Shown: piece after piece, positions 1 to 64,000 of the stretch
Position numbering within the stretch: the stretch's first letter is position 1
How the letters are laid out: each line of letters starts with the position of its first letter
Source: Ulota crispa
Taxonomy: Eukaryota; Streptophyta; Bryopsida; Orthotrichales; Orthotrichaceae
Reading direction: 5' to 3'
Assembly: GCA_963920765.1 (NCBI GenBank)
Contig: OY987242.1
Span: 13,230,002 to 13,294,001 of the forward strand
DNA length: 64,000 nt
Position numbers and translations under genes: made by a program
The notes under the pieces: generated by a model
The model's input: the letters and a program-made list of their open reading frames with translations, nothing else
What the model was told of the DNA's origin: nothing
The model's database searches: none

Positions 1-400
1 CGTAGAATAAATGATTACACAGACATGCAAAGAAATAAAACATGTCAGTGAATCTAATTGAATTGTTTATCCCTGCGTAACAGGCTTCCAAGGTTTCCAC
101 CGACGAGCAGACCAGTTCGAGCAACATCACAAATCCAATGCGCGCAACAATGTAAACAGCAGTAGACTAATCAGCCAAAGAAAGCTACTGTATTCATTCT
201 TAGTAGAAATCAAATGAGTACACAGGCATACGAAGAAAAAGAAGAAGTGAATGAACCTAATTGAATTGTCTATCCCTGTGTAACAGGCTGCCAAGCTTTC
301 CATCGACGAGGAGATTAATTTCGAGCAACATAACAAATCCAATGCGCGCAACAATGTATACAGCAATCAACGAATCAAGGAGAAGTAAAGCAAATACAAT
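1..400. repeat. 203-bp tandem duplication
   Basis: Two diverged copies in direct orientation with a period of 203 bp. The shared landmark CTAATTGAATTGT lies at 54-66 and again at 257-269, and CAAATCCAATGCGCGCAACA occurs in both units. The second unit carries one extra base relative to the first in the segment read as ...CTCGAA... on the minus strand, so the two units encode the same peptide in different frames. The left unit is cut by the window edge. Confidence 0.75.
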
Positions 401-613
401 TAGTTGTGCCAGAGACCAGAGCTTAGAGCTGCACCTTCCGCGTCGAGCTAGCGCCACTTCCACCGGAATCACCTCGCGGATCCTCAGAAACAAAGCAAGT
501 CGCAAAATTTTGGCAGAATTTCCGTCAATATGTGCATTCACCGGGTGTGAGCCGATTGGAGCGGCGATGGAGATTGGCGAGGGCAAGGGCGATGGCGATG
601 GCGATGGCGCCAT
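257..613 (-). CDS. possible small membrane protein, 118-aa ORF
   Basis: Not recognised. The ORF opens with an Ala/Ser/Pro-rich N-terminus (a run of SP pairs, residues 3-13), then a basic stretch LARRGR near residue 55, then a strongly hydrophobic segment (LIVFALLLLDSLIAVYIVA, about residues 72-90) that could be one membrane span. It reads out of a GC-richer stretch at about 420-830, unlike its AT-rich surroundings. The last 40 residues fall in one unit of the 203-bp duplication; the neighbouring unit repeats the VYIVARIGFVMLLE peptide and then continues in another frame. A spliced gene continuing leftward out of the window is possible, but I see no convincing donor site. It could equally be a chance ORF. 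Confidence 0.3.
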   Translation of the reverse strand: MAPSPSPSPLPSPISIAAPIGSHPVNAHIDGNSAKILRLALFLRIREVIPVEVALARRGRCSSKLWSLAQLIVFALLLLDSLIAVYIVARIGFVMLLEINLLVDGKLGSLLHRDRQFN

Positions 614-829
614 CTGATGTTTGAATCCGAGTCGCGTTCATTTGTTGCTTCGCGGGAGCTTTCCTTGTCTCCCGACTATTGTGTACGGCATTGGTCCGAC
701 CTGGGGTTGGTCCGACCTACCAATGCGATACTGGAGTGAAATCGGAAAACTCCTATTTGCAGAAGAATGTAGTCAGAATGGTGTCATTAATCCCCGAGGG
801 CCCCAGCGCCCCCAAATCTAACCTTTCCA

Positions 830-1390
830 TATTTAACCCTAAAACGCCCAAGGGGTAAGGGCAAAACATAGATGTATTATAAAATAATACTTATGTAATT
901 TTGATGAAGTTTGCCTCAAAAAAGAAAACTAGAATCATGATGTTTAGCAATTATTCATATAGTCAAACATTCAAAAAAAGTTTTGGACTTTTATTTAATG
1001 AATTTAGAAGCATTTATCCTTTAATATTCACCAAAATTATAAATTTTATGCACATATTTTAAAATTTGGTATGATTGGTTAAAAACAGACATTCTATTGT
1101 AACCTTCAAAAATACAATTTTTTCAAAGGAGAGAACATCATCAGTTTCCCGAAATAATAAATTTTACAACACTAGCAAATATTGAAGTGTTTGTCTTTGA
1201 AAAATTCTCCTTGATGGAATTTAACTTGGATTGACATGATTCAAGTTGGATTGGAAAGTAGACTTGATTTTCTATTACAAAATAAAAAAAATAAATCAAT
1301 CAATCAATAAAATCAAAAACTTTTTTTCATCTCAGGCAGCTCGCCAAAAATTGGCAGCGACCGGAAAATGGTCGATTGAGTGCTTAGGTA
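830..1390. other. AT-rich stretch, nothing recognised
   Basis: No coding signal, no RNA gene and no terminal repeats that I can pair. It separates the duplicated segment at the left edge from the repeat that hosts the CACTA insertion. Confidence 0.5.
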
Positions 1391-1628
1391 GCAGCATCCA
1401 TAAGCGTTGCGTCCCCATGCCCGTCACCTGACAGTGGCAAGGCTAATCAATAAAAAAACAAATGGTTGTGGGTGGTTGAGTGATGGTTATGGGTGATGAA
1501 GTGATGGTTATGGGTGATGAAGTGATGGTTATGGGTGATGAAGTGATGGTTATGGGTGATGAAGTGATGGTTGTGGGTGACTAGCATGAGGTTTTGAGTA
1601 CCCATCTCACTATTTAAGAACCAACAAG
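1390..1628 (+). repeat. dispersed repeat R1, left half (split by the CACTA element)
   Basis: A moderately conserved repeat whose second copy lies at about 58940-59074 plus 61100-61345. Shared text includes GTGATGGTTATGGGTGA-type repeats, GAGTACCCA and CATCTCACTATTTAAGAACC. Here the repeat is interrupted after ACCAACAAG by the 3-kb CACTA element and resumes at 4659. Confidence 0.65.
1480..1580. repeat. 21-bp tandem repeat, about 4.8 copies
   Basis: Unit GTGATGGTTATGGGTGATGA plus A, four exact copies at 1480-1563 and a diverged partial fifth. The related repeat at 58990-59055 has a degenerate, unexpanded version, so the array grew in this copy only. Confidence 0.9.
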
Positions 1629-1794
1629 CACTAGTAACCTAGTAGAAAACTCCGTCCAAAACAACAGAAAACCAACAATTTCTTGTTGATTTGGGCACTT
1701 GCCCACGCAAATTGACTAATTTAACAGAATTTTGTAAAAAACTAAATACATTCTCTTGATTTGGACACATTATCTAAATCAACAGAAATTTTGA

Positions 1795-2390
1795 AATCTT
1801 TTAGGAATCTTTTGGGAATTTTTTGTGAATCTTTAAGAATCTTTTAAAATCTTTTAGGAATCATTGAAAATCTTTTCAGAATTTTTAAGAATGTTTAAGA
1901 ATCTTTTCAAGATTTTAGAATCTTTGAGAATCTTTTAAGAATCTTTGAGAATCTTTGGAAATCTTTTCAAATTTTTTTGGAATCTTTGAGAATGTTTGAG
2001 AATCTTCTTGGAATGTTTGAGAATCTTCTTGGAATCTTTGAGAATCTTTTAGGAATATTTGAGAATCCTTGAGAATCTTTCAGGAATATTTGAGAATTCT
2101 TGAGAATCTTTGAAAATAGTTTGGAATATTTGAGAATCTTTGGAAATGTTCTAGGAATTTTGAATTTTTTTGAGAATTTTGAAAATCTTTAAGAATCTTC
2201 TTGGAATCTTCTTGGAAGCTTTGAGAAGCTTTGAGAAGCTTCAAGAATCTTTAAAAATATTTGGGAATCTTTGGGAATCTTTTGAAAATCTTTTTGGAAA
2301 TTTTAAAAATCTTTGAGAATCTCTGAGAATTTTCAAGAACCTTTTTGGAATCTTTGAGAATCTTTTTAAAATCTTTATGAAATTTGTTAA
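1795..2390. repeat. subterminal array of AATCTTT/GAATCTTTTGA motifs
   Basis: About 600 bp made of short degenerate repeats around AGAATCTTTGAGAATCTTTT, 10-11 bp apart. Repeated short motifs near the ends are typical of CACTA elements, where they bind the transposase accessory protein; that role is inferred. The same array appears inverted at about 22816-23411. Confidence 0.75.
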
Positions 2391-3304
2391 AGTACTTCAA
2401 ATTATTTATAGAAATAGAATCTCTTAAACTAAATTAGAGTCCTTTAGGAATCTTTTTGTAATTCATCAAAATACTTTAAAATATTTTTAATAACAAAACT
2501 ATTACAATAGTATAGGTTTGTTTTTGAAATCTTTCTAGAATCTTTTTGGACCTCATTAAATTGTTTGAAGTTTTAAAAAATAAAAGAATCTTTTAGAAGT
2601 TTGAGTGTACATTGACTAGTTTTATTTTCTTTACTTTTCACAATTTGGTTAGATTTAAAATTAGCAGCCTTTAAAGTCAAATAAAAACATGACCATAATA
2701 ACAAAAAAATCAACAGTTTTCTGTTGATCTGGACACTTTTGGACACAACTTCACTAATTCAACAAAATTTTATATAAAAAGTACAACATTTTGTTGTTTT
2801 AAATACCAATATTTCTTTACAAACAAATATAAAAGATGCTCCTCAATTCTTTGAAAAAAATCATGTATGTCCCTCAAGGATTAAAAGTACCTCTTTCCTT
2901 TTTGTATAAATATCAACAATGCTTCTAATATATTGGAAAAATATTAAAAATGCTCCTCAACTATTTTGAGTTATTTATATCTTGTGTTATATGATAACCA
3001 AGTGTATAGTTTAATGCAAATTCTTACAAGAAACCAAAGGTGATTTTTACATTTCAAATAACACAAAGATATATTTAACATTTCAAAATAGAAGAGCCTT
3101 TTCATTATTTTTCCAAAATAATAGGAGTATAATTGATATTCCTACAAAAAATAAGGAATATTTTTTATGTTTCAAATATTTTCGGCGTAAACTTGATATT
3201 TTGAAAGACTTAAAAGGGTGTTTTTAGTATTTTTCCTTCTATTACTAACCAAATGAATTAAAAAAAAACAATCTTATAAAATATTTTTATAACCTTTAAA
3301 AGAT

Positions 3305-3696
3305 GGGAATTGATATGTGTACCACACCCCCGGGGTAAGTTTTAGATTTCTACCATCAAAAAATTGAGTTTGAGAATTTTGAATTCAAATTTGGACTTAG
3401 AGACCATGGTATTGTCTAGAACCAGAAAAAAAAGTTGTAGTTCAACAACACCCAATGAAAAAGTTTAGTTAGGGAGAAAATTGTTAATTTTATTTTTGTT
3501 TGTAAAAAAAGATAAGCTTTTTCATTGGGTGTTGTTGAATTGCAGTTTTTTTTATGGTCCTAGACAATATCATGGTCTCTAAGTCCAAATTTGAATTCAA
3601 AATTCTCAAACTCAAATTTTTGATGGTAGAAATCTAAAATTCACCCCGGGGATGTGGTACAGTAGTTCAAAGGGTGTGATTCACATATTAATGCCC
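3305..3696. mobile_element. foldback element with 9-bp target duplication (Mutator-like)
   Basis: Two arms of about 170 bp run from GGGAATTGATATGTG... to ...CACATATTAATGCCC and pair along TTTAGATTTCTACCATC, TTGGACTTAGAGACCAT and CAACACCCAATGAAAAA. Flanks TTAAAAGAT (3296-3304) and TTAAAAAAT (3697-3705) agree at 8 of 9 positions, which suits the 8-11 bp duplications of Mutator-like elements. Nested in the CACTA element. A relative lies at 18861-19230. Confidence 0.7.
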
Positions 3697-4161
3697 TTAA
3701 AAAATATCCAAAACTATTCAAAAGTTTATAGAACTTTGATTTTATAATTGCAAGGTTTTAATTCCGTAACTTTTCACAATTTCATGTTATTTAAAGCTAT
3801 CAAACTATAGAGGCCATTTTAACAGGATAAGGTTCTCTTTACAAAAACTAGCACTAAATAATAATTATTAATGAATCCAACCTTTGCTTGCAGCAATCCT
3901 TTTGAGATTTGTGAATTCCAATAAAAATTTACAAACAAAATCAAAAGGATGGAAATAAACAATTTTTTAAAAATTTCTAAACACCTTCTTTGATTTTAGC
4001 TCATAACTTTTGATGAAAAGATTGAAATTCAAAAAAAATTATTGGAGGTGAAAGTAAAATACATTTACCAACTTTTTCTAGTTCTAAGTTTATTGAAAAA
4101 GATCCTTTAATGGGCTGAAATAGCCTCCAAAGTCTATTGGGTTACTAAAAACATGAACATT

Positions 4162-4457
4162 TAATGTACAAATAGAATCATGATATTGTTGTGCACATGT
4201 GTGTGGGCACATGCTCTAGTGGTTGTGAGTAATGCAGAAGAGTTGTGGAGTGTGAACCCGGTGGTGGGAGGTTCAAACCCCACTACTAGCAGCCCCCACT
4301 CGGTGATGCGGGCAGGTGCCTGGAAGTGCGGGCAGGTGCTCAGAAGTGCGACAGCTGCCCGGAAGTTCGGGCAACTGCTCAAATCTCCGGGCAGGTGCCT
4401 GGTCCTTAAATAAAATCATTGTTTTATAATAAAATAAAATAAAATAAAATAAATAAT
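4162..4457 (+). mobile_element. tRNA-derived SINE
   Basis: RNA polymerase III promoter boxes are visible: box A TGCTCTAGTGG (4212-4222) and box B GGTTCAAACCC (4270-4280), 47 bases apart. The body carries GC-rich repeats of GCGGGCAGGTGC type, and the 3' end is an A-rich (AAAAT)n tail. TGAACATT at 4154-4161 and 4458-4465 is the likely target duplication. The tRNA-like head plus A-rich tail is the classical SINE design, mobilised by a LINE in trans; the partner LINE is not in this window. Short ORFs across it are not genes. Confidence 0.75.
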
Positions 4458-4658
4458 TGAACATTATAAAACTCGTGAAAATTAACACAAAATTAACAAA
4501 AAATTAAGAAAAACAGCAAATAATCAACAAGATCTCAACAGAAAATCAACATACTCTTGTTGAAAAGTATCCAAATCAACTTGATCAAATCCACAGAAAA
4601 AATCAATAGTTTTTGGTTGAAATTCTTTTGATTTTGTGCTGAATTTTCTACAGGGCTT

Positions 4659-4877
4659 AAGCCTTGTGATTTGCATCTCTTACACATGGTTTTTACAATT
4701 TCAGTGATTTTGGACTTTGAAAAATCTTTGTGAATAAATGCTTGCAGTTGGAACCTTGAAATTGATGCCAATATTTTTGGTTTCCATTCCTAATTTACAG
4801 TATTTTTTTCAACGTTAGACAATTGTTTAACCTACTCCAAAACCCTTATTTCCACGCTTATGGGTGCTCCTACCTCA
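4659..4877 (+). repeat. dispersed repeat R1, right half
   Basis: Continues the repeat interrupted at 1628. It matches 61125-61345 over about 210 bp (for example TTTGGACTTTGAAAAATC and CCAATATTTTTGGTTTCCA) and diverges after CTTATGGGTG. Confidence 0.7.
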
Positions 4878-4879
4878 AT

Positions 4880-7720
4880 GCTTGGGACAACACAAGCCAA
4901 AATACCCAATTTGGAACCAATGAAAAAGTAAATCATATTCTTAACAATTTGAAAGACAACTCTTTGCTCAAGGTTCCATATGCTGAAATATCTCTTTATC
5001 GTTTAAAGGCAAAAGGTTAGAGATGACAGTTTGTAAAGACTCAAAACGGTTAGTTTGAAACATACTAAAAACTTGAGTGTAAAAATCAAAGAGTCTACTT
5101 TTATCCAAGAAAGTAAATGCTATCACTTGCATTTCACAAAACGTTGTTTTGAGACACCCGTTTGTTTTGATGTGACCTAACCTTGACTCTTCTGTAATAG
5201 CACATTTTGAGCGTTTCGAGAGTTTCTTGAGAATTTTCCATGTTGTGCCTAAATCTTAATTGAAAAAGCTCCCAGTTATGCCCTTCCAGCTCATGTAATT
5301 GGTGTGGTCTTGCACTCCCACTTACCAAAAGAATGTACTTTAAAAATCTGGGAAAAGAGACCTCATGGTTGGATATATCAAATTTTCAACAAAAACAAAA
5401 ATTCCATTGTCATATTTTGAGAAAGAGTAGATTAAAAGCATACAGTTTATTTTAAATGATATGAAAAGTATAAATAGTGCAAGACCCCTTCATACTAATT
5501 TGAAGTGAACTTTAGATTAATTAGGTCTAATTAGTGTGAAGAAATGGCATGCCTCCAACATGTATTCTTCAATTAGGATTTTAGTTTAAACTTATTACAT
5601 CCACACAAGTAAACACATCTTTCATGCACTCACTAATTCATTAAGGAGAATATTCAAAAAGCGTCTTCAAGAATTTGATCAATCAAGTCACTTTATTTGT
5701 GAAAATATTTATATACTACAATGCATAGCCCATTTTTTATTGATTTTATTTAATTTGTTGTAAACTACCTCCGTAGTATACCAAACAAATTTGTGTATTT
5801 CCTTGAATTTGAATGCCTAAGAGCATCTCTAGCCTTCCTTTCCAAACGGGAAGTACTAGGTCTAGGCTCAGTCTATCTTTTGAGGTCCAATGGGAATTTG
5901 CCAAACAAAAAAATGTGGTAGGCCTTGCCAAACTTCTCCTCCAAGATACCAAATTCCAGTGTCTTCTCTAAATCTAAACCGCTTGATTGTAGGTTCTATT
6001 TTTGTAATTTGATCTTTTTTGTAACATGAATTGCTTGGACATTATTGCCATTGCACAAAATAGCCAAAGGAAGGTGCAAATTAGGAGCGTGAGGGTGGGA
6101 CCTACTCCATCAAAGGGAAGGATTCACCAAACTAGAGAGCGATTCAAGCAAAGATTTTGACTTGGGTTGTGAAAGATGAATCAAGCAAAGGTTTTGACTT
6201 GTTTGTGCAAACAGAAGCCAAATGAGCCACACAACCTCAAGCTTGCAAAAGCAAAGGTCAATGAACCAATGGACTTTTTGAGTTTATTTGTTGAAGCAAA
6301 TTCTTGACTTGGATCACCGAGAGCAAATTCCAAAGAATTTACCACCATATGTGTATTAAGCAATGTGTGAATTTTGAATGCTTGGCACACATTATTGAGT
6401 AAAATAGAAGTTAGCCTTTAGATCAAGTGGATGAAGTCTTTTGGTTTGTGTTATTTTTTGCAATAAAGAAGTCCAAGTCCATTGTTGGAAGATTAAGAAG
6501 CAGCACTAATTGAAGCTTGAACATTGACCTACAAACTTGAGTTTGTTTCATACAAGCCTTGCATCAATAAGAAGAAATGAAGCTTGGTTAGCAATGATGT
6601 TTGGGAAAATATTATAAAGTAATCTTGATACCGCAAACAAAAGCATTAGTACTTGTAGAGATTAGCAATCATTGTGTCTAGATGTTAATGCTTTCATTTT
6701 GGTATGTATCTTCTATGATCTCTTCAATTTTGGCTTTATTTAGCATGTAAAAGCTTTCAAGATGTTGTAAATTGGAAAGTTTTCTAGCAAGATGCACTTG
6801 TTCTCTAGATCCTCTAGTGTTTTACATGATAGATAGCAAATGGCATTATGACACACGCTGGGCTTTCAATAGAAGGAGAATTTTTGAGGAAATTGGTACT
6901 ATTGGATGAACCAATTCTAGGTGTGGACTTGCTTGAGCATTTCCATGCAATGTTTTTTTTTCACCTACCATGTGCCACATGCCCTCCCAGGAATGGAAGA
7001 TTCTGAGAGGGAGAGAGGAGCATTGGTCCAATTTCTGACAAGGTGGCTTTATGAGGCCCAAAAAGAACACTGTTTCCATGTTTGTGGACCAAGACTTTTT
7101 CCTCTATGAATGTCAACAAGCATCTGTTGCATTGTGAGAGAAAGAAAGGAATTGAAGGGACAATCCTTTTGTCACCATGAAGTGTATCACTTGTGTCCTT
7201 CATGTCCCAAGCTAATGTATGTTAGGATGTTTTGTCAACCTCTTGGTGCTAGTTTTTAAATGTTGTTTGAAGAAAAGGTTTGCTCCAAAAACTTTGTATT
7301 TGTTATTTTGGCAACTTTCATTGTGCCAAAATGGCACATTCTAGTGTTGGAAAAACTAAGACTCTCAAATGTTCACATGAGCAAGTATTCACATGAGTCA
7401 TAAGTCCAACTAGGATTTGCCACAAGTATCTCCAACTACCTTGGGGATGAGTGTTTGAAATTTAAGGTACCCACTTTGCAAGGAAGTTCGAGGACCAAAC
7501 CAGTCAAAGACAAAGTTTGTGGAAACATTGGCAAAAACCAATTTTTTTATGAACGTGACCCCACTTGTAGCCTTTAGTAGGTGCATTTAATGACCAACAT
7601 TGGCTCTCCAGCCTAGAGCTCCTCTTGTTAAGCAAACTAGCGCACCCTAAAATCATGCTTAGCGCCCTCCCTATGGTGAGCACTGCTGGAGTTGCTCCAA
7701 TGTTCTTAGTTTGGGGGTGG
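4880..7720. other. intergenic stretch without a supportable gene
   Basis: Short unsupported ORFs only. No conserved protein motif, tRNA or paired terminal repeat was found. The phrase AAGAGCATCTC near 5820 recalls hAT/PIF-like MITE termini, but I could not find a matching end. Confidence 0.5.
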
Positions 7721-7725
7721 GCTAC

Positions 7726-8008
7726 TTAACACTTAAACGTCGAGGTGGTCATTGTGTCTGCTCCTATATTGTAAATTGTTCAAAGGTGAATAGTGATCTC
7801 TACATTGATGCCCACACATTAAGTTATTATTTCCAAAAATTGCAAAAGTTAATAGTGCATGGTGCCCTCATGAAAATTATAACATGGGTAGTTTTGACTA
7901 GGCAGTTTTGGACCTAACACCATGACTCTGAAATTTCTCACAATTTGGGTAGCCTAAAAAAATCAAACGTAAAAGTGATAGTCTTCTACCCGCGTGTTTA
8001 AGGGTAAA
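7726..8008 (+). mobile_element. degenerate TTAA element (short type)
   Basis: Left end TTAACACTTAAACGTCGAGG, right end CGCGTGTTTAAGGGTAAA. The interior shares GCATGGTGCC, TCATGAAAATT and GGACCTAACACCATG with the elements at 41688-42046 and 42043-42411, so it is an old copy of that type. Confidence 0.6.
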
Positions 8009-9449
8009 ACAAACTCTATAGTATTTTTTAACATCAAAATGGCCAAAGAGATTCTGTGATTAAATTTGAATTAGGCTTCTAAACGGGTATTATCTAAAGT
8101 AAGCAATTATTGGTATTATGTTCTTTCCAAGAAATAGTAAATTGGAACATTTGTACATAGAATTCAAAGCCAATTTCAATATACTTACCCTTAATATTTA
8201 AGTTTCAGATGTTTTAGACTCCGTACATATTAAAGTACGAAATCGATTATTGAGCAAACTCAATCTTATTACGAATAAATATTGCTTTGATACGGAACAA
8301 AAGTCCTCGAAACTAGCTAATTAAGTCAAACATTCTATAAGAATGAAAACAAGCCACACACACACAAGAAAACCTATTGTTTTGAGAATCAAACAAAGCT
8401 TTGACTCAAAGATGCATTGAAGACATCTACACTTGTTTCCAAGAATGCCGTTTCCTGTAACCGGCAACCAATCTCGAAAAAACATTTGAATTAAGAAATG
8501 AAAATTAGTATTTTCAGTTGACAATCTTGTCAATAAAGTTTCAAACACACAGAAAATTCCACAGCACCGAGAAGAAAAATACTCACATAAGTAAAAAAAT
8601 CTCGAGTTTATGTTTGACATTTCCAGTTCCGTAAATTTGTTAAAACAGGCACAAAGATACAGAATAAAACATGAAGACTCGATTCGATGACCTCCATCCC
8701 CGCTCCATATCTAAATTCTGAGACACGATACGTAGTCGCCAAAGCGACAAAACATAAACAAAATAAGCACGATTCGGCACACACCACCAGATAATACAGT
8801 GCTCGTACAAAAACCCGAAAGAACCGTCACACCGTCGAATAGTCAATTTAGGCGTTTCGAACCAAACAAGGCACAAATTGTTCTCAATGACCAGTTCCAC
8901 AAAACGGCACGGCACGACTCATTCCACAAGCACAGCACTCACACAAGCACAACATGCTCAACATAATACGATTCCATCACTACTTTTCAAGTACAAAGTT
9001 TGCATGCTAACGCAAGTCCAGATCGTCAGATATAGTGTATAAAAAATCAATACAACCACCCTCGTCCACTCACACCCCATCAGGAATAAATCTACACGAG
9101 GTTGCATCACGCACCCTCGCCCGGTCTCCATGATCTCTCGATGTGTGTGCGCGCCAGGAGGTTCCTAAACGAACGTACTATACCACCTATCCTATACCCT
9201 CTCTCGCCCATTAATCAAGCCGCCCCCATGCCCAACATGGGAACAAATACAGCCACTCTGCAGCCGCAAGTTCTTGTCTCACACGTCACCGTGCTCCATG
9301 CAAACCACCACCGCTACCATGCCCCTTATTACCCTACCCACGACCACCATCTCTGCCCACACCACTCAAGCCTGCCTGACGCTCGTGCCCACTCAAGACC
9401 GCACACCGGCTCCGGATGCGTGCGGGCGTGCATAGCCGTCACGCACCCC
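8009..9449. other. 3' flank of the ASG1-like gene
   Basis: Base composition becomes GC-richer from about 8640 towards the stop codon at 9450, as expected for the 3' untranslated region of the minus-strand gene. No poly(A) signal could be fixed. A 137-aa plus-strand ORF here is compositional shadow. Confidence 0.4.
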
Positions 9450-12425
9450 TCACTGGATGCCCATGTATCGAGACACCGGCATCTGCGACACCGACTCAAA
9501 AAGCTGAGGCAATGACGCCACTCGCGGTAGATTCATTAGCAGATCTCCTGCGGAACAGTTTCTCGGCAGCCCCTCAATCGCCGTACTCCATGACGATTCC
9601 AACGTGCTCGTACTGTTTCTCGATGCCCTACTACTGGTGTCAAAATTGTTGTCGGCCTGCCCGATCTCCATGCCCCCGCTTCGCCCGCCGTTCGTGCCGT
9701 AGTACCCGCCGTTTCCCTCCACGAACGGGAACCCCTCCAAACCTCCCTGAAAACCGACGCCGCTCTGAAATTCCCTACCTATGGCAGCTTGCATCGACCC
9801 CACTTGCGTTGCCAGGCGGATTGCTTGCTCGCTCGACAGCGACGCCGATGAATCTCCGAGCAACAACTGCGCAATCTCGTCCAAGAACTGTCGGTTCGAA
9901 GCTGACACGCCGGCGCCACTTGTTGCATACATGCTCGCCGCTGGCTTCATCTCTGGCATCTCGTATGACATCTCGGGGGAGTACCCCGAATCCGCTGCAT
10001 AGGGGCTGTAACTCCCCAACTCCTCCCTCATATAGTACTGCCCGCTGTCGCTATCACCGCCTTCCTCGCATCTGCGAAGCTCCATCACTGCCCACACCAG
10101 CCAAACACCAACCCTCAGCACTTGTGTCTTCCATCAAACACCCACTCCAATCCATTCATCATTCCAACCCACCCCCATCCCATCAGTACATCCACTCTGC
10201 TGCCTGGTTGCAGGGCGACCCATAGAAGGATAACACCAGACCACCAACTCCGCAGAAAATCACTGTACCACAAGCTGTGCATACCTGAGCTAGGGGACGA
10301 CTGCTCGTTCCTGCGCATCGCGTCCGACTCCACCTCCGCTGCACCAACCTCCGTACAGCTTCCTCGCCCATGCATGTGCGCATACGGCGATACAGGCGAC
10401 AGTGCTCCCTCAATCGACCCCTCGTACACGTGTGCCATGCCATGCCGACCCTTCCCTTGCTGCGCTTCCACGCCGGATTTGCTGGCCTCGTGATGGCCCA
10501 CCGCTCCCGACAGCGTTCCCTCCACCAGGGCCTTCAGACGAGGATCGCACTGCACCAGCTTCTCGTAGTGTCTATTCAACACGCCCTCGGGAAACTGCAA
10601 GTAGTGAACCCTGCCACATGCCACCAACCACGTCATCAGCCTCCCTCCACATCCACCCACACCGGATCAGCCATCACCACCACCACCGCACAAGAGCCAA
10701 ACACCATCACCGCACAAAACAACCACCACCGCCGCACAAGAACCAATCATATCCGCCCTCGACAACAATTCCATCGTCCATCCACGTGCCTGACAAAACA
10801 CACTCTCACCCCCACCCACCACAAAAGCTTACTTGCATATGCTCGCCTGGCCCCCCGTGAAATCGGTCGTCGCCTGCCACAGCGTGTGCTTCCTCGGCTG
10901 CGGGTTCGTCTCCTTGAAGAACAACGGCGGTCGAGATATCTGAAACCCATCACCACCCACCGTCAGATTCACACGCCCATGCACCCAAAACCTCAACCCA
11001 AACCATCACACTCCCGCCCATGCACCCATAACCCCTTCCACCCAAACCATCACACTCCCGCCCCACCGCTCCCATCACCCACCCTACCTCGATCTCCAGG
11101 GACCCGGGAAGGTTGTCCGGACACGTCGCCTTCATCGCCGAGATGTCCGACCACTGGATCTCCACCTTACTCTTCAGCCCGCTGTCCAGAACCTCCCACA
11201 CCAGCTTGCGCTTCGCGTAGTAGCATTTCGCCACCAGATCGCCTTCGTACCGAGATGTACACTGATGTACACAAATCCAACGCCCATTATCAGTACCAAC
11301 TCCAACAACTCTCCCCAAGCCAGCACATACCTGCCACCTCTCGGGATGCCATATTCTCAAATACTGAACACCATGCACTTCCACCACAACCATGCCCCCA
11401 CATAAACAAGACACGCACACTTCCACGTCTACGCTGTCGGGATGTGACCTACCTCCCAAGTTCCGATCTTCAGCGTCGACGCCGGAAAGTTCGACGCCTT
11501 CAGCTTGTCCTGGCCGCCAGACCCCGTCGGAGCCGAGCACTTCCCGATCCTCGGCTTCCCCAACCCTGGCCCAGAGTTCTCCAACTCATCAGCCTGCGCG
11601 CTCGCATTGTTCTGCAGTTGGAACGAGATCAGGTCCAGAAGCGACGGAGTCTTCCTCAACGTCAAACCCAACGGGCTCGGTTCCTCCAACGGGTGGCACT
11701 GACCTTCGGCGACGGTGACCGGCGTCGGAGGAAGCATCGGATTGCTTCTCGGCACGGGCAACGATGAATATCTGCTTGGCAGGCTCGACCCCCCTCCGAT
11801 GCCATGTGCAAGTCCGGCGGACGAAAAGGGTGTGCCACATGGACGACCAGGGCGCTGCTGCACACATTGGATGACCACAACATCACATCTCCATACAATC
11901 AGCAAAGCAGCGCATCCTCCATGCGTGTCACACAAAGCACTGCTTAAGTACGTGGTCACATGATAACATCAGACCAAGTATGTAGAATAAAATTGCACGA
12001 ACGACATGCACGGACTTCAACATCCGCCGAATTCATGAGAGGAACCAGATTCCACCAAGAAGACGCTGAACAAACAGCAGCTCATCCATACTCACCTGCG
12101 ACACTGAGCAAGGCAATGACTCCTGAAACCTCGCTCGCTTGCACCCATGAAGATAGAAATCGTAATTTCCTGCGTCACTTTCCGGTTCGCGACACAGCTG
12201 CCGCTCCGGCTTGGGAATGGTGCGTGAAGGCAATTCCCCGAGAATGACTTCTTCCGTCGAATTGTTGGACTTATGGATTGCAAGTCCTCCACTGTAGCTC
12301 CGCCATTCCGAGCGAGCAGCCAAGTCTTCAGCAGCCACAACAGAACCGGACTGCCTCTTCGGGTGAGCTTCTGGAGCCACACATGCGACCATTCTCCAAA
12401 ACCCTCGGTACCTTCTCCCTCCCAA
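9450..12425 (-). CDS. ASG1: ASG1-like protein, six coding exons, 659 aa
   Basis: Exons on the minus strand: 12425-12096, 11857-11453, 11261-11088, 10939-10833, 10610-10285 and 10087-9450. All introns are GT-AG (first donor GTGAGT), the phases agree and the total is 1980 nt with a TGA stop. I recognise the Arabidopsis ALTERED SEED GERMINATION 1 (At2g24100) family from SPLGLTLRKTPSLLDLI (residues 171-187), DKLKASNFPAS (227-237), SRYEGDLVAKCYYAKRKLVW (248-267), VEIQWSDI (278-285), the FFKETNPQPRKHTLWQA block in exon 4 and LQFPEGVLNRHYEKL at the start of exon 5. Exon 6 encodes a less conserved tail with QFLDEIAQLLLGD. The biochemical role is unknown; the family name comes from a seed-germination mutant, and helicase labels in databases have no motif support here. 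The start is the least certain part: Met at 12425 or 12392, or an upstream exon. Confidence 0.8.
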
Positions 12426-14350
12426 ACAGCCGCGGTCACGAGCCCCAAAGTTGCCCCCGCTTTGTCCTCCTCCCAGCAGGCAACCACCGGCAGCTTTTCA
12501 CGAAGATTTGGACGAGCGACGACGAATTTGGGAACTTCGCAGCAGCAGTTGGTCAGCAAGTGTATGTTGGTCAGCAAGTGTATTTGTTGGCTGCTTCCCG
12601 GCGTGGTTAGCGGAAAAGATCTTCAACTCCCTCAACTAGTATTAACCAGGTTCGGCGACGAGAGTCAATAGGTGCACGCAGCATGGCCGACTAAACTGAT
12701 GAAAACAGGATTTTTTTGAAGTAACCACAAGGACGGCTCGCAAGGACCTCCGTTGCGTTCACCGGAAATCGACGCCTGACGCAAACATACTCTTGACGAT
12801 GGACAGAAGGATTTGCGACCACAGGAGACCGCGACTACGTGTTGTGACGTAGTTTTACTGCTCTAAAAGCTTATGCTTGAACTAAACAGCATCAATCTAC
12901 AATAGCTCAACGGCACGACGCGCAGAAGCGGTGAAAAGACAACAACACGATTATGGACTACTTCAATTTGGAATCACAAATAAGACGTTCTAAAAATCCA
13001 CAAGCCAGCAGATATCAAGATTCCTCGCAGTCAGAGGAGGAAACGCTATGAGCCGGACAACGACTTCGCCTCACAGCCAAAAAAAGACCTCCACTAAAGT
13101 TTACGCAATGCGTACAAAGAAGACAGACAAAAAACCCTAATAAAAAATCCAAAGACCGACGGCCGAATAAAATTTCAAGAGAGCCCCTCTCAAATCCACG
13201 AGGCATGCGGCTACGGACAACCTCTGACACAATCTTTCTATGTTTCGCTCCACTACTTTAGATGCTCCCTAATACAACACAAAGCTTAGAATGCAACGCT
13301 CAGAATAATTTGCACTCTACCCCTCAGCCTGCGCAAACTCATGATACAGTGACACAGCCTCGTGACGACAGAAGGAATGACCGAATTACTCTGCGAGAGA
13401 ACGACGTTACGAAGCCGCAATTCACCTCCTCCACACTCGACGGCACAACCAAGGTCGATTCCACGCATACGGCGGCACCTTCACACACTCCAAACCGGCA
13501 AACTACGAACCACGCAGCAGCCTCCGCGAAATAAAAAGACGGCCCCGACTCGCAGCTAACAACCAACCGATCGAAACGGCCAAGGGCACCAACGTGGCAA
13601 CAGAATCAGCAGCACAACAAGGCACGGTGGGCCAACAACAGGGGCCGCTGGCGGCGTCGAATGCGAACAACAAGTCGAGCAATCCGGAACAAGAAAAGGC
13701 GAGCTCGGAAGAACGGCGTGACGTGACGGGGAGAATCGACGCAGAGCACCACAACAACAGCAACAGCAGGCCTGGCGAAGGCGCAGCGATGGCAGCAGCA
13801 GCAGCATCCACGCAGGGGCTTCGCCACGAAAGCACGAAAGGGAACGACGAAGCGAGCGTGACAGAGGAAGAGAGGGTTGGAAAAAAGATTACCCCGTCAC
13901 TCTCCCCTCCTATTTGTAGGTGAGCCCGCCCCCGCCCCCGCCCCCCCCCCCCCTCCTCCATGGCTCCATGCCCATGACACCGTGGCATGGTGGCATGGCC
14001 ATGTGTGCTCTCCATGGCATACGGTCACACGACTCGTTCCTTCTTGGAACGTGCGTCCTTGGGGACGTCATGGGCCGCTGGCCTTCGTAAGGGACTTTCC
14101 AATGTTCTCCCCTCGGAATCGTTGGGCCCTCTACTCGCCCGTTTCACCAGCTCACCTGATTCCTCCCTATCAGCGCGGGCCACCGGGGACAAGGCACCGG
14201 GAAGTGCCGGTTTCCGCCATGCTGGCAGTAGATTGTTGCCGATGTGGCGACAAGGTCGGGCCAGTGGGGGCCGCATAGCGGACTTAGGGTCGCGGGGTCG
14301 GAATCTTCCAATTTCTGCGGTCACAGGGTGCGGGCTAAGAGCCAGTTTCC
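12426..14350 (-). promoter_or_regulatory. GC-rich 5' flank of the ASG1-like gene (probable 5' UTR and promoter)
   Basis: GC content rises well above the surrounding repeats. ORFs exist on both strands (170 aa minus at 13503-14015; 109 aa plus at 13594-13923, Ala/Gln/Asn-rich), but they overlap one another, show no recognisable domain and look compositional. The stretch probably holds a long leader and the promoter. Transcript data would be needed to place exons. Confidence 0.45.
13924..13954 (-). other. G-quadruplex-prone tract
   Basis: The plus strand shows three CCCGCCCC-like units running into 13 or more C, followed by CTCC. The minus strand therefore has at least four G-runs of three or more. 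It lies about 1.5 kb upstream of the ASG1-like start codon on the gene's coding strand. Confidence 0.7.
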
Positions 14351-17300
14351 ATTACAGCAGGGTTTAATTTTTGGTTTTTCTCTGGCAGAGCGACACGCAC
14401 CCCACCATGCCAGCAGGTAAGGAAAATTTGGATAGAGTTAGATAGAGTCAACAAGTAAATCTATTAATATTAGCAGCTTTTATTCAAAAGTTGGAAAATT
14501 TAATGCAAACATGGGAAGGGATTTGGCAAATTCATCTATTTTTTTCAAGAGATTTTTTAGTTTTACAATTGCCATTAAGGTTTTGAGGTTAGATTTAGGC
14601 AAATTTTTGCCCAAGAAATTAAATGTAGAGACTGGTGGAGGACTGGAGGTCCATCCACATTCACCACAGCTGGAGAAGTAAAGAGTAAAAACTCTAAAAT
14701 CTCAATCAGACGTATAGTTTTGAAAGCAAGGTCCAATCTAAACTGAAATATTGCGTTTAGGGCATCTATATCCGTCTAGGAAACAAAGGTCGACACCGGC
14801 AATTTAGAAGCCGTGTGAATATCAAGCTCAATTTCAAGCCTAATACGCTCAGCATCAAACTTCGGATTTCTACCTTCGTTGGCCATGCAACGTTTCAACC
14901 TGGCATTATCCCTTTTTCCCTTGTCATTTTGTGTTTTTTATTGTATGTGTGTCACAAGTAGGGTAGCTTTTGCAAGAGAGGATTAGTGAGCACAACTTTG
15001 TAATCTCCAGATATAGCCTAGGATCCAGAAAGAGACCCTCAACTACTAGTTACACCCAGTAAATCTTATCCCCTTAGTCACCCTGCTGAGCGGACAAGTG
15101 TGGCACTTTGCTGCAAATTTTATTCAGCAACTTTGTCGGCCATAGAAAACAACAATTATGCCAAAGTTGCAGTGCCAGACAATTGGAGTTGCTCTTAGAG
15201 CATCTCCATCTGTACAACAAATAAACACTATGTTAGGTGTGCTTTAGGATGAAAAGGAGGCAATTAATGCATAGACCAAGACACAGACCCGCCAAGATAT
15301 TCTCTTTTGCATTGCAAAATTTGTATTTTTCTAGTGCACTACAACTCCTCTAAAACTACTTTTCTTTTACCAATTAGTAGATTAAGTAAGCAACCAATCT
15401 ACTTTTTCAAACAAAGAGGCTTCTTATTAGTTGAACACTCTTCTACTTAGTTGCAAAGGCAAGGGAAATTATTGTTCAACTATGCAAACAAGAAACTCTA
15501 CAATTTGTCATGATGGAAAGCTATAGGTCAACTGGAAATGCTCTTAGGTTGCCCCACACCAATTTCTGGACACTTCACACTATTTAGATATTTCATTATT
15601 TTACAATAAATTTCATCAATAATTATTGCAATAAACAATTTTTTGAGGGCTTGGCAACAACAATAAAGTTGCAGAAAAATAAATTGATAGCATCCATGTC
15701 ATAAATCATATGAAATCCTAGTGTAGAGAGAGTTGCATGCGCATCCAAGTGGTCAAGCAATGAGTTGTGAGGTAACTTTCTAAAGTGAGTCAACCTAATT
15801 GTTAAGGTAACCCAAATACAATATTCAATGTAGAATCTAGAAGGTATAGGAAATTTTATACAACTTTTGCAAATTTGGAGGCTAGATGTCTTAGTGCAGA
15901 CCCCATTAGTATGATTCGTTCTTCTTCTTATTTTATTAGTAGAGCAACATGCATCCAACAATGTCAACAAGCAAGGAGATTTTGGATACAGTTAACAACT
16001 TATGCATGTTTTTCCATAAAATCTACTCATATTAGTAATTTTCATCCAATTTTTGATGAACTTTGCATTTGCTTAGGGAGGAATTTGACAATTTCATCCA
16101 TTTTTCCACCCAATTTTTCTAGTGTTATGATATCTAGTTACAAATTAAGGGTTTTCCAACCCCCAATGCAAACATGCTCTAAGGCTTGGTTCAATCTAGC
16201 TACCGGCTGAAAATTTCTCAAACGTGATTGGTTAAAATTTGACTTTTGACTGCTACAAGGTTCAGACTTAGGGTTTGTCCAGTACTTTACATCCATGTTC
16301 ACCAACCAATATAACCACCTCAGCGGCCAAGATAGTGAAGATTTGAGGTTTGCTCCAAGGGTGGTACCAAATTTGAATGATAAAGGCACACTCTTGGATG
16401 ACACACAATAACACAAAAGAGTTTCCGAGACAAACCACCGGAGGGGTGCCAATTTTACCACTTTGTCCGGGCGCAAGTCTGAACCGGGCCTAAGACCGCG
16501 AATAGTTGGCCCTACTGCGCGTTTACGTTTTTGAACTATCAGATTTCGGTTGGTCAAGCCACGTCATCGCAACTGTCATGACTTGTTGGAGGTTGGTTGC
16601 CGGGCGAGCCGGTTGTGGCATTCTTTCACTGTTCATGTACTTTACTTTCCAACCTTTCCGAGTCAGGACTGGTGGGCTCCTCTCGCATTCAGTTGCTTGT
16701 TAATGCATAAATTATGGAGCCCCTTCGTAGGGGCGGTTTTCACTGCCATAGGGTTAAATAGCTGAAAATTGTCGTGGTCCTTTCATTGGTCAAGCGACAT
16801 ACTCCTCAGAATGCATGCATATAAAAGTGGATATTTCCATCCGGTGTACAGGATTAATCGTAATCTGATAACATTATTACCTTCCATCCGAATTGTAGCA
16901 GCCCGGGGTGGACTGACACCACATCGCCCCTTGCCCGAATGAACGGGGCCTCAGGAATCTGTCCAGTACACATCCATGTTTTCAGGCTAGGGCAGAAATG
17001 TTTTGTAGGCAAGGGTGTACTAATTTGACCCATATTTTTTTAATGTTCATTTATATTCTCTTCTAGTATTCAGGAAGAACTCAAGATCTTTGAATCCAAA
17101 TGTGTAGTCAAATTTTTCAAATTCAATCTCATGACATCAAATTTTCAAACACTCTAAACTTTTAAAACACAAAGAAGCAAAGCTTTTTCACTCTTTCACT
17201 CTGGTCCCTCAAACTAGTAACGCAGTTGATTGAGCTCTTGATGCTGGGGCCACACAAGTCCAAAACCGACAGTTTGAAACGGATGAAAAGTAACTTATAT

Positions 17301-17640
17301 TTTTGAAAAATTAGGAGACAGTCGCTTTTCTAAGTTTTCATCTAACTGTGCACCTAAAGATAACCTCTCCACCATTCTAGGACAAGAGGTTTGAGACGGC
17401 AGTTTGTGGACTCTCAAAACTGACAATTTTGAAATAACAAAAAAAATGAACCTTAACAAGTCAATGAATCTGATTTTTCACAAACATGTAAAATCCACCA
17501 CCTATTTTTTATAAACTGCTGGATTGAAACGCGAGTTCTGAACTGTGTGGCCCTGCCTTGAGCCCTGACCCCATTCCTCTAGGGGAAGGGCAATGAGGGG
17601 TCAGTTCACCCTGGCCGCTGCACAGCTAATGCTTATTGAG
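14351..17640. other. intergenic stretch without a supportable gene
   Basis: Mostly AT-rich. A possible MITE lies near 15196-15547, with AGAGCATCTCCA at the left and TGGAAATGCTCT at the right, but I could not define a target duplication. GC-richer patches at 16440-16960 have no readable protein. Confidence 0.45.
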
Positions 17641-17645
17641 AGGGG

Positions 17646-17837
17646 TCAGTTCTGGGTCTCAATAAAAGGGGGCATGTGCAACTTGTCGCATTGTCTCGTG
17701 GAGGGCGCCCATTCGCGGTAAACCTCCATGATCTCCTCGACAACTTCAGTTCCGGAGATTCGAGGATCTTTTGGAGGTTTGCCATCGTGCCTGCGAGAAA
17801 TTACAGTAGAAATTACAGCCCTCAAAACTCTACCCAT
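17646..17837 (-). CDS. short unrecognised ORF, possible exon fragment
   Basis: A 63-aa ORF with a non-repetitive sequence (segments DGKPPKDPRISGTE and EEIMEVYREWAP). A TTTCTCGCAG acceptor-like signal precedes its second half. The same DNA also reads, one frame over, as a 50-aa peptide beginning ATGGCAAAC with a good plant start context, so the frame itself is uncertain. No partner exons were found. It may be a captured gene fragment or chance. Confidence 0.2.
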   Translation of the reverse strand: MGRVLRAVISTVISRRHDGKPPKDPRISGTEVVEEIMEVYREWAPSTRQCDKLHMPPFIETQN

Positions 17838-18350
17838 TCTTTCTCCGTCAACTTTGCTTAGGGCCGCTTCAGAGTAGGGGTAGTCACGGTTCGATTTCGA
17901 TTTTTATTATTCTCAATCTCCACGGAAATTGACGTGGCTGTCAGTCCGTGGCTCGTGCGAGAGGTTTTTCGTGAAAATTGAGAAATTTTTTTATCCTCGC
18001 GCAAGCGTGGAGAAATGGTGTCCTTTAGGTTTTCTCGAGAGAACTTTTACTTCTCATAATTATGGGTTCATCTCGCGTTGCTACTCCCATCGTATTGGCT
18101 TGTACTTTCACTTTGCTTTTTCTCAATCTTCACGGAAATCTGAACCTCAAACCAATTGTGACTACCACTAGTGTGACCGGCCAAGTTGAGAGGCAGTGGG
18201 ATTGAGTGGCCAAATCTTGGCGATGGGCCAACGAAATGGGATGAAAGTAGGTAATAAAACATTGTTTTTGACACCTTTGGCCATCTTTAGTGTGAAGTTT
18301 CCAAAGACCAAGTTTATAGGCCAAACTCTTGGCAATGAGCTTCCACATCC

Positions 18351-18500
18351 TCTCAACTTGAATGGCCATAGTGTGAAGCCTCCAAAGGCCAAGCCCAAAG
18401 TCCAAAGTCATAAACTTTCATGGTCTCTCAACTGAAATGGCCATTGTGTGAAGCCTCCAGAGGCCAAGTCCAAAGTCCAAAGCCATAGCATTTATTAGAC
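18351..18500 (+). repeat. 75-bp tandem duplication
   Basis: Two diverged units, each starting TCTCAAC and containing ATGGCCAT-GTGTGAAGCC and AAAGTCCAAAG. Looser relatives of the same phrase occur upstream at about 18280-18340 and downstream near 18700-18790. Confidence 0.65.
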
Positions 18501-18860
18501 CTTCCAAATCCAACAGCCAAGATCTTGTAAGCTTTTGATTGTTTTATGAAAACAATGTGACGGCCTCTCAACCATAGTTTGGGTCTCCATTTTTGCTTGA
18601 CCCCAAACTATTGCCGAGAGGTCGTCAAACCTTGGATGATAAAGTGCTGCCATGTATACATTTGGAGGATGATGACCTTTGGATTTTGGCCTCTAGTGTG
18701 AAGGGTTGAGATGCCAAACTCTTGATTTCTTGTAATATGATTGGTGGAAACCGACGGCCTCTCCACCTTTGGGCATAGTGTGAAGCCGCCCTTATTTTGT
18801 TGCTAAGAGCAAACTTCCATGCTCAAACCGAAATTGACCACATTGAAGGCACCTTTTTGG

Positions 18861-19230
18861 GGGAAATTGATATGTGCACACGCGGGGTTTGATATATGTA
18901 CACCCCTTTGGACAGATTTTAGATTTGTACCATCAAAAAGTTGAATGCAAAAATTTTGAATCAGATTTGGACTTAGAGACCTTGATTTAGTCTAGAATCA
19001 AAAAGGAAGTTAGAATTGAACAACATCCAAAAAAAAGTTTAGGTAGAGTGCAAACTAGTACTTTTACTTTTGTTTGTAAAAAAAACTAAGCTTTTTCATG
19101 AGGTGTTGTTCAATTGTGACCTCCTTTATGGTTTTAGACTAAATCAAGATCTCCAAGTCCAAATCTAAATTCAAAATTTGTGGTAAAAATCTAAAATCTA
19201 TCTTGCGGGGGTGTGCACACGTCAATTCCC
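18861..19230. mobile_element. foldback element, relative of the one at 3305-3696
   Basis: Ends GGGAAATTGATATGTGCACAC and GTGTGCACACGTCAATTCCC. The arms pair along TAGATT-GTACCATC, TTGGACTTAGAGACC and AACA-CATCC/GGTGTTGTTCAAT. Flanks CCTTTTTGG and TTTTTTGTT agree only partly, so the target duplication is decayed. Confidence 0.65.
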
Positions 19231-20549
19231 TTTTTTGTTTTGGAAAACTCAAACTTCCAAAAAAAATTGTGATTCTTGTGAGAGAACTGCCATAATTTTG
19301 TTTTAAAATTCCAAATTTATTGCTTTGTTAACACAAATTCGTGCATGATGTGTAACTTTTTTTTTCATTTTCTCAATCTTAAAAATTGGATCAATACAAG
19401 AGTTTGCCCTAAGTACTTGGGATAAGCGATAAATAAAACAACCGCATTCATCAGAATATACTACCTCATAATTCAACAATAAAATCCTTGTTTAGAACTA
19501 TATGTGTTTCTTTGCTAATTTTTTAATTCTTTGATCCTTTCTGCAATAGGAAATTAAAAGAAAATGCACAATTGTTATTAGGCAAGTTTCTTGTTGTATT
19601 CCTTGTTTTCTCATGGAACAAGAGGCCATGCTTGAACTTGATTACACCTTGCTAGGTGTGCAACATCTTTCTTATCACTCCACAAGGAAACGCAATTTTG
19701 AGTGAAGTTGTTGTTCTCACTTGAGAAATTGCCTCAAGGACTTTATTTTCTCCAAGATTTGAAGTACTCTAGTATCTGCGACGTCGTCTCAAGATTGATA
19801 CATGCTTTCAACAAATATAGTTGACCAAAATTGTCAAAGTAAGCTCTTCAACAAGGAGCAATCATTTTTTTTTTATTCATTTTTTTGCTCGGGGTGACTC
19901 TCCAATTTTTAGTAGACTATTTGAGATAAAAAAAGGGTCGATTTTATTCATTAGAGATAAATTTTATATCTTTTTTAGATCTATCATAGCATTGGAAATA
20001 TATGTCTTGCTTCTTTATATGTAAAATAGGGTGGTGTATAATACTCCATTTTAAAATACTTTAGAAAAAAAAAGTGGGAATTAAAGGATTATCCTAAAAG
20101 AGTTTAGTAGGATGAGTGTAGGGTTTAGAGTTCATAAGCAATATGGACAAAAAATGGTTTTTTCTGTTTAGGTTTTGGGTTATAACGGTTTAGGGTTTAG
20201 CAACATGCTATAGGGTAATTGAAGAAGGGTCAGGCATGCTAGCAAAGGCTGGCATTGCTGTGGATTCTCGAAAGTAAGGTAGGATTTGTGCTGGCGAGCA
20301 TATTGGATTCTTTACATACTGGCTTCTTTACACATTGTGATGCTAAGCTCATGGTTGCTCTTGATGGCACTCAAGATTCTCAGATTTGAGAATGTTTTCT
20401 TGCTATTTACAATTTTTTTCTCCCTGGATTAGCGGAGCGTGTTGAAAGTGGCGGCGAGGGTGTTGTGCAATTGAAGCTTCTCATCCTCTTTACAGAATTT
20501 TCATCACAACGCTGTACTTGCAAATGCGGGAGTGTGAGCTTAATGGAGT
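19231..20549. other. intergenic stretch, nothing recognised
   Basis: AT-rich with no conserved coding region. GTTTAGGGTTTAG near 20190 resembles two telomere-like units but is not an array. Confidence 0.5.
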
Positions 20550-20748
20550 CACTAATAGAAAATTCAGCACCAAATCAAAAGAATTTCAACCAAAAACTAT
20601 TGATTTTTTCTGTGGATTTGATCAAGTTGATTTGGATACTTTTCAACAAGAGTATGTTGATTTTCTGTTGAGATCTTGTTGATTATTTGCTGTTTTTCTT
20701 AATTTTTTGTTAATTTTGTGTTAATTTTCACGAGTTTTATAATGTTCA

Positions 20749-21044
20749 ATTATTTATTTTATTTTATTTTATTTTATTATAAAACAATGATTTTATTTAA
20801 GGACCAGGCACCTGCCCGGAGATTTGAGCAGTTGCCCGAACTTCCGGGCAGCTGTCGCACTTCTGAGCACCTGCCCGCACTTCCAGGCACCTGCCCGCAT
20901 CACCGAGTGGGGGCTGCTAGTAGTGGGGTTTGAACCTCCCACCACCGGGTTCACACTCCACAACTCTTCTGCATTACTCACAACCACTAGAGCATGTGCC
21001 CACACACATGTGCACAACAATATCATGATTCTATTTGTACATTA
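20749..21044 (-). mobile_element. tRNA-derived SINE nested in the right CACTA copy
   Basis: Mirror of 4162-4457, with the same pol III boxes and A-rich tail. Its presence at the same place in both copies shows that the SINE inserted before the CACTA element was duplicated. Confidence 0.75.
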
Positions 21045-21509
21045 AATGTTCATGTTTTTAGTAACCCAATAGACTTTGGAGGCTATTTCAGCCCATTAAA
21101 GGATCTTTTTCAATAAACTTAGAACTAGAAAAAGTTGGTAAATGTATTTTACTTTCACCTCCAATAATTTTTTTTGAATTTCAATCTTTTCATCAAAAGT
21201 TATGAGCTAAAATCAAAGAAGGTGTTTAGAAATTTTTAAAAAATTGTTTATTTCCATCCTTTTGATTTTGTTTGTAAATTTTTATTGGAATTCACAAATC
21301 TCAAAAGGATTGCTGCAAGCAAAGGTTGGATTCATTAATAATTATTATTTAGTGCTAGTTTTTGTAAAGAGAACCTTATCCTGTTAAAATGGCCTCTATA
21401 GTTTGATAGCTTTAAATAACATGAAATTGTGAAAAGTTACGGAATTAAAACCTTGCAATTATAAAATCAAAGTTCTATAAACTTTTGAATAGTTTTGGAT
21501 ATTTTTTAA

Positions 21510-21901
21510 GGGCATTAATATGTGAATCACACCCTTTGAACTACTGTACCACATCCCCGGGGTGAATTTTAGATTTCTACCATCAAAAATTTGAGTTTGA
21601 GAATTTTGAATTCAAATTTGGACTTAGAGACCATGATATTGTCTAGGACCATAAAAAAAACTGCAATTCAACAACACCCAATGAAAAAGCTTATCTTTTT
21701 TTACAAACAAAAATAAAATTAACAATTTTCTCCCTAACTAAACTTTTTCATTGGGTGTTGTTGAACTACAACTTTTTTTTCTGGTTCTAGACAATACCAT
21801 GGTCTCTAAGTCCAAATTTGAATTCAAAATTCTCAAACTCAATTTTTTGATGGTAGAAATCTAAAACTTACCCCGGGGGTGTGGTACACATATCAATTCC
21901 C
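21510..21901. mobile_element. Mutator-like foldback nested in the right CACTA copy
   Basis: Mirror of 3305-3696, also present at the same internal place in both copies and therefore older than the duplication. Confidence 0.7.
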
Positions 21902-22815
21902 ATCTTTTAAAGGTTATAAAAATATTTTATAAGATTGTTTTTTTTTAATTCATTTGGTTAGTAATAGAAGGAAAAATACTAAAAACACCCTTTTAAGTCT
22001 TTCAAAATATCAAGTTTACGCCGAAAATATTTGAAACATAAAAAATATTCCTTATTTTTTGTAGGAATATCAATTATACTCCTATTATTTTGGAAAAATA
22101 ATGAAAAGGCTCTTCTATTTTGAAATGTTAAATATATCTTTGTGTTATTTGAAATGTAAAAATCACCTTTGGTTTCTTGTAAGAATTTGCATTAAACTAT
22201 ACACTTGGTTATCATATAACACAAGATATAAATAACTCAAAATAGTTGAGGAGCATTTTTAATATTTTTCCAATATATTAGAAGCATTGTTGATATTTAT
22301 ACAAAAAGGAAAGAGGTACTTTTAATCCTTGAGGGACATACATGATTTTTTTCAAAGAATTGAGGAGCATCTTTTATATTTGTTTGTAAAGAAATATTGG
22401 TATTTAAAACAACAAAATGTTGTACTTTTTATATAAAATTTTGTTGAATTAGTGAAGTTGTGTCCAAAAGTGTCCAGATCAACAGAAAACTGTTGATTTT
22501 TTTGTTATTATGGTCATGTTTTTATTTGACTTTAAAGGCTGCTAATTTTAAATCTAACCAAATTGTGAAAAGTAAAGAAAATAAAACTAGTCAATGTACA
22601 CTCAAACTTCTAAAAGATTCTTTTATTTTTTAAAACTTCAAACAATTTAATGAGGTCCAAAAAGATTCTAGAAAGATTTCAAAAACAAACCTATACTATT
22701 GTAATAGTTTTGTTATTAAAAATATTTTAAAGTATTTTGATGAATTACAAAAAGATTCCTAAAGGACTCTAATTTAGTTTAAGAGATTCTATTTCTATAA
22801 ATAATTTGAAGTACT

Positions 22816-23411
22816 TTAACAAATTTCATAAAGATTTTAAAAAGATTCTCAAAGATTCCAAAAAGGTTCTTGAAAATTCTCAGAGATTCTCAAAGATTTT
22901 TAAAATTTCCAAAAAGATTTTCAAAAGATTCCCAAAGATTCCCAAATATTTTTAAAGATTCTTGAAGCTTCTCAAAGCTTCTCAAAGCTTCCAAGAAGAT
23001 TCCAAGAAGATTCTTAAAGATTTTCAAAATTCTCAAAAAAATTCAAAATTCCTAGAACATTTCCAAAGATTCTCAAATATTCCAAACTATTTTCAAAGAT
23101 TCTCAAGAATTCTCAAATATTCCTGAAAGATTCTCAAGGATTCTCAAATATTCCTAAAAGATTCTCAAAGATTCCAAGAAGATTCTCAAACATTCCAAGA
23201 AGATTCTCAAACATTCTCAAAGATTCCAAAAAAATTTGAAAAGATTTCCAAAGATTCTCAAAGATTCTTAAAAGATTCTCAAAGATTCTAAAATCTTGAA
23301 AAGATTCTTAAACATTCTTAAAAATTCTGAAAAGATTTTCAATGATTCCTAAAAGATTTTAAAAGATTCTTAAAGATTCATAAAAAATTCCCAAAAGATT
23401 CCTAAAAGATT
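22816..23411. repeat. subterminal AAGATTC array, right CACTA copy
   Basis: Mirror of the array at 1795-2390: degenerate AAGATTCTCAAAGATTCC units over about 600 bp. Confidence 0.75.
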
Positions 23412-23569
23412 TCAAAATTTCTGTTGATTTAGATAATGTGTCCAAATCAAGAGAATGTATTTAGTTTTTTACAAAATTCTGTTAAATTAGTCAATTTGCG
23501 TGGGCAAGTGCCCAAATCAACAAGAAATTGTTGGTTTTCTGTTGTTTTGGACGGAGTTTTCTACTAGTG

Positions 23570-24687
23570 GGTTTGTGTTCAAAGTTGAGTTCGTTTTCTT
23601 TTTTGGCGCATTCAAGGTGGATTTCTTAGTTTGCTTAAGCTTATGTGTGGTAGGGGACTATGATTGGTTGTCTGCATAAAATTGTGTGTGGTGTGGAATT
23701 GATTGGTTGTTTAGTTCAATTTTGTGTTCTTTGCTGCGCTCTCTCTTTCAAAGGTGCATTTTGTAATTCAAATGCTTGTAAGGGCCAAAGTTTTTTATAA
23801 ACCCATTGTATACACATAATATTTTCTTATTATTCTTTTGTGTTTGTAAAAGAATAGGGTTTGAAAAATTAGGTCATATAGCCGATTAGAAATAAGCATA
23901 TGGTGCCCTATAATACACTAAAGTAATTTTTTATTTAAATAATGGGAGGAGAATTTTACCTTAAAGAATCTAAATACCCCCATTTAGTTACCCCATTATT
24001 GTAGGTGGTATCCAATTGTAAAGAGGTGTGACCCCCAAGTTTTTTGTAATAAACTGTACCAAATATTGTATATATATCTTAAGAAAAACAGAATTTAAGC
24101 TTGAAAACCTATCCAAGAAAGTTTCAAGCAATTTGAAGTTGTGAAGTATGAGTTATTGTTTTGTGAATCATATGGATTTAAGCCAAAAGTGTTTGGAGAC
24201 TTAAAAAAACAAAAACTTTGGTAGAAGACAATAACACTTGAGAATTTTCTTGGGGAGGGCTTCAATGACTTCATCAAAAAAACTCATCCAATTTTTTCCC
24301 AAACTATACAGTCAGCCAATACTCATAGGAGGTAAGATTTAATGAAGATTTGACATACAAAAGCTAACCTGCACACATCTAGTAAGCAAGTGCTCTCCCT
24401 CTTTTGTACGCTCACGCTCCAATACTGCTCACGCTCCAATACTTCTAATTCATCCATACTGCCAAGGATATTTTTGGATTTTTTCATTGGTGCCCTTGCT
24501 TAGAGTCCATTCTAGCAATTTTCCATGTATGCACATTCATCTTTGAAAGCTCTAGCAACCCTATTCTAAGTGTTATAGATATACATATTTCATGCACTCA
24601 AATTTTCGCAATTGATAAATTCTTTCCAATAAGGTGTTTAATAATTGTGAAATCTCATCCTCTTTATTGTCATTTGCTCAAGTATGG
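23570..24687. other. intergenic stretch, nothing recognised
   Basis: AT-rich, with no open frame of interest and no terminal repeats that I could pair. Confidence 0.5.
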
Positions 24688-24766
24688 TCAACCCTTAAAG
24701 AACAAGGGTTTCAAAACACACCAAAAAATCAACCAAAAAGTGGTTGCCTTGTCCTTAAAGGGCTAA
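24688..24766. mobile_element. 79-bp TTAA element, degenerate
   Basis: Left end TCAACCCTTAAAGAACAAGG and right end CCTTGTCCTTAAAGGGCTAA form imperfect inverted repeats flanked by decayed TTAA (TCAA and CTAA). Its length equals that of the better preserved element at 32460-32538. Confidence 0.55.
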
Positions 24767-25127
24767 ATTCTTTAGGACCTTCACAAGCTTGAAGAATTCA
24801 TTTCCTAAGCCTTCAAATATATCTAGTTGAACTTGAATGATCTTATGATTCCTTCATCTTAGAGCATTGTAAGCTTCTTTCTTTTGGTTTTCATATAAAT
24901 TAATCTGGCATCTAGAGATACAAATTGACTGATGGTTACCATGTTGGCACAAGGAGAAATCATTTTACAGTGTTCTATGAAGTCAAAGTAATATGTAAAT
25001 CCTGAATTAAGAGTGATACTGAAAATACCATTTTGACGATGTTCAAATAGTGTTTCAAACTGGAAAAATCAGTTTAAAACTAAATTTGTAAATTATTTTG
25101 AACTACAATCATTGTAAAGGAAAGAAA

Positions 25128-25282
25128 CACTACAAGAAAATGTGTCCTAATTGACATGTCCAAATTGACTAAATGTGTCCAAAATGAAAAAAAGACTGTC
25201 AAATTGAACAATTTCTATAGATTTAGCCATGTTGATTAGGAAATATTTTTGTCATTTTGGACAATTTCCCTTTTTAGTAGTG
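25128..25282. mobile_element. CACTA MITE, 155 bp
   Basis: Starts CACTACAAGAAAATGTGTCC and ends TTTCCCTTTTTAGTAGTG. AAA flanks both sides (25125-25127 and 25283-25285) as a 3-bp target duplication. Interior AAATTGAC and GTCCAAA motifs recur. Confidence 0.8.
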
Positions 25283-25657
25283 AAAATAAAGAGATTTGTC
25301 ATTCTCAAGTATGCCAAGAAATAACATTATGTTGATTTTAAAAACATTTGATGTTGTGAATCCATAACAACATTTTCAACTACAATTTTTTATATTATCA
25401 AACTAGTATAGGCACCCGTTGGTCCAATTGGGTACAAAATAGATTCAAGCCCAATTACGCAAAACATTTCCCATTCAAGAATTTTTTCTTTTTCTTTACA
25501 TCCACGTAATCTAATTTCAAACTTTACCAATGCCAATAAAATATTGGTTAAAACATTCCCTTGTAGTGAAGCAGATTTTGTTTTATACTCGTAGAGTATT
25601 TTACCTATGTTGTAAAAAGATTGCTATTATTTTCTCACATTGAAATTTATTTTTTGC

Positions 25658-26738
25658 CACTAGTAGTAAACTGTGTTAAAGTTAACATAAACTACATTAT
25701 GTTTTCATGCTTTTAACGCAGAAATTTGCATTAGAAGCATGAAAACATCATGTAGTTTATGTTCACTTTAACCCCTAAAGGACCAACTGTCCCTTTGGGG
25801 GACAAATGGATTTTGGGCATGTATCTACAGCTAATCAACTTTTTGTGATTTTTTGAAACTTTTATTGAAGGTGGGGAATTCAATGATCTACGTGGGCATC
25901 TAATTTTTCCTTCATTCCGACATTTATTGAAGAAGTTATGCATGAATTTCTGAAAAAAGGCAAGAGCCGGCAGCCCAAGAAAAATCAAAATTGCATTTAA
26001 ATTAATAATAATAATCTAATATTGGTTCTTTAGATTTATACAAATGTGGAAATTTTTAAGTCATTCAATTCTTATTGATGAGATGAAGTTATGAGAAGTT
26101 TTAGTTTGCGGGTAGGTATGGGACTCCCAAACCTCCATTATTTTTGCCTTTTGTAAAATTTGTTGCTTTCCTTTTTTGAGCTCTTTGTATATTATTATTA
26201 TTACTTTTTTTTTCCAAATTGTAGTAGACTACAATTCCTTGGTTTTCACCATTTGGATTAAAGTAATTTAGGTTTCTCAATTTTACATAAATTCTCCAAT
26301 TTTGCCTAGTGTATATGCAAATTTTATGGCCTAATGACATTGCAAGATTTTATAAAGTATAATCTACACCTCCAATTCATTTGAAAATTCTCCCACACAT
26401 ACCTAACTTGGTCTTCTATATGGAAAAAATAAACCCCAACTTTGCATAGAGCAATTTTTTTGATATAGGAGCCAGCAAAGGCTTTTGAAATTTTTGGGCA
26501 GGGAAAAAACTTTTTTTTCCACTTCAAATGTCAATACCTCACTCCTCTACTTCTAAAATGAGCTGAAATTTTTCTCACAAGTACCTCCCATAATCTAGGA
26601 CAAGATCTTACGGTTGAATTTCCAAAAAAACTTTTTTTCATACCTTTCTACTCATTCCCCCAAAAGTGGCAAGTTTCAGTGATTTTTGAAAAAAATGGGG
26701 CTTGGTCCTTTAGGAGTTAACATAATTTTCTACTAGTG
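25658..26738. mobile_element. CACTA foldback MITE interrupted by a TTAA element
   Basis: Ends CACTAGTAGTAAACTGTG and CATAATTTTCTACTAGTG. The arms pair along GTTAAAGT-AACATAAACTAC and GTTTTCATGC. A TTAA element (25768-26720) sits in the right arm; the left arm keeps the uninterrupted TTAA at the matching place. Confidence 0.75.
25768..26720 (+). mobile_element. TTAA element, long type (953 bp)
   Basis: Ends TTAACCCCTAAAGGACCAAC and TTGGTCCTTTAGGAGTTAA, with TTAA at 25768-25771 and 26717-26720. Same type as 34585-35524, 40767-41691, 56655-58544 and 57215-58155, sharing GGGCATGTA, GAAGGTGGGGAATTC, GAAGAAGTTATGCA and CTTGGTC-TCTATATGGAAAA. It has no transposase. TTAA target and CCC terminus suggest the piggyBac superfamily. 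Confidence 0.75.
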
Positions 26739-27295
26739 TATTCACGCAATTTTTTGACCCACGAAATAATTATCCACACAACTAATTTACATTTTTTGTT
26801 TTTTACCCATGTAAGGTTTTACCCATGTAGGTTTTTACCCACGCAAATTTTTGCTCACACAAGTTTTTGTCCACATAAGTTCTTTTCTATGCATGTTTTT
26901 ACACATGCTGGTTTTTACATATGTAAGTTTTTACCCATGCAACAAAAGGAGGATTGCCAATTGTATTTTCTTTATATACCCACACAAGTTTTTACACTCA
27001 CAAGTTTTTGCGCTCATAGGTTTTTACCCAGTCACGCAAAAAATCATATTCTTTTATATAGATAAAATTCATTTAACAAAAGTATGGACTGTTTTGTTTT
27101 CTTTTGCAGACATGCGTGCGTTTTGAATTTACTATATGTAGGATTTTTAAAACAAATCAAATTTGGTGACTAATGTTTGCAACTTGTTTATAATTTCAAA
27201 ATCTATATGAGATGTGTTTCTTTTACAACAATAGACAACACAAGAATTTTTGTGCAAGGCCGTTATTTATAGTGTAATTTGTTATTCTTTTGGAT

Positions 27296-28546
27296 TCTAT
27301 ATTTAATAAGTTTAGTTTTTTTAGTTGGGTAGTTGGGTGTCTATAATAGAATAAAATCTCTGTTAGTTGGGTAGTTGGGTGTTGTTCCAAGAAGACTAAG
27401 TGTCGGTTATGTGGCGGTTATTCTTATTTCTATGGTTATGTGGCGATTATAGTCGTCCTTGGGGATGGGGTATACATGGGAATAGGGGGTGGTCGTTTAG
27501 AGAAGGAGGCAAAGCATGTAAGTAGGCTTAGTACTATGGCCTCCAAGCTAGTTTTGTTCACCCTGTTTTACCCTTCAAAAAATTTGGTATTTTATAAAAT
27601 AAAATTAGCATTTTAGAATCTTGTACCATTGTTTTTTGATTCTTACTCAATCCCAATCAAGCATACCAAATTTTGAGTTTCAAAAAACCAAATTCCTATT
27701 TTTGGTGTATTTCTTTACATAATATTCATGGATTTACATGATAAATGATTAAAAAAAATTGGTAATGATTTTTTGAGATTTGATTGCATGGATGCATAGG
27801 AAACACCTAGACACACATCTTTTCTTCTAACAAGCATCTCCAAATAAATTATAATTCCTCCTCTATATAGATTTTAACATTGGAGTGATCATGATCAAAT
27901 TTTGTAAAACATATATTTATGTATTTTTAACTAGTTTTTCACAAAATAACCATATCTTTATGCTCAAAGATTCAAACCCAACTATATTAAATAAGTCTAA
28001 CAAAAAAAATCTAATTACCATGAAGAAATATCTAATTTACAAGATTTGGTTGTAATCACTTCATCAATAAAATCTACATAGAAGGAATCACAAATTTTTT
28101 TTGGAGATGCTTGTTAGAAGAAAAGATGTGTGTGTGGGTGTTTCCTATGCATCCATGCAATCAAATCTCAAAAATTCATTACCAATTTTTTTTAATCATT
28201 TATCATGTAAAACCATGAATATTATGTAAGGAAATTCACCAAAAATAGGAATTTGGTTTTTTGAAACTCAAAATTTGGTATGCTTGATTGGGATTGAGTA
28301 AGAATTAAAAAGTAATGGTACAAGATTCTAAAATGCTAATTTTATTTTACAAAATACCAAAAAATTTGAAGGGTAAAACAGGGTGAACAAAACTAGCTTG
28401 GAGGCCATAGTACAAGTAGGCTCATTGTAACGGAAAAGAGAAGAAGCTTGAAGAAGGTGAATATGAGGAAGGTCATGTTAATTTTTTTGCAAGGACCCCC
28501 TCCGTGATGGCCCTCCGCTAGAACGGCGGGTACAAGGGTCCACTAG
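27296..28546 (+). mobile_element. non-autonomous Helitron interrupted by a Mutator-like foldback
   Basis: 5' end TCTATATTTAATAAG and 3' end CCGCTAGAACGGCGG hairpin followed by TACAAGGGTCCACTAG|T. Once the 883-bp foldback is removed, only about 360 bp of Helitron sequence remain. It also has two copies of GTTAGTTGGGTAGTTGGGTG near its 5' end. Confidence 0.6.
27531..28413. mobile_element. Mutator-like foldback, 883 bp, 11-bp target duplication
   Basis: The ends mirror exactly at GTACTATGGCCTCCAAGC. The arms exceed 300 bp and stay close through TTTTGTTCACCCTGTTTTAC, AAGCATACCAAATTTTGAG and GATTTGATTGCATGGATG. Flanks AAGTAGGCTTA (27520-27530) and AAGTAGGCTCA (28414-28424) agree at 10 of 11 positions, within the 8-11 bp range of Mutator-like elements. 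The central 250 bp is unpaired and has no ORF. Confidence 0.8.
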
Positions 28547-28688
28547 TATTTCTATCATAAGCTTACAATTTGCTTTCTAGTGATATTTATAGATTGGAAC
28601 TATTGCATAGATGCAAAAGCTAAGAAAGAACCTTGAAAGAGTTGTAACAAGGATTTAAGACAAGGCATAGTATTTAGTTTTTAGGAAG

Positions 28689-29406
28689 CTAGTATAGGCA
28701 CCCGTTGTTCTAACAGGACGCAAATTAGTTTTAGGCCCAATTACGTAAATTATTTTCCTTGCAAGAAAATGATTCCTGTTTTTTAACTGCGCACTCAAAT
28801 TTCAAACTTTATTCATGTAGTAAAACATTTGTCTTTGTTTACAAAACATTCCCTTACTAGAAGAAAAATGCCAAAAAATTGCGTTCACACTTAACAAAAA
28901 ATGTGAAGTTGATTGTATTGAGTTCTCCGTTTCCAACGCAAAATTTTGTTGGAAACAAAAAACTCAACACAATCAATTTCACATTTTTAGTTAAGTAGAA
29001 CGCAATTTTTTGGCAGTTTTCTTCTATTGCAGTAAAGTGTTTTTTGTTCTATACCCATTGAGTTTTTTACCTAGCAATAAGAAGAAAATATATTATTGAA
29101 TTTACTTACACAAATTTTTTACCCAAGTAACAATTATTCACGCAAGTTTTTTTATGTTTTTGTCTACGTAGATTTTTAACTATGTAGGTTATTACCTACG
29201 CAGATAGATACGATTTTTTACCCATACATTTTTTTCTCACGCAAGTTTTTACCTACAAATTCTTTACATATACAGGTTACCTACGTAGATTTTTACATAC
29301 ATAGGTTATTACCTATGCAAATGTTTATATTATGCAAGTTATTACATGTGCAACTTTTTTACCCAAGCAAGTTTTTACCCATATGGTAAAAGGATCTCCA
29401 TATAGG
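28689..29406 (-). mobile_element. non-autonomous Helitron, interrupted
   Basis: The minus-strand 3' end is AACGGGTGCCTATACTAG, preceded by an imperfect CCTGTT...AACGGG hairpin. The interior has TTTTTACC-(T/C)ACG(C/T)A repeats as in the Helitron at 25403. A CACTA-like foldback (28853-29034) splits CATTCCCTT from GCAGTAAAG; the sister copy at 37192-37686 has these joined (CATTCCCTTGCAATAAAG). The 5' end is approximate. Confidence 0.55.
28853..29034. mobile_element. CACTA-like foldback MITE
   Basis: Arms run from ACTAGAAGAAAAATGCC to GGCAGTTTTCTTCTATTG and pair along AAAAAATTGCGTTC and TTAA--AAAAATGTGAA-TTGATTGT. The unoccupied site is seen in the sister Helitron near 37350. The terminal CACTA is decayed to TTACTA. 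Confidence 0.65.
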
Positions 29407-29427
29407 TAAATTGGATTATGGTATATA

Positions 29428-29931
29428 TCTATACTATTAAGTGGGAGTCTAACCCTCACTAACTCCATGCCCTTTTCTAGAACTTTCTAGAATTTTTTTG
29501 GTGGAAGTTGAAGTAATAAAAACTACCCTAGATACAAAACACCAAGCACCCTCCAACCGTGCTCTTTTCCAAAATCTTCTAGAACTGTTTGGTGGAAGTT
29601 GAAACAATAATGGATACCTAAAATATGGAACACCAAACACCCTCCAATCATGTGTTAGGAAAAAAACAACAAAACGCCAAACGCCCCTAGCAAAGTATAA
29701 AATAAGAGCATTATGATGAGGGCAATTACTACTTTTGGTCTCCAAAAAGAACCAAAATGATGGTGCATCAAGGCTAGATTCTAAACCAATTGTGAGATAT
29801 TGACTTTTTGTAAAATACATTAGGATTAGACTCTAGAGCAACTGATTGTGAGATGTTATTGTTTTTGTAAGGTTGAATGTTGCATTCTCTGTACACGTCC
29901 AATTCATGCAAAGCATGTGTATGTGTACCAG
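29428..29931 (+). mobile_element. non-autonomous Helitron A
   Basis: A|TCTATACTATTAAGTGGGAG at the 5' end. At the 3' end there is a perfect CATGC-AAA-GCATG hairpin, then TGTATGTGTACCAG|T. The 5' part contains two GGTGGAAGTTGAA-type repeats. Same family as 33535-33827. Confidence 0.7.
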
Positions 29932-29954
29932 TATAGAAGAAGATTATATTGTTA

Positions 29955-30517
29955 CTAGTATACAGGCACACACTTTAAGCAAGTTGGATGTGTGTGGGTA
30001 ATGCAATATTCAACTTTACAAAATATTAATATTTCACAACTGGTCTAGAATCTAATTTTGATGCATCATCATTTTGGTTCTCTTTTTAAACAAAAATTAA
30101 TAATTGCTTTCATCATAATCTACTATATAGTACTTTGTTGGGGGCACTTAGCATTTTGTTGGTTTTCTAGCACATAGTTGGATGGTGTATGGTGTTCTAA
30201 ATTTGGGTGCCTTTATTTCTTCAACTTCCACCAAAAACTTAAAGAAGATTTTGGAAAAGGACATGGTTGAAGGGCGCTTGGTGTTTTATATTTGGGGCAT
30301 CCTTTATTGCTTCTACTCACACCAAAAAGGTATAGGTCTTCAATATTTTGTTGGGGACGCTTGACGTTTTGTTAGTTTTCTAGCACATGGTTGGAGAGTG
30401 TTTGGTGTTCTGTATTTGAGAGTCCTTTATTTCTTCAACTTCCACCAAAAAATTTTAGAAGGTTTTAGAAAAGAGCCTGAAGTCAATGAGGGAAGTCCTT
30501 CCACTTAATAATAGAGA
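29955..30517 (-). mobile_element. non-autonomous Helitron B, 3' end facing Helitron A
   Basis: On the minus strand it begins A|TCTCTATTATTAAGTGG and ends GTGTGCCTGTATACTAG|T. Its interior repeats the TCTAGAA--TTTTTGGTGG and AACACCAAACAC phrases of Helitron A in opposite orientation, so A and B form a broken palindrome with 23 bp between their 3' ends. Confidence 0.65.
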
Positions 30518-31034
30518 TGTAATAAAAATTATGCTTTTGAAAAGAAATATAATTCACACCAAATAATGTATCTTTTTAATATGCTACAAATCAAGATTGT
30601 TACTACTTTTGGTGTGTAAAACAAATTGTACGAGGTATACAATGACCTCATAGTGATAAGAAAATGGTATTAGAAAAAAAATGGTCTTTTCATAATAAAA
30701 TATTTTTCTATTTATGTGAACTTAAAGAAAAAACATTAGCCACGCCTACAAAAATTCACAAGCAAAAGGGAATATTGTTTTTTAGTGTCTATTTAAAGCT
30801 AAAATTTCCAACATTATTAATAAAAAAATGTCAAGTTGTAACAGTATGGATAATTTATAATTATGGTTCTTGACAATTTTTATCAGATGCAAACTTCAAA
30901 ATAGATATAAAATAAACGTTCACTAGCACATCTGAACATTCATAGAAGTTGTAGTCATAATTTGTTTAATTTGTAGAATGCAACCACAACCCATCTTTAC
31001 ATTTTTTTCCAAGATAAGGACTAACTCTTGAGGG
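30518..31034. other. intergenic stretch, nothing recognised
   Basis: AT-rich. A short ORF at 30664-30873 has no recognisable motif. Confidence 0.45.
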
Positions 31035-31279
31035 TTAACCCTTCAAGGGCCGAGCTACTATAATACATACTATGTACGCTGCTATATAAGTTCTGGCATT
31101 TGCTATTAACAAAAAGTTTTAACTTGAGATCTTGACGACCTCACTAGAACAAAATTGATCTATATTCTAACTTCTTTGTTGATCTCAAATGTAATAAAGG
31201 TGTGGATGCACTTCAAATACAAGAAAAATACTCCATATTCTATTGGTTGCAAAGGGTTGCTCAACTATTCAAGGGTTAA
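31035..31279. mobile_element. TTAA element, 245 bp
   Basis: Ends TTAACCCTTCAAGGGCCGAG and CTCAACTATTCAAGGGTTAA. The outer CCCTT-AA is shared with the rest of the group; the interior resembles none of the other types. Confidence 0.55.
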
Positions 31280-31669
31280 CTCCCATTCATACATTTGAAT
31301 CAACAAATGTGTGCAATCAAGTTCTTAACATACCAAAACTTGATTTTCCATCCATCCACACATTTTTTAAGATTTTTGTGCTACTTCTCTAATACTTAGA
31401 TGTACAACATTTATAAAACTTTATGTTGTAAATATTCCATATTTAAACTGTAGAAATATAGTTATTCTGAAGAATGAATCTTATGCATTGAAAGGTAACC
31501 CTTCAAAAATGAATGAGACATAGATCTTAATATAGCGACCAATGTTGAATTTGAAAAATGACTTATTGCAAAAATCATTGGCTTTGAATCCATAACCAGT
31601 TTTAGAAAAAAATTTGGACTATTTGTTTTGAAATAATTGGATGAACATAAGTAAATCCAATAGTAGGTA

Positions 31670-31853
31670 CACTAGAAGAAAAACAAGGATAAACAACTGC
31701 CAGAAATTGCAACAACTGGGCCACCATAACTGCCTTGCAACTACATAAACAATTGCACAACATTCGTGCAGCTGTTGTGCAGTTGCAAGGCAGTTATGGT
31801 GACCTAATCATTGCAATTTGTGGCAATCATTTATCCTTGTTTTTCTTCTAGAA
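31670..31853. mobile_element. CACTA foldback MITE
   Basis: Ends CACTAGAAGAAAAACAAGG and CCTTGTTTTTCTTCTAGAA. The arms pair along TAACTGCCTTGCAACT and GCAATT-TGGCA. GTA at 31667-31669 and 31854-31856 is the likely 3-bp duplication. Confidence 0.7.
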
Positions 31854-31894
31854 GTAGAAGCATGTGGATTGGATCTACAAGTCAAATTGTCTAA

Positions 31895-32889
31895 TGTTTT
31901 TATTTGAAAGCCACCTCGGCCTTTATTTTCTCAAAAGACACTCGAAATTGCCATTTCTATGGCAAAGAGTAAAAAGGTTTAATTTTAATTTTTTTTGCAT
32001 ATTTAACTGTAGGATTGATTACTAGACTAGTATAAGAATTAGTAAAAAAAATTCAAAAACTTGGATTGCATAGATTGCAAGATAAAATGTAAAAACAAAC
32101 TTTTTTGCACCTTGCATGACTAGATTGTTTGACTTTGAACTTTTTTAACTTAAAGTTTTTGCACTGCAAAGTTTGGAAGTTTAAAACTTTATGGTGGAAA
32201 ATTGAGTTGAGAATCTTTCGAATTTTGTTTTTAAAAAAATACTTAATTTTCATTCATGAAAAAAAAAATGTAGAAGAAGGTATGAGATTGAACAAAAAAC
32301 TTGAACTGTTAATTACCCTTCAATGGAATTGAAACACAATAATCTCAATTGTGAGATTGTTCTTGCAAGCAAACTTCACCCTTTCTGACATTTATCTTTG
32401 AAAAAATGTTAAGCTTGCATTCAAAAATGAACTTTATAAGTTATTTTTCAAAAAGCTGCTTAACCCATTAATGACCAAGGTCCCAAAAATTCACGGGAAA
32501 TTGACCACATTCTGGTTGCTTGGTCGTTAATGGGTTAAATTGTCCAAAAATCAAAATTGTCCATAACTTTCTCATAACTAGTTCAAATGGAATGAATCAA
32601 AGCTTCCAATGTAGAAAAATATATAATCTACAAGACAAAAAATCAATTTTTTTTCAAGTTTTTGAATTTTTTTTTGTTGCCCGGTCTCCCAGTCTCCCCA
32701 AATTTGTGCCTATTTGGGCATAAAACTTTCTCTCGGGCATAGATTGGAATAAAAATTATATTCCTCAAAAGCTAATGTGTTTTTCTATCTTCAAAAAAGG
32801 ATTCAAAAATCAAAACAAAATTTGAGACCATAGGTACCTGCCCAAAATCCCATTTGTCTTTCAAAAGGAAAATGTTCCTTTACGGGTTA
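31895..32889 (+). mobile_element. degenerate long TTAA element, interrupted
   Basis: Diverged copy of 54035-54932: shared AAAAGACACTC-AAA-TGCCA, CTATGGCAAAGAGTAAAAA, GTCCATAACTTTCTCATAAC and ACCATAGGTACCT-CCCAAA. The termini have lost TTAA (right end TTCCTTTACGGGTTAG). Split by the 79-bp element at 32460-32538. Confidence 0.65.
32460..32538. mobile_element. 79-bp TTAA element with 20-bp perfect inverted repeats
   Basis: TTAACCCATTAATGACCAAG at the left and its exact reverse complement CTTGGTCGTTAATGGGTTAA save one base at the right. Inserted where the sister copy at 54.6 kb reads GATTCTTGAACTGCCC, so the pre-insertion site was CTTAA-like. Confidence 0.75.
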
Positions 32890-33285
32890 GTTTTTTTTTC
32901 TAGATTGCACTTGATAATTAACTTTCTTGCTTTTGAAACCTAAAACATCCTTGCACCTTGAAGAATTAACACATCCACATTTACGATTAAATTTAAATTT
33001 GGGTAATCAAAATTTAATTCAGTAATTACATCGACTATTTAAGTCCATGTAGCCTGATTAATGGAGTTGTCTTCATCCTAGTCTTGTGACTATCAAGTTT
33101 TGTAATGGATGCGTCATAAATTTCATAAGAAATATGTATCAGGAAAACGTTCAATTAAACATAGAAGATGAAAATCTTAAAGATTTTGAATGTCATACTC
33201 TTTTGTAAAAGCAGTTTGATTCAAGAGTACATACTTTTGTGTAAAGTTGAATTCATATTTTAAATTTAAGAAACTGGACACGTTC

Positions 33286-33435
33286 TTAACCCTTAAACGT
33301 CCCAAACGCCCCCTGTGGCCGTATGTCCACTGTATACTAATATGACAAAATGCATTGTTCAGCAGTTCGATTGCGAGGGTATTTTCAAAAAATAAAATCT
33401 CGTATCTCAATTCCCGAGGGCCGTGCAAGGGTTAA
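33286..33435. mobile_element. TTAA element, 150 bp
   Basis: Ends TTAACCCTTAAACGTCCC and GGGCCGTGCAAGGGTTAA. No shared interior with the others. Confidence 0.55.
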
Positions 33436-33534
33436 CATACACCACATAGTACATTTAGGCTGGATTGTCTTACCTTGGCAAAGTTACCTCATGACTTGTC
33501 CTTGGCCACCTCAAGGGACATGTGCCTCTCTTCA

Positions 33535-33827
33535 TCTATATTACTAAGTGGGAGGATTTTCCTAAGTTCGCCCTTTTCCAGAACCTTCTAGAATTTTTGT
33601 TGGAAGTTGCAACAACAAAGGACGCCCAAGATATAGAATACCAAGTGCCCTCCAATCATGTCAATTTCCAAAAATTTCTAGAACTTCTTTGTGGAAGTTG
33701 AAACAATAAAGGATGCCCCAAATATGAAACACCAAACACCCCCAACCATGTGCTATAAATAAAAAAAATGTCAAGTTGCATTACCCACATATGTCCAACT
33801 CATGCAAAGCGTGTGCATGTATACTAG
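33535..33827 (+). mobile_element. non-autonomous Helitron C, short
   Basis: A|TCTATATTACTAAGTGGG at the 5' end and CATGCAAAGCGTG hairpin plus TGCATGTATACTAG|T at the 3' end. It shares the AGAACCTTCTAGAATTTTTG and GGAAGTTGAAACAATAA phrases with Helitron A. Confidence 0.7.
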
Positions 33828-34320
33828 TGCTATAGTAATTCCTAATTATGTGTAAAGTTCTAACTTATGTGCTCCCTAACTTTAACGCTTGTTACTACAT
33901 CCATCCTTTACTTGCTTCCTCTACTGATTATCACAATAATTATTGACAAAAGCTATTGTAATCTTGATAAATATTTATATAGTGTGAAAAATATTAAAAA
34001 ATTAATATGGGGGCAACCTGAAAGTATGATTTGGCGGACCTTTAATTTCCTTTGTATATAACAATTTATATGTCAAAAAAGTTAATTCCGCCTTTTATAC
34101 AAATCAAGCCAAAGCCAGATTAGTCAATTACCCAGATGTTACAGAATGCACATAACTTACATGTACCCTGTAATGAAAGGAATTTTTACTTTTGTAAAGA
34201 AACAAGCATCGTCCATTATAGCTGTACTTTTTAAAGGTTCATTGAACAACAGCAAGGAAAGCAAAAAGAGCACCCTACCTGTACACCGTGGCACAAAAGT
34301 CCTGTCGCGTGGGTTAATCC
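33828..34320. other. intergenic stretch, nothing recognised
   Basis: Short unsupported ORFs only. Confidence 0.45.
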
Positions 34321-35997
34321 TTAACCCCTCAACGCCCAGGCAGCGAATTTTGAGCTGTCTCGTGACTTTGGGCAAGTCACAATAAATGGGTTTTGCATTT
34401 GTTTTTTATTTTATTTTCACACATGAAATATTTAAGGAGTAGTTTTAAAATCCAACAATTTTCATAACTTTTGATTACATGGTTCAAAAGCCATGGTATG
34501 ATTTGTTGTTTTCTTTGCTTGTCCAGGCAGCTCGGGCAACTCAAAAACTTTTTTAAAAATTACTTTTCCAATTTGTTTTGTTTTTTAACCCCTAAAGGCC
34601 TAGCTATCCCCAAGGGACAATTGAGATTTCAGGCATATACCTATATCTAATATAGTTTTTGTGATCTTTTTAAATTCTTATTAAAGGTGGGGAATTCCAA
34701 GACCTACGCGGGCATCTAATTTTTTTGTCATTATGACATTTGATGAAGAAGTTATGCAAGAATTTTTGCTGCTCGAGGGAGGGAGGGCAATCTGGGCAGC
34801 CCAAAAACTTCTTAAAAATTTGTATTTTCTAAAAATATAAATATGAAATTGGTGTTTTAGATTTTTTTATATGTGGGAAGTTTTGAATCATTCAACTTCA
34901 ATTGATGAGATGAAAGTTATGAGATGTTTCAGTTTGTGGGCATTTATGGAATCTCTACTCTAAAATAAACTTTGAAGTCCTTTATTTTTCACAAATTTCA
35001 ATATCTTGGAAAAAAAACTAAACCTAAGAAAGTAGATTGTTTATCACAACATTATAATTGTTGGGATTTTCATTTTTTCATTTTAATAATTAAATTCTTA
35101 ACAATACAGTGATTTGACTCATTCTCTACTTCTTTTTACTTACTATTTTTCCCCATGTGTTGTATAGTTCCAATTGATTTGAAAATTCTCCCACACGTAC
35201 CTAACTTGGTCTGCTACATGGAAAAAATAAACCTCAACTTTGTATAAAGTAATTTTTTTCATGTAAGTGTGGACAAAGGCTTCTATTTTTTTTGGACAGC
35301 ACAAAAAGAAACCATTTTTTTCACTTCAGATGTAAATATGTCCCTCCTCTCCATCTAGAATGACATGATTTTTTCCCACAAGTACCTCTTCTAGTCGAAG
35401 GCAAGATCCTATGGTTGGATTTGCAAAACAAACTTTATTTCCTACTTTTCTACTAAATTCCCCCCAAAGTAGTTGTTAATAGTGACTTTCATTGGAAAAA
35501 ACTGCTTGGGCCTTTAAGGGTTAAATTGGTTTTTTAGACCTACATATAGGTGGGAAGCTTTGAATCATTCAATTTTCATTAATGAGATGAAAGTTATGAG
35601 AAGTTTTAGTTTGCTGGTAGGTTGACTCCACACCTACCCACAAACCAAAACTTCTCATAACTTTCATCTCATTAATGGAAATTGAATAATTCAAAGCTTT
35701 CCACCTATATGTAAGTCTAAAAAACCAATTTAAAAAAACAAACAAACTTAAAAAGTAAATTTTAAAGAAGTTTTTGAGCTGCTCGGGCTGCCCAGACAAG
35801 CAAAGAAAACAACAAATCATATAATAACTTTTGAACCATGTAGTCAAATGCTATGAAAATTATTGGGCCTTAAAGCTACTCCTTGGGTACTTCATGTGTG
35901 AAAATAAAATAAAAAACAAATGCAAAACCCATTTGTTGTGACTTGCCCAAAATCACCAGATAGCTCAAATTACGCTGCTTGGGCCTTGAGGGGTTAA
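34321..35997. mobile_element. TTAA foldback element with a nested TTAA element
   Basis: Ends TTAACCCCTCAACGCCCAGG and CTTGGGCCTTGAGGGGTTAA. Once the nested element is removed, the two arms are each about 360 bp and meet at GTAGGTTGACTCCACACCTAC near 35630, giving an almost complete palindrome. No coding capacity. Confidence 0.8.
34585..35524 (+). mobile_element. TTAA element, long type (940 bp), inserted in a palindrome arm
   Basis: TTAACCCCTAAAGGCCTAGC to TTGGGCCTTTAAGGGTTAA. The left junction is TTTTTTAA|CCCC and the right junction GGG|TTAAATTGG; the opposite arm reads CCAATTTAAAAAAA without interruption, which gives the original TTTTTTTAAATTGG. TTAA is therefore the duplicated target. Confidence 0.85.
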
Positions 35998-36239
35998 TCC
36001 TTACGGATGAGGGGGGTATTTTTAGATTTCCAAGGTGTGAGGATGTGACACAAAGTACAACCTAAATGATGGCTTTTAGCAAAAGCTTTAAGTCTGGGAT
36101 TTAAAAGAATAAAAGAAAATCAAATTATTCTTCCATTAGTCAAGTGACATACATTCAAGAATGTTTGCATGTAAGGAAAACACAAACAAAATTATTTATG
36201 TGAGTTTTTTTAGAATAATAATATGTTATTATTAGTAAA

Positions 36240-36777
36240 CTAGTATAGGCCTCCAACAGGAAGCAAAATAATTTTGGGCCCAATTATGCAAAACATTTTC
36301 CTCACAAGAAAATAATTCTCACTTTTATCTGAGCACTCCAATTTCAAACTTTACTCATGGAGTTAAACACATGTCTTTGTTTACAAAACATTCCTTTGTA
36401 GGAAAGCATTTTTCCATAAAATTTTGTACCCATGCAGTAAAAGGAATGTCACTATTTTCCCATGCAAAAAATACTTTTTATATTTTATCTATAAAAATCT
36501 TTTATCCACATAGTAATTATTCACACAATTTTTTTATACTTTTTTTTTTACCCACATAGGTTTTGTTACATTTTTAATTATTTACTCACACATGCATTCA
36601 CGTAAACAATTTTTAACCCATACATTTTTTTCTTACACATTTTTACCTACATATGTTTTTATCTATGCAATTTTTTACCTACACATGTTTATTTACCCAC
36701 GTGGTAAAAAACTTGTGATAAAAGGATTGCAGCAAAAGGATCGCGGTACAAGGATCAACAGGTAGTGAATTGTAGGG
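36240..36777 (-). mobile_element. Helitron copy (same family as 25403)
   Basis: Plus-strand start A|CTAGTATAGGC is the reversed 3' end. It shares TTTTGGGCCCAATTA-GCAAAACATTTTCC and TTTTTACCCACA repeats with its sisters. The 5' end (right side) is not clear. Confidence 0.5.
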
Positions 36778-37183
36778 AAAATTTGAGGAAAACCCCTATA
36801 TTTTGTCGTAATATGAAAAACACCCGTGTAAATTCCGAAATTGCAAAAATACCCATGTGAAACAACAACAATATCGCTGAGTTTCAGAGAATTGTATCAT
36901 CCTACAAAAGCTTGTATTGCTACCAGATTTGTCAATTGTTCAAAAGACCTTAAATAGCAAATGCCCAACTATCACATAAAAAATATGAGATAGTTGGACA
37001 CTTGTTGTTTGAGGTCTTTTGAACAATTGACAAATCTTGTGGCAATACAAACTTTTGCATGACTATACGGTTCTCTAAAACTCAATGATACTATTGCCGT
37101 TCCACAAGGGTATTTTTGTAATTTCAAAACTTACAAGGGTATTTTTCAGATTACGGCAAAATAGAGGGGTATTTCTCAAATTT
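36778..37183. mobile_element. foldback MITE, about 405 bp
   Basis: Arms of about 190 bp: AAATTTGAGGAAAACCCCTA at the left mirrors TAGAGGGGTATTTCTCAAATTT at the right. The centre pairs along CTTTTGAACAATTGACAAATC and CCAACTATCACATAAAAAAT-ATGAGATAGTTGG. Superfamily not assigned. Confidence 0.65.
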
Positions 37184-37191
37184 ATATCATA

Positions 37192-37686
37192 CTAGTATGG
37201 GCACCTATCAGTTTGACGAAACACAAATTAATTTTAGGCCCAATTACACAAAACATTTTCCCCGTAAGAAAATAACTCTTACTTTTTATCCGTGCACTCA
37301 AATTTCAAACTTCAACCATGCAATAAAACATTTATTTTTGTTTAACAAACATTCCCTTGCAATAAAGCATCTTTTGTTCTATACCCATAGAGTTTCTTAC
37401 CCACGCAATAAAAAGAAGATCATTGTTTTCTCACGCAAAAAATATTACTTATTTTTAACCTACCCAGCTTTTTTACCCTTGTTTCAATTATTCATGCAAT
37501 TTTGTTTTTTACTTACATTTTTTATTATTTACCCACACTTTTTTACACATTTAACATTTTACCTGTACATTTTTTCCTCGCGCATATTTTTACATACGTA
37601 GGTTTTTACTAAGGCGAGTGTTTTACCCAAGGAAGTTACCCACGCAAGTTCATTTACCCATGCGGTAAAAGAATTGCCAAATTGGT
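37192..37686 (-). mobile_element. Helitron copy (same family as 25403)
   Basis: Plus-strand start A|CTAGTATGGGCACC, then TTTTAGGCCCAATTACACAAAACAT. It carries the uninterrupted CATTCCCTTGCAATAAAGC site used to read the insertion at 28853. A 134-aa ORF across it is an AT-rich chance ORF. Confidence 0.55.
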
Positions 37687-37919
37687 AAATCATAAATATT
37701 TCATCCAAAATTTAGCACTTCTAGATTTTTAGAATTTGGTTTGGCAATTTCATCTACTATTGTCCAATTCTTATAATGTTACAATAGCTGTGCGTTAAAA
37801 TGAAGCAATGCTTTTTTGAAAATTTGCTTAGGAAAATTTACTTTTGTAGAAGGTGTGACTTATGCATAACATGTCCATGTGGTTGGATATACTATCACAT
37901 TCACTAATATTTTTTTGAG

Positions 37920-38240
37920 AAAATTTGATGGATACCCTTAGAAGTTTGCTATATTTGTATACGGTAGATGCCCCATGTTTTTTAGAATTTGCACAAATAC
38001 CCTTGGACCATAAATTTTTGGTGTTTGTTTTGTTATGCATGTTACTTCCTTCTCCTTTTGCGCATATATTACTTCTTTCTTATCCTATTGTTTCAACATT
38101 GGTCATGAAGGAAGTAGCAAGCACAACAAAACAACTACTTAAAAATTATGGTCCAAGGGTATTTGTGCAATTCTTGAAAAACAAAGAACATCTATACAAA
38201 TATTGCAAACTTCAAGGGTATCCATTAAGTCTTCCCAATT
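37920..38240. mobile_element. foldback element, about 320 bp
   Basis: GATGGATACCCTTAGAAG at the left mirrors CTTCAAGGGTATCCATTAAG at the right, and ATTTGCACAAATACCCTTGG mirrors CCAAGGGTATTTGTGCAATT. Termini and target duplication are not defined. Confidence 0.55.
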
Positions 38241-39480
38241 TTTTTCAATGAAGTTTGATCCAATTTTTTTCAAATATCCCTTTAAAATAAATTGTGTAAT
38301 GAAAACTAACACTTTTGGCAAGGCTCTTTCCTTTTTGTATCTACAATGGTGCGTTTTGATTGTGGTGATTTTCAATAGTATATTGTAAGAATTGCTTTTT
38401 AAAACAAAATCTGAAATATTATTGTTTGGATTGGAAAAATAGGTTTTTAAAGCTAACAGTAGGCTTGGTTTAGACCTGCGCCCAAACAAACCACAAAAAT
38501 CAGCACCTTGTCCAATATTTTATCCTCTAGGACCACTTTCACGTCATCCTGTCGTTGGGTGTGCCATCCAAGAGTGTTCTTCTATCAAACAAGTTTGGAA
38601 TCACCCTTAGAGCAGGTTCCAAAATTTCACTATCTTGTCTGTTGATGTGGACATATTGGTAGGTGACATGGCAAATTGAAGTACAAGACAAACCTTAAAT
38701 GTGAATCCTTCAATGGACAAAACTAATTTTTCAACCAATGACGTTTGAAGAAATTTCATTTTGTGGCTAGTCTAAACCTAGCCTTAGACCGCCACTTCTC
38801 AAAAAAAGAAGTTCAAAAAATTTAAACCTTTGCATTTGGCAAGATCTAAAAGTTTCTTGAACACCCAAATATGGAGCCTTAGGCATTTAGGGGTTAACCA
38901 ATGTTCTGAAGTTGGATTTTGAATTTCGCCTTGAGAAGCTCTACACTATGGCCGTTCAAGTTCAGAGGCCTTACAAATTTTGTACTAAGAGTTTGGACTT
39001 TGGACTTAACCTTTGCAAACTTCGTACTAGAGTTGGTCAAAATTTTCAAAAACAAAATTTAATTATCAAATTTTAACCTATTCTATTGACATCCTGACAA
39101 AGTTTGACTCTTCAATCCCATGGCCTCTCACCTTGGTCGACCATATCAACTTGGTCGGCCATATTGTGAAGCAACCCTAAAGCTATTTCTGCAATCTCCA
39201 TAAAGTAAAAACACGTTGGTTTTCAAAGGCTTCCTTAGGTCATTTTCTAAATTTTCTAAGGACAGAATCGTTGAACTTTTATAGAAAGTGTGAAACAAAC
39301 ATCACGATTTTTTTACCAATTTCAGATTTTGCTTGACTATATACAAAACTGCCTTCCCTAGTTGGGCAACTTCTTTAAATGCTTGCCAAGTTGTCCCAAA
39401 CGAGAATGAATTGTTAAGAAGTTGACATCATTTGAAAGAGTGGCATTCACACTGTTTCCATTTCATTTGTGGGAAGTTGT
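38241..39480. other. intergenic stretch with one TTAA-type end
   Basis: At 38880-38897, CTTAGGCATTTAGGGGTTAA is a right-hand TTAA end. Its reverse matches the left-hand end at 52772 (TTAACCCCTAAATGCCCGAG) for about 50 bp, but no partner end was found for either. Confidence 0.4.
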
Positions 39481-40389
39481 TTAACCCTTTAACAACCACA
39501 CCCATTTTCACAGAATCCACTGAAAACACATGCTGTAAGTTTATGTTTGGAATTGACTCAAATATGGACCCATTTTCAATAATCCAACTATACAAATGGG
39601 AAGTACATCTTGTTTGTTGTAAAATACCAAAAATTCAGCTAGATTTATTGTTGGAGGTGAAATATTATAATGATTGAGTGAGCCATATGCGGAAAATCTC
39701 TTGTGTTTCATTCTTGTTTAGTTTTGAATGTTGACCTTTCATGCAAGTTTTGATTGAGAAGAGCTTTACATTTCTAGAATGCAGGGTTTCCCACCTTTCC
39801 AACAAGACTACTTTCACACAAAATAGACAAAAATAGCAATCACAAGGAGAAGCTAAGTGGACAAGGGTAAAAAAACCCACTTTCTTTGCTACCCTAAACG
39901 GTTCTACAAGAAATTTAATAATTATTCTCGAAAATCCAATTGGTGAAAACAATCAACAATTGGCCTTAAATGTAGGATGACAATTTTAAAGCCAAAACAA
40001 CAACAACATTTCAATAGATTTTCAAATACTACAATTATACTACTACCATATATGAAAACAATACAAGCATATTTCTTAAGCAATTTGAATTTTTTTAGAA
40101 TTGTGCAATTGAAATTTGACATTCTTCTTGCAAACTTGAAGTATTGTGTTGTTGCTTTGATCCATCTTTGATAAAAATTGGATAAGTATTTTGAAGCCAT
40201 GCCGTATAAACACCATTATTTGCCAACTCACATACCCAATTGCATTATTAATTTTTGAATGGATGCAAGATTCTTGTAATCACATGCGTACTTCAAGATC
40301 AAATTCCAAATTATTGAGCAATTTCAACCTACAGGCCAAAAACCACTTCCAACGACCAAAATATGGTCGCGTGGTCCTTAAAGGGTTAA
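39481..40389. mobile_element. TTAA element, 909 bp
   Basis: Ends TTAACCCTTTAACAACCAC and GTGGTCCTTAAAGGGTTAA. The interior does not match the long type; it contains only short chance ORFs on both strands. Confidence 0.65.
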
Positions 40390-40534
40390 TTTCCAAAATT
40401 CTCTTATCCCCAATTTCAATCATATGGACCTTGCGATCTATCCTAATAATAGATCTGGCTTTTTACTTATAATAAATGTTTGTCTATTGGTCAAGGCTCA
40501 AGGGTCAAGGAAGTCCTCAATTGCTAAAGTCCCA

Positions 40535-40729
40535 AATTGAGAGCTCAAGTTTTGAATTGAGAGCTCAAGTTCTGAATTGACAGCTCAAGTTTTGAATTGA
40601 GAGCTCAAAGTTCTGAATTGAGAGCTCAAGTTCTAAATTGAGAGCTCAAGTTCTGAATTGAGAGCTCAAGTTCTGAATTGAGAGCTCAAGTTCTAAATTG
40701 AAAGCTCAAGTTCTGAATTGAGAGCTCAA
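40535..40729. repeat. 20-bp tandem repeat around GAGCTC, about 10 copies
   Basis: Unit GAGCTCAAGTTCTGAATTGA with T/C and G/A variants; the palindrome GAGCTC recurs every 20 bp (once 21). It lies just left of the chain of TTAA elements. Confidence 0.9.
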
Positions 40730-40766
40730 ATGTCCATAGGACACAAGACATACTAGTTGGAAGATG

Positions 40767-41691
40767 TTAACCCTCAACCCGTAAAGGACAAAGCTGCCAT
40801 TTTTGGTAACATAGAAATTTTGGGCATGTACATGTGATTGGAGATTTCCATATTTTAGATTGAAATTCTAAGAGAAGGTGGGGACGAGGAATATCTTTCA
40901 TTTGCACTAACTTTCATGACGTCTGGAACTGTGAGCAAAAAGTTATGGCCTAATATGTTGTTTTTTTGCTCGGCGGGCAGCTTGGGCTGCTTTTTAAAAA
41001 TCATTTCTTTCAAAAACTAAAATTTGAAACTGGTTCAGTGGATTTATATATATGAGGAATGCTTTTAATTATTTCATTTGGATCAATGAGATGAAAGTTA
41101 TGAAGAGTTCTTATTTGCAAGCAATTATGAATTCTCTACTCTAAAATAAATTTTGAAGTCCCTTATTTTACTCAATTTTCAATATTTTGGAAAATATATA
41201 AGATCAAAGGATATAAATTGTTCATTACATCATTATTGCTATTGGGATGACATTTTGTATTTTTGTAATTAAATTATTAACAATTTCATGTTTTAAATCA
41301 TTCTTTGCTTCTTTTTACTTCCTATTTGTTTCCCATGTGTTGTACAATTCCAAATGATTTGAAACTCTTTTGACATGCACCCTACTTAGGTGGAATATGG
41401 AATCTAGAAAAGCACCGCCCACGCTGCCTTTTACCCTTTAGATTTTCACCTTTTGAAGGTAGTTGTGTGGTTTTCCACATGACCCAAAAAAACTATTCAA
41501 ATCGTACTACTTCCAATCCACTAGGTGAAAAATTTTGATTTTTTTCCACATCTTCTAAAACTATTATACTACAAGATCCTATGGTTACATGAGCATAAAA
41601 ATGTGTTTGTTTTCAGCTTTGGTTGATGCTCTAAAAATGGCAATTTTTGAGAGTTTTTGGTGAAAACGAAGCTTGGTCCTTTAGGAGTTAA
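40767..41691 (+). mobile_element. TTAA element, long type (925 bp), first of a chain
   Basis: Left end TTAACCCTCAACCCGTAAAGGAC, slightly rearranged; right end CTTGGTCCTTTAGGAGTTAA. The interior shares GGGCATGTACATG, TCTACTCTAAAATAAA and CCCATGTGTTGTA with other long-type copies. The last TTAA (41688-41691) is also the first TTAA of the next element. Confidence 0.7.
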
Positions 41692-42046
41692 GCACTAGGC
41701 GGGTGGGTGACCATGGCTTGCCCTACTTGTAGCTTCTATAATATTTTGACAAGTGGGCACCAGTAGTATTGTCTTTAAAAGTTGCAAAAGTCAACAGTGC
41801 ATGTTGAGCTCATGAAAATTGCAATAAGGGTAACTTGGGACTTAACACCATGACTTTGAATTTTCTCATAATTTGAGTTACCAAAAAATATGAGTGTATT
41901 TGGTGAGGTTGTTTTTTGCCATCCACAATGGACCATGTGCTTGTGATCACTTTTGAAAAAAATCAAATGAAAAAAGGCTTTGATTGTCATACAAAATATT
42001 TTTTTAGGCTAGAGGACAAAAAACGTCCTTGACGTTTAGTGGTTAA
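41688..42046 (+). mobile_element. TTAA element, short type (359 bp), second of the chain
   Basis: TTAAGCACTAGGCGGGTGGG to GACGTTTAGTGGTTAA. It shares AAAGTTGCAA-AGTCAACAGTGCATG and GACTTAACACCATGAC with its neighbour. It shares a TTAA on each side with the adjoining element. Confidence 0.7.
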
Positions 42047-42411
42047 CCCCTTAAACATTGGAGTGGTCATTGTGACCATGCTGGCTACAATACTTTATAC
42101 TATTCATATCAGTGCGTAGCAATTATAATATTATTTCCTAAAGTTGCAAGAGTCAACAGTGCATGGTGCCTTCATGAAAATTGTAAGAAGGGCAGCTTGG
42201 GACCTAACACTATGTTTCTAAATCTAATCACAATTTGGGTAACCTAAAAGTATGAACACATCTGATGAGGTAATTTTTTGCCTTCCATGATGGACCATTT
42301 ATGATCACTTTTGGGAAAAAAAACAGATGAAAAACCACTTTTTTCCGAAACATAGAATCTTTTTTTAGAGCTGGAGAACGCTTTTTGTCTTACCCAATGT
42401 TTAGAGGTTAA
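42043..42411 (+). mobile_element. TTAA element, short type (369 bp), third of the chain
   Basis: TTAACCCCTTAAACATTGGAG to ACCCAATGTTTAGAGGTTAA. Contains GGTCATTGTGACC, TTGCAAGAGTCAACAGTGC and TTCCATGATGGACCA. Closely related to 56091-56459, which is inverted. Confidence 0.75.
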
Positions 42412-42656
42412 CCCTTGAGCGCCCAACCCATATTTGTGTCATGTTGGACATCATTGCAAACAATTTGACGCTGCAAGTTCAAAAACAATGTTTGAAAAAG
42501 TTAGCTTTTGATATTGCACGAGGCTTTAAGTATGCAGGTGTAAGAAAAATTTGGTAAATTTTCATTGCACGGATCAAAAGATTATAACAATCAGAAACAA
42601 CATAATGCTAAATATTGAGAGGCCATATTTTGGCCCGTGGGGTACTCATGGGTTAA
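42408..42656. mobile_element. TTAA element, 249 bp, fourth of the chain
   Basis: TTAACCCTTGAGCGCCCAACC to GGGGTACTCATGGGTTAA. The interior differs from the other types. Confidence 0.6.
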
Positions 42657-43762
42657 CATCAATTTCAGGCAAGGTTGAATTGTATGTTATATATGGAGTG
42701 TATCTAGACACTGTGCTGGTACAGATACACTCCATACGTAACATACCCACATTGATCCAAAATTAACAGTTACTTTGCCAAAGTTCCGGGGATCCACGAA
42801 TGTGGGGTCAGTCCATGTGCATTTATACCTGTGGGGGGCCTGGGGGGCATGCGTCGCCATCCGGATGAACGTGGATAGTAATTGTCCTCATACGGATGAA
42901 ATAAAGGTCAAACGATGCTTTCAACCTCAAAGTCAGTGCCCCGCAATCCCATGCGTCCCAGACGGCATTCCTTTGCAGTAGGCCGCGGTTTTAGGACGTA
43001 CCAGACACCTGGGCCCAGGAAAGAAAAGTCTGGCAAAAGCTAGATCTCGGTTATCGGGCCTACCGTACGACAATAGCACTTTAGTAAGTTACTGAGAAAA
43101 ATAAAGTAGGTAAAATTCTATCACTTCAACAAGGGGAGTCGGGGACCTTCCATAATTCGAAGCCCACTCAGTGTTGGAAGTAACAAATGAAAAGTTTTTT
43201 GCGGATGGTGCATAATTGAACGAAATCGGATAAGTGGATGAATGACAGTTTATAAGCATACGTCAGCTCTTTTTTGCCAGGTAGGCGAAGGTGGTGCCAG
43301 GTGGATGGGGTGGGTCAGCAGGGTGACTCGGCCGGGTGAAAAGTCGAGTTGGCGGTATCGACGAACGACAGATGGATGAAAGGTGGACGATCGTCGTTGC
43401 TCTGTCCATCGGTGGTTCGGATGAGACGGGGTCTCGTCTGCGTCTGCCCTAATTGCGCAGGTCGGGGTGCAACCTCCAGCAGTGAAAATTGGCTGCGTTG
43501 GAACGACGACGTGGGTTTGGCGGAGCAATTGGTCGAAGCTGATGCCGTAGTTCCCGAGAAGGAAAAGCCGTGGGATTTGGTGGTAAAATGCTTGGATTTG
43601 TGGATTCGCCGCGTGGATTGTGGTAGGGTATGGACTGAGAAGGGTTTGTGCTGCCCCGTTTGCCCGGCGTATCGGTGGAAGGGCACTTGGCGGGGGAGGG
43701 AAATAGATTCGATTGTTGAGGATCGCATTAGGTTTGGATCGTGAGAGGTGAGGTCTAGAGTG
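42657..43762 (+). promoter_or_regulatory. 5' flank and probable 5' UTR of the RS-domain gene
   Basis: GC content rises from about 42780. No terminal repeats are seen after 42656. An open frame at 43349-43744 has no ATG at its start, and a 283-aa antisense ORF over 43250-44101 is a shadow of the repeat-rich first exon. Transcription start not determined. Confidence 0.45.
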
Positions 43763-46700
43763 ATGGAGCAACAGGGTGCGAGTGGTTGGTACGGTGGATC
43801 GCAGCAACAGCAGCAGCAGCAGCAGCAATATGGCGGGCATCCACATCAGCATCCGCATCCGCATCCGTCTGTGCAGTGGCAAGTGCGGCCGGAGACCACG
43901 CAGCATTACAATCAGTCTGCACAAATGCACCCGTCGCAGCACCAGCATCAGTACCAGCAGGCGTATCCAACACCGGGTGGTTATTATGGTCAGCCTGCTG
44001 GATATTATGCGTCCCAGCAACATCAAGTGCCACAGGCGCCAGCTCCTCAACCTGTCGTGCCTCCGCCGCTTGCGCAGCAGCATGGTATGATGTATGGGCA
44101 AGCAGAGCAGGTGCGCTGAATTTCGGTCTTACTGGGATGATCGACGAGAGTTGCTGTTGTAGAATTTTGGAAAGTTGAATATTTTAGGGTTTCGTAACAT
44201 ATGACAGTCTAATTGGAGTTTTTGATCGAGAACCCTTTCAAAATTCTGAGGTATATGCTTCAAATCTATGGTGCTGTGGTTGACTGGGCATAAATAAAAC
44301 CGAGCAATGGTCGACAGTTCTCGTGCTTTCGGGGACCGGAGTTACCATGGTCAGGAAGTTGGAGTGGTTTCTATACCTTCCGAACTAGCAATTTAGAATA
44401 GTGGAGGAAATCAGGAAACAGATGTGACCTGATTTGAAAACTGCGGCGTATTAGCGCCTGTTGCAACATATGTGGTGTATGAATCTGAAGGACGTGATTA
44501 CGTAGAGATGGTGTGTTAGGGTTTCGGTATATTTTTCGAAGGGCTGTTCGAAGGAGATTGTGGATCAAGGCCAACATTTGGTTTGCGTTACATCGTTTTA
44601 CTTTGAGACGGGTGTCACAGTGCGCATCTGTGGTTATTAAGTCAAGATTACACCATGAATTTTGCCGAAGTTTGTATTGGTAAATGTAGCTGGTACTAAT
44701 GGCAAAGCGTCTAGAGACATGGGAGTTTTTATGATAACCTTCTCAGATCGTTTTCTGCCTGAATCTGTGACTAATCCTACACCAATTAGTAGTTGAATCT
44801 TCTGGAGCTGATATTGTACGTCCCTTCATATGAGGGAATGCCATTTTTTGTGTGATGTTGAAGCTAACAGAGAACAGACATGCTGCAATATTCTACAGAC
44901 TTTTTTTTCTTAGAATTTTTGCATTAGAAAGTAGGAACATGATTGTCATTATGCTAAAGCTGTTGTGTTTCGCAGGGCTGGTCCTCAAGCAATGGTTGGA
45001 GTCAGCAGCAGTGGCCCTTGGCTGGTATGCTATCATTACCTTATTTTGAGCTTTTTTTCGGAGTTGTCATATGTACTTTTGATGAAGGCTTTCAGTTTCT
45101 TATTTTCTAATGCATCTGCTAATCAGAGGTTACCCAACTAGAAAATTCAACCGCAGGGCTGAGCCAAGAGGAAGAATGGGCAGCCAAGGCTAGAGCTTGG
45201 GCTGCTTCGAAAGCAGCGCAAGAAGCTCAGCAGCATTCCCAGCTTCATGTTCAGACACAGCCTGATCAATCAACCTCTCCAGATAGTTTACAGCAGCTAC
45301 CGCTTCCACCTCCCCCTCCTCCACCCCCGCCCCAGCCAGTAGACCTGCCTCAACAGTTTGCCTACCAAGCACATGACGCTGGAATACCAGCGTATGGCCA
45401 TGATAACTCTCAGAAGTACGGCCAAGACTCGTCAGGGCTGTTTGGACGGGATGCTTCTTCTAGGAGTCGAGGGGAGGAGATGAAGTCATTTGCATCGGAG
45501 GGGTCAACATCAAGCTCTGGACTGACAACGATTCCAGGTCATCCTCTGCCTTCAACTTCCAGAAATATTTTGGAGCTTGGTACGAGTAGCTATTCCCAAG
45601 ATCTGATATCAAGTCATGGTCAGAATGCTCCTCCAGCAGGTACTTCTATAACCACAGCCTCTTCAACTCAAATAATTTAAAGGTCGCTTTGTCCTAAACT
45701 GGAGGACGTCTCAAGTATATGAGATGCAAGTTCTACTTTGTTGATGAGTCTTCTTTGTACCCTACCAGTTACCAAACCAGCTCTTTTTCTTCATTGTACG
45801 TAACCGAGTTCAGTTGCCATTTGTTATTGCAATGACATCTCTGTTTAGAAGGTTGTCAACATTCCTAGCTGAAATGTGTACCTTTGGTTTTAGTTGTTTA
45901 CTCTTGTGTCAATAGTTCAGATTTGCAGCTGCGACTTTCTGCAAAAAGTTCGGTTTCTAATACTTTGAAGTTGGACTAGATTTTACAGTACCGCCCGGTA
46001 TGGAACAGTTGGAGACGCCCCAACCACCTGCGCCTCCCCCTCCTGCTGCTGCTTCCCTTCCGCATCTGCTACATCCACAGCCACCGCAGTTGCCTTCTCA
46101 GATACCACCACATCAACAAACAGGTCATATGCAGTCGCATTTGCCTTCCTCTCAGTTTTCATTTGGAGAATCTTCTGTACCAGCTTCTTACGATTTTCAC
46201 CAGCCACCGCCTTATGAGTTCCAGCAGTCTCAATCTCAGGATTATCTGCATCCGCAGCCCTCGCAGTTCAATATGTCTGCAGACGTTCCTGAAGCAGGTG
46301 TCTATAACGGGTTGCCGCATCCACAGAGTTGGCCTCCTCAAATGCCTTATCCTACAAACAACGTGGGTCCTGGGATTGGGGCAGGTCCTGGTTTGGGACA
46401 CCAGGTATAGTACTTGGATCCTAATAAGCACTTCTGCACTTTCTGTGTATAATTTCTTTGTAAGGCATTTTTGTCATTGCAGCTCTCACTTTTTTAATTG
46501 CACACGTACATTTGTTTATCGGAAGCTTGTTTTGAAGCAGAAAAAAACGTACTTTCAAAATAAACTTCGAATGGTGCTTCGAATATGCATAAAACATACT
46601 TCGAATGGTGCTTCGAACTGGGTGTGTGATTTGTAACCTCTTCTTCTATAACTTGGGAGCTTTCTGCTTGATATACTATTTTGCATGAATTGCAGTTTGA

Positions 46701-49700
46701 GTACGAATTTGAGCACATGCATCCTGGACATCAACATCCCCAACATTTGCAGGGTCACACTATGTTTGCTCGGCCCCCGCATGGGCCAGGGTTTCGACCA
46801 GGTGGTCCTCCTCTTGGTCATTTTGGCTTTGGCAATAATCCAACATTGGGACCTGGCGCTGGTGCGGGGATGGATTTTTCCATGTTCACAGATAATGGTC
46901 ATGGCCTTAATGCTGGTATCGATCGGCCCAAGAAGGTACGTCATTCTACGAGTGCGTCATGTAAGCTTGCATACGAACATGTATATATCTATATATACAT
47001 TCATGTACGTATGCATATGCATAGTATGAAATTCCTTTCGAGCTACTTGAGGGCTTTAATTGACCTAATTTTATGCAGGCATCAGTTCCTAACTGGCTGA
47101 AGGAGGAATTGTTGAAGAAGAAGGCCGCTGTTGGTGGTAGTGCTCAACTGACTACTGCTGATGACAATCCTCGTGCTAATGGTGATAATATTGAACCATC
47201 TACTCATAATAAGTTCGATATCTCAGACCGATCACGAAGTGACTTGTCTAGAATGAGCGACTCTGATGAAGAGGATGAGGAGGTAAGCTTTGAAAAGTTT
47301 ACCATTGATTATAACATTTCTATATCTCCAGACTCCTGCACTTGATAACGAATATTCTTTTATTCAATGATTGGTTTTTGACTTACGAGATACAATTAAA
47401 CTCATTTAGAGCTCTGGTTCGTCTGTTTTCTGAGTGGCTGTTTCGTTAAGTATTGTGCCTTCTGTTGATTCAGGATGACACGGAAGCTGCAAGGACTTTG
47501 GCTATAAATCAAGAAATCAAGCGTGTGCTCACAGAAGTTTTGTTGAAGGTTTGGTGTGCTCTACCACAACTACAGATTTCAAATCTAGTTTGAAATACTT
47601 CAAATGCACGTTGACAGTCCTAAAAAATTACATCGTACTGAATTTCTTCTTCCAATTGATTCTAATGCAACCTAGTCCAGTTCAGAAAGTGAACTGTGAA
47701 ATTTTAAAAAGTACGCAATAACCTTTACTGGATTTCATTGTGCGAATGATGTTTTTCCCTGAAAACTTCAAATTACAATAGTTGTTCCCTACTATTAGGT
47801 CACCTAATTTTGAGTGTAATTGAGTTTATTATGCATTTCCCATGACTCATCTGGTGTGTACAAACTTAGTCATTGATTTCACAGCCTGTTAATGGTTAAA
47901 TCTGTCATTGACTTCAGTTTATTCAGTCATCGTGGGCAATCACGAGACAAATATGAGATTTTTGTGTTTTAGAGGAAACAGCTCTGGAAGTTGATACTCT
48001 ACAGAAACTTGTATTACTCCTAGAAAGAGTCTCAGCGCTAAAGGGTTGTTATTTTGCTAGACTCCTTTGCAATGTCTTTGAGGTTGTTTTAACTGGTTAG
48101 AGATTGCTCGGTCGTGTAGGTGACGGATGATCTATTTGATGAAATTGCACAAGAGGTTATGGATGAGGACGAACAACGACTAATTGAAGGTTTGACCTGC
48201 TCTTATGGTTGCTCTATATTGGGTATTCATGGTGCTCTGCAATTATTCATCTTCTCGCCAGACGTTCGTAACTGGTTCATGGCACTAACTTTCTTTCTGT
48301 TATGGGAGATTGAATTATTCGGTTTCGCATTTCACGTTTTAAACTAAAATTCCCAATCAGAATATACGTTTAGGGGTTACTAGTTCACCATAAAGAACCT
48401 GTGAAGGAGCTTTGAGCTCGTTTTATTTTGGCTCCGTGTTTTGCAGACCCAAGTAAGAAGGCTCCACTTGCTGAGGAATCAGCAAAACATCCTACACCCA
48501 ATGCTCCTGTCGTTGAATTTGCTTCTGCACTTGCACCAGCTCCTGTAAGGGTACTTGTTGCTCCTGCTGTCAAACTGAGTGAGGATGATAGTGATGACGA
48601 CAGCAAGAGCCTGAGTTCCGGAGCTCCTGCTGGAAACTTACTGGGGCTTGCAAGCTACGCATCTGATGACGAGGAAGCTGGTCGCGACAGTAGGCAGGCG
48701 ACCGAAAGTAAACACGGCAACGGGGGAAATTCTGACACAGAAGCATCTGAGTTGAAAAGTTTTGCTGCAGAGAAGGCTGGAGAATTGCATGTAGATACAG
48801 AGGACCAGGTGGTTATTGCAAAGGAGGTGAAAGGGAAGAAGCGGTTGAGTGGGGAAGTCTTAACTTCGAATAGTTTGGGTCGTAGCCCGAGACGAGCAAG
48901 ACATTCAGAGGTTTCAGGTGGTGAAGCTGGTCAAAGCAATGTTGCAGCTTCGATAAATCCAGGTGTTTCTGCTCATAAAGTTGGAGCAATAGATGTAGAG
49001 AATCCTGATTTGGGAACAGCAGTAGAAGGTAAAGGTTTGCAAACAGCTCACGTGAAGGAAGTTACAAGTGAGATTAAGGCAAATCACAAAACCCCTCCTC
49101 TGAATGCCTCGTCAACAGAGCGCAGAAAGTTGGAAGGTGGGAATGATCATTCAAGCAAAGGTAGAAGTGATGAAGATTCGTCACACCTCAGACGTGCAGA
49201 GGAGGCTGTTCCCTCTGATAAACACAAGCATGGGGTTGATATAGATTTAGGAAAGACAGTCAAAGAAAGAAGTCACGTCAATGCTAAGCAAGGCGCTATG
49301 GAGGCCGAGGGTGATGGTGATCACAAAAATGGCATTAAACGGGAGAAGGATACTAACAAGAGCGTCAAGGGCAGAGGTAGAGAGGACAAAGAGAAGGATA
49401 GGGATAGAGAGAGCTTAAGTGGTAAGGAGAGGGAGCGAAGTGTACAGAAGATCAAACAGCGTGAAAGGGAATTAGATGTAGAAAAACATAGTGAGAGAGA
49501 GAAGGATAAAGACAGAGGACGAAGCACCAAAGCAAGGGCACGTGATTCTGACAGAGAGAGACGGAAACCCGCATCTGAGAAGCATGACCGAAAGAGCACA
49601 GATCACAAGAAAGACAAGGACAAAAACTCGAAGAAGACCCGAAGGAGACGCTCTTCATCACTAAGTAGTCGAAGTAGGAGTAGGAGTCGGAGTGAAAGCA

Positions 49701-51852
49701 ACAGCGCTTCTGGAAGTCGGAGTAGCAGTCCCAGCCCGAGACGAGGGTGAGATTTCGGCGCTTGATGTTCATGAGGACAGTCTTTGGTTGTGTTTGTTTG
49801 GGCGTTGTTAGTCGTGGTATTGAACCATTTCAACTAATGTTCGTAATGCTGCGCAGAAAACAACAAAGAGGGAGATCAAGCAAGAAACCAACCCATTCCT
49901 CACCTCCTTCGAGATCTCGAAGGTATGTTGCTGAAATACATAAATTTGATCGATTGTTTATTTGAATAATTGTTTTTATTTTATATGCTTTTTCTGGGGT
50001 GGGTACTGGAAAATAGTCATCTTACCGACAATATTTAGACAACGAATGTCAGCGACCGAAGAGAACACCGTCAACGTTTAAAATCTTTGTGCTTTCTTTC
50101 TTTTCCTTAAAATGCTTTTTTTTCGTGTAATTGAAAGGCTCAGGGCGTAATGAGGTTGTGGCAAAGTAGTAGAAGCCGTTGGCTGTTCTCATGAGAGAGC
50201 AGGGACATGATTGTTTGTCAACTGCCTTGCAAGCTACTTATCTTGCATAATGAGGGGTATACCCCTGATGTTGCCTGTCAGGAGAGTTTTTGCTGATTGA
50301 TTAGAAAAAATAATCAACGGTGCAACGTTGGACTACCTTAGAAATAGTCTTGTTTTTTGATCGCGAGCATCTTAGGCCTTTTTGCGTAATATTCTGCACA
50401 TAGTTGCAATGAAATGCTTTTCCTGAGATTTCGGAGCTCCATTTCAACGTGCAAGTAGGAGGCAATGATTTCGTGAAGGGAGCGCAGTTCTTTCTTTTTC
50501 TCACAAACTGGATGCAACGACCTGTAAGCTAGAAATGTGGATCCCATTTGAAACGGGCCTCCGAAATTTTAGGAAACGCAGTTTGTTGCAACTTTGGTTC
50601 TGCATTCTGGTCTTTTTCTTGCTTCCAGTTGCTGATTTTCAGGGTAAAACGTATTGTTGATCGAGCAGCTTCTTGTTTATGTTATAGTTGCAGTTTCAAT
50701 TGTTTGCGCTGTTGCGCTGACCATAGCAAATGGAGTGGGGATGAGTTGTAGGGCTAGGATCTAGTCAAGTCGAAGAGGAAAGTGAAGTTCTTAGGTGTAG
50801 TTGTATAAATAAAAGGAAGAAAACTGCATCGAGGTTGTAGAGTAAATTAGCAGGTGTGGTGATTAGGTTAATCCCAATAGAATCAAGAAGATGAAAATGG
50901 TGGGATCGTTGAGAATGACTAAGTAAAGCAAGATCATGATTCTGTCGGTGGCTCTGTACATCGTAGGGATTTCGTCTGCTACTAACCTCAGATTACGTAG
51001 TAATCTCAGCACACCCCAGCACAGAAGTGATCTGCACGAGTGCTAATGCTCAGTGTCAGAATGGGGCGCGCATATTCTGGGAGTTTTTCACCGCATCTTG
51101 AGGTATGGGTACGTTGGACACGTAAGTACACACTGCTGGTTCTAAGTTGCTGTTGTGCAGGTGCCTTACTGAGCAGATCAATGCACAGCTCTCAAGGCGA
51201 AGGGTGAGCTGACTAAGCAGAGAGAGAAAGAGAGACAGAGAGAAACAGAGAGAGTAATTGTGTTTTGACTTACATGGCAAGTGATGATGATGTGTTTTTA
51301 TCTCTAGACGAACTTCGCGCTCTCCTTCACGCTCAGTGCCACATAGCAAGGTCTCTCATCGCAGGAATTCCTCTTCTCTTTCCCGTGAGAAGGAAAGGTA
51401 CGATGCGCCACCCTCTTAACTCCAACTATTTTTTTGGTTTCTTCCGAAGGGGCGTTCGGTAGTCTTCCTTTTTGTAGCAAGTTGGAAGACTTCTGTCTGT
51501 TCTAGATTTTGCTACGGAAAACATCTGCTGGAAACGGTGATGTTGTACTTCGGATATGAACCTCTTAACCCCCTTAAATTGTGCAGATCACGCTCTTCTC
51601 CCCTTTTTCACTGCAGTTGGTTAAGAAGTCCTCACATTTAATCCATTAAAACTTGGTTTTGTGCTGGTTTTTATCTGTCTAGGGCTGCTTTACACTTGTG
51701 CCTGAACATCTGGAAGTTCTTTGCTGATGGTTTCCTCTGTTTCACCAATGCTGGAGATTTGACATGTTGAGGACGGGCTATAATTTGCTTTGGGATTCAG
51801 AAACAGGAAGTCGAGGTCTACATCGCCAGGTCACAAGAGGAGAAGGAGCTGA
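43763..51852 (+). CDS. RS-domain nuclear protein, 12 coding exons, 1140 aa
   Basis: Exons: 43763-44110, 44976-45024, 45127-45639, 45989-46404, 46696-46935, 47079-47282, 47474-47548, 48120-48189, 48447-49746, 49857-49922, 51308-51397 and 51801-51852. All junctions are GT-AG, phases agree and 3423 nt end in TGA. The protein is Gln/His/Pro-rich at first (polyQ near residue 14), has an Ala-rich helix EEEWAAKARAWAASKAAQEA (147-166), a long proline tract, Gly/Pro/His-rich exons 4-5, then VPNWLKEELLKKKAA (from 525), an acidic SDSDEEDEE, a helical stretch over exons 7-8 (IKRVLTEVLL, DDLFDEIAQEVMDEDE), and a Lys/Arg/Glu/Ser-rich tail ending in an RS domain over exons 9-12. Such tails mark splicing or transcription-linked nuclear proteins; the exact family is not recognised. 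Start: the first ATG of this frame, context GTGATGGAG. No RRM, zinc finger or kinase motif is seen. Confidence 0.85.
43802..43828 (+). repeat. CAG tract coding for polyglutamine
   Basis: Nearly pure CAG/CAA codons in exon 1 give about nine glutamines, followed by CAT-CCG codons giving alternating His-Pro. A candidate length-variable tract. Confidence 0.85.
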
Positions 51853-52771
51853 TGGTACATCTGGAGTTTTTCGGCATAATTCGCCACCGTAAGAGAAAAA
51901 TGAGGTCATTTAAGTGGGGTATCGGAATACTAAAGTTCCTGTACCTTTTTGTCTTCAGGCAGCTTGTGCTGACTTTCAGAAAACAGGAGGTTTGAGTTTT
52001 TTCTTTAGTAGATTTTGAAAGTTGGAAACGGCCCAATTGTACTTGAGAAAGTGTTAAGGATCGGCCTTGTAGAATGGAATTGACATATTAAAAAATCATG
52101 AAAACACATAAATGGATCTGTCAGTGTGTCTTCAATGTATCATGCTATCAATATTTTCATCCATTTTGGTCACCACTTCAGTGTACTTTGTATTTTGCCT
52201 TTTCTTTGCATTGAAGTTCATGATTTTACTTTGATCAATATTTTTTCTCATTTTGAGGTTAATTTTGTGCTGATGTCTTATGTATTTGCGTTGTTTTTTG
52301 GTTTGGTTGGCTTTGTGTAAGAAATTTAGTAATGCTTTGGAGATGTATGTTGATCTCACAGTGGCAATGTGATGTTCCATATCGTGACTTGTTCTATACA
52401 AATCAAAGCATAAAAAATAATGAAGAAATATGATTGTAAATATGTCATATTTCTATTAATGATTATCCAAGGGAATACATAAAAAATAGGCCCGACAAAT
52501 AGTCGTATGTCAAATATAGGCTTGACATTTGAGTAACAATAATAAATACTAAATCATTATAAACAGTTGTTTCTCAAATTTTTACCCAAAAGTTGCCATT
52601 TTTGCAGAATAAGTTTTGGGTGGCTCCAAAGATCACAATAAATTTTACACTCATCCATATTTAGTCACAAATATTTTAATACCCGTATAACTTTTTTGGA
52701 GTTATATTTTTGGCAATACCATCTGGAAGCATTGAAGTTCAAGATCCTATGGTTAAAATTAGTTTCAATGT
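51853..52771. other. 3' flank of the RS-domain gene
   Basis: Probably includes the 3' untranslated region; I could not fix a poly(A) site. AT-rich with no other gene. Confidence 0.4.
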
Positions 52772-54034
52772 TTAACCCCTAAATGCCCGAGGCACCAAAT
52801 TTTTGGTGTTCAAATATTTTTAGGAAACTTCGAAACCTTGGTGAAGGCACAAATTTGATTGTTTTAAGGTTTTTTTTTGGAGAAGTTGTGGGCTAAAGTT
52901 GCGGGCCAAAGTTGTAGGATGAAGGTAGCTTCAACATTCAATTTCAATTTCTTCCATATTTTATTCCAATTGTTTTTTGTGGAAGCTAAACTACAAGCAT
53001 ACTTTTAGTGTCATGATTAGAGTCATGACTAGTATCATGAATAGTATTGTGAGTTGTGTCACAAAGAATAAAGTGAAGATTTCTCTTGGGCACTCCCTTG
53101 CGCAATAAGGGCCCTTTTACTGAAATTTCATCATCTAACAAAATCTTAAAGTGCTTTTGAACTAATTTGGCTTGGAATGTCTTTGTTATAGAAATAATTC
53201 ATTCACTACTGAATTTTCTTTCTTTCATAATGATTTTTGGCCAATAATTGAAGAGAAACAAATTCTTTGTATTAGACAATTACATGGTGATAGTTGCATT
53301 GCAGGCTCATTTTTCAAAACTGTGGTCATGGATTTGGAAGGGTGGATATTAGTTTTGAAGTAACAACAATAAACACTAAAGTATTTTAAGTGGTTTTTTC
53401 CCAATTTTGTATCCAAAAGTTGCCAATTTGCATTATAAGTTTTAGGAAGCTCCAAAAAAATGCAAAAAATTATGTATGCACATTCAATAAAAAGTATCTT
53501 AAAATTCATGTGGCACATCCAACAATTGGATGACGCGGATATGGTCTTAGCAGATGAAAGACCAAACAAGGTGCCAGTTTTTGTGTTTTGTCCAGCCGCT
53601 AGTTTGAACCAGAACTTAGGGTATTGTTAGTTGGTTGAAATAACATGATATTCATTAGATTGGGAAAATGCAATTCCCAAGTTGTACTTCACCTGAAACC
53701 GAAAAATTCACCTTAAACTAGATTCAAAGGTATCAGATTCAATTTGAGCCACTAAGATTTTTCCCTTGCAAATTCCTCCTCTCAGGTGAGGGCATGTGTA
53801 CCAGAAAAACGTTGGAGCTTGGTTTAAAGTGATCACCTTAAACCTTCAAAAGTCCCAAAATGGACTTTTTTTCCCAATCTAATGAATATTGTGTTAATTG
53901 TAAAAAAATTGATTGAAACTTGAAACTTCATTGAAAAGAACAAGTGCATGCTTGTGAAAAGCCGGTTAAAATTGAGAAATGCTAGGTTTCAACAAGTATA
54001 ACTAAATTTTTTCTCCAAACATTGATTCAACTAT
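52772..54034. other. intergenic stretch starting with an unpaired TTAA-type end
   Basis: TTAACCCCTAAATGCCCGAG at 52772 is the left end of a TTAA-type element whose partner I could not find. The rest is AT-rich without coding signal. Confidence 0.4.
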
Positions 54035-54932
54035 TTAACCCCTAAAGGTCCATGGCTTTTTTCTTGTCAAAAGACACTCAAAACTGCCACCTCTATGGCA
54101 AAGAGTAAAAAAGTTTGAAAATTAGGCATTTTGCATATCTGACCGTAGGATCTTGTGCTAGACTACTACAAGAATGTGTCATTCAAAACTCAAGAACTTT
54201 GACCGCACAGATTGGAAGATATTTGCATTTAAAAAGTAAAAAACAACTTTTTTTGCACCTTGCTTGACTAGATTTTTTAACTTTGAACATTTTAAACTTT
54301 GCACCACAAAGTTTGGAATTCTATTTTTGCATGGTGGAAAGTTAAGTTGGGAATCTTGGGAAAAAATTTAAGAAAAGAATACTTAATTTTCATTCTTTAA
54401 AAAAACATTAGGTAGAAGAAGGTATGAGATTGAACAAAAACTTAAATTGCTAATAACCCTGCAATCCCAATGGTGAGATTGTTCTAGAAAGCAAACTTCA
54501 CCCTCTCCAACAATTAAAAAAAAAATGTTAAACCTACATTCAAAAATGAAGTTTATAAGTTATTTTTTCAAGAAGATTCTTGAACTGCCCAAAAAACAAG
54601 ATTGTCCATAACTTTCTCATAACTAGTCCAAATGGAATGAAGCAAAGCTTCAAATGTACACAAAGATATAATCTATGAGAAGAAAAAATTAATTTTTTTT
54701 TTCAAGTTTTTATAAGAAATTTTTTTTGCTGCCCCTAGTCCCCAAATTTGTGCTTATTTGGGCATAACTTTTGCTCCCTGGCATCAATCGAAATAAAAAT
54801 TAGATTCCCCAAAATCTAATGTGTTTTCTATCTTCAAAAAAAGTTTCAAAAAATTAAGACAAAAATTGAGACCATAGGTACCTACCCAAAATCCCATATG
54901 TCCCCCGTAGGGACAATGGTCCTAGGGGTTAA
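54035..54932 (+). mobile_element. TTAA element, 898 bp
   Basis: TTAACCCCTAAAGGTCCATGG to CAATGGTCCTAGGGGTTAA. Diverged full-length sister of 31895-32889; it keeps the unoccupied site corresponding to the 79-bp insertion there. Not the same interior as the 940-953 bp type. Confidence 0.75.
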
Positions 54933-55436
54933 GCCTCATGGACCTATATGACAAATTTTGTCCTTAATGTCTCAATTACAAGTTAAATCTTGTAAAAAAC
55001 CAGCATTTTCCTCTCCAAATAAAACCCTAAGCTCTATGTAACAATAAGGTCATTTGACCCACCATAGTTTAACATTTTAACAATAAGAAGGGGGGAATAC
55101 ACTTTAAAGAATTGGGTAAAATAACAATAAAAAAACCCACACAAATTGAGAGCCATGTTTAGGCAAACTGTTTGCCACATTTACTCAAGCTTTTTTTAAA
55201 CAGTATTTTCATGCCCGAACAATGGGATATGAATTTGAAATGGTAAAGTTGGGATGTGACATATTTTGAACCACCCCGTCCTTCCCAAGAAATGATGGGT
55301 TTGCAAATGGCACAGAACTGCCCAAGTGTTACTGTAGAATGCAAACATCTTTGATGCGGATTCTAATAATAAATGCTGAATCTTGTAGGCTGTCCTTGCA
55401 CACATCTTTACACGCCTGATCTCAATTGCAAAAAGA
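54933..55436. other. intergenic stretch, nothing recognised
   Basis: AT-rich, with short unsupported ORFs only. Confidence 0.45.
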
Positions 55437-55767
55437 TAAGGTAGGAGGCTCAAATTCGGAGCAGGCTCTAAAATGGAGCACCTCCTCAAATGTATTGTTT
55501 TTGTACATCTTGTTTTTCATATCTCTTCAATAATGTATAGTTCATGTACATTTGAGGAGGTGTTCCATTTTAGAGCCCTATGGTCTTTCCATTTCAAATA
55601 TTCATAACTAATTTCACAAAGTTTCAAAAAATATGAAACAACTTGGGTTAGATGCCGATTCATCTTGTCTTTCAAGAAAAGTTTACTAAAAATTGTTTCA
55701 AGGAGTTTCACCTACCCAAAATTCAGTTTCAGCCCTTAGATGCTCCATTTATGAGCCTCCTACCTTA
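55437..55767. mobile_element. MITE-like element with TAAGGTAGGAGGCTCA ends
   Basis: The 16-bp end at 55437-55452 is the exact reverse complement of 55752-55767. A second inverted pair lies inside (GGCTCTAAAATGGAGCACCTCC against GGAGGTGTTCCATTTTAGAGCC at 55470-55580). The outer TAA/TTA may be target or terminus; superfamily not assigned. Confidence 0.65.
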
Positions 55768-56090
55768 CTGGTAAATGTGCTAAGTTTTTAGATTTAAATT
55801 CTGGGAGTGTAATGAAAAGAAGAAAATAAAAATAAAAAGAAAAATAAAAGTAAAAACTTTTAGTAGAATTGGGGATGGAAAGTTGCAATCTTCACTAAAA
55901 CCCGTCCTATATAGTAAATTCTTCACCAACTCTAAAACTAATGACATATTTAAAAAATCTTGGAATGGGGACAAATTACATTAATTTTGACACAAATCTA
56001 ACTTGAAGTGTTAGTAAAAAACATCAAATTGTGGTTAGAATGCTTTTGATACCATTCGAGATCCACCATCAATCTATCACTAATATGTTC

Positions 56091-56459
56091 TTAACCCTTA
56101 AACATCGAAGAGGATGAAAAACGTCCTCCGGCTTCAAAAAAAAGTTTTGCGTGATTGAAAAAAGCTAGTTTTTATTTGATTTCTTTTCAGAAATGATCAT
56201 AAACACATGGTTTTTCATGGAAGGTAAAAAATTGCTTCATTAGATGCACTCATCTTTTCAAGGAACTCAAATTGTGAGAAAACTTAGAGACACGGTTTTA
56301 GGTCCCAAACTGCTCTTGTTGCAAATTTCATGATGTTGGCATGTACTGTTGACTTTTGCAACTTCCTAGGCACTTGCTACACCAACAAGAGCACTCAATA
56401 ATATTGTAGATCACTATACCGGGTTGGTCACGGTGACCAGTTCAAAGTTTAAGGGATAA
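56091..56459 (-). mobile_element. TTAA element, short type (369 bp), inverted
   Basis: Plus-strand ends TTAACCCTTAAACATCGAAG and TTCAAAGTTTAAGGGATAA. Reversed, it matches 42043-42411 (GGTCACCGTGACC, AAGTTGCAAAAGTCAACAGT, CCATGAAAAACCATGTG), and the total length is the same. Confidence 0.7.
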
Positions 56460-56463
56460 TATA

Positions 56464-56609
56464 CACTAGTAGAAAAACAGGTCCTAAATGACTTGGTGAC
56501 AACAACTAAACCACAACTACACAAGTCATTTTGTAGTTGTTGTACACTTGGTGCAGTGGTGGTTTAGTTGTTGTCACCTAGTCATTTAGGACCTATTTTT
56601 CTACTTGTG
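56464..56609. mobile_element. CACTA foldback MITE, 146 bp
   Basis: CACTAGTAGAAAAACAGGTCC at the left mirrors GGACCTATTTTTCTACTTGTG at the right, with near-perfect arms through AAATGACT-GGTGACAACAACTAAACCAC. Its CACTAGTAGAAAA terminus equals that of the 3-kb CACTA copies, which could have supplied the same transposase source. Confidence 0.8.
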
Positions 56610-56654
56610 AAAAGGTTTTGTTGAGTTAAGGCAATTTTGAATTTTAAAATGCCA

Positions 56655-58544
56655 TTAACCCCTAAAGGAACAAATGTCCCTTTAGGGGACAGTTGGGAAT
56701 TTGGGTATGTACCTATGGCTAAACTACTTTGTGTGGTTTTTTGAAACTTTTACAAAAGATGGGGAATTTAAAGATCTACATGGGTGTCTAATGTTATCTT
56801 CATTTTGACATCTATTGAAGAAGTTATGCTTGAAATTCTAAAAAAGGCAAAAGAGCAGGCATCCCAAAAATTGTTTTGAAAATTGCATTTTTTTAAAATA
56901 AAAATTTGAAATTGGTTCCTTAGATTTCTATGTATGTAGGAAGCTTTGAATCTTTTAGTTTTGATAGATGAAAGTTATGAGAAGTTTCAATTTGCGGGTA
57001 GGTATGGGACTCCCAAACCTCCATTCTTTTTGCCCCTTGTAAAATTTGGTGCTTTAACTTTTTGAGCTCTTTATGTATTTGTTTTTTGACTTTTTTTTTC
57101 CAAATTGTTGTAGACTATGATTCTGAGGTTTTCACTGTTTAGATCAAAAATCTAGATTTCTGAATTTACAAAAATCTACCAATCTTGCCTAGCGTATATG
57201 CAAATTTGATGGCCTTAACCCTTAAAGGACCATTGTTCCTGTGGGAGACATGTTGGATTTTGGGCATGTACCTATGGCTAAACTAATTTGTTTGATTTTT
57301 TGAAACTTTTATTGAAGGTGGAGAGTTCAAAGATCTATGTGGGCATTTAATTTTTTCTTCATTTTGACATTTGATGAATAAGTTATGCATGAATTTCTGA
57401 AAATTTAGGGAGGAGTGCCCAACTAGGTAGCCCAAAATTTTATTTACAATTTACATTTAAAAAAAATAAGATATTGAAATTGGTTCTTTAGATTTTATTG
57501 TATGTGAAAAGCTTTCAATCATTCAATTCCAATCAATGACATGAAACTTATGAGGAGTGTTTATTTGCGGGCAATTATGGATTCTCTACTCTAAAATAAA
57601 CTTTGAAGTCCTTTATTTTACTCAATTTTCAATATTTTGGAATAAAAATTAAACCAAAGGAAGTAGACTGCTTATCACAACATTAAAACCCTTGGGATTT
57701 GCATTTTTCTTTTCAATAATTAAACACTTAACAATTTAGTGTTTTGACTCATTCTCTACGTCTTTTTACTTACTATTCTTCCCCATGTATTGTATAGTTC
57801 CAATTGATTTGAAAATTCTCCCACACATACCTAACTCGATCTCCTACATGGAAAAAATAAAGTGCAATTTTGAGTAGAGCAATTTTTTTGTTATAAGAGT
57901 GGTCAAAGGCTTTTGGAATTTTTGGGCAACATGAATTTTTTTTAATTTTTTTTTTCACTTTAGATGTAAATATCTCACTCCTCTCCATCTCGAATGAGCT
58001 GATTTTTTCCCACCAATACCTCTTCTGGTCTAGGGTTAAATCTTATAATTGGATTTCCCAAAAACAAAATATAAAATTCATTTTTACTAAACCTCTTAAA
58101 AATGGCAGGTTTTAATGATTTTCATAGAAAAAGGGCTTGGTCCTTTAGGGGTTAAGGCATTGCAAGATTTTACAAAGTATGATTGACACCTCCAATTCAT
58201 TTGAGAATTCTCCCATGCTTACCTAGTTTGGTCTTCTATATGGAAAAAATAAACCTTAACTTTGCGTAGAGCAATTTTTTTTATATAGGAGTGGTCAAAG
58301 GTTTCTAAAATTTTTGGGCAGCAAGGAAAAACTTTTTTTTTTTTCACTTTAGATGTCAATATCTCACTCCTCTACCTCTAAAATGAGCTGATTTTTTCCC
58401 ACAAGTACTTGCCATAGTCTAGGGCAAGATCCTATAGTTGGTTGTCCAAAAAAACTTTCTTTCCTTCCTTTCTACTCATTCCCCCAAAAATGGCAATTTT
58501 CATTGACTTTTGCAAAAAAAATGACTTGGTCCTTTAAGGGTTAA
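56655..58544 (+). mobile_element. TTAA element, long type, with a second copy inside it
   Basis: TTAACCCCTAAAGGAACAAA to CTTGGTCCTTTAAGGGTTAA. After removing the nested 941-bp copy and one TTAA, 953 bp remain, the same length as 25768-26720. The split falls in GATGGCC|TTAA...TTAA|GGCATTGCAAG; the sister at 26326-26342 reads GGCCTAATGACATTGCAAG. Confidence 0.8.
57215..58155 (+). mobile_element. TTAA element, long type (941 bp), nested in its own relative
   Basis: TTAACCCTTAAAGGACCATTG to CTTGGTCCTTTAGGGGTTAA. Interior like 34585-35524 (TCTACTCTAAAATAAACTTTG, GTGTTTTGACTCATTCTCTAC). Confidence 0.8.
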
Positions 58545-58939
58545 GAGCCATAAAAATGTTGATGGAAGTTGATGAGTATGACATACGCATTTGTGCAATT
58601 TCATAAGCATGTGTACAATTTCACACATTTGTACAACTTCATATGCATTTGTGCAAAATTGTGCTTGACATGAATTAAAGGCATGGATTAAGTTAATACA
58701 TTTTGCCTCTCTTTCTAAGATTTTATCATATGTAATTAATTTTAGTTTTAGTGAAGAATTGACTGCCTGAAAGGGATTTGAGTAAGGACTGCTGCTTTTT
58801 GTCTCCAACTCTACAAGTTATGCTAAGTTTCATCATATTTGTGAACATTGTTACGCACACAGTAGAGCCGTATAGAGTTGAGCTTGCCATTGTTTTGCAA
58901 CCTCCTACTTTTCCTAGTAAGGTAGGTGTACCCATCCTT

Positions 58940-59074
58940 GTCATGTCCCACAGCAATTACCTGACATTGTCAGGACCTAACAAATATAAATCAAATGGTT
59001 ATGGGTAATTAAGTGATAGTTATGGGTGAGAAAGTGATGGTTGTAGGTGATGGCATGACAATTTTGAGTACCCA
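58940..59074 (+). repeat. dispersed repeat R1, second copy, left half
   Basis: Matches 1390-1608 loosely, ending at GAGTACCCA, where the 2-kb TIR element begins. It resumes at 61100. Confidence 0.6.
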
Positions 59075-59238
59075 GGGTGATGGCACGATCAAGATACCCC
59101 CATATGGTTTCCTTGGACCTTTGAACATGACTCCCGTCTTGTAAGTCCGGATTATTTTTGTGTCGGGAAAAAACTAAACTTGCAAGTGATAAGACATTTT
59201 TCTTAAGCTTTCCTTACATTAAGACATTTATAACATCA

Positions 59239-59740
59239 CTAGTATACTACTTGTTGTACCGACGGGTTTATGCCCCCCACCTCCTATCCCCGTGCTCCCC
59301 AATCCTTGTGCCCCCATATCCTTGTGCCCCCATATCCTGATGCCCCCATATCCTGGTGCCCCCTTATTTCTGTGCCCCCTTATCTTCTTGCCTCCTTTAT
59401 CCCTATGCCTCTTTATCCCCGTGTCCTCTATCCCCATGTCCCTTTATCCCTGTGTCCTCCTATCCTCATGCCTCATTATCCCCGTGCTCCCTTATCCTTG
59501 TGCCCTCTCATTCCCGTGCCCTCTTTTGGCAGAGAGAAAGTTGTGGTGCAACTGCCAGTGACTTGTTGTTAATGTCTAATGAAGCAGATAAAAGAGAGTC
59601 ATAGTTGATTTTACTTTGTTCAGTTATACCTTTTTGATCCTAGTAATTTCCAAACCTAACTTATGCCCGACCCTAATTGATTGAACACTATGATATGATA
59701 GGCCCTAATTGACTGACGGCTATTCTTTTATTAATATAGA
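59239..59740 (-). mobile_element. Helitron, first unit of a tandem pair
   Basis: On the minus strand it begins TCTATATTAATAAAAG (59740) and ends AGTAGTATACTAG|T (59239). The interior shares GTTGTGGT-CAA-TGCCAGTGA, GCAGATAAAAGAGAGTCAT and TGATAGGCCCTAATTGA with the second unit. Confidence 0.7.
59272..59525. repeat. C-rich minisatellite, unit about 16 bp
   Basis: Units of the form CCCCCATATCCTTGTG with many variants; a shorter version occupies about 59775-59955 in the second Helitron unit. The overlapping Pro/Cys/Leu-rich ORFs in three frames are translations of this array. Confidence 0.85.
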
Positions 59741-60189
59741 GTAGTATACTAGCCGTCGTATCGATTGGTTTATGCCCCCCACCCCCTATCCCTGTGCTCC
59801 CCAATCCTTGTGCCCTCATATCACGGGCCCTCTATCCTCGTGCCTCTATCTCCATGCCCCCATATCCTTGTGCTCTTTTATCCCCGTGTCCTATCCCTAT
59901 GTCCCCTTATCCTTGTGCCCCCTTATTCTTGTGCCCCCTTATCCCTGTGCCCTCTTTTGGCCAAGAAAAAGTTGTGGTACAATTGCCAGTGATGGTGCAA
60001 CAGCCAGTGACTTGTTGTTATCATCTAGTGGAGCAGATAAAAGAGAGTCATATGTGATTTTACTTTATCCATTTATACCTTTTTGATCCTCGTCATGCCC
60101 AAACCTAACTTATGCCCAACTCCAATTGATTGAACGATATTATATGATAGGCCCTAATTGATTGAATGCTATTATTTTATTAATATAGA
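59741..60189 (-). mobile_element. Helitron, second unit of the tandem pair
   Basis: Begins A|TCTATATTAATAAAAT on the minus strand at 60189. Its 3' end GGCTAGTATACTAC abuts the 5' TC of the first unit with nothing between. Only the outer borders of the pair show the A and T flanks of a Helitron target. Confidence 0.7.
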
Positions 60190-60454
60190 TATTCATTAAA
60201 ATGGGAGATTGGGCACCTCCCAAAATAACCAAAGGAGACATAAAACTTTTCAATTTTAGGTTAGTTCTAAAAGGTTTTATTGCAATTTAGGTTGAGTTGA
60301 CCTAAATTCCAATAAAACCTTCTAATTTTAGGTCAAATCTGAAAGGTTTTAAGTCAATTTAGCTCAAATCGAGTTGAATTGACATAAAACCTTTTGTTGA
60401 TTTTCCTTTACATTACCTCTCATTTCAATGGAAAACTCCCATTTTAATGGATAT
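60190..60454. mobile_element. MITE-like element, 265 bp
   Basis: TATTCATTAAAATGGGAG at the left mirrors CTCCCATTTTAATGGATAT at the right (one mismatch). The interior is itself rich in inverted AAAACCTTTT / AATTTAGGT motifs. It directly abuts the Helitron pair. Confidence 0.6.
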
Positions 60455-61099
60455 GAGGTTTTATTTAGAAAGTGTTCCTTCCATCAAAAGGACTTTCTTA
60501 ATTTTTTTTCACACCATAAAAGTGATTAGAACTCAAATGTCATGATCCGGACTTTTTTTGACTTGTAATTTAAAATGGCTCCCAAAAATGAACTATTAAC
60601 ATTTTAATAATTTTGACCATATGTGCACCTAGAAGCAAGTATATGTGCATGCTTTTGCCACTTAAAAAGATAATTTACAAATTTTTAATGTTTTTTCTTA
60701 GATGTAGAAAAACTCACATGAAATTGTCCCTGAAAGAACTCACCACAACTAATTTTAATAATGAATGGATTAATATTCATTAAATTCATAGACCATAGAA
60801 GCTTGCACAACTATAAATGCATCAATCTAATTCCTACTAACCAAATTTGTAGTCCAGATGAGTCCTTTACTTCATTTTGATGAAATGAGATAGTTCCGGA
60901 ACTTCTTACAAAATTGCTCATTTGGACATGATAACATTCATCATTTGAAAAAGTGTATTTTTTTTCTACTAATCTACAAGTATAAGCAACTTCTTGCCAA
61001 AAAATTAAGAGCATAGCACTCTCTAGTAAAATGTAATAAATAGCATAATTATCATGGGTATGGCCAACCTTTTTGGCTACCCTGATTGTGTCATCACCC

Positions 61100-61345
61100 C
61101 CCATCTCACTATTTAAGAACCAACAAGTCTTGTTTTTAGCATCTCTTACACATGGTTCTTACATTTTTAGTGATTTTGGACTTTGAAAAATCTTTGTGAA
61201 CAAATGCTTGCAGTTGGAACTTTGAAATTGATGCCAATATTTTTGGTTTCCACTTCCTAATTTACAATATTTTTTTTCAAAGTTAGTCAATTATTTTACC
61301 TATTCCAAAACCCTTATTTCCATGCTTATGGGTGCGCCTACCTTA
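61100..61345 (+). repeat. dispersed repeat R1, second copy, right half
   Basis: CATCTCACTATTTAAGAACC-AACAAGTCTTG...CATCTCTTACACATGG is continuous here, whereas in the copy at 1.6 kb the CACTA element sits between AACAAG and the following text. It therefore shows the unoccupied CACTA site. Confidence 0.7.
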
Positions 61346-61670
61346 TGTGGAACTCTAGTGGAAAAGCTCTATTTCATTATCAACAATAACAAAAGTAAAA
61401 GCATGTCCATATTCATTTGTTGACCAATTTTGTCTCTTCTTACCTTTGTAGACTATATCAAAAAAATTGAATCCATGCTTGAACTCAACAAATCCAAATT
61501 TGGTCTTTGTAAAAATTAATAATTATAATCTTGTGATTGAGCCTCATGTTTGTACTTTCATTGATATTTTGGTTTGAGCTAATTAGTTCATTTGTGTATT
61601 GTACACTTTTATTTGAGTGAAACAATTTTGTTGGGTACTTTGCCAAAAATGGTCTTAAGTTTTGGGAATG

Positions 61671-62060
61671 ACTAGGGAGACACCCCTTTGTTAGGGAGAT
61701 ACCCCTATAGTCCATCCTATTAAATTTGAGATTATTATTATGTTGAAATATGAAATAAAATCAAAATAATATTTTAGCACACATCTGCATCTGCAAGTAT
61801 TGCAAACATAACAAACATGTCTTATTTATAACATGGTCAAGAGTTAAAACTAGTTGTTCCCTTTGTTTGTAAATTTAACTCTGACCATGTCACAAATGAG
61901 ACATATTTGTTATGTTTGTAATGCTTGCAAATGATGTACGTGTGCTAAAATATTGTTTTGATTTTATTTCATATTTCAACTCAATAATAATCTCAAATTT
62001 AATAGATTGTGGGCTATAGGAATGTCTTCTTAGCAATGGGGGGGGGGGTGTCTCCTTAGT
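61671..62060. mobile_element. foldback element, about 390 bp
   Basis: ACTAGGGAGACACCCC at the left mirrors GGGGTGTCTCCTTAGT at the right. The arms pair along ATTAAATTTGAGATTATTATT, CATATTTCAAC and TTTAGCACAC, then TTGCAAACATAACAAA. Includes an 11-G run at 62038-62048. Superfamily not assigned. Confidence 0.7.
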
Positions 62061-62076
62061 TGGACCCTAAGTTTTT

Positions 62077-62346
62077 ATGGCCTTCACTCCTAGTGTTAAA
62101 GCTGCCCTAATTATGAAACCACATTTGGGATGGCTATTGCCAAGGTTCAAAAATTTGGAACAGGCTGCTGACATGGCAATAACTACCTACAACAGTATTG
62201 TAATTGACTCCACTAGGTTACTAAAAGTAAAACTGCAACTAATTGTCCATGTCATCCAAAATGCTGAAAACAAGATTCTACAAGTAATTCTAGCTGTTAG
62301 GAATGTTATTTTGGAACGTTTTGTTTTCTTTTACTTTCGACTATAG
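62077..62346 (+). pseudogene. unrecognised ORF, likely decayed coding remnant
   Basis: An 89-aa frame with balanced composition (VKAALIMKPHLGWLLPRF, then NLEQAADMAITTYNS, then VIQNAENKILQVILAVRN) that looks more like real protein than the neighbouring AT-rich frames. I do not recognise it. It lies between the foldback and the gypsy-like gag and may belong to the retroelement's flank or to a captured host exon. Confidence 0.3.
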
Positions 62347-62563
62347 AATATCTTTTACTTTAGATTTTTTTCATTTTAAATCAGAGTATGTATAGAGGTC
62401 AAGGTTGAAGTGTTATTCAGACTCAACAACACATATCTTGGAGCCATCGCTCACCTCCTTTGATATTTGTTTCTTCATTTTTGAATTCAAGTTCATTCTT
62501 AGTTTTTATCGATTATCTTTCTATTTTTTTGTTCGTAACAGTTTGTTGAGTCTTACTTCACTT

Positions 62564-62576
62564 GAGTATCAGGGCC
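62564..62576 (+). other. possible primer binding site
   Basis: GAGTATCAGGGCC resembles the initiator-Met tRNA complement TGGTATCAGAGCC used by many plant LTR retrotransposons, and CTTCA just before it would suit an LTR end. A complete LTR could not be delimited. Confidence 0.35.
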
Positions 62577-62752
62577 CTTGTTAGAAGTTGCAATTTACTC
62601 CCTCTAATATGATATCTCATTCATTACAATATTTGTGTCTTGTTCTTTTTGTGAGAGTTGCGGACATCTCATCTCTTTGAAGATTTGAAGGTTTAGAGGT
62701 TGCGGTTTATCTCCTCTAATCCAATATTTTATTTTAATTTATATATCCCGTT

Positions 62753-64000
62753 ATTTTTTGTCTCTTTGTATAGTTGAACCTCAGGATTATGTCATGTCCA
62801 AAGCTGTTGATTCTAAATTAGAAGCCATCTTTAATACTACTGCCATGTTGTCAAATTGGACCAGTACGACTGAAGGAATTATTGGTGATCTTCAACAAGG
62901 CCAACCTTCCGTCAATTCGGAGAGAGAAACTCTACTTGTGTTTTGACAAGATCTACTATCACTACTACAACAAAAGGAACTTTGTGTTAATCTTCCAGAA
63001 AAATTCGATGGCACGCGCTCCAAGTTTTAAGGGTTTGTCAATCAGATTCGATTGATAATTGCTTTACAATCGGGACGCTATTCAATATAAGAATCACATA
63101 TTGGATTGATTAGACTTTTATTTATAGGACAAATTTTATTATGATTTGCTCCTTTGTTTAAGAAAGAGTCACCTATATTGAGCAATTTTGACACTTTTCT
63201 TGAAGCATTTGCGGAAGCGTTTGGTAAACATGATAAAGTTTGTTGGAGAACTATAAAAATTTGGTCTTACAAAAAATGATAAATTTTGCATTGGCTTACG
63301 TCTCAAACTTTCAAAAACTTGCGTGTGACATCAATTGTGATGAAGCAGTCCTCATAAGCCAATTTTATTGGGGATTGAAAAATTATGTGAAAAATTTATT
63401 TTTATCACTTCTTAATCCTCAAACGTTAAATGAGGCAATTGGATAAACGGTTAAGTGCGATGACCAACTTTTCAAATGCCTTCAAAATCAGATTCTATCA
63501 AAGAAATAAATGATTCGTCTTTCTTCATTTGTATCAATAAATAATCCAATTTTGCATTTGAAAACTATAGACATGCAAATCGACGCAATATATATCAAGC
63601 ATCTCACTCTGGAAGAAAAGAAGTGTCGCATAGAGGAGGGACTATGCTTGTATTGTAGCAAAAGAGACCATAGAGTTTTCAGCTGCCCAAAAAAGCCGAG
63701 TCAATATATTGTTAAGATCAGAGCTGGCATCATTTAGGAAAACAAAATATACCCAGCTATAATAGGAACCGTGTGGCTGAATAATACAATTTCACAACAA
63801 CATTTAGGTTTTTTCCTTTCCGTTCAACATTTCTTTTGTTTTATCATTCCTTTATCCATTGGTCTTCAGAAACTTGAAACCATTGCTCTATTAGATTCAG
63901 GAACATCTGCTTGTTTTTTAGCTCAAGAATTTGTTAAAAGCCACAAATTCCATTTAGTTTAGAAATCTGAGTTTATAAATGTAGAAGTGATAGATGGACA
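62753..64000 (+). pseudogene. Ty3/gypsy-type gag to protease remnant, truncated by the window
   Basis: Broken reading frames in one direction: an N-terminal gag-like segment (62773-62946), then LPEKFDGTRSKF followed by an in-frame stop (about 62993-63030), a stretch with further stops and shifts to about 63445, then a zinc knuckle C-x2-C-x4-H-x4-C (CLYCSKRDHRVFSC, about 63648-63689), and an aspartic-protease-like ALLDSGTSACF (about 63885-63917). This order fits capsid, nucleocapsid and protease of Ty3/gypsy elements. Several stop codons mean it is inactive. Reverse transcriptase and integrase would lie beyond the right edge. Confidence 0.7.

Follow-up and report, generated by a model that had tools for sequence, protein, structure and literature searches.

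About 17 TTAA-bordered elements, several of them with decayed ends, and two fragments lie in the window (the whole stretch of 64,000 nucleotides analysed). A sequence-only reading of the same DNA had listed some fifteen elements of 79 to 953 bp, all running from TTAA-CCC to GGG-TTAA. The count was slightly exceeded and most ends conformed, but several were decayed and the uniformity did not hold: element 41688-42046 has no CCC at its left end, one border of 56091-56459 reads ATAA, and both ends of 7726-8008 are degraded. Most termini begin with CC(C/T)T; apart from the left end of 41688-42046, the exceptions read CTCC, CCCA, CCAC and CCTC. The recurrence of interiors was borne out by five copies of type A (one split, one diverged), by type B with a decayed sister and by the short type D.

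Type A is represented by an uninterrupted 953-bp copy (25768-26720, plus strand), whose left 179-190 bp and right 604 bp correspond to the two ends of the transposase-bearing elements L038 and L025 described below. Another plus-strand copy (56655-58544) is split into host parts 56655-57218 and 58156-58544 by a nested 941-bp type A element (57215-58155, plus). A 940-bp copy (34585-35524, plus) sits at a TTAA inside a long-arm element (34321-35997, plus), and a diverged copy of 925 bp occupies 40767-41691 (plus). The long-arm element has TTAA-CCCCTCAA ends and inverted arms of 268 bp (87% identical), and holds a hairpin (35521-35733) besides the type A copy. Type B (54035-54932, plus, 898 bp) matches L025 and L038 at both ends, in reverse orientation, at 61-74%. 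Its decayed sister (about 31905 to 32889, left boundary approximate, plus) is split by a hairpin-forming element of 79 bp (32460-32538, plus), with 71 bp between its TTAAs.

The type C element (39481-40389, plus) measures 909 bp. Two adjoining plus-strand elements are of type D, 41688-42046 (359 bp) and 42043-42411 (369 bp), the former having one TTAA in common with each neighbour. Another 369-bp type D copy, at 56091-56459, is on the minus strand and has the one border decayed to ATAA; 7726-8008 (plus) is a decayed type D relative (7825-7959 against 42129-42249, 75%). Three plus-strand candidates with TTAACCC/GGGTTAA borders were also found: 42408-42656 (249 bp, 12/16 end bases matching, left end 14/18 like that of parent L014) and the weaker 31035-31279 (245 bp) and 33286-33435 (150 bp), each with 11/16 matching. 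The single ends at 52772 (plus) and 38897 (minus) belong to one further family that the sequence-only reading had not listed. Element 52772-53514 has a left end only, which matches parent L012; genome rows mostly begin at 52772, within 3 bases, and its right side appears to be truncated. The terminal fragment 38784-38897 is identical to L012 at 17 of 18 end bases.

None of ten window ORFs matched Pfam at E 0.01, and in the window Rfam at gathering score gave no match and ARAGORN no tRNA. Exact matches to miR166 and miR1030 sequences support the green-plant host assumed earlier and point towards a moss.

The window contains 33 TTAACCC and GGGTTAA sites, against a mean of 11.4 (maximum 22) in 200 shuffles, and 19 occurrences of TTAACCCYTNAA against 0.25 in shuffles. 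We defined end pairs as TTAACC...GGTTAA spaced by 60-2000 bp and agreeing at 11 or more of 16 end bases. By this definition there were 14 pairs, all within 24688-58544, compared with a shuffle mean of 0.065 (maximum 1; 200 shuffles); the pairs come from 18 distinct ends, so some ends take part in more than one. A chance origin of the paired ends is excluded, and the earlier view that these are families and not chance motifs stands. In the 275-Mb genome, TTAACCCNTAAA occurs 41,353 times and its reversed pattern 1,258 times. With any of the three other bases in first position, the motif occurs 2,361 times together (own reversed control: 1,409), so that a first T outnumbers the average other base about 52-fold.

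Duplication of TTAA upon insertion is evident from these T versus non-T counts, from type A flanks and from empty sites: for two nested insertions, deletion of one TTAA yielded a gapless alignment across the junction to an uninterrupted copy. All eight type A loci that we read, picked by full-length match and including the window copy, had TTAA on both sides. First-look searches of the genome gave 8038 candidates for type A, 3747 for B, 2394 for C and 3566 for D, of which only 40 each were scored. Copies whose flanks lack TTAA duplication had been named in advance as a refuting outcome. Full-length rows, with the TTAAs part of the query throughout, made up 30/41 for type A (query 57215-58155, over 1-941, itself counted), 29/43 for type B, 32/41 for type C (mostly 91-92% identical) and 31/40 for the 79-bp family (over 1-79, itself included), with only 8/44 for type D (element 42043-42411). 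The median divergence among eight type A copies is 11%, so the type A burst was not recent.

At least 120 stretches of the genome match the piggyBac transposase domain PF13843 (DDE_Tnp_1_7; best E 1.3e-73), with stop codons in most of the matches listed. The search proposed by the sequence-only reading, for an ORF of this kind bounded by the same ends, thus found transposase-bearing copies. Paired TTAA-CCC ends were recognized at 8 of the 20 loci with long flanks, which enclose 5.0-8.8 kb and agree at 11-15 of 16 bases (11/16 is reached in 1.0% of draws of two random CCC-starting 16-mers); these pairs were selected among listed TTAA-CC sites, and ends of other elements lie nearby. Both ends were not seen at the other 12, and 13 further loci with flanks of only 1.5 kb gave no end pair. 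The paired-end copies seen carry stop codons, so autonomy is demonstrated for none of them. Judging from their ORF layout, introns may interrupt the coding frame; two upstream ORFs of elements had no Pfam match at E 1. Of 33 domains sampled, 22 have all three catalytic aspartates of the DDD triad (D268, D346 and D447). These 33 domains are divergent (median pairwise identity 35%). Among solved structures, the closest by sequence are piggyBac (6x67/6x68, E 4e-20) and piggyBat (9c0f, 6e-17). Two matches, L040 (at the L019 locus) and L043, have no stops in the matched domain and no paired ends within their flanks, which the elements can outrun; they may be domesticated genes.

Two of the parents, 8.3 and 8.8 kb long, have both terminal regions in common with types A and B of the window; these are L025 and L038. 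Their match to type A covers 180-192 bp at the left end (78-89%) and 556-617 bp at the right end (74%). In 5/5 sampled members of their clade the type A right end lies 1.6-1.9 kb past the transposase domain, the weakest match being that of L011 (59-62%). We conclude that both types arose from a piggyBac parent by internal deletion. L012, a 5.7-kb element, has its left end in common with the window pieces 52772 and 38897. Relatives with DDE_Tnp_1_7 between matching ends were found for types A and B, and by the left end for these two pieces. For type C, type D and the 79-bp family, the loci examined yielded neither a parent nor a subterminal match inside a paired-end element.

Taken together, these results indicate that the window elements are non-autonomous miniatures (MITEs) of the piggyBac superfamily (probability about 0.95). 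They are short, non-coding and present in high copy number, and ends common to a transposase-bearing element were found for types A and B only. The membership proposed earlier is thus secured for A and B by parental DNA. For the other types we compared ends with those of the piggyBac parents, taking random CCC-starting 18-mers as the null, of which 0.1% reach at least 14/18. The right end of type C (14/18) and both ends of the 79-bp element (16/18 and 14/18) exceed chance and suggest that these two families are also piggyBac; the left end of type C is unconvincing (12/18, reached by 4.7%). The ends of type D agree with those of the known parents at only 9-12/18, no better than random, and this type is assigned by its TTAA and CCC only.

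Kolobok elements likewise duplicate TTAA, and this duplication by itself does not tell a Kolobok-like element from piggyBac. Types C, D and the 79-bp family, which have no identified parent, might accordingly belong to some other TTAA-targeting superfamily, the chance-level ends of type D being in keeping with this. For types A and B such an origin is ruled out by the long terminal sequence in common with PF13843-bearing elements. The matches of the type C right end and of both ends of the 79-bp element also speak for piggyBac, and CCC/CCCT termini agree with what excerpts of PMC10175614 and PMC2872659 give as the piggyBac rule. We regard another superfamily as improbable. That the motif reflects chance or interstitial telomere debris can be dismissed. 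The plant telomere unit is CCCTAAA, and the 12-mer TTAACCCCTAAA includes it; TTAACCC, however, is absent from a telomere array, altering the first T alone lowers the count from 41,353 to 2,361 (three other bases together), and the ends occur in pairs that delimit recurring interiors.

Assuming piggyBac membership, larger relatives at other genomic loci would supply the transposase, which would recognize the CCC...GGG ends of the miniatures, excise them and insert them at another TTAA with duplication of that site. Hairpin cleavage, seamless excision and recognition in trans of elements lacking genes are presumed by analogy with known piggyBac enzymes, and movement is proposed from sequence rather than from observed transposition. 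The elements may also be cross-mobilized by several piggyBac lineages instead of each by its own parent. Divergent lineages coexist and their ends resemble each other, but types A and B as well as the pieces at 52772 and 38897 have subterminal sequence in common with one lineage each, and we consider cross-mobilization rather unlikely.

Scaling the 10.7 kb of window elements by the genome-wide density of ends gives a piggyBac-type share of ~13% of the genome, which is an extrapolation from one window and not a count. We see about an even chance that piggyBac is a leading DNA-transposon system of a moss genome, with several old, divergent native lineages, parents of 5-9 kb and miniature copies numbering on the order of 50,000, including a mobile family with 71 bp between its TTAAs. 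If so, the superfamily can thrive in a land plant. Animal-derived piggyBac is in use in plants for scar-free marker excision, as an excerpt of PMC4309413 describes, and a large native population would be a source of plant-adapted transposases and very short ends. It would also offer families with identified parents in which to study how miniatures arise and outnumber them, and would alert those annotating moss genomes that piggyBac may be the source of a large repeat fraction.

The elements have TTAA duplication, CCC ends and a DDE_Tnp_1_7 domain with the DDD triad in common with piggyBac of the cabbage looper and piggyBat of Myotis. Animal piggyBac elements measure ~2.5-3.5 kb; in contrast, the paired-end elements here span 5.0-8.8 kb and in some cases contain nested repeats, and they reside in a land plant that is probably a moss. 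PiggyBac terminal inverted repeats are given as ~12-19 bp beginning with CC(C/T)T in PMC10175614 and PMC2872659. The latter assigns to piggyBac the coral CMITEs, TTAA-flanked miniatures of ~100 bp with an estimated ~1,600 copies in Acropora millepora; by comparison, we found far more ends and several families of 79-953 bp, for two of which a parent lineage was identified. PiggyBac-labelled repeats are also recorded in a non-seed plant, the fern Ceratopteris richardii, for which an excerpt of PMC6890710 lists 1,230 PiggyBac entries that total 122 kb or 0.00% of that assembly. The present genome has 41,353 exact ends, although the two figures count different things. PiggyBac elements are well known in animals and seem to have been little described at such abundance in a plant.

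The motif TTAACCC occurs 18 times in the window and GGGTTAA 15 times, while TTAACCCYTNAA is found 19 times, against 0.25 in shuffles. Defining an end pair as TTAACC...GGTTAA, 60-2000 bp apart and with at least 11 of 16 bases matching, we obtained 14 pairs from 18 distinct ends, compared with a mean of 0.065 and a maximum of 1 in 200 dinucleotide shuffles. All 14 lie within 24688-58544, where the sequence-only reading had placed a cluster of TTAA-flanked, CCC-ended elements, and its claim that their interiors recur as families was borne out by self-comparison of the window, with ends read directly from the sequence. At 40767-42656, four TTAA-bordered elements stand head to tail with a single TTAA common to each neighbouring pair, as expected if a flanking TTAA is reused as target. 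Tandem arrays stand at 59267-59972 and 40483-40770, built of 16-bp and 20-bp units; the second lies between two TTAA elements.

Two nested insertions provide empty sites inside the window. A type A element (57215-58155) interrupts another (56655-57218 and 58156-58544); when its flanks are joined and one TTAA is kept, the junction has the length of the uninterrupted copy 25768-26720, with TTAA where that copy has TAAT. The 79-bp element (32460-32538) lies in the decayed sister (~31905-32889) of the type B element 54035-54932; its junction is gap-free, the uninterrupted copy has TTGA at the site, and one 1-base gap falls in a T run ~40 bases off. In a third, apparent nest, the type A element 34585-35524 lies within a long-arm element (34321-35997) and starts at the TTAA at the left arm's inner edge, up to which the inter-arm match extends.

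Genome-wide collection of copies returned multi-copy families. In these DNA searches the best 40 candidates each were scored, the window copy itself being among the matches. Type A had 8038 candidates (among the best 40 scored, 30 of 41 matches cover 1-941, other main matches being 85-87% identical), type B 3747 (29 of 43 full length, likewise among the best 40), type C (39481-40389) 2394 (32 of 41 full length among the best 40, mostly 91-92%) and type D (41688-42046, 42043-42411 and 56091-56459; decayed relative at 7726-8008) 3566 (8 of 44 full length among the best 40, main matches 78-85%). For the 79-bp element there were 85 candidates, and 31 of the 40 matches listed cover 1-79, at 80-90% identity, itself excepted; its strand folds with z = -5.6. 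TTAA stood on both sides at all eight type A loci read, a choice by full-length match that favours TTAA. Their left 100-bp flanks were unrelated, and their median pairwise identity of 89% indicates that the type A burst was not recent.

In the 275 Mb assembly, TTAACCCNTAAA occurs 20,670 + 20,683 times (reversed control: 624 + 634), and with a non-T first base 1,155 + 1,206 times (own reversed control: 665 + 744), a T in first place thus being ~52 times commoner than the other bases on average. With 12 such sites, the window, part of contig C1, has a density of 188 per Mb; the genome as a whole has 150, so the window is roughly typical. Element spans in the window unite to ~10.7 kb, including three further candidates (42408-42656, 31035-31279 and 33286-33435) and the single-ended piece at 52772 (+). 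Scaling with end density, an extrapolation from one window, would put the elements at ~13% of the genome and 5-6×10^4 copies.

Searching for the piggyBac transposase domain PF13843 (528 candidates, 116 scored) gave at least 120 matched stretches in the genome, some loci giving two (best E 1.3e-73). Each of the five transposase frames tested had PF13843 as its sole hit at E 0.001, and one stop-free frame matched the structures of piggyBac (6x67/6x68, E 4e-20) and piggyBat (9c0f, 6e-17). The three catalytic Asp residues were present together in 22 of 33 sampled domains, where 13 of 16 Asp losses were D to N. The transposase tree comprised several divergent, well-supported clades, with a median pairwise identity of 35%. 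Two loci, L043 (C1:1177000-1185900) and L040 (C2:34590400-34599300), have a piggyBac-type transposase with a stop-free matched domain and flanks without paired ends; each may be an active copy, a long element or a domesticated gene.

A transposase of this type bounded by the same ends, which the sequence-only reading had suggested seeking, was found at eight of the 20 long-flank loci examined: L012 (5746 bp), L013 (5586 bp), L014 (5102 bp), L030 (5360 bp), L039 (5027 bp), L044 (5510 bp), L025 (8829 bp) and L038 (8255 bp), all with TTAA at both borders and paired TTAA-CCC ends. Their end bases match at 11-15 of 16, where random CCC-starting 16-mer pairs reach 11 in 1.0% of draws; the pairs were picked among listed TTAA-CC sites with other elements' ends nearby. 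Both ends were not seen at the other 12 long-flank loci (several had one end, some none), and 13 further transposase loci yielded no end pair within 1.5-kb flanks.

Five loci, L011, L025, L026, L034 (extended on the 3' side only) and L038, form a clade with 100/100 support. The type A right end matched all five over hundreds of bases, most weakly in L011, at 1.6-1.9 kb beyond the transposase domain. Independent insertions of a miniature element at a later time are thus an unlikely cause of its presence in all five. The type A left end is also present in L025 and L038; in L026 it was not found. Both ends of type B likewise match L025 and L038, in reversed orientation. Types A and B thus share these terminal regions with transposase-bearing elements, and the best reading is that they arose from a piggyBac parent by internal deletion, in agreement with the membership first proposed for them. 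L012 has a left end in common with two window pieces, one at 52772 (64% alike over 232 bp) and one at 38897 (-), where the match is 72% over 108 bp. A coding block with a common DSQ motif precedes the transposase domain of L011, L025, L026 and L038 at a distance of 1 to 4 kb or more, and is possibly a 5' exon.

The remaining elements were compared with the parents by end sequence, which gives a weaker link. Random CCC-starting 18-mers compared with the 16 parent ends reach 12/18 in 4.7% and 14/18 in 0.1% of cases. The ends of the 79-bp element scored 16/18 and 14/18, the type C right end 14/18 (left end 12/18) and the left end at 42408 14/18. The three type D elements scored 8-12/18, so that nothing in their ends apart from TTAA and CCC supports a link.

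Other repeats accompany these elements. A 3012-bp inverted repeat (1639-4650 and 20556-23567; ends CTAGTAGAAAA...TTTTCTACTAG) has arms 99.93% identical and ~15.9 kb apart. At L082 (C4:11662000-11667200), arms 98.8% alike flank a 200-base run of N and are ~92% alike to the window's arms over 2.2 kb. The window's repeat may be a transposon with long arms or a palindrome homogenised by gene conversion, or it may in part reflect assembly. A self-palindromic repeat of ~420 bp (3303-3707, 18854-19233, 21499-21903) had 2913 genome candidates; the best 40 scored include at least eight equal-score opposite-strand pairs ~2-30 kb apart, the window pair among them, and the repeat also occurs in or near several transposase elements. 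Transposase matches likewise form opposite-strand pairs of equal or nearly equal score (C7:18203169/18223004, C2:36765124/36779670, C10:676128/785346), which suggests that the genome is rich in long inverted duplications with nearly identical copies. Long inverted repeats without TTAA-CCC ends, at 27531-28413 (318-bp arms, 96%) and 36779-37183 (200-bp arms, 83%), are perhaps other foldback elements.

As host markers, the core of miR166, a land-plant microRNA, matched exactly at four genome places, and the sequence of miR1030, a moss microRNA, at one without mismatch (one allowed); reversed controls gave none. These matches identify the host as a land plant and probably a moss. Among the open-access titles and abstract starts listed, we found no description of native moss piggyBac elements. 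In a Niphotrichum paper the term occurs twice, and the occurrence read is the word 'piggybacking'. For the assembly of the fern Ceratopteris richardii, PMC6890710 lists 1,230 PiggyBac entries (122 kb), so the label has already been applied to non-seed plants. The piggyBac superfamily, its miniature kind and its mechanism are known, and we claim no first report; beside these, the points of interest are the host, the abundance, the links between parents and derivatives, the parent lengths of 5-9 kb, and an element with a 71-bp core.
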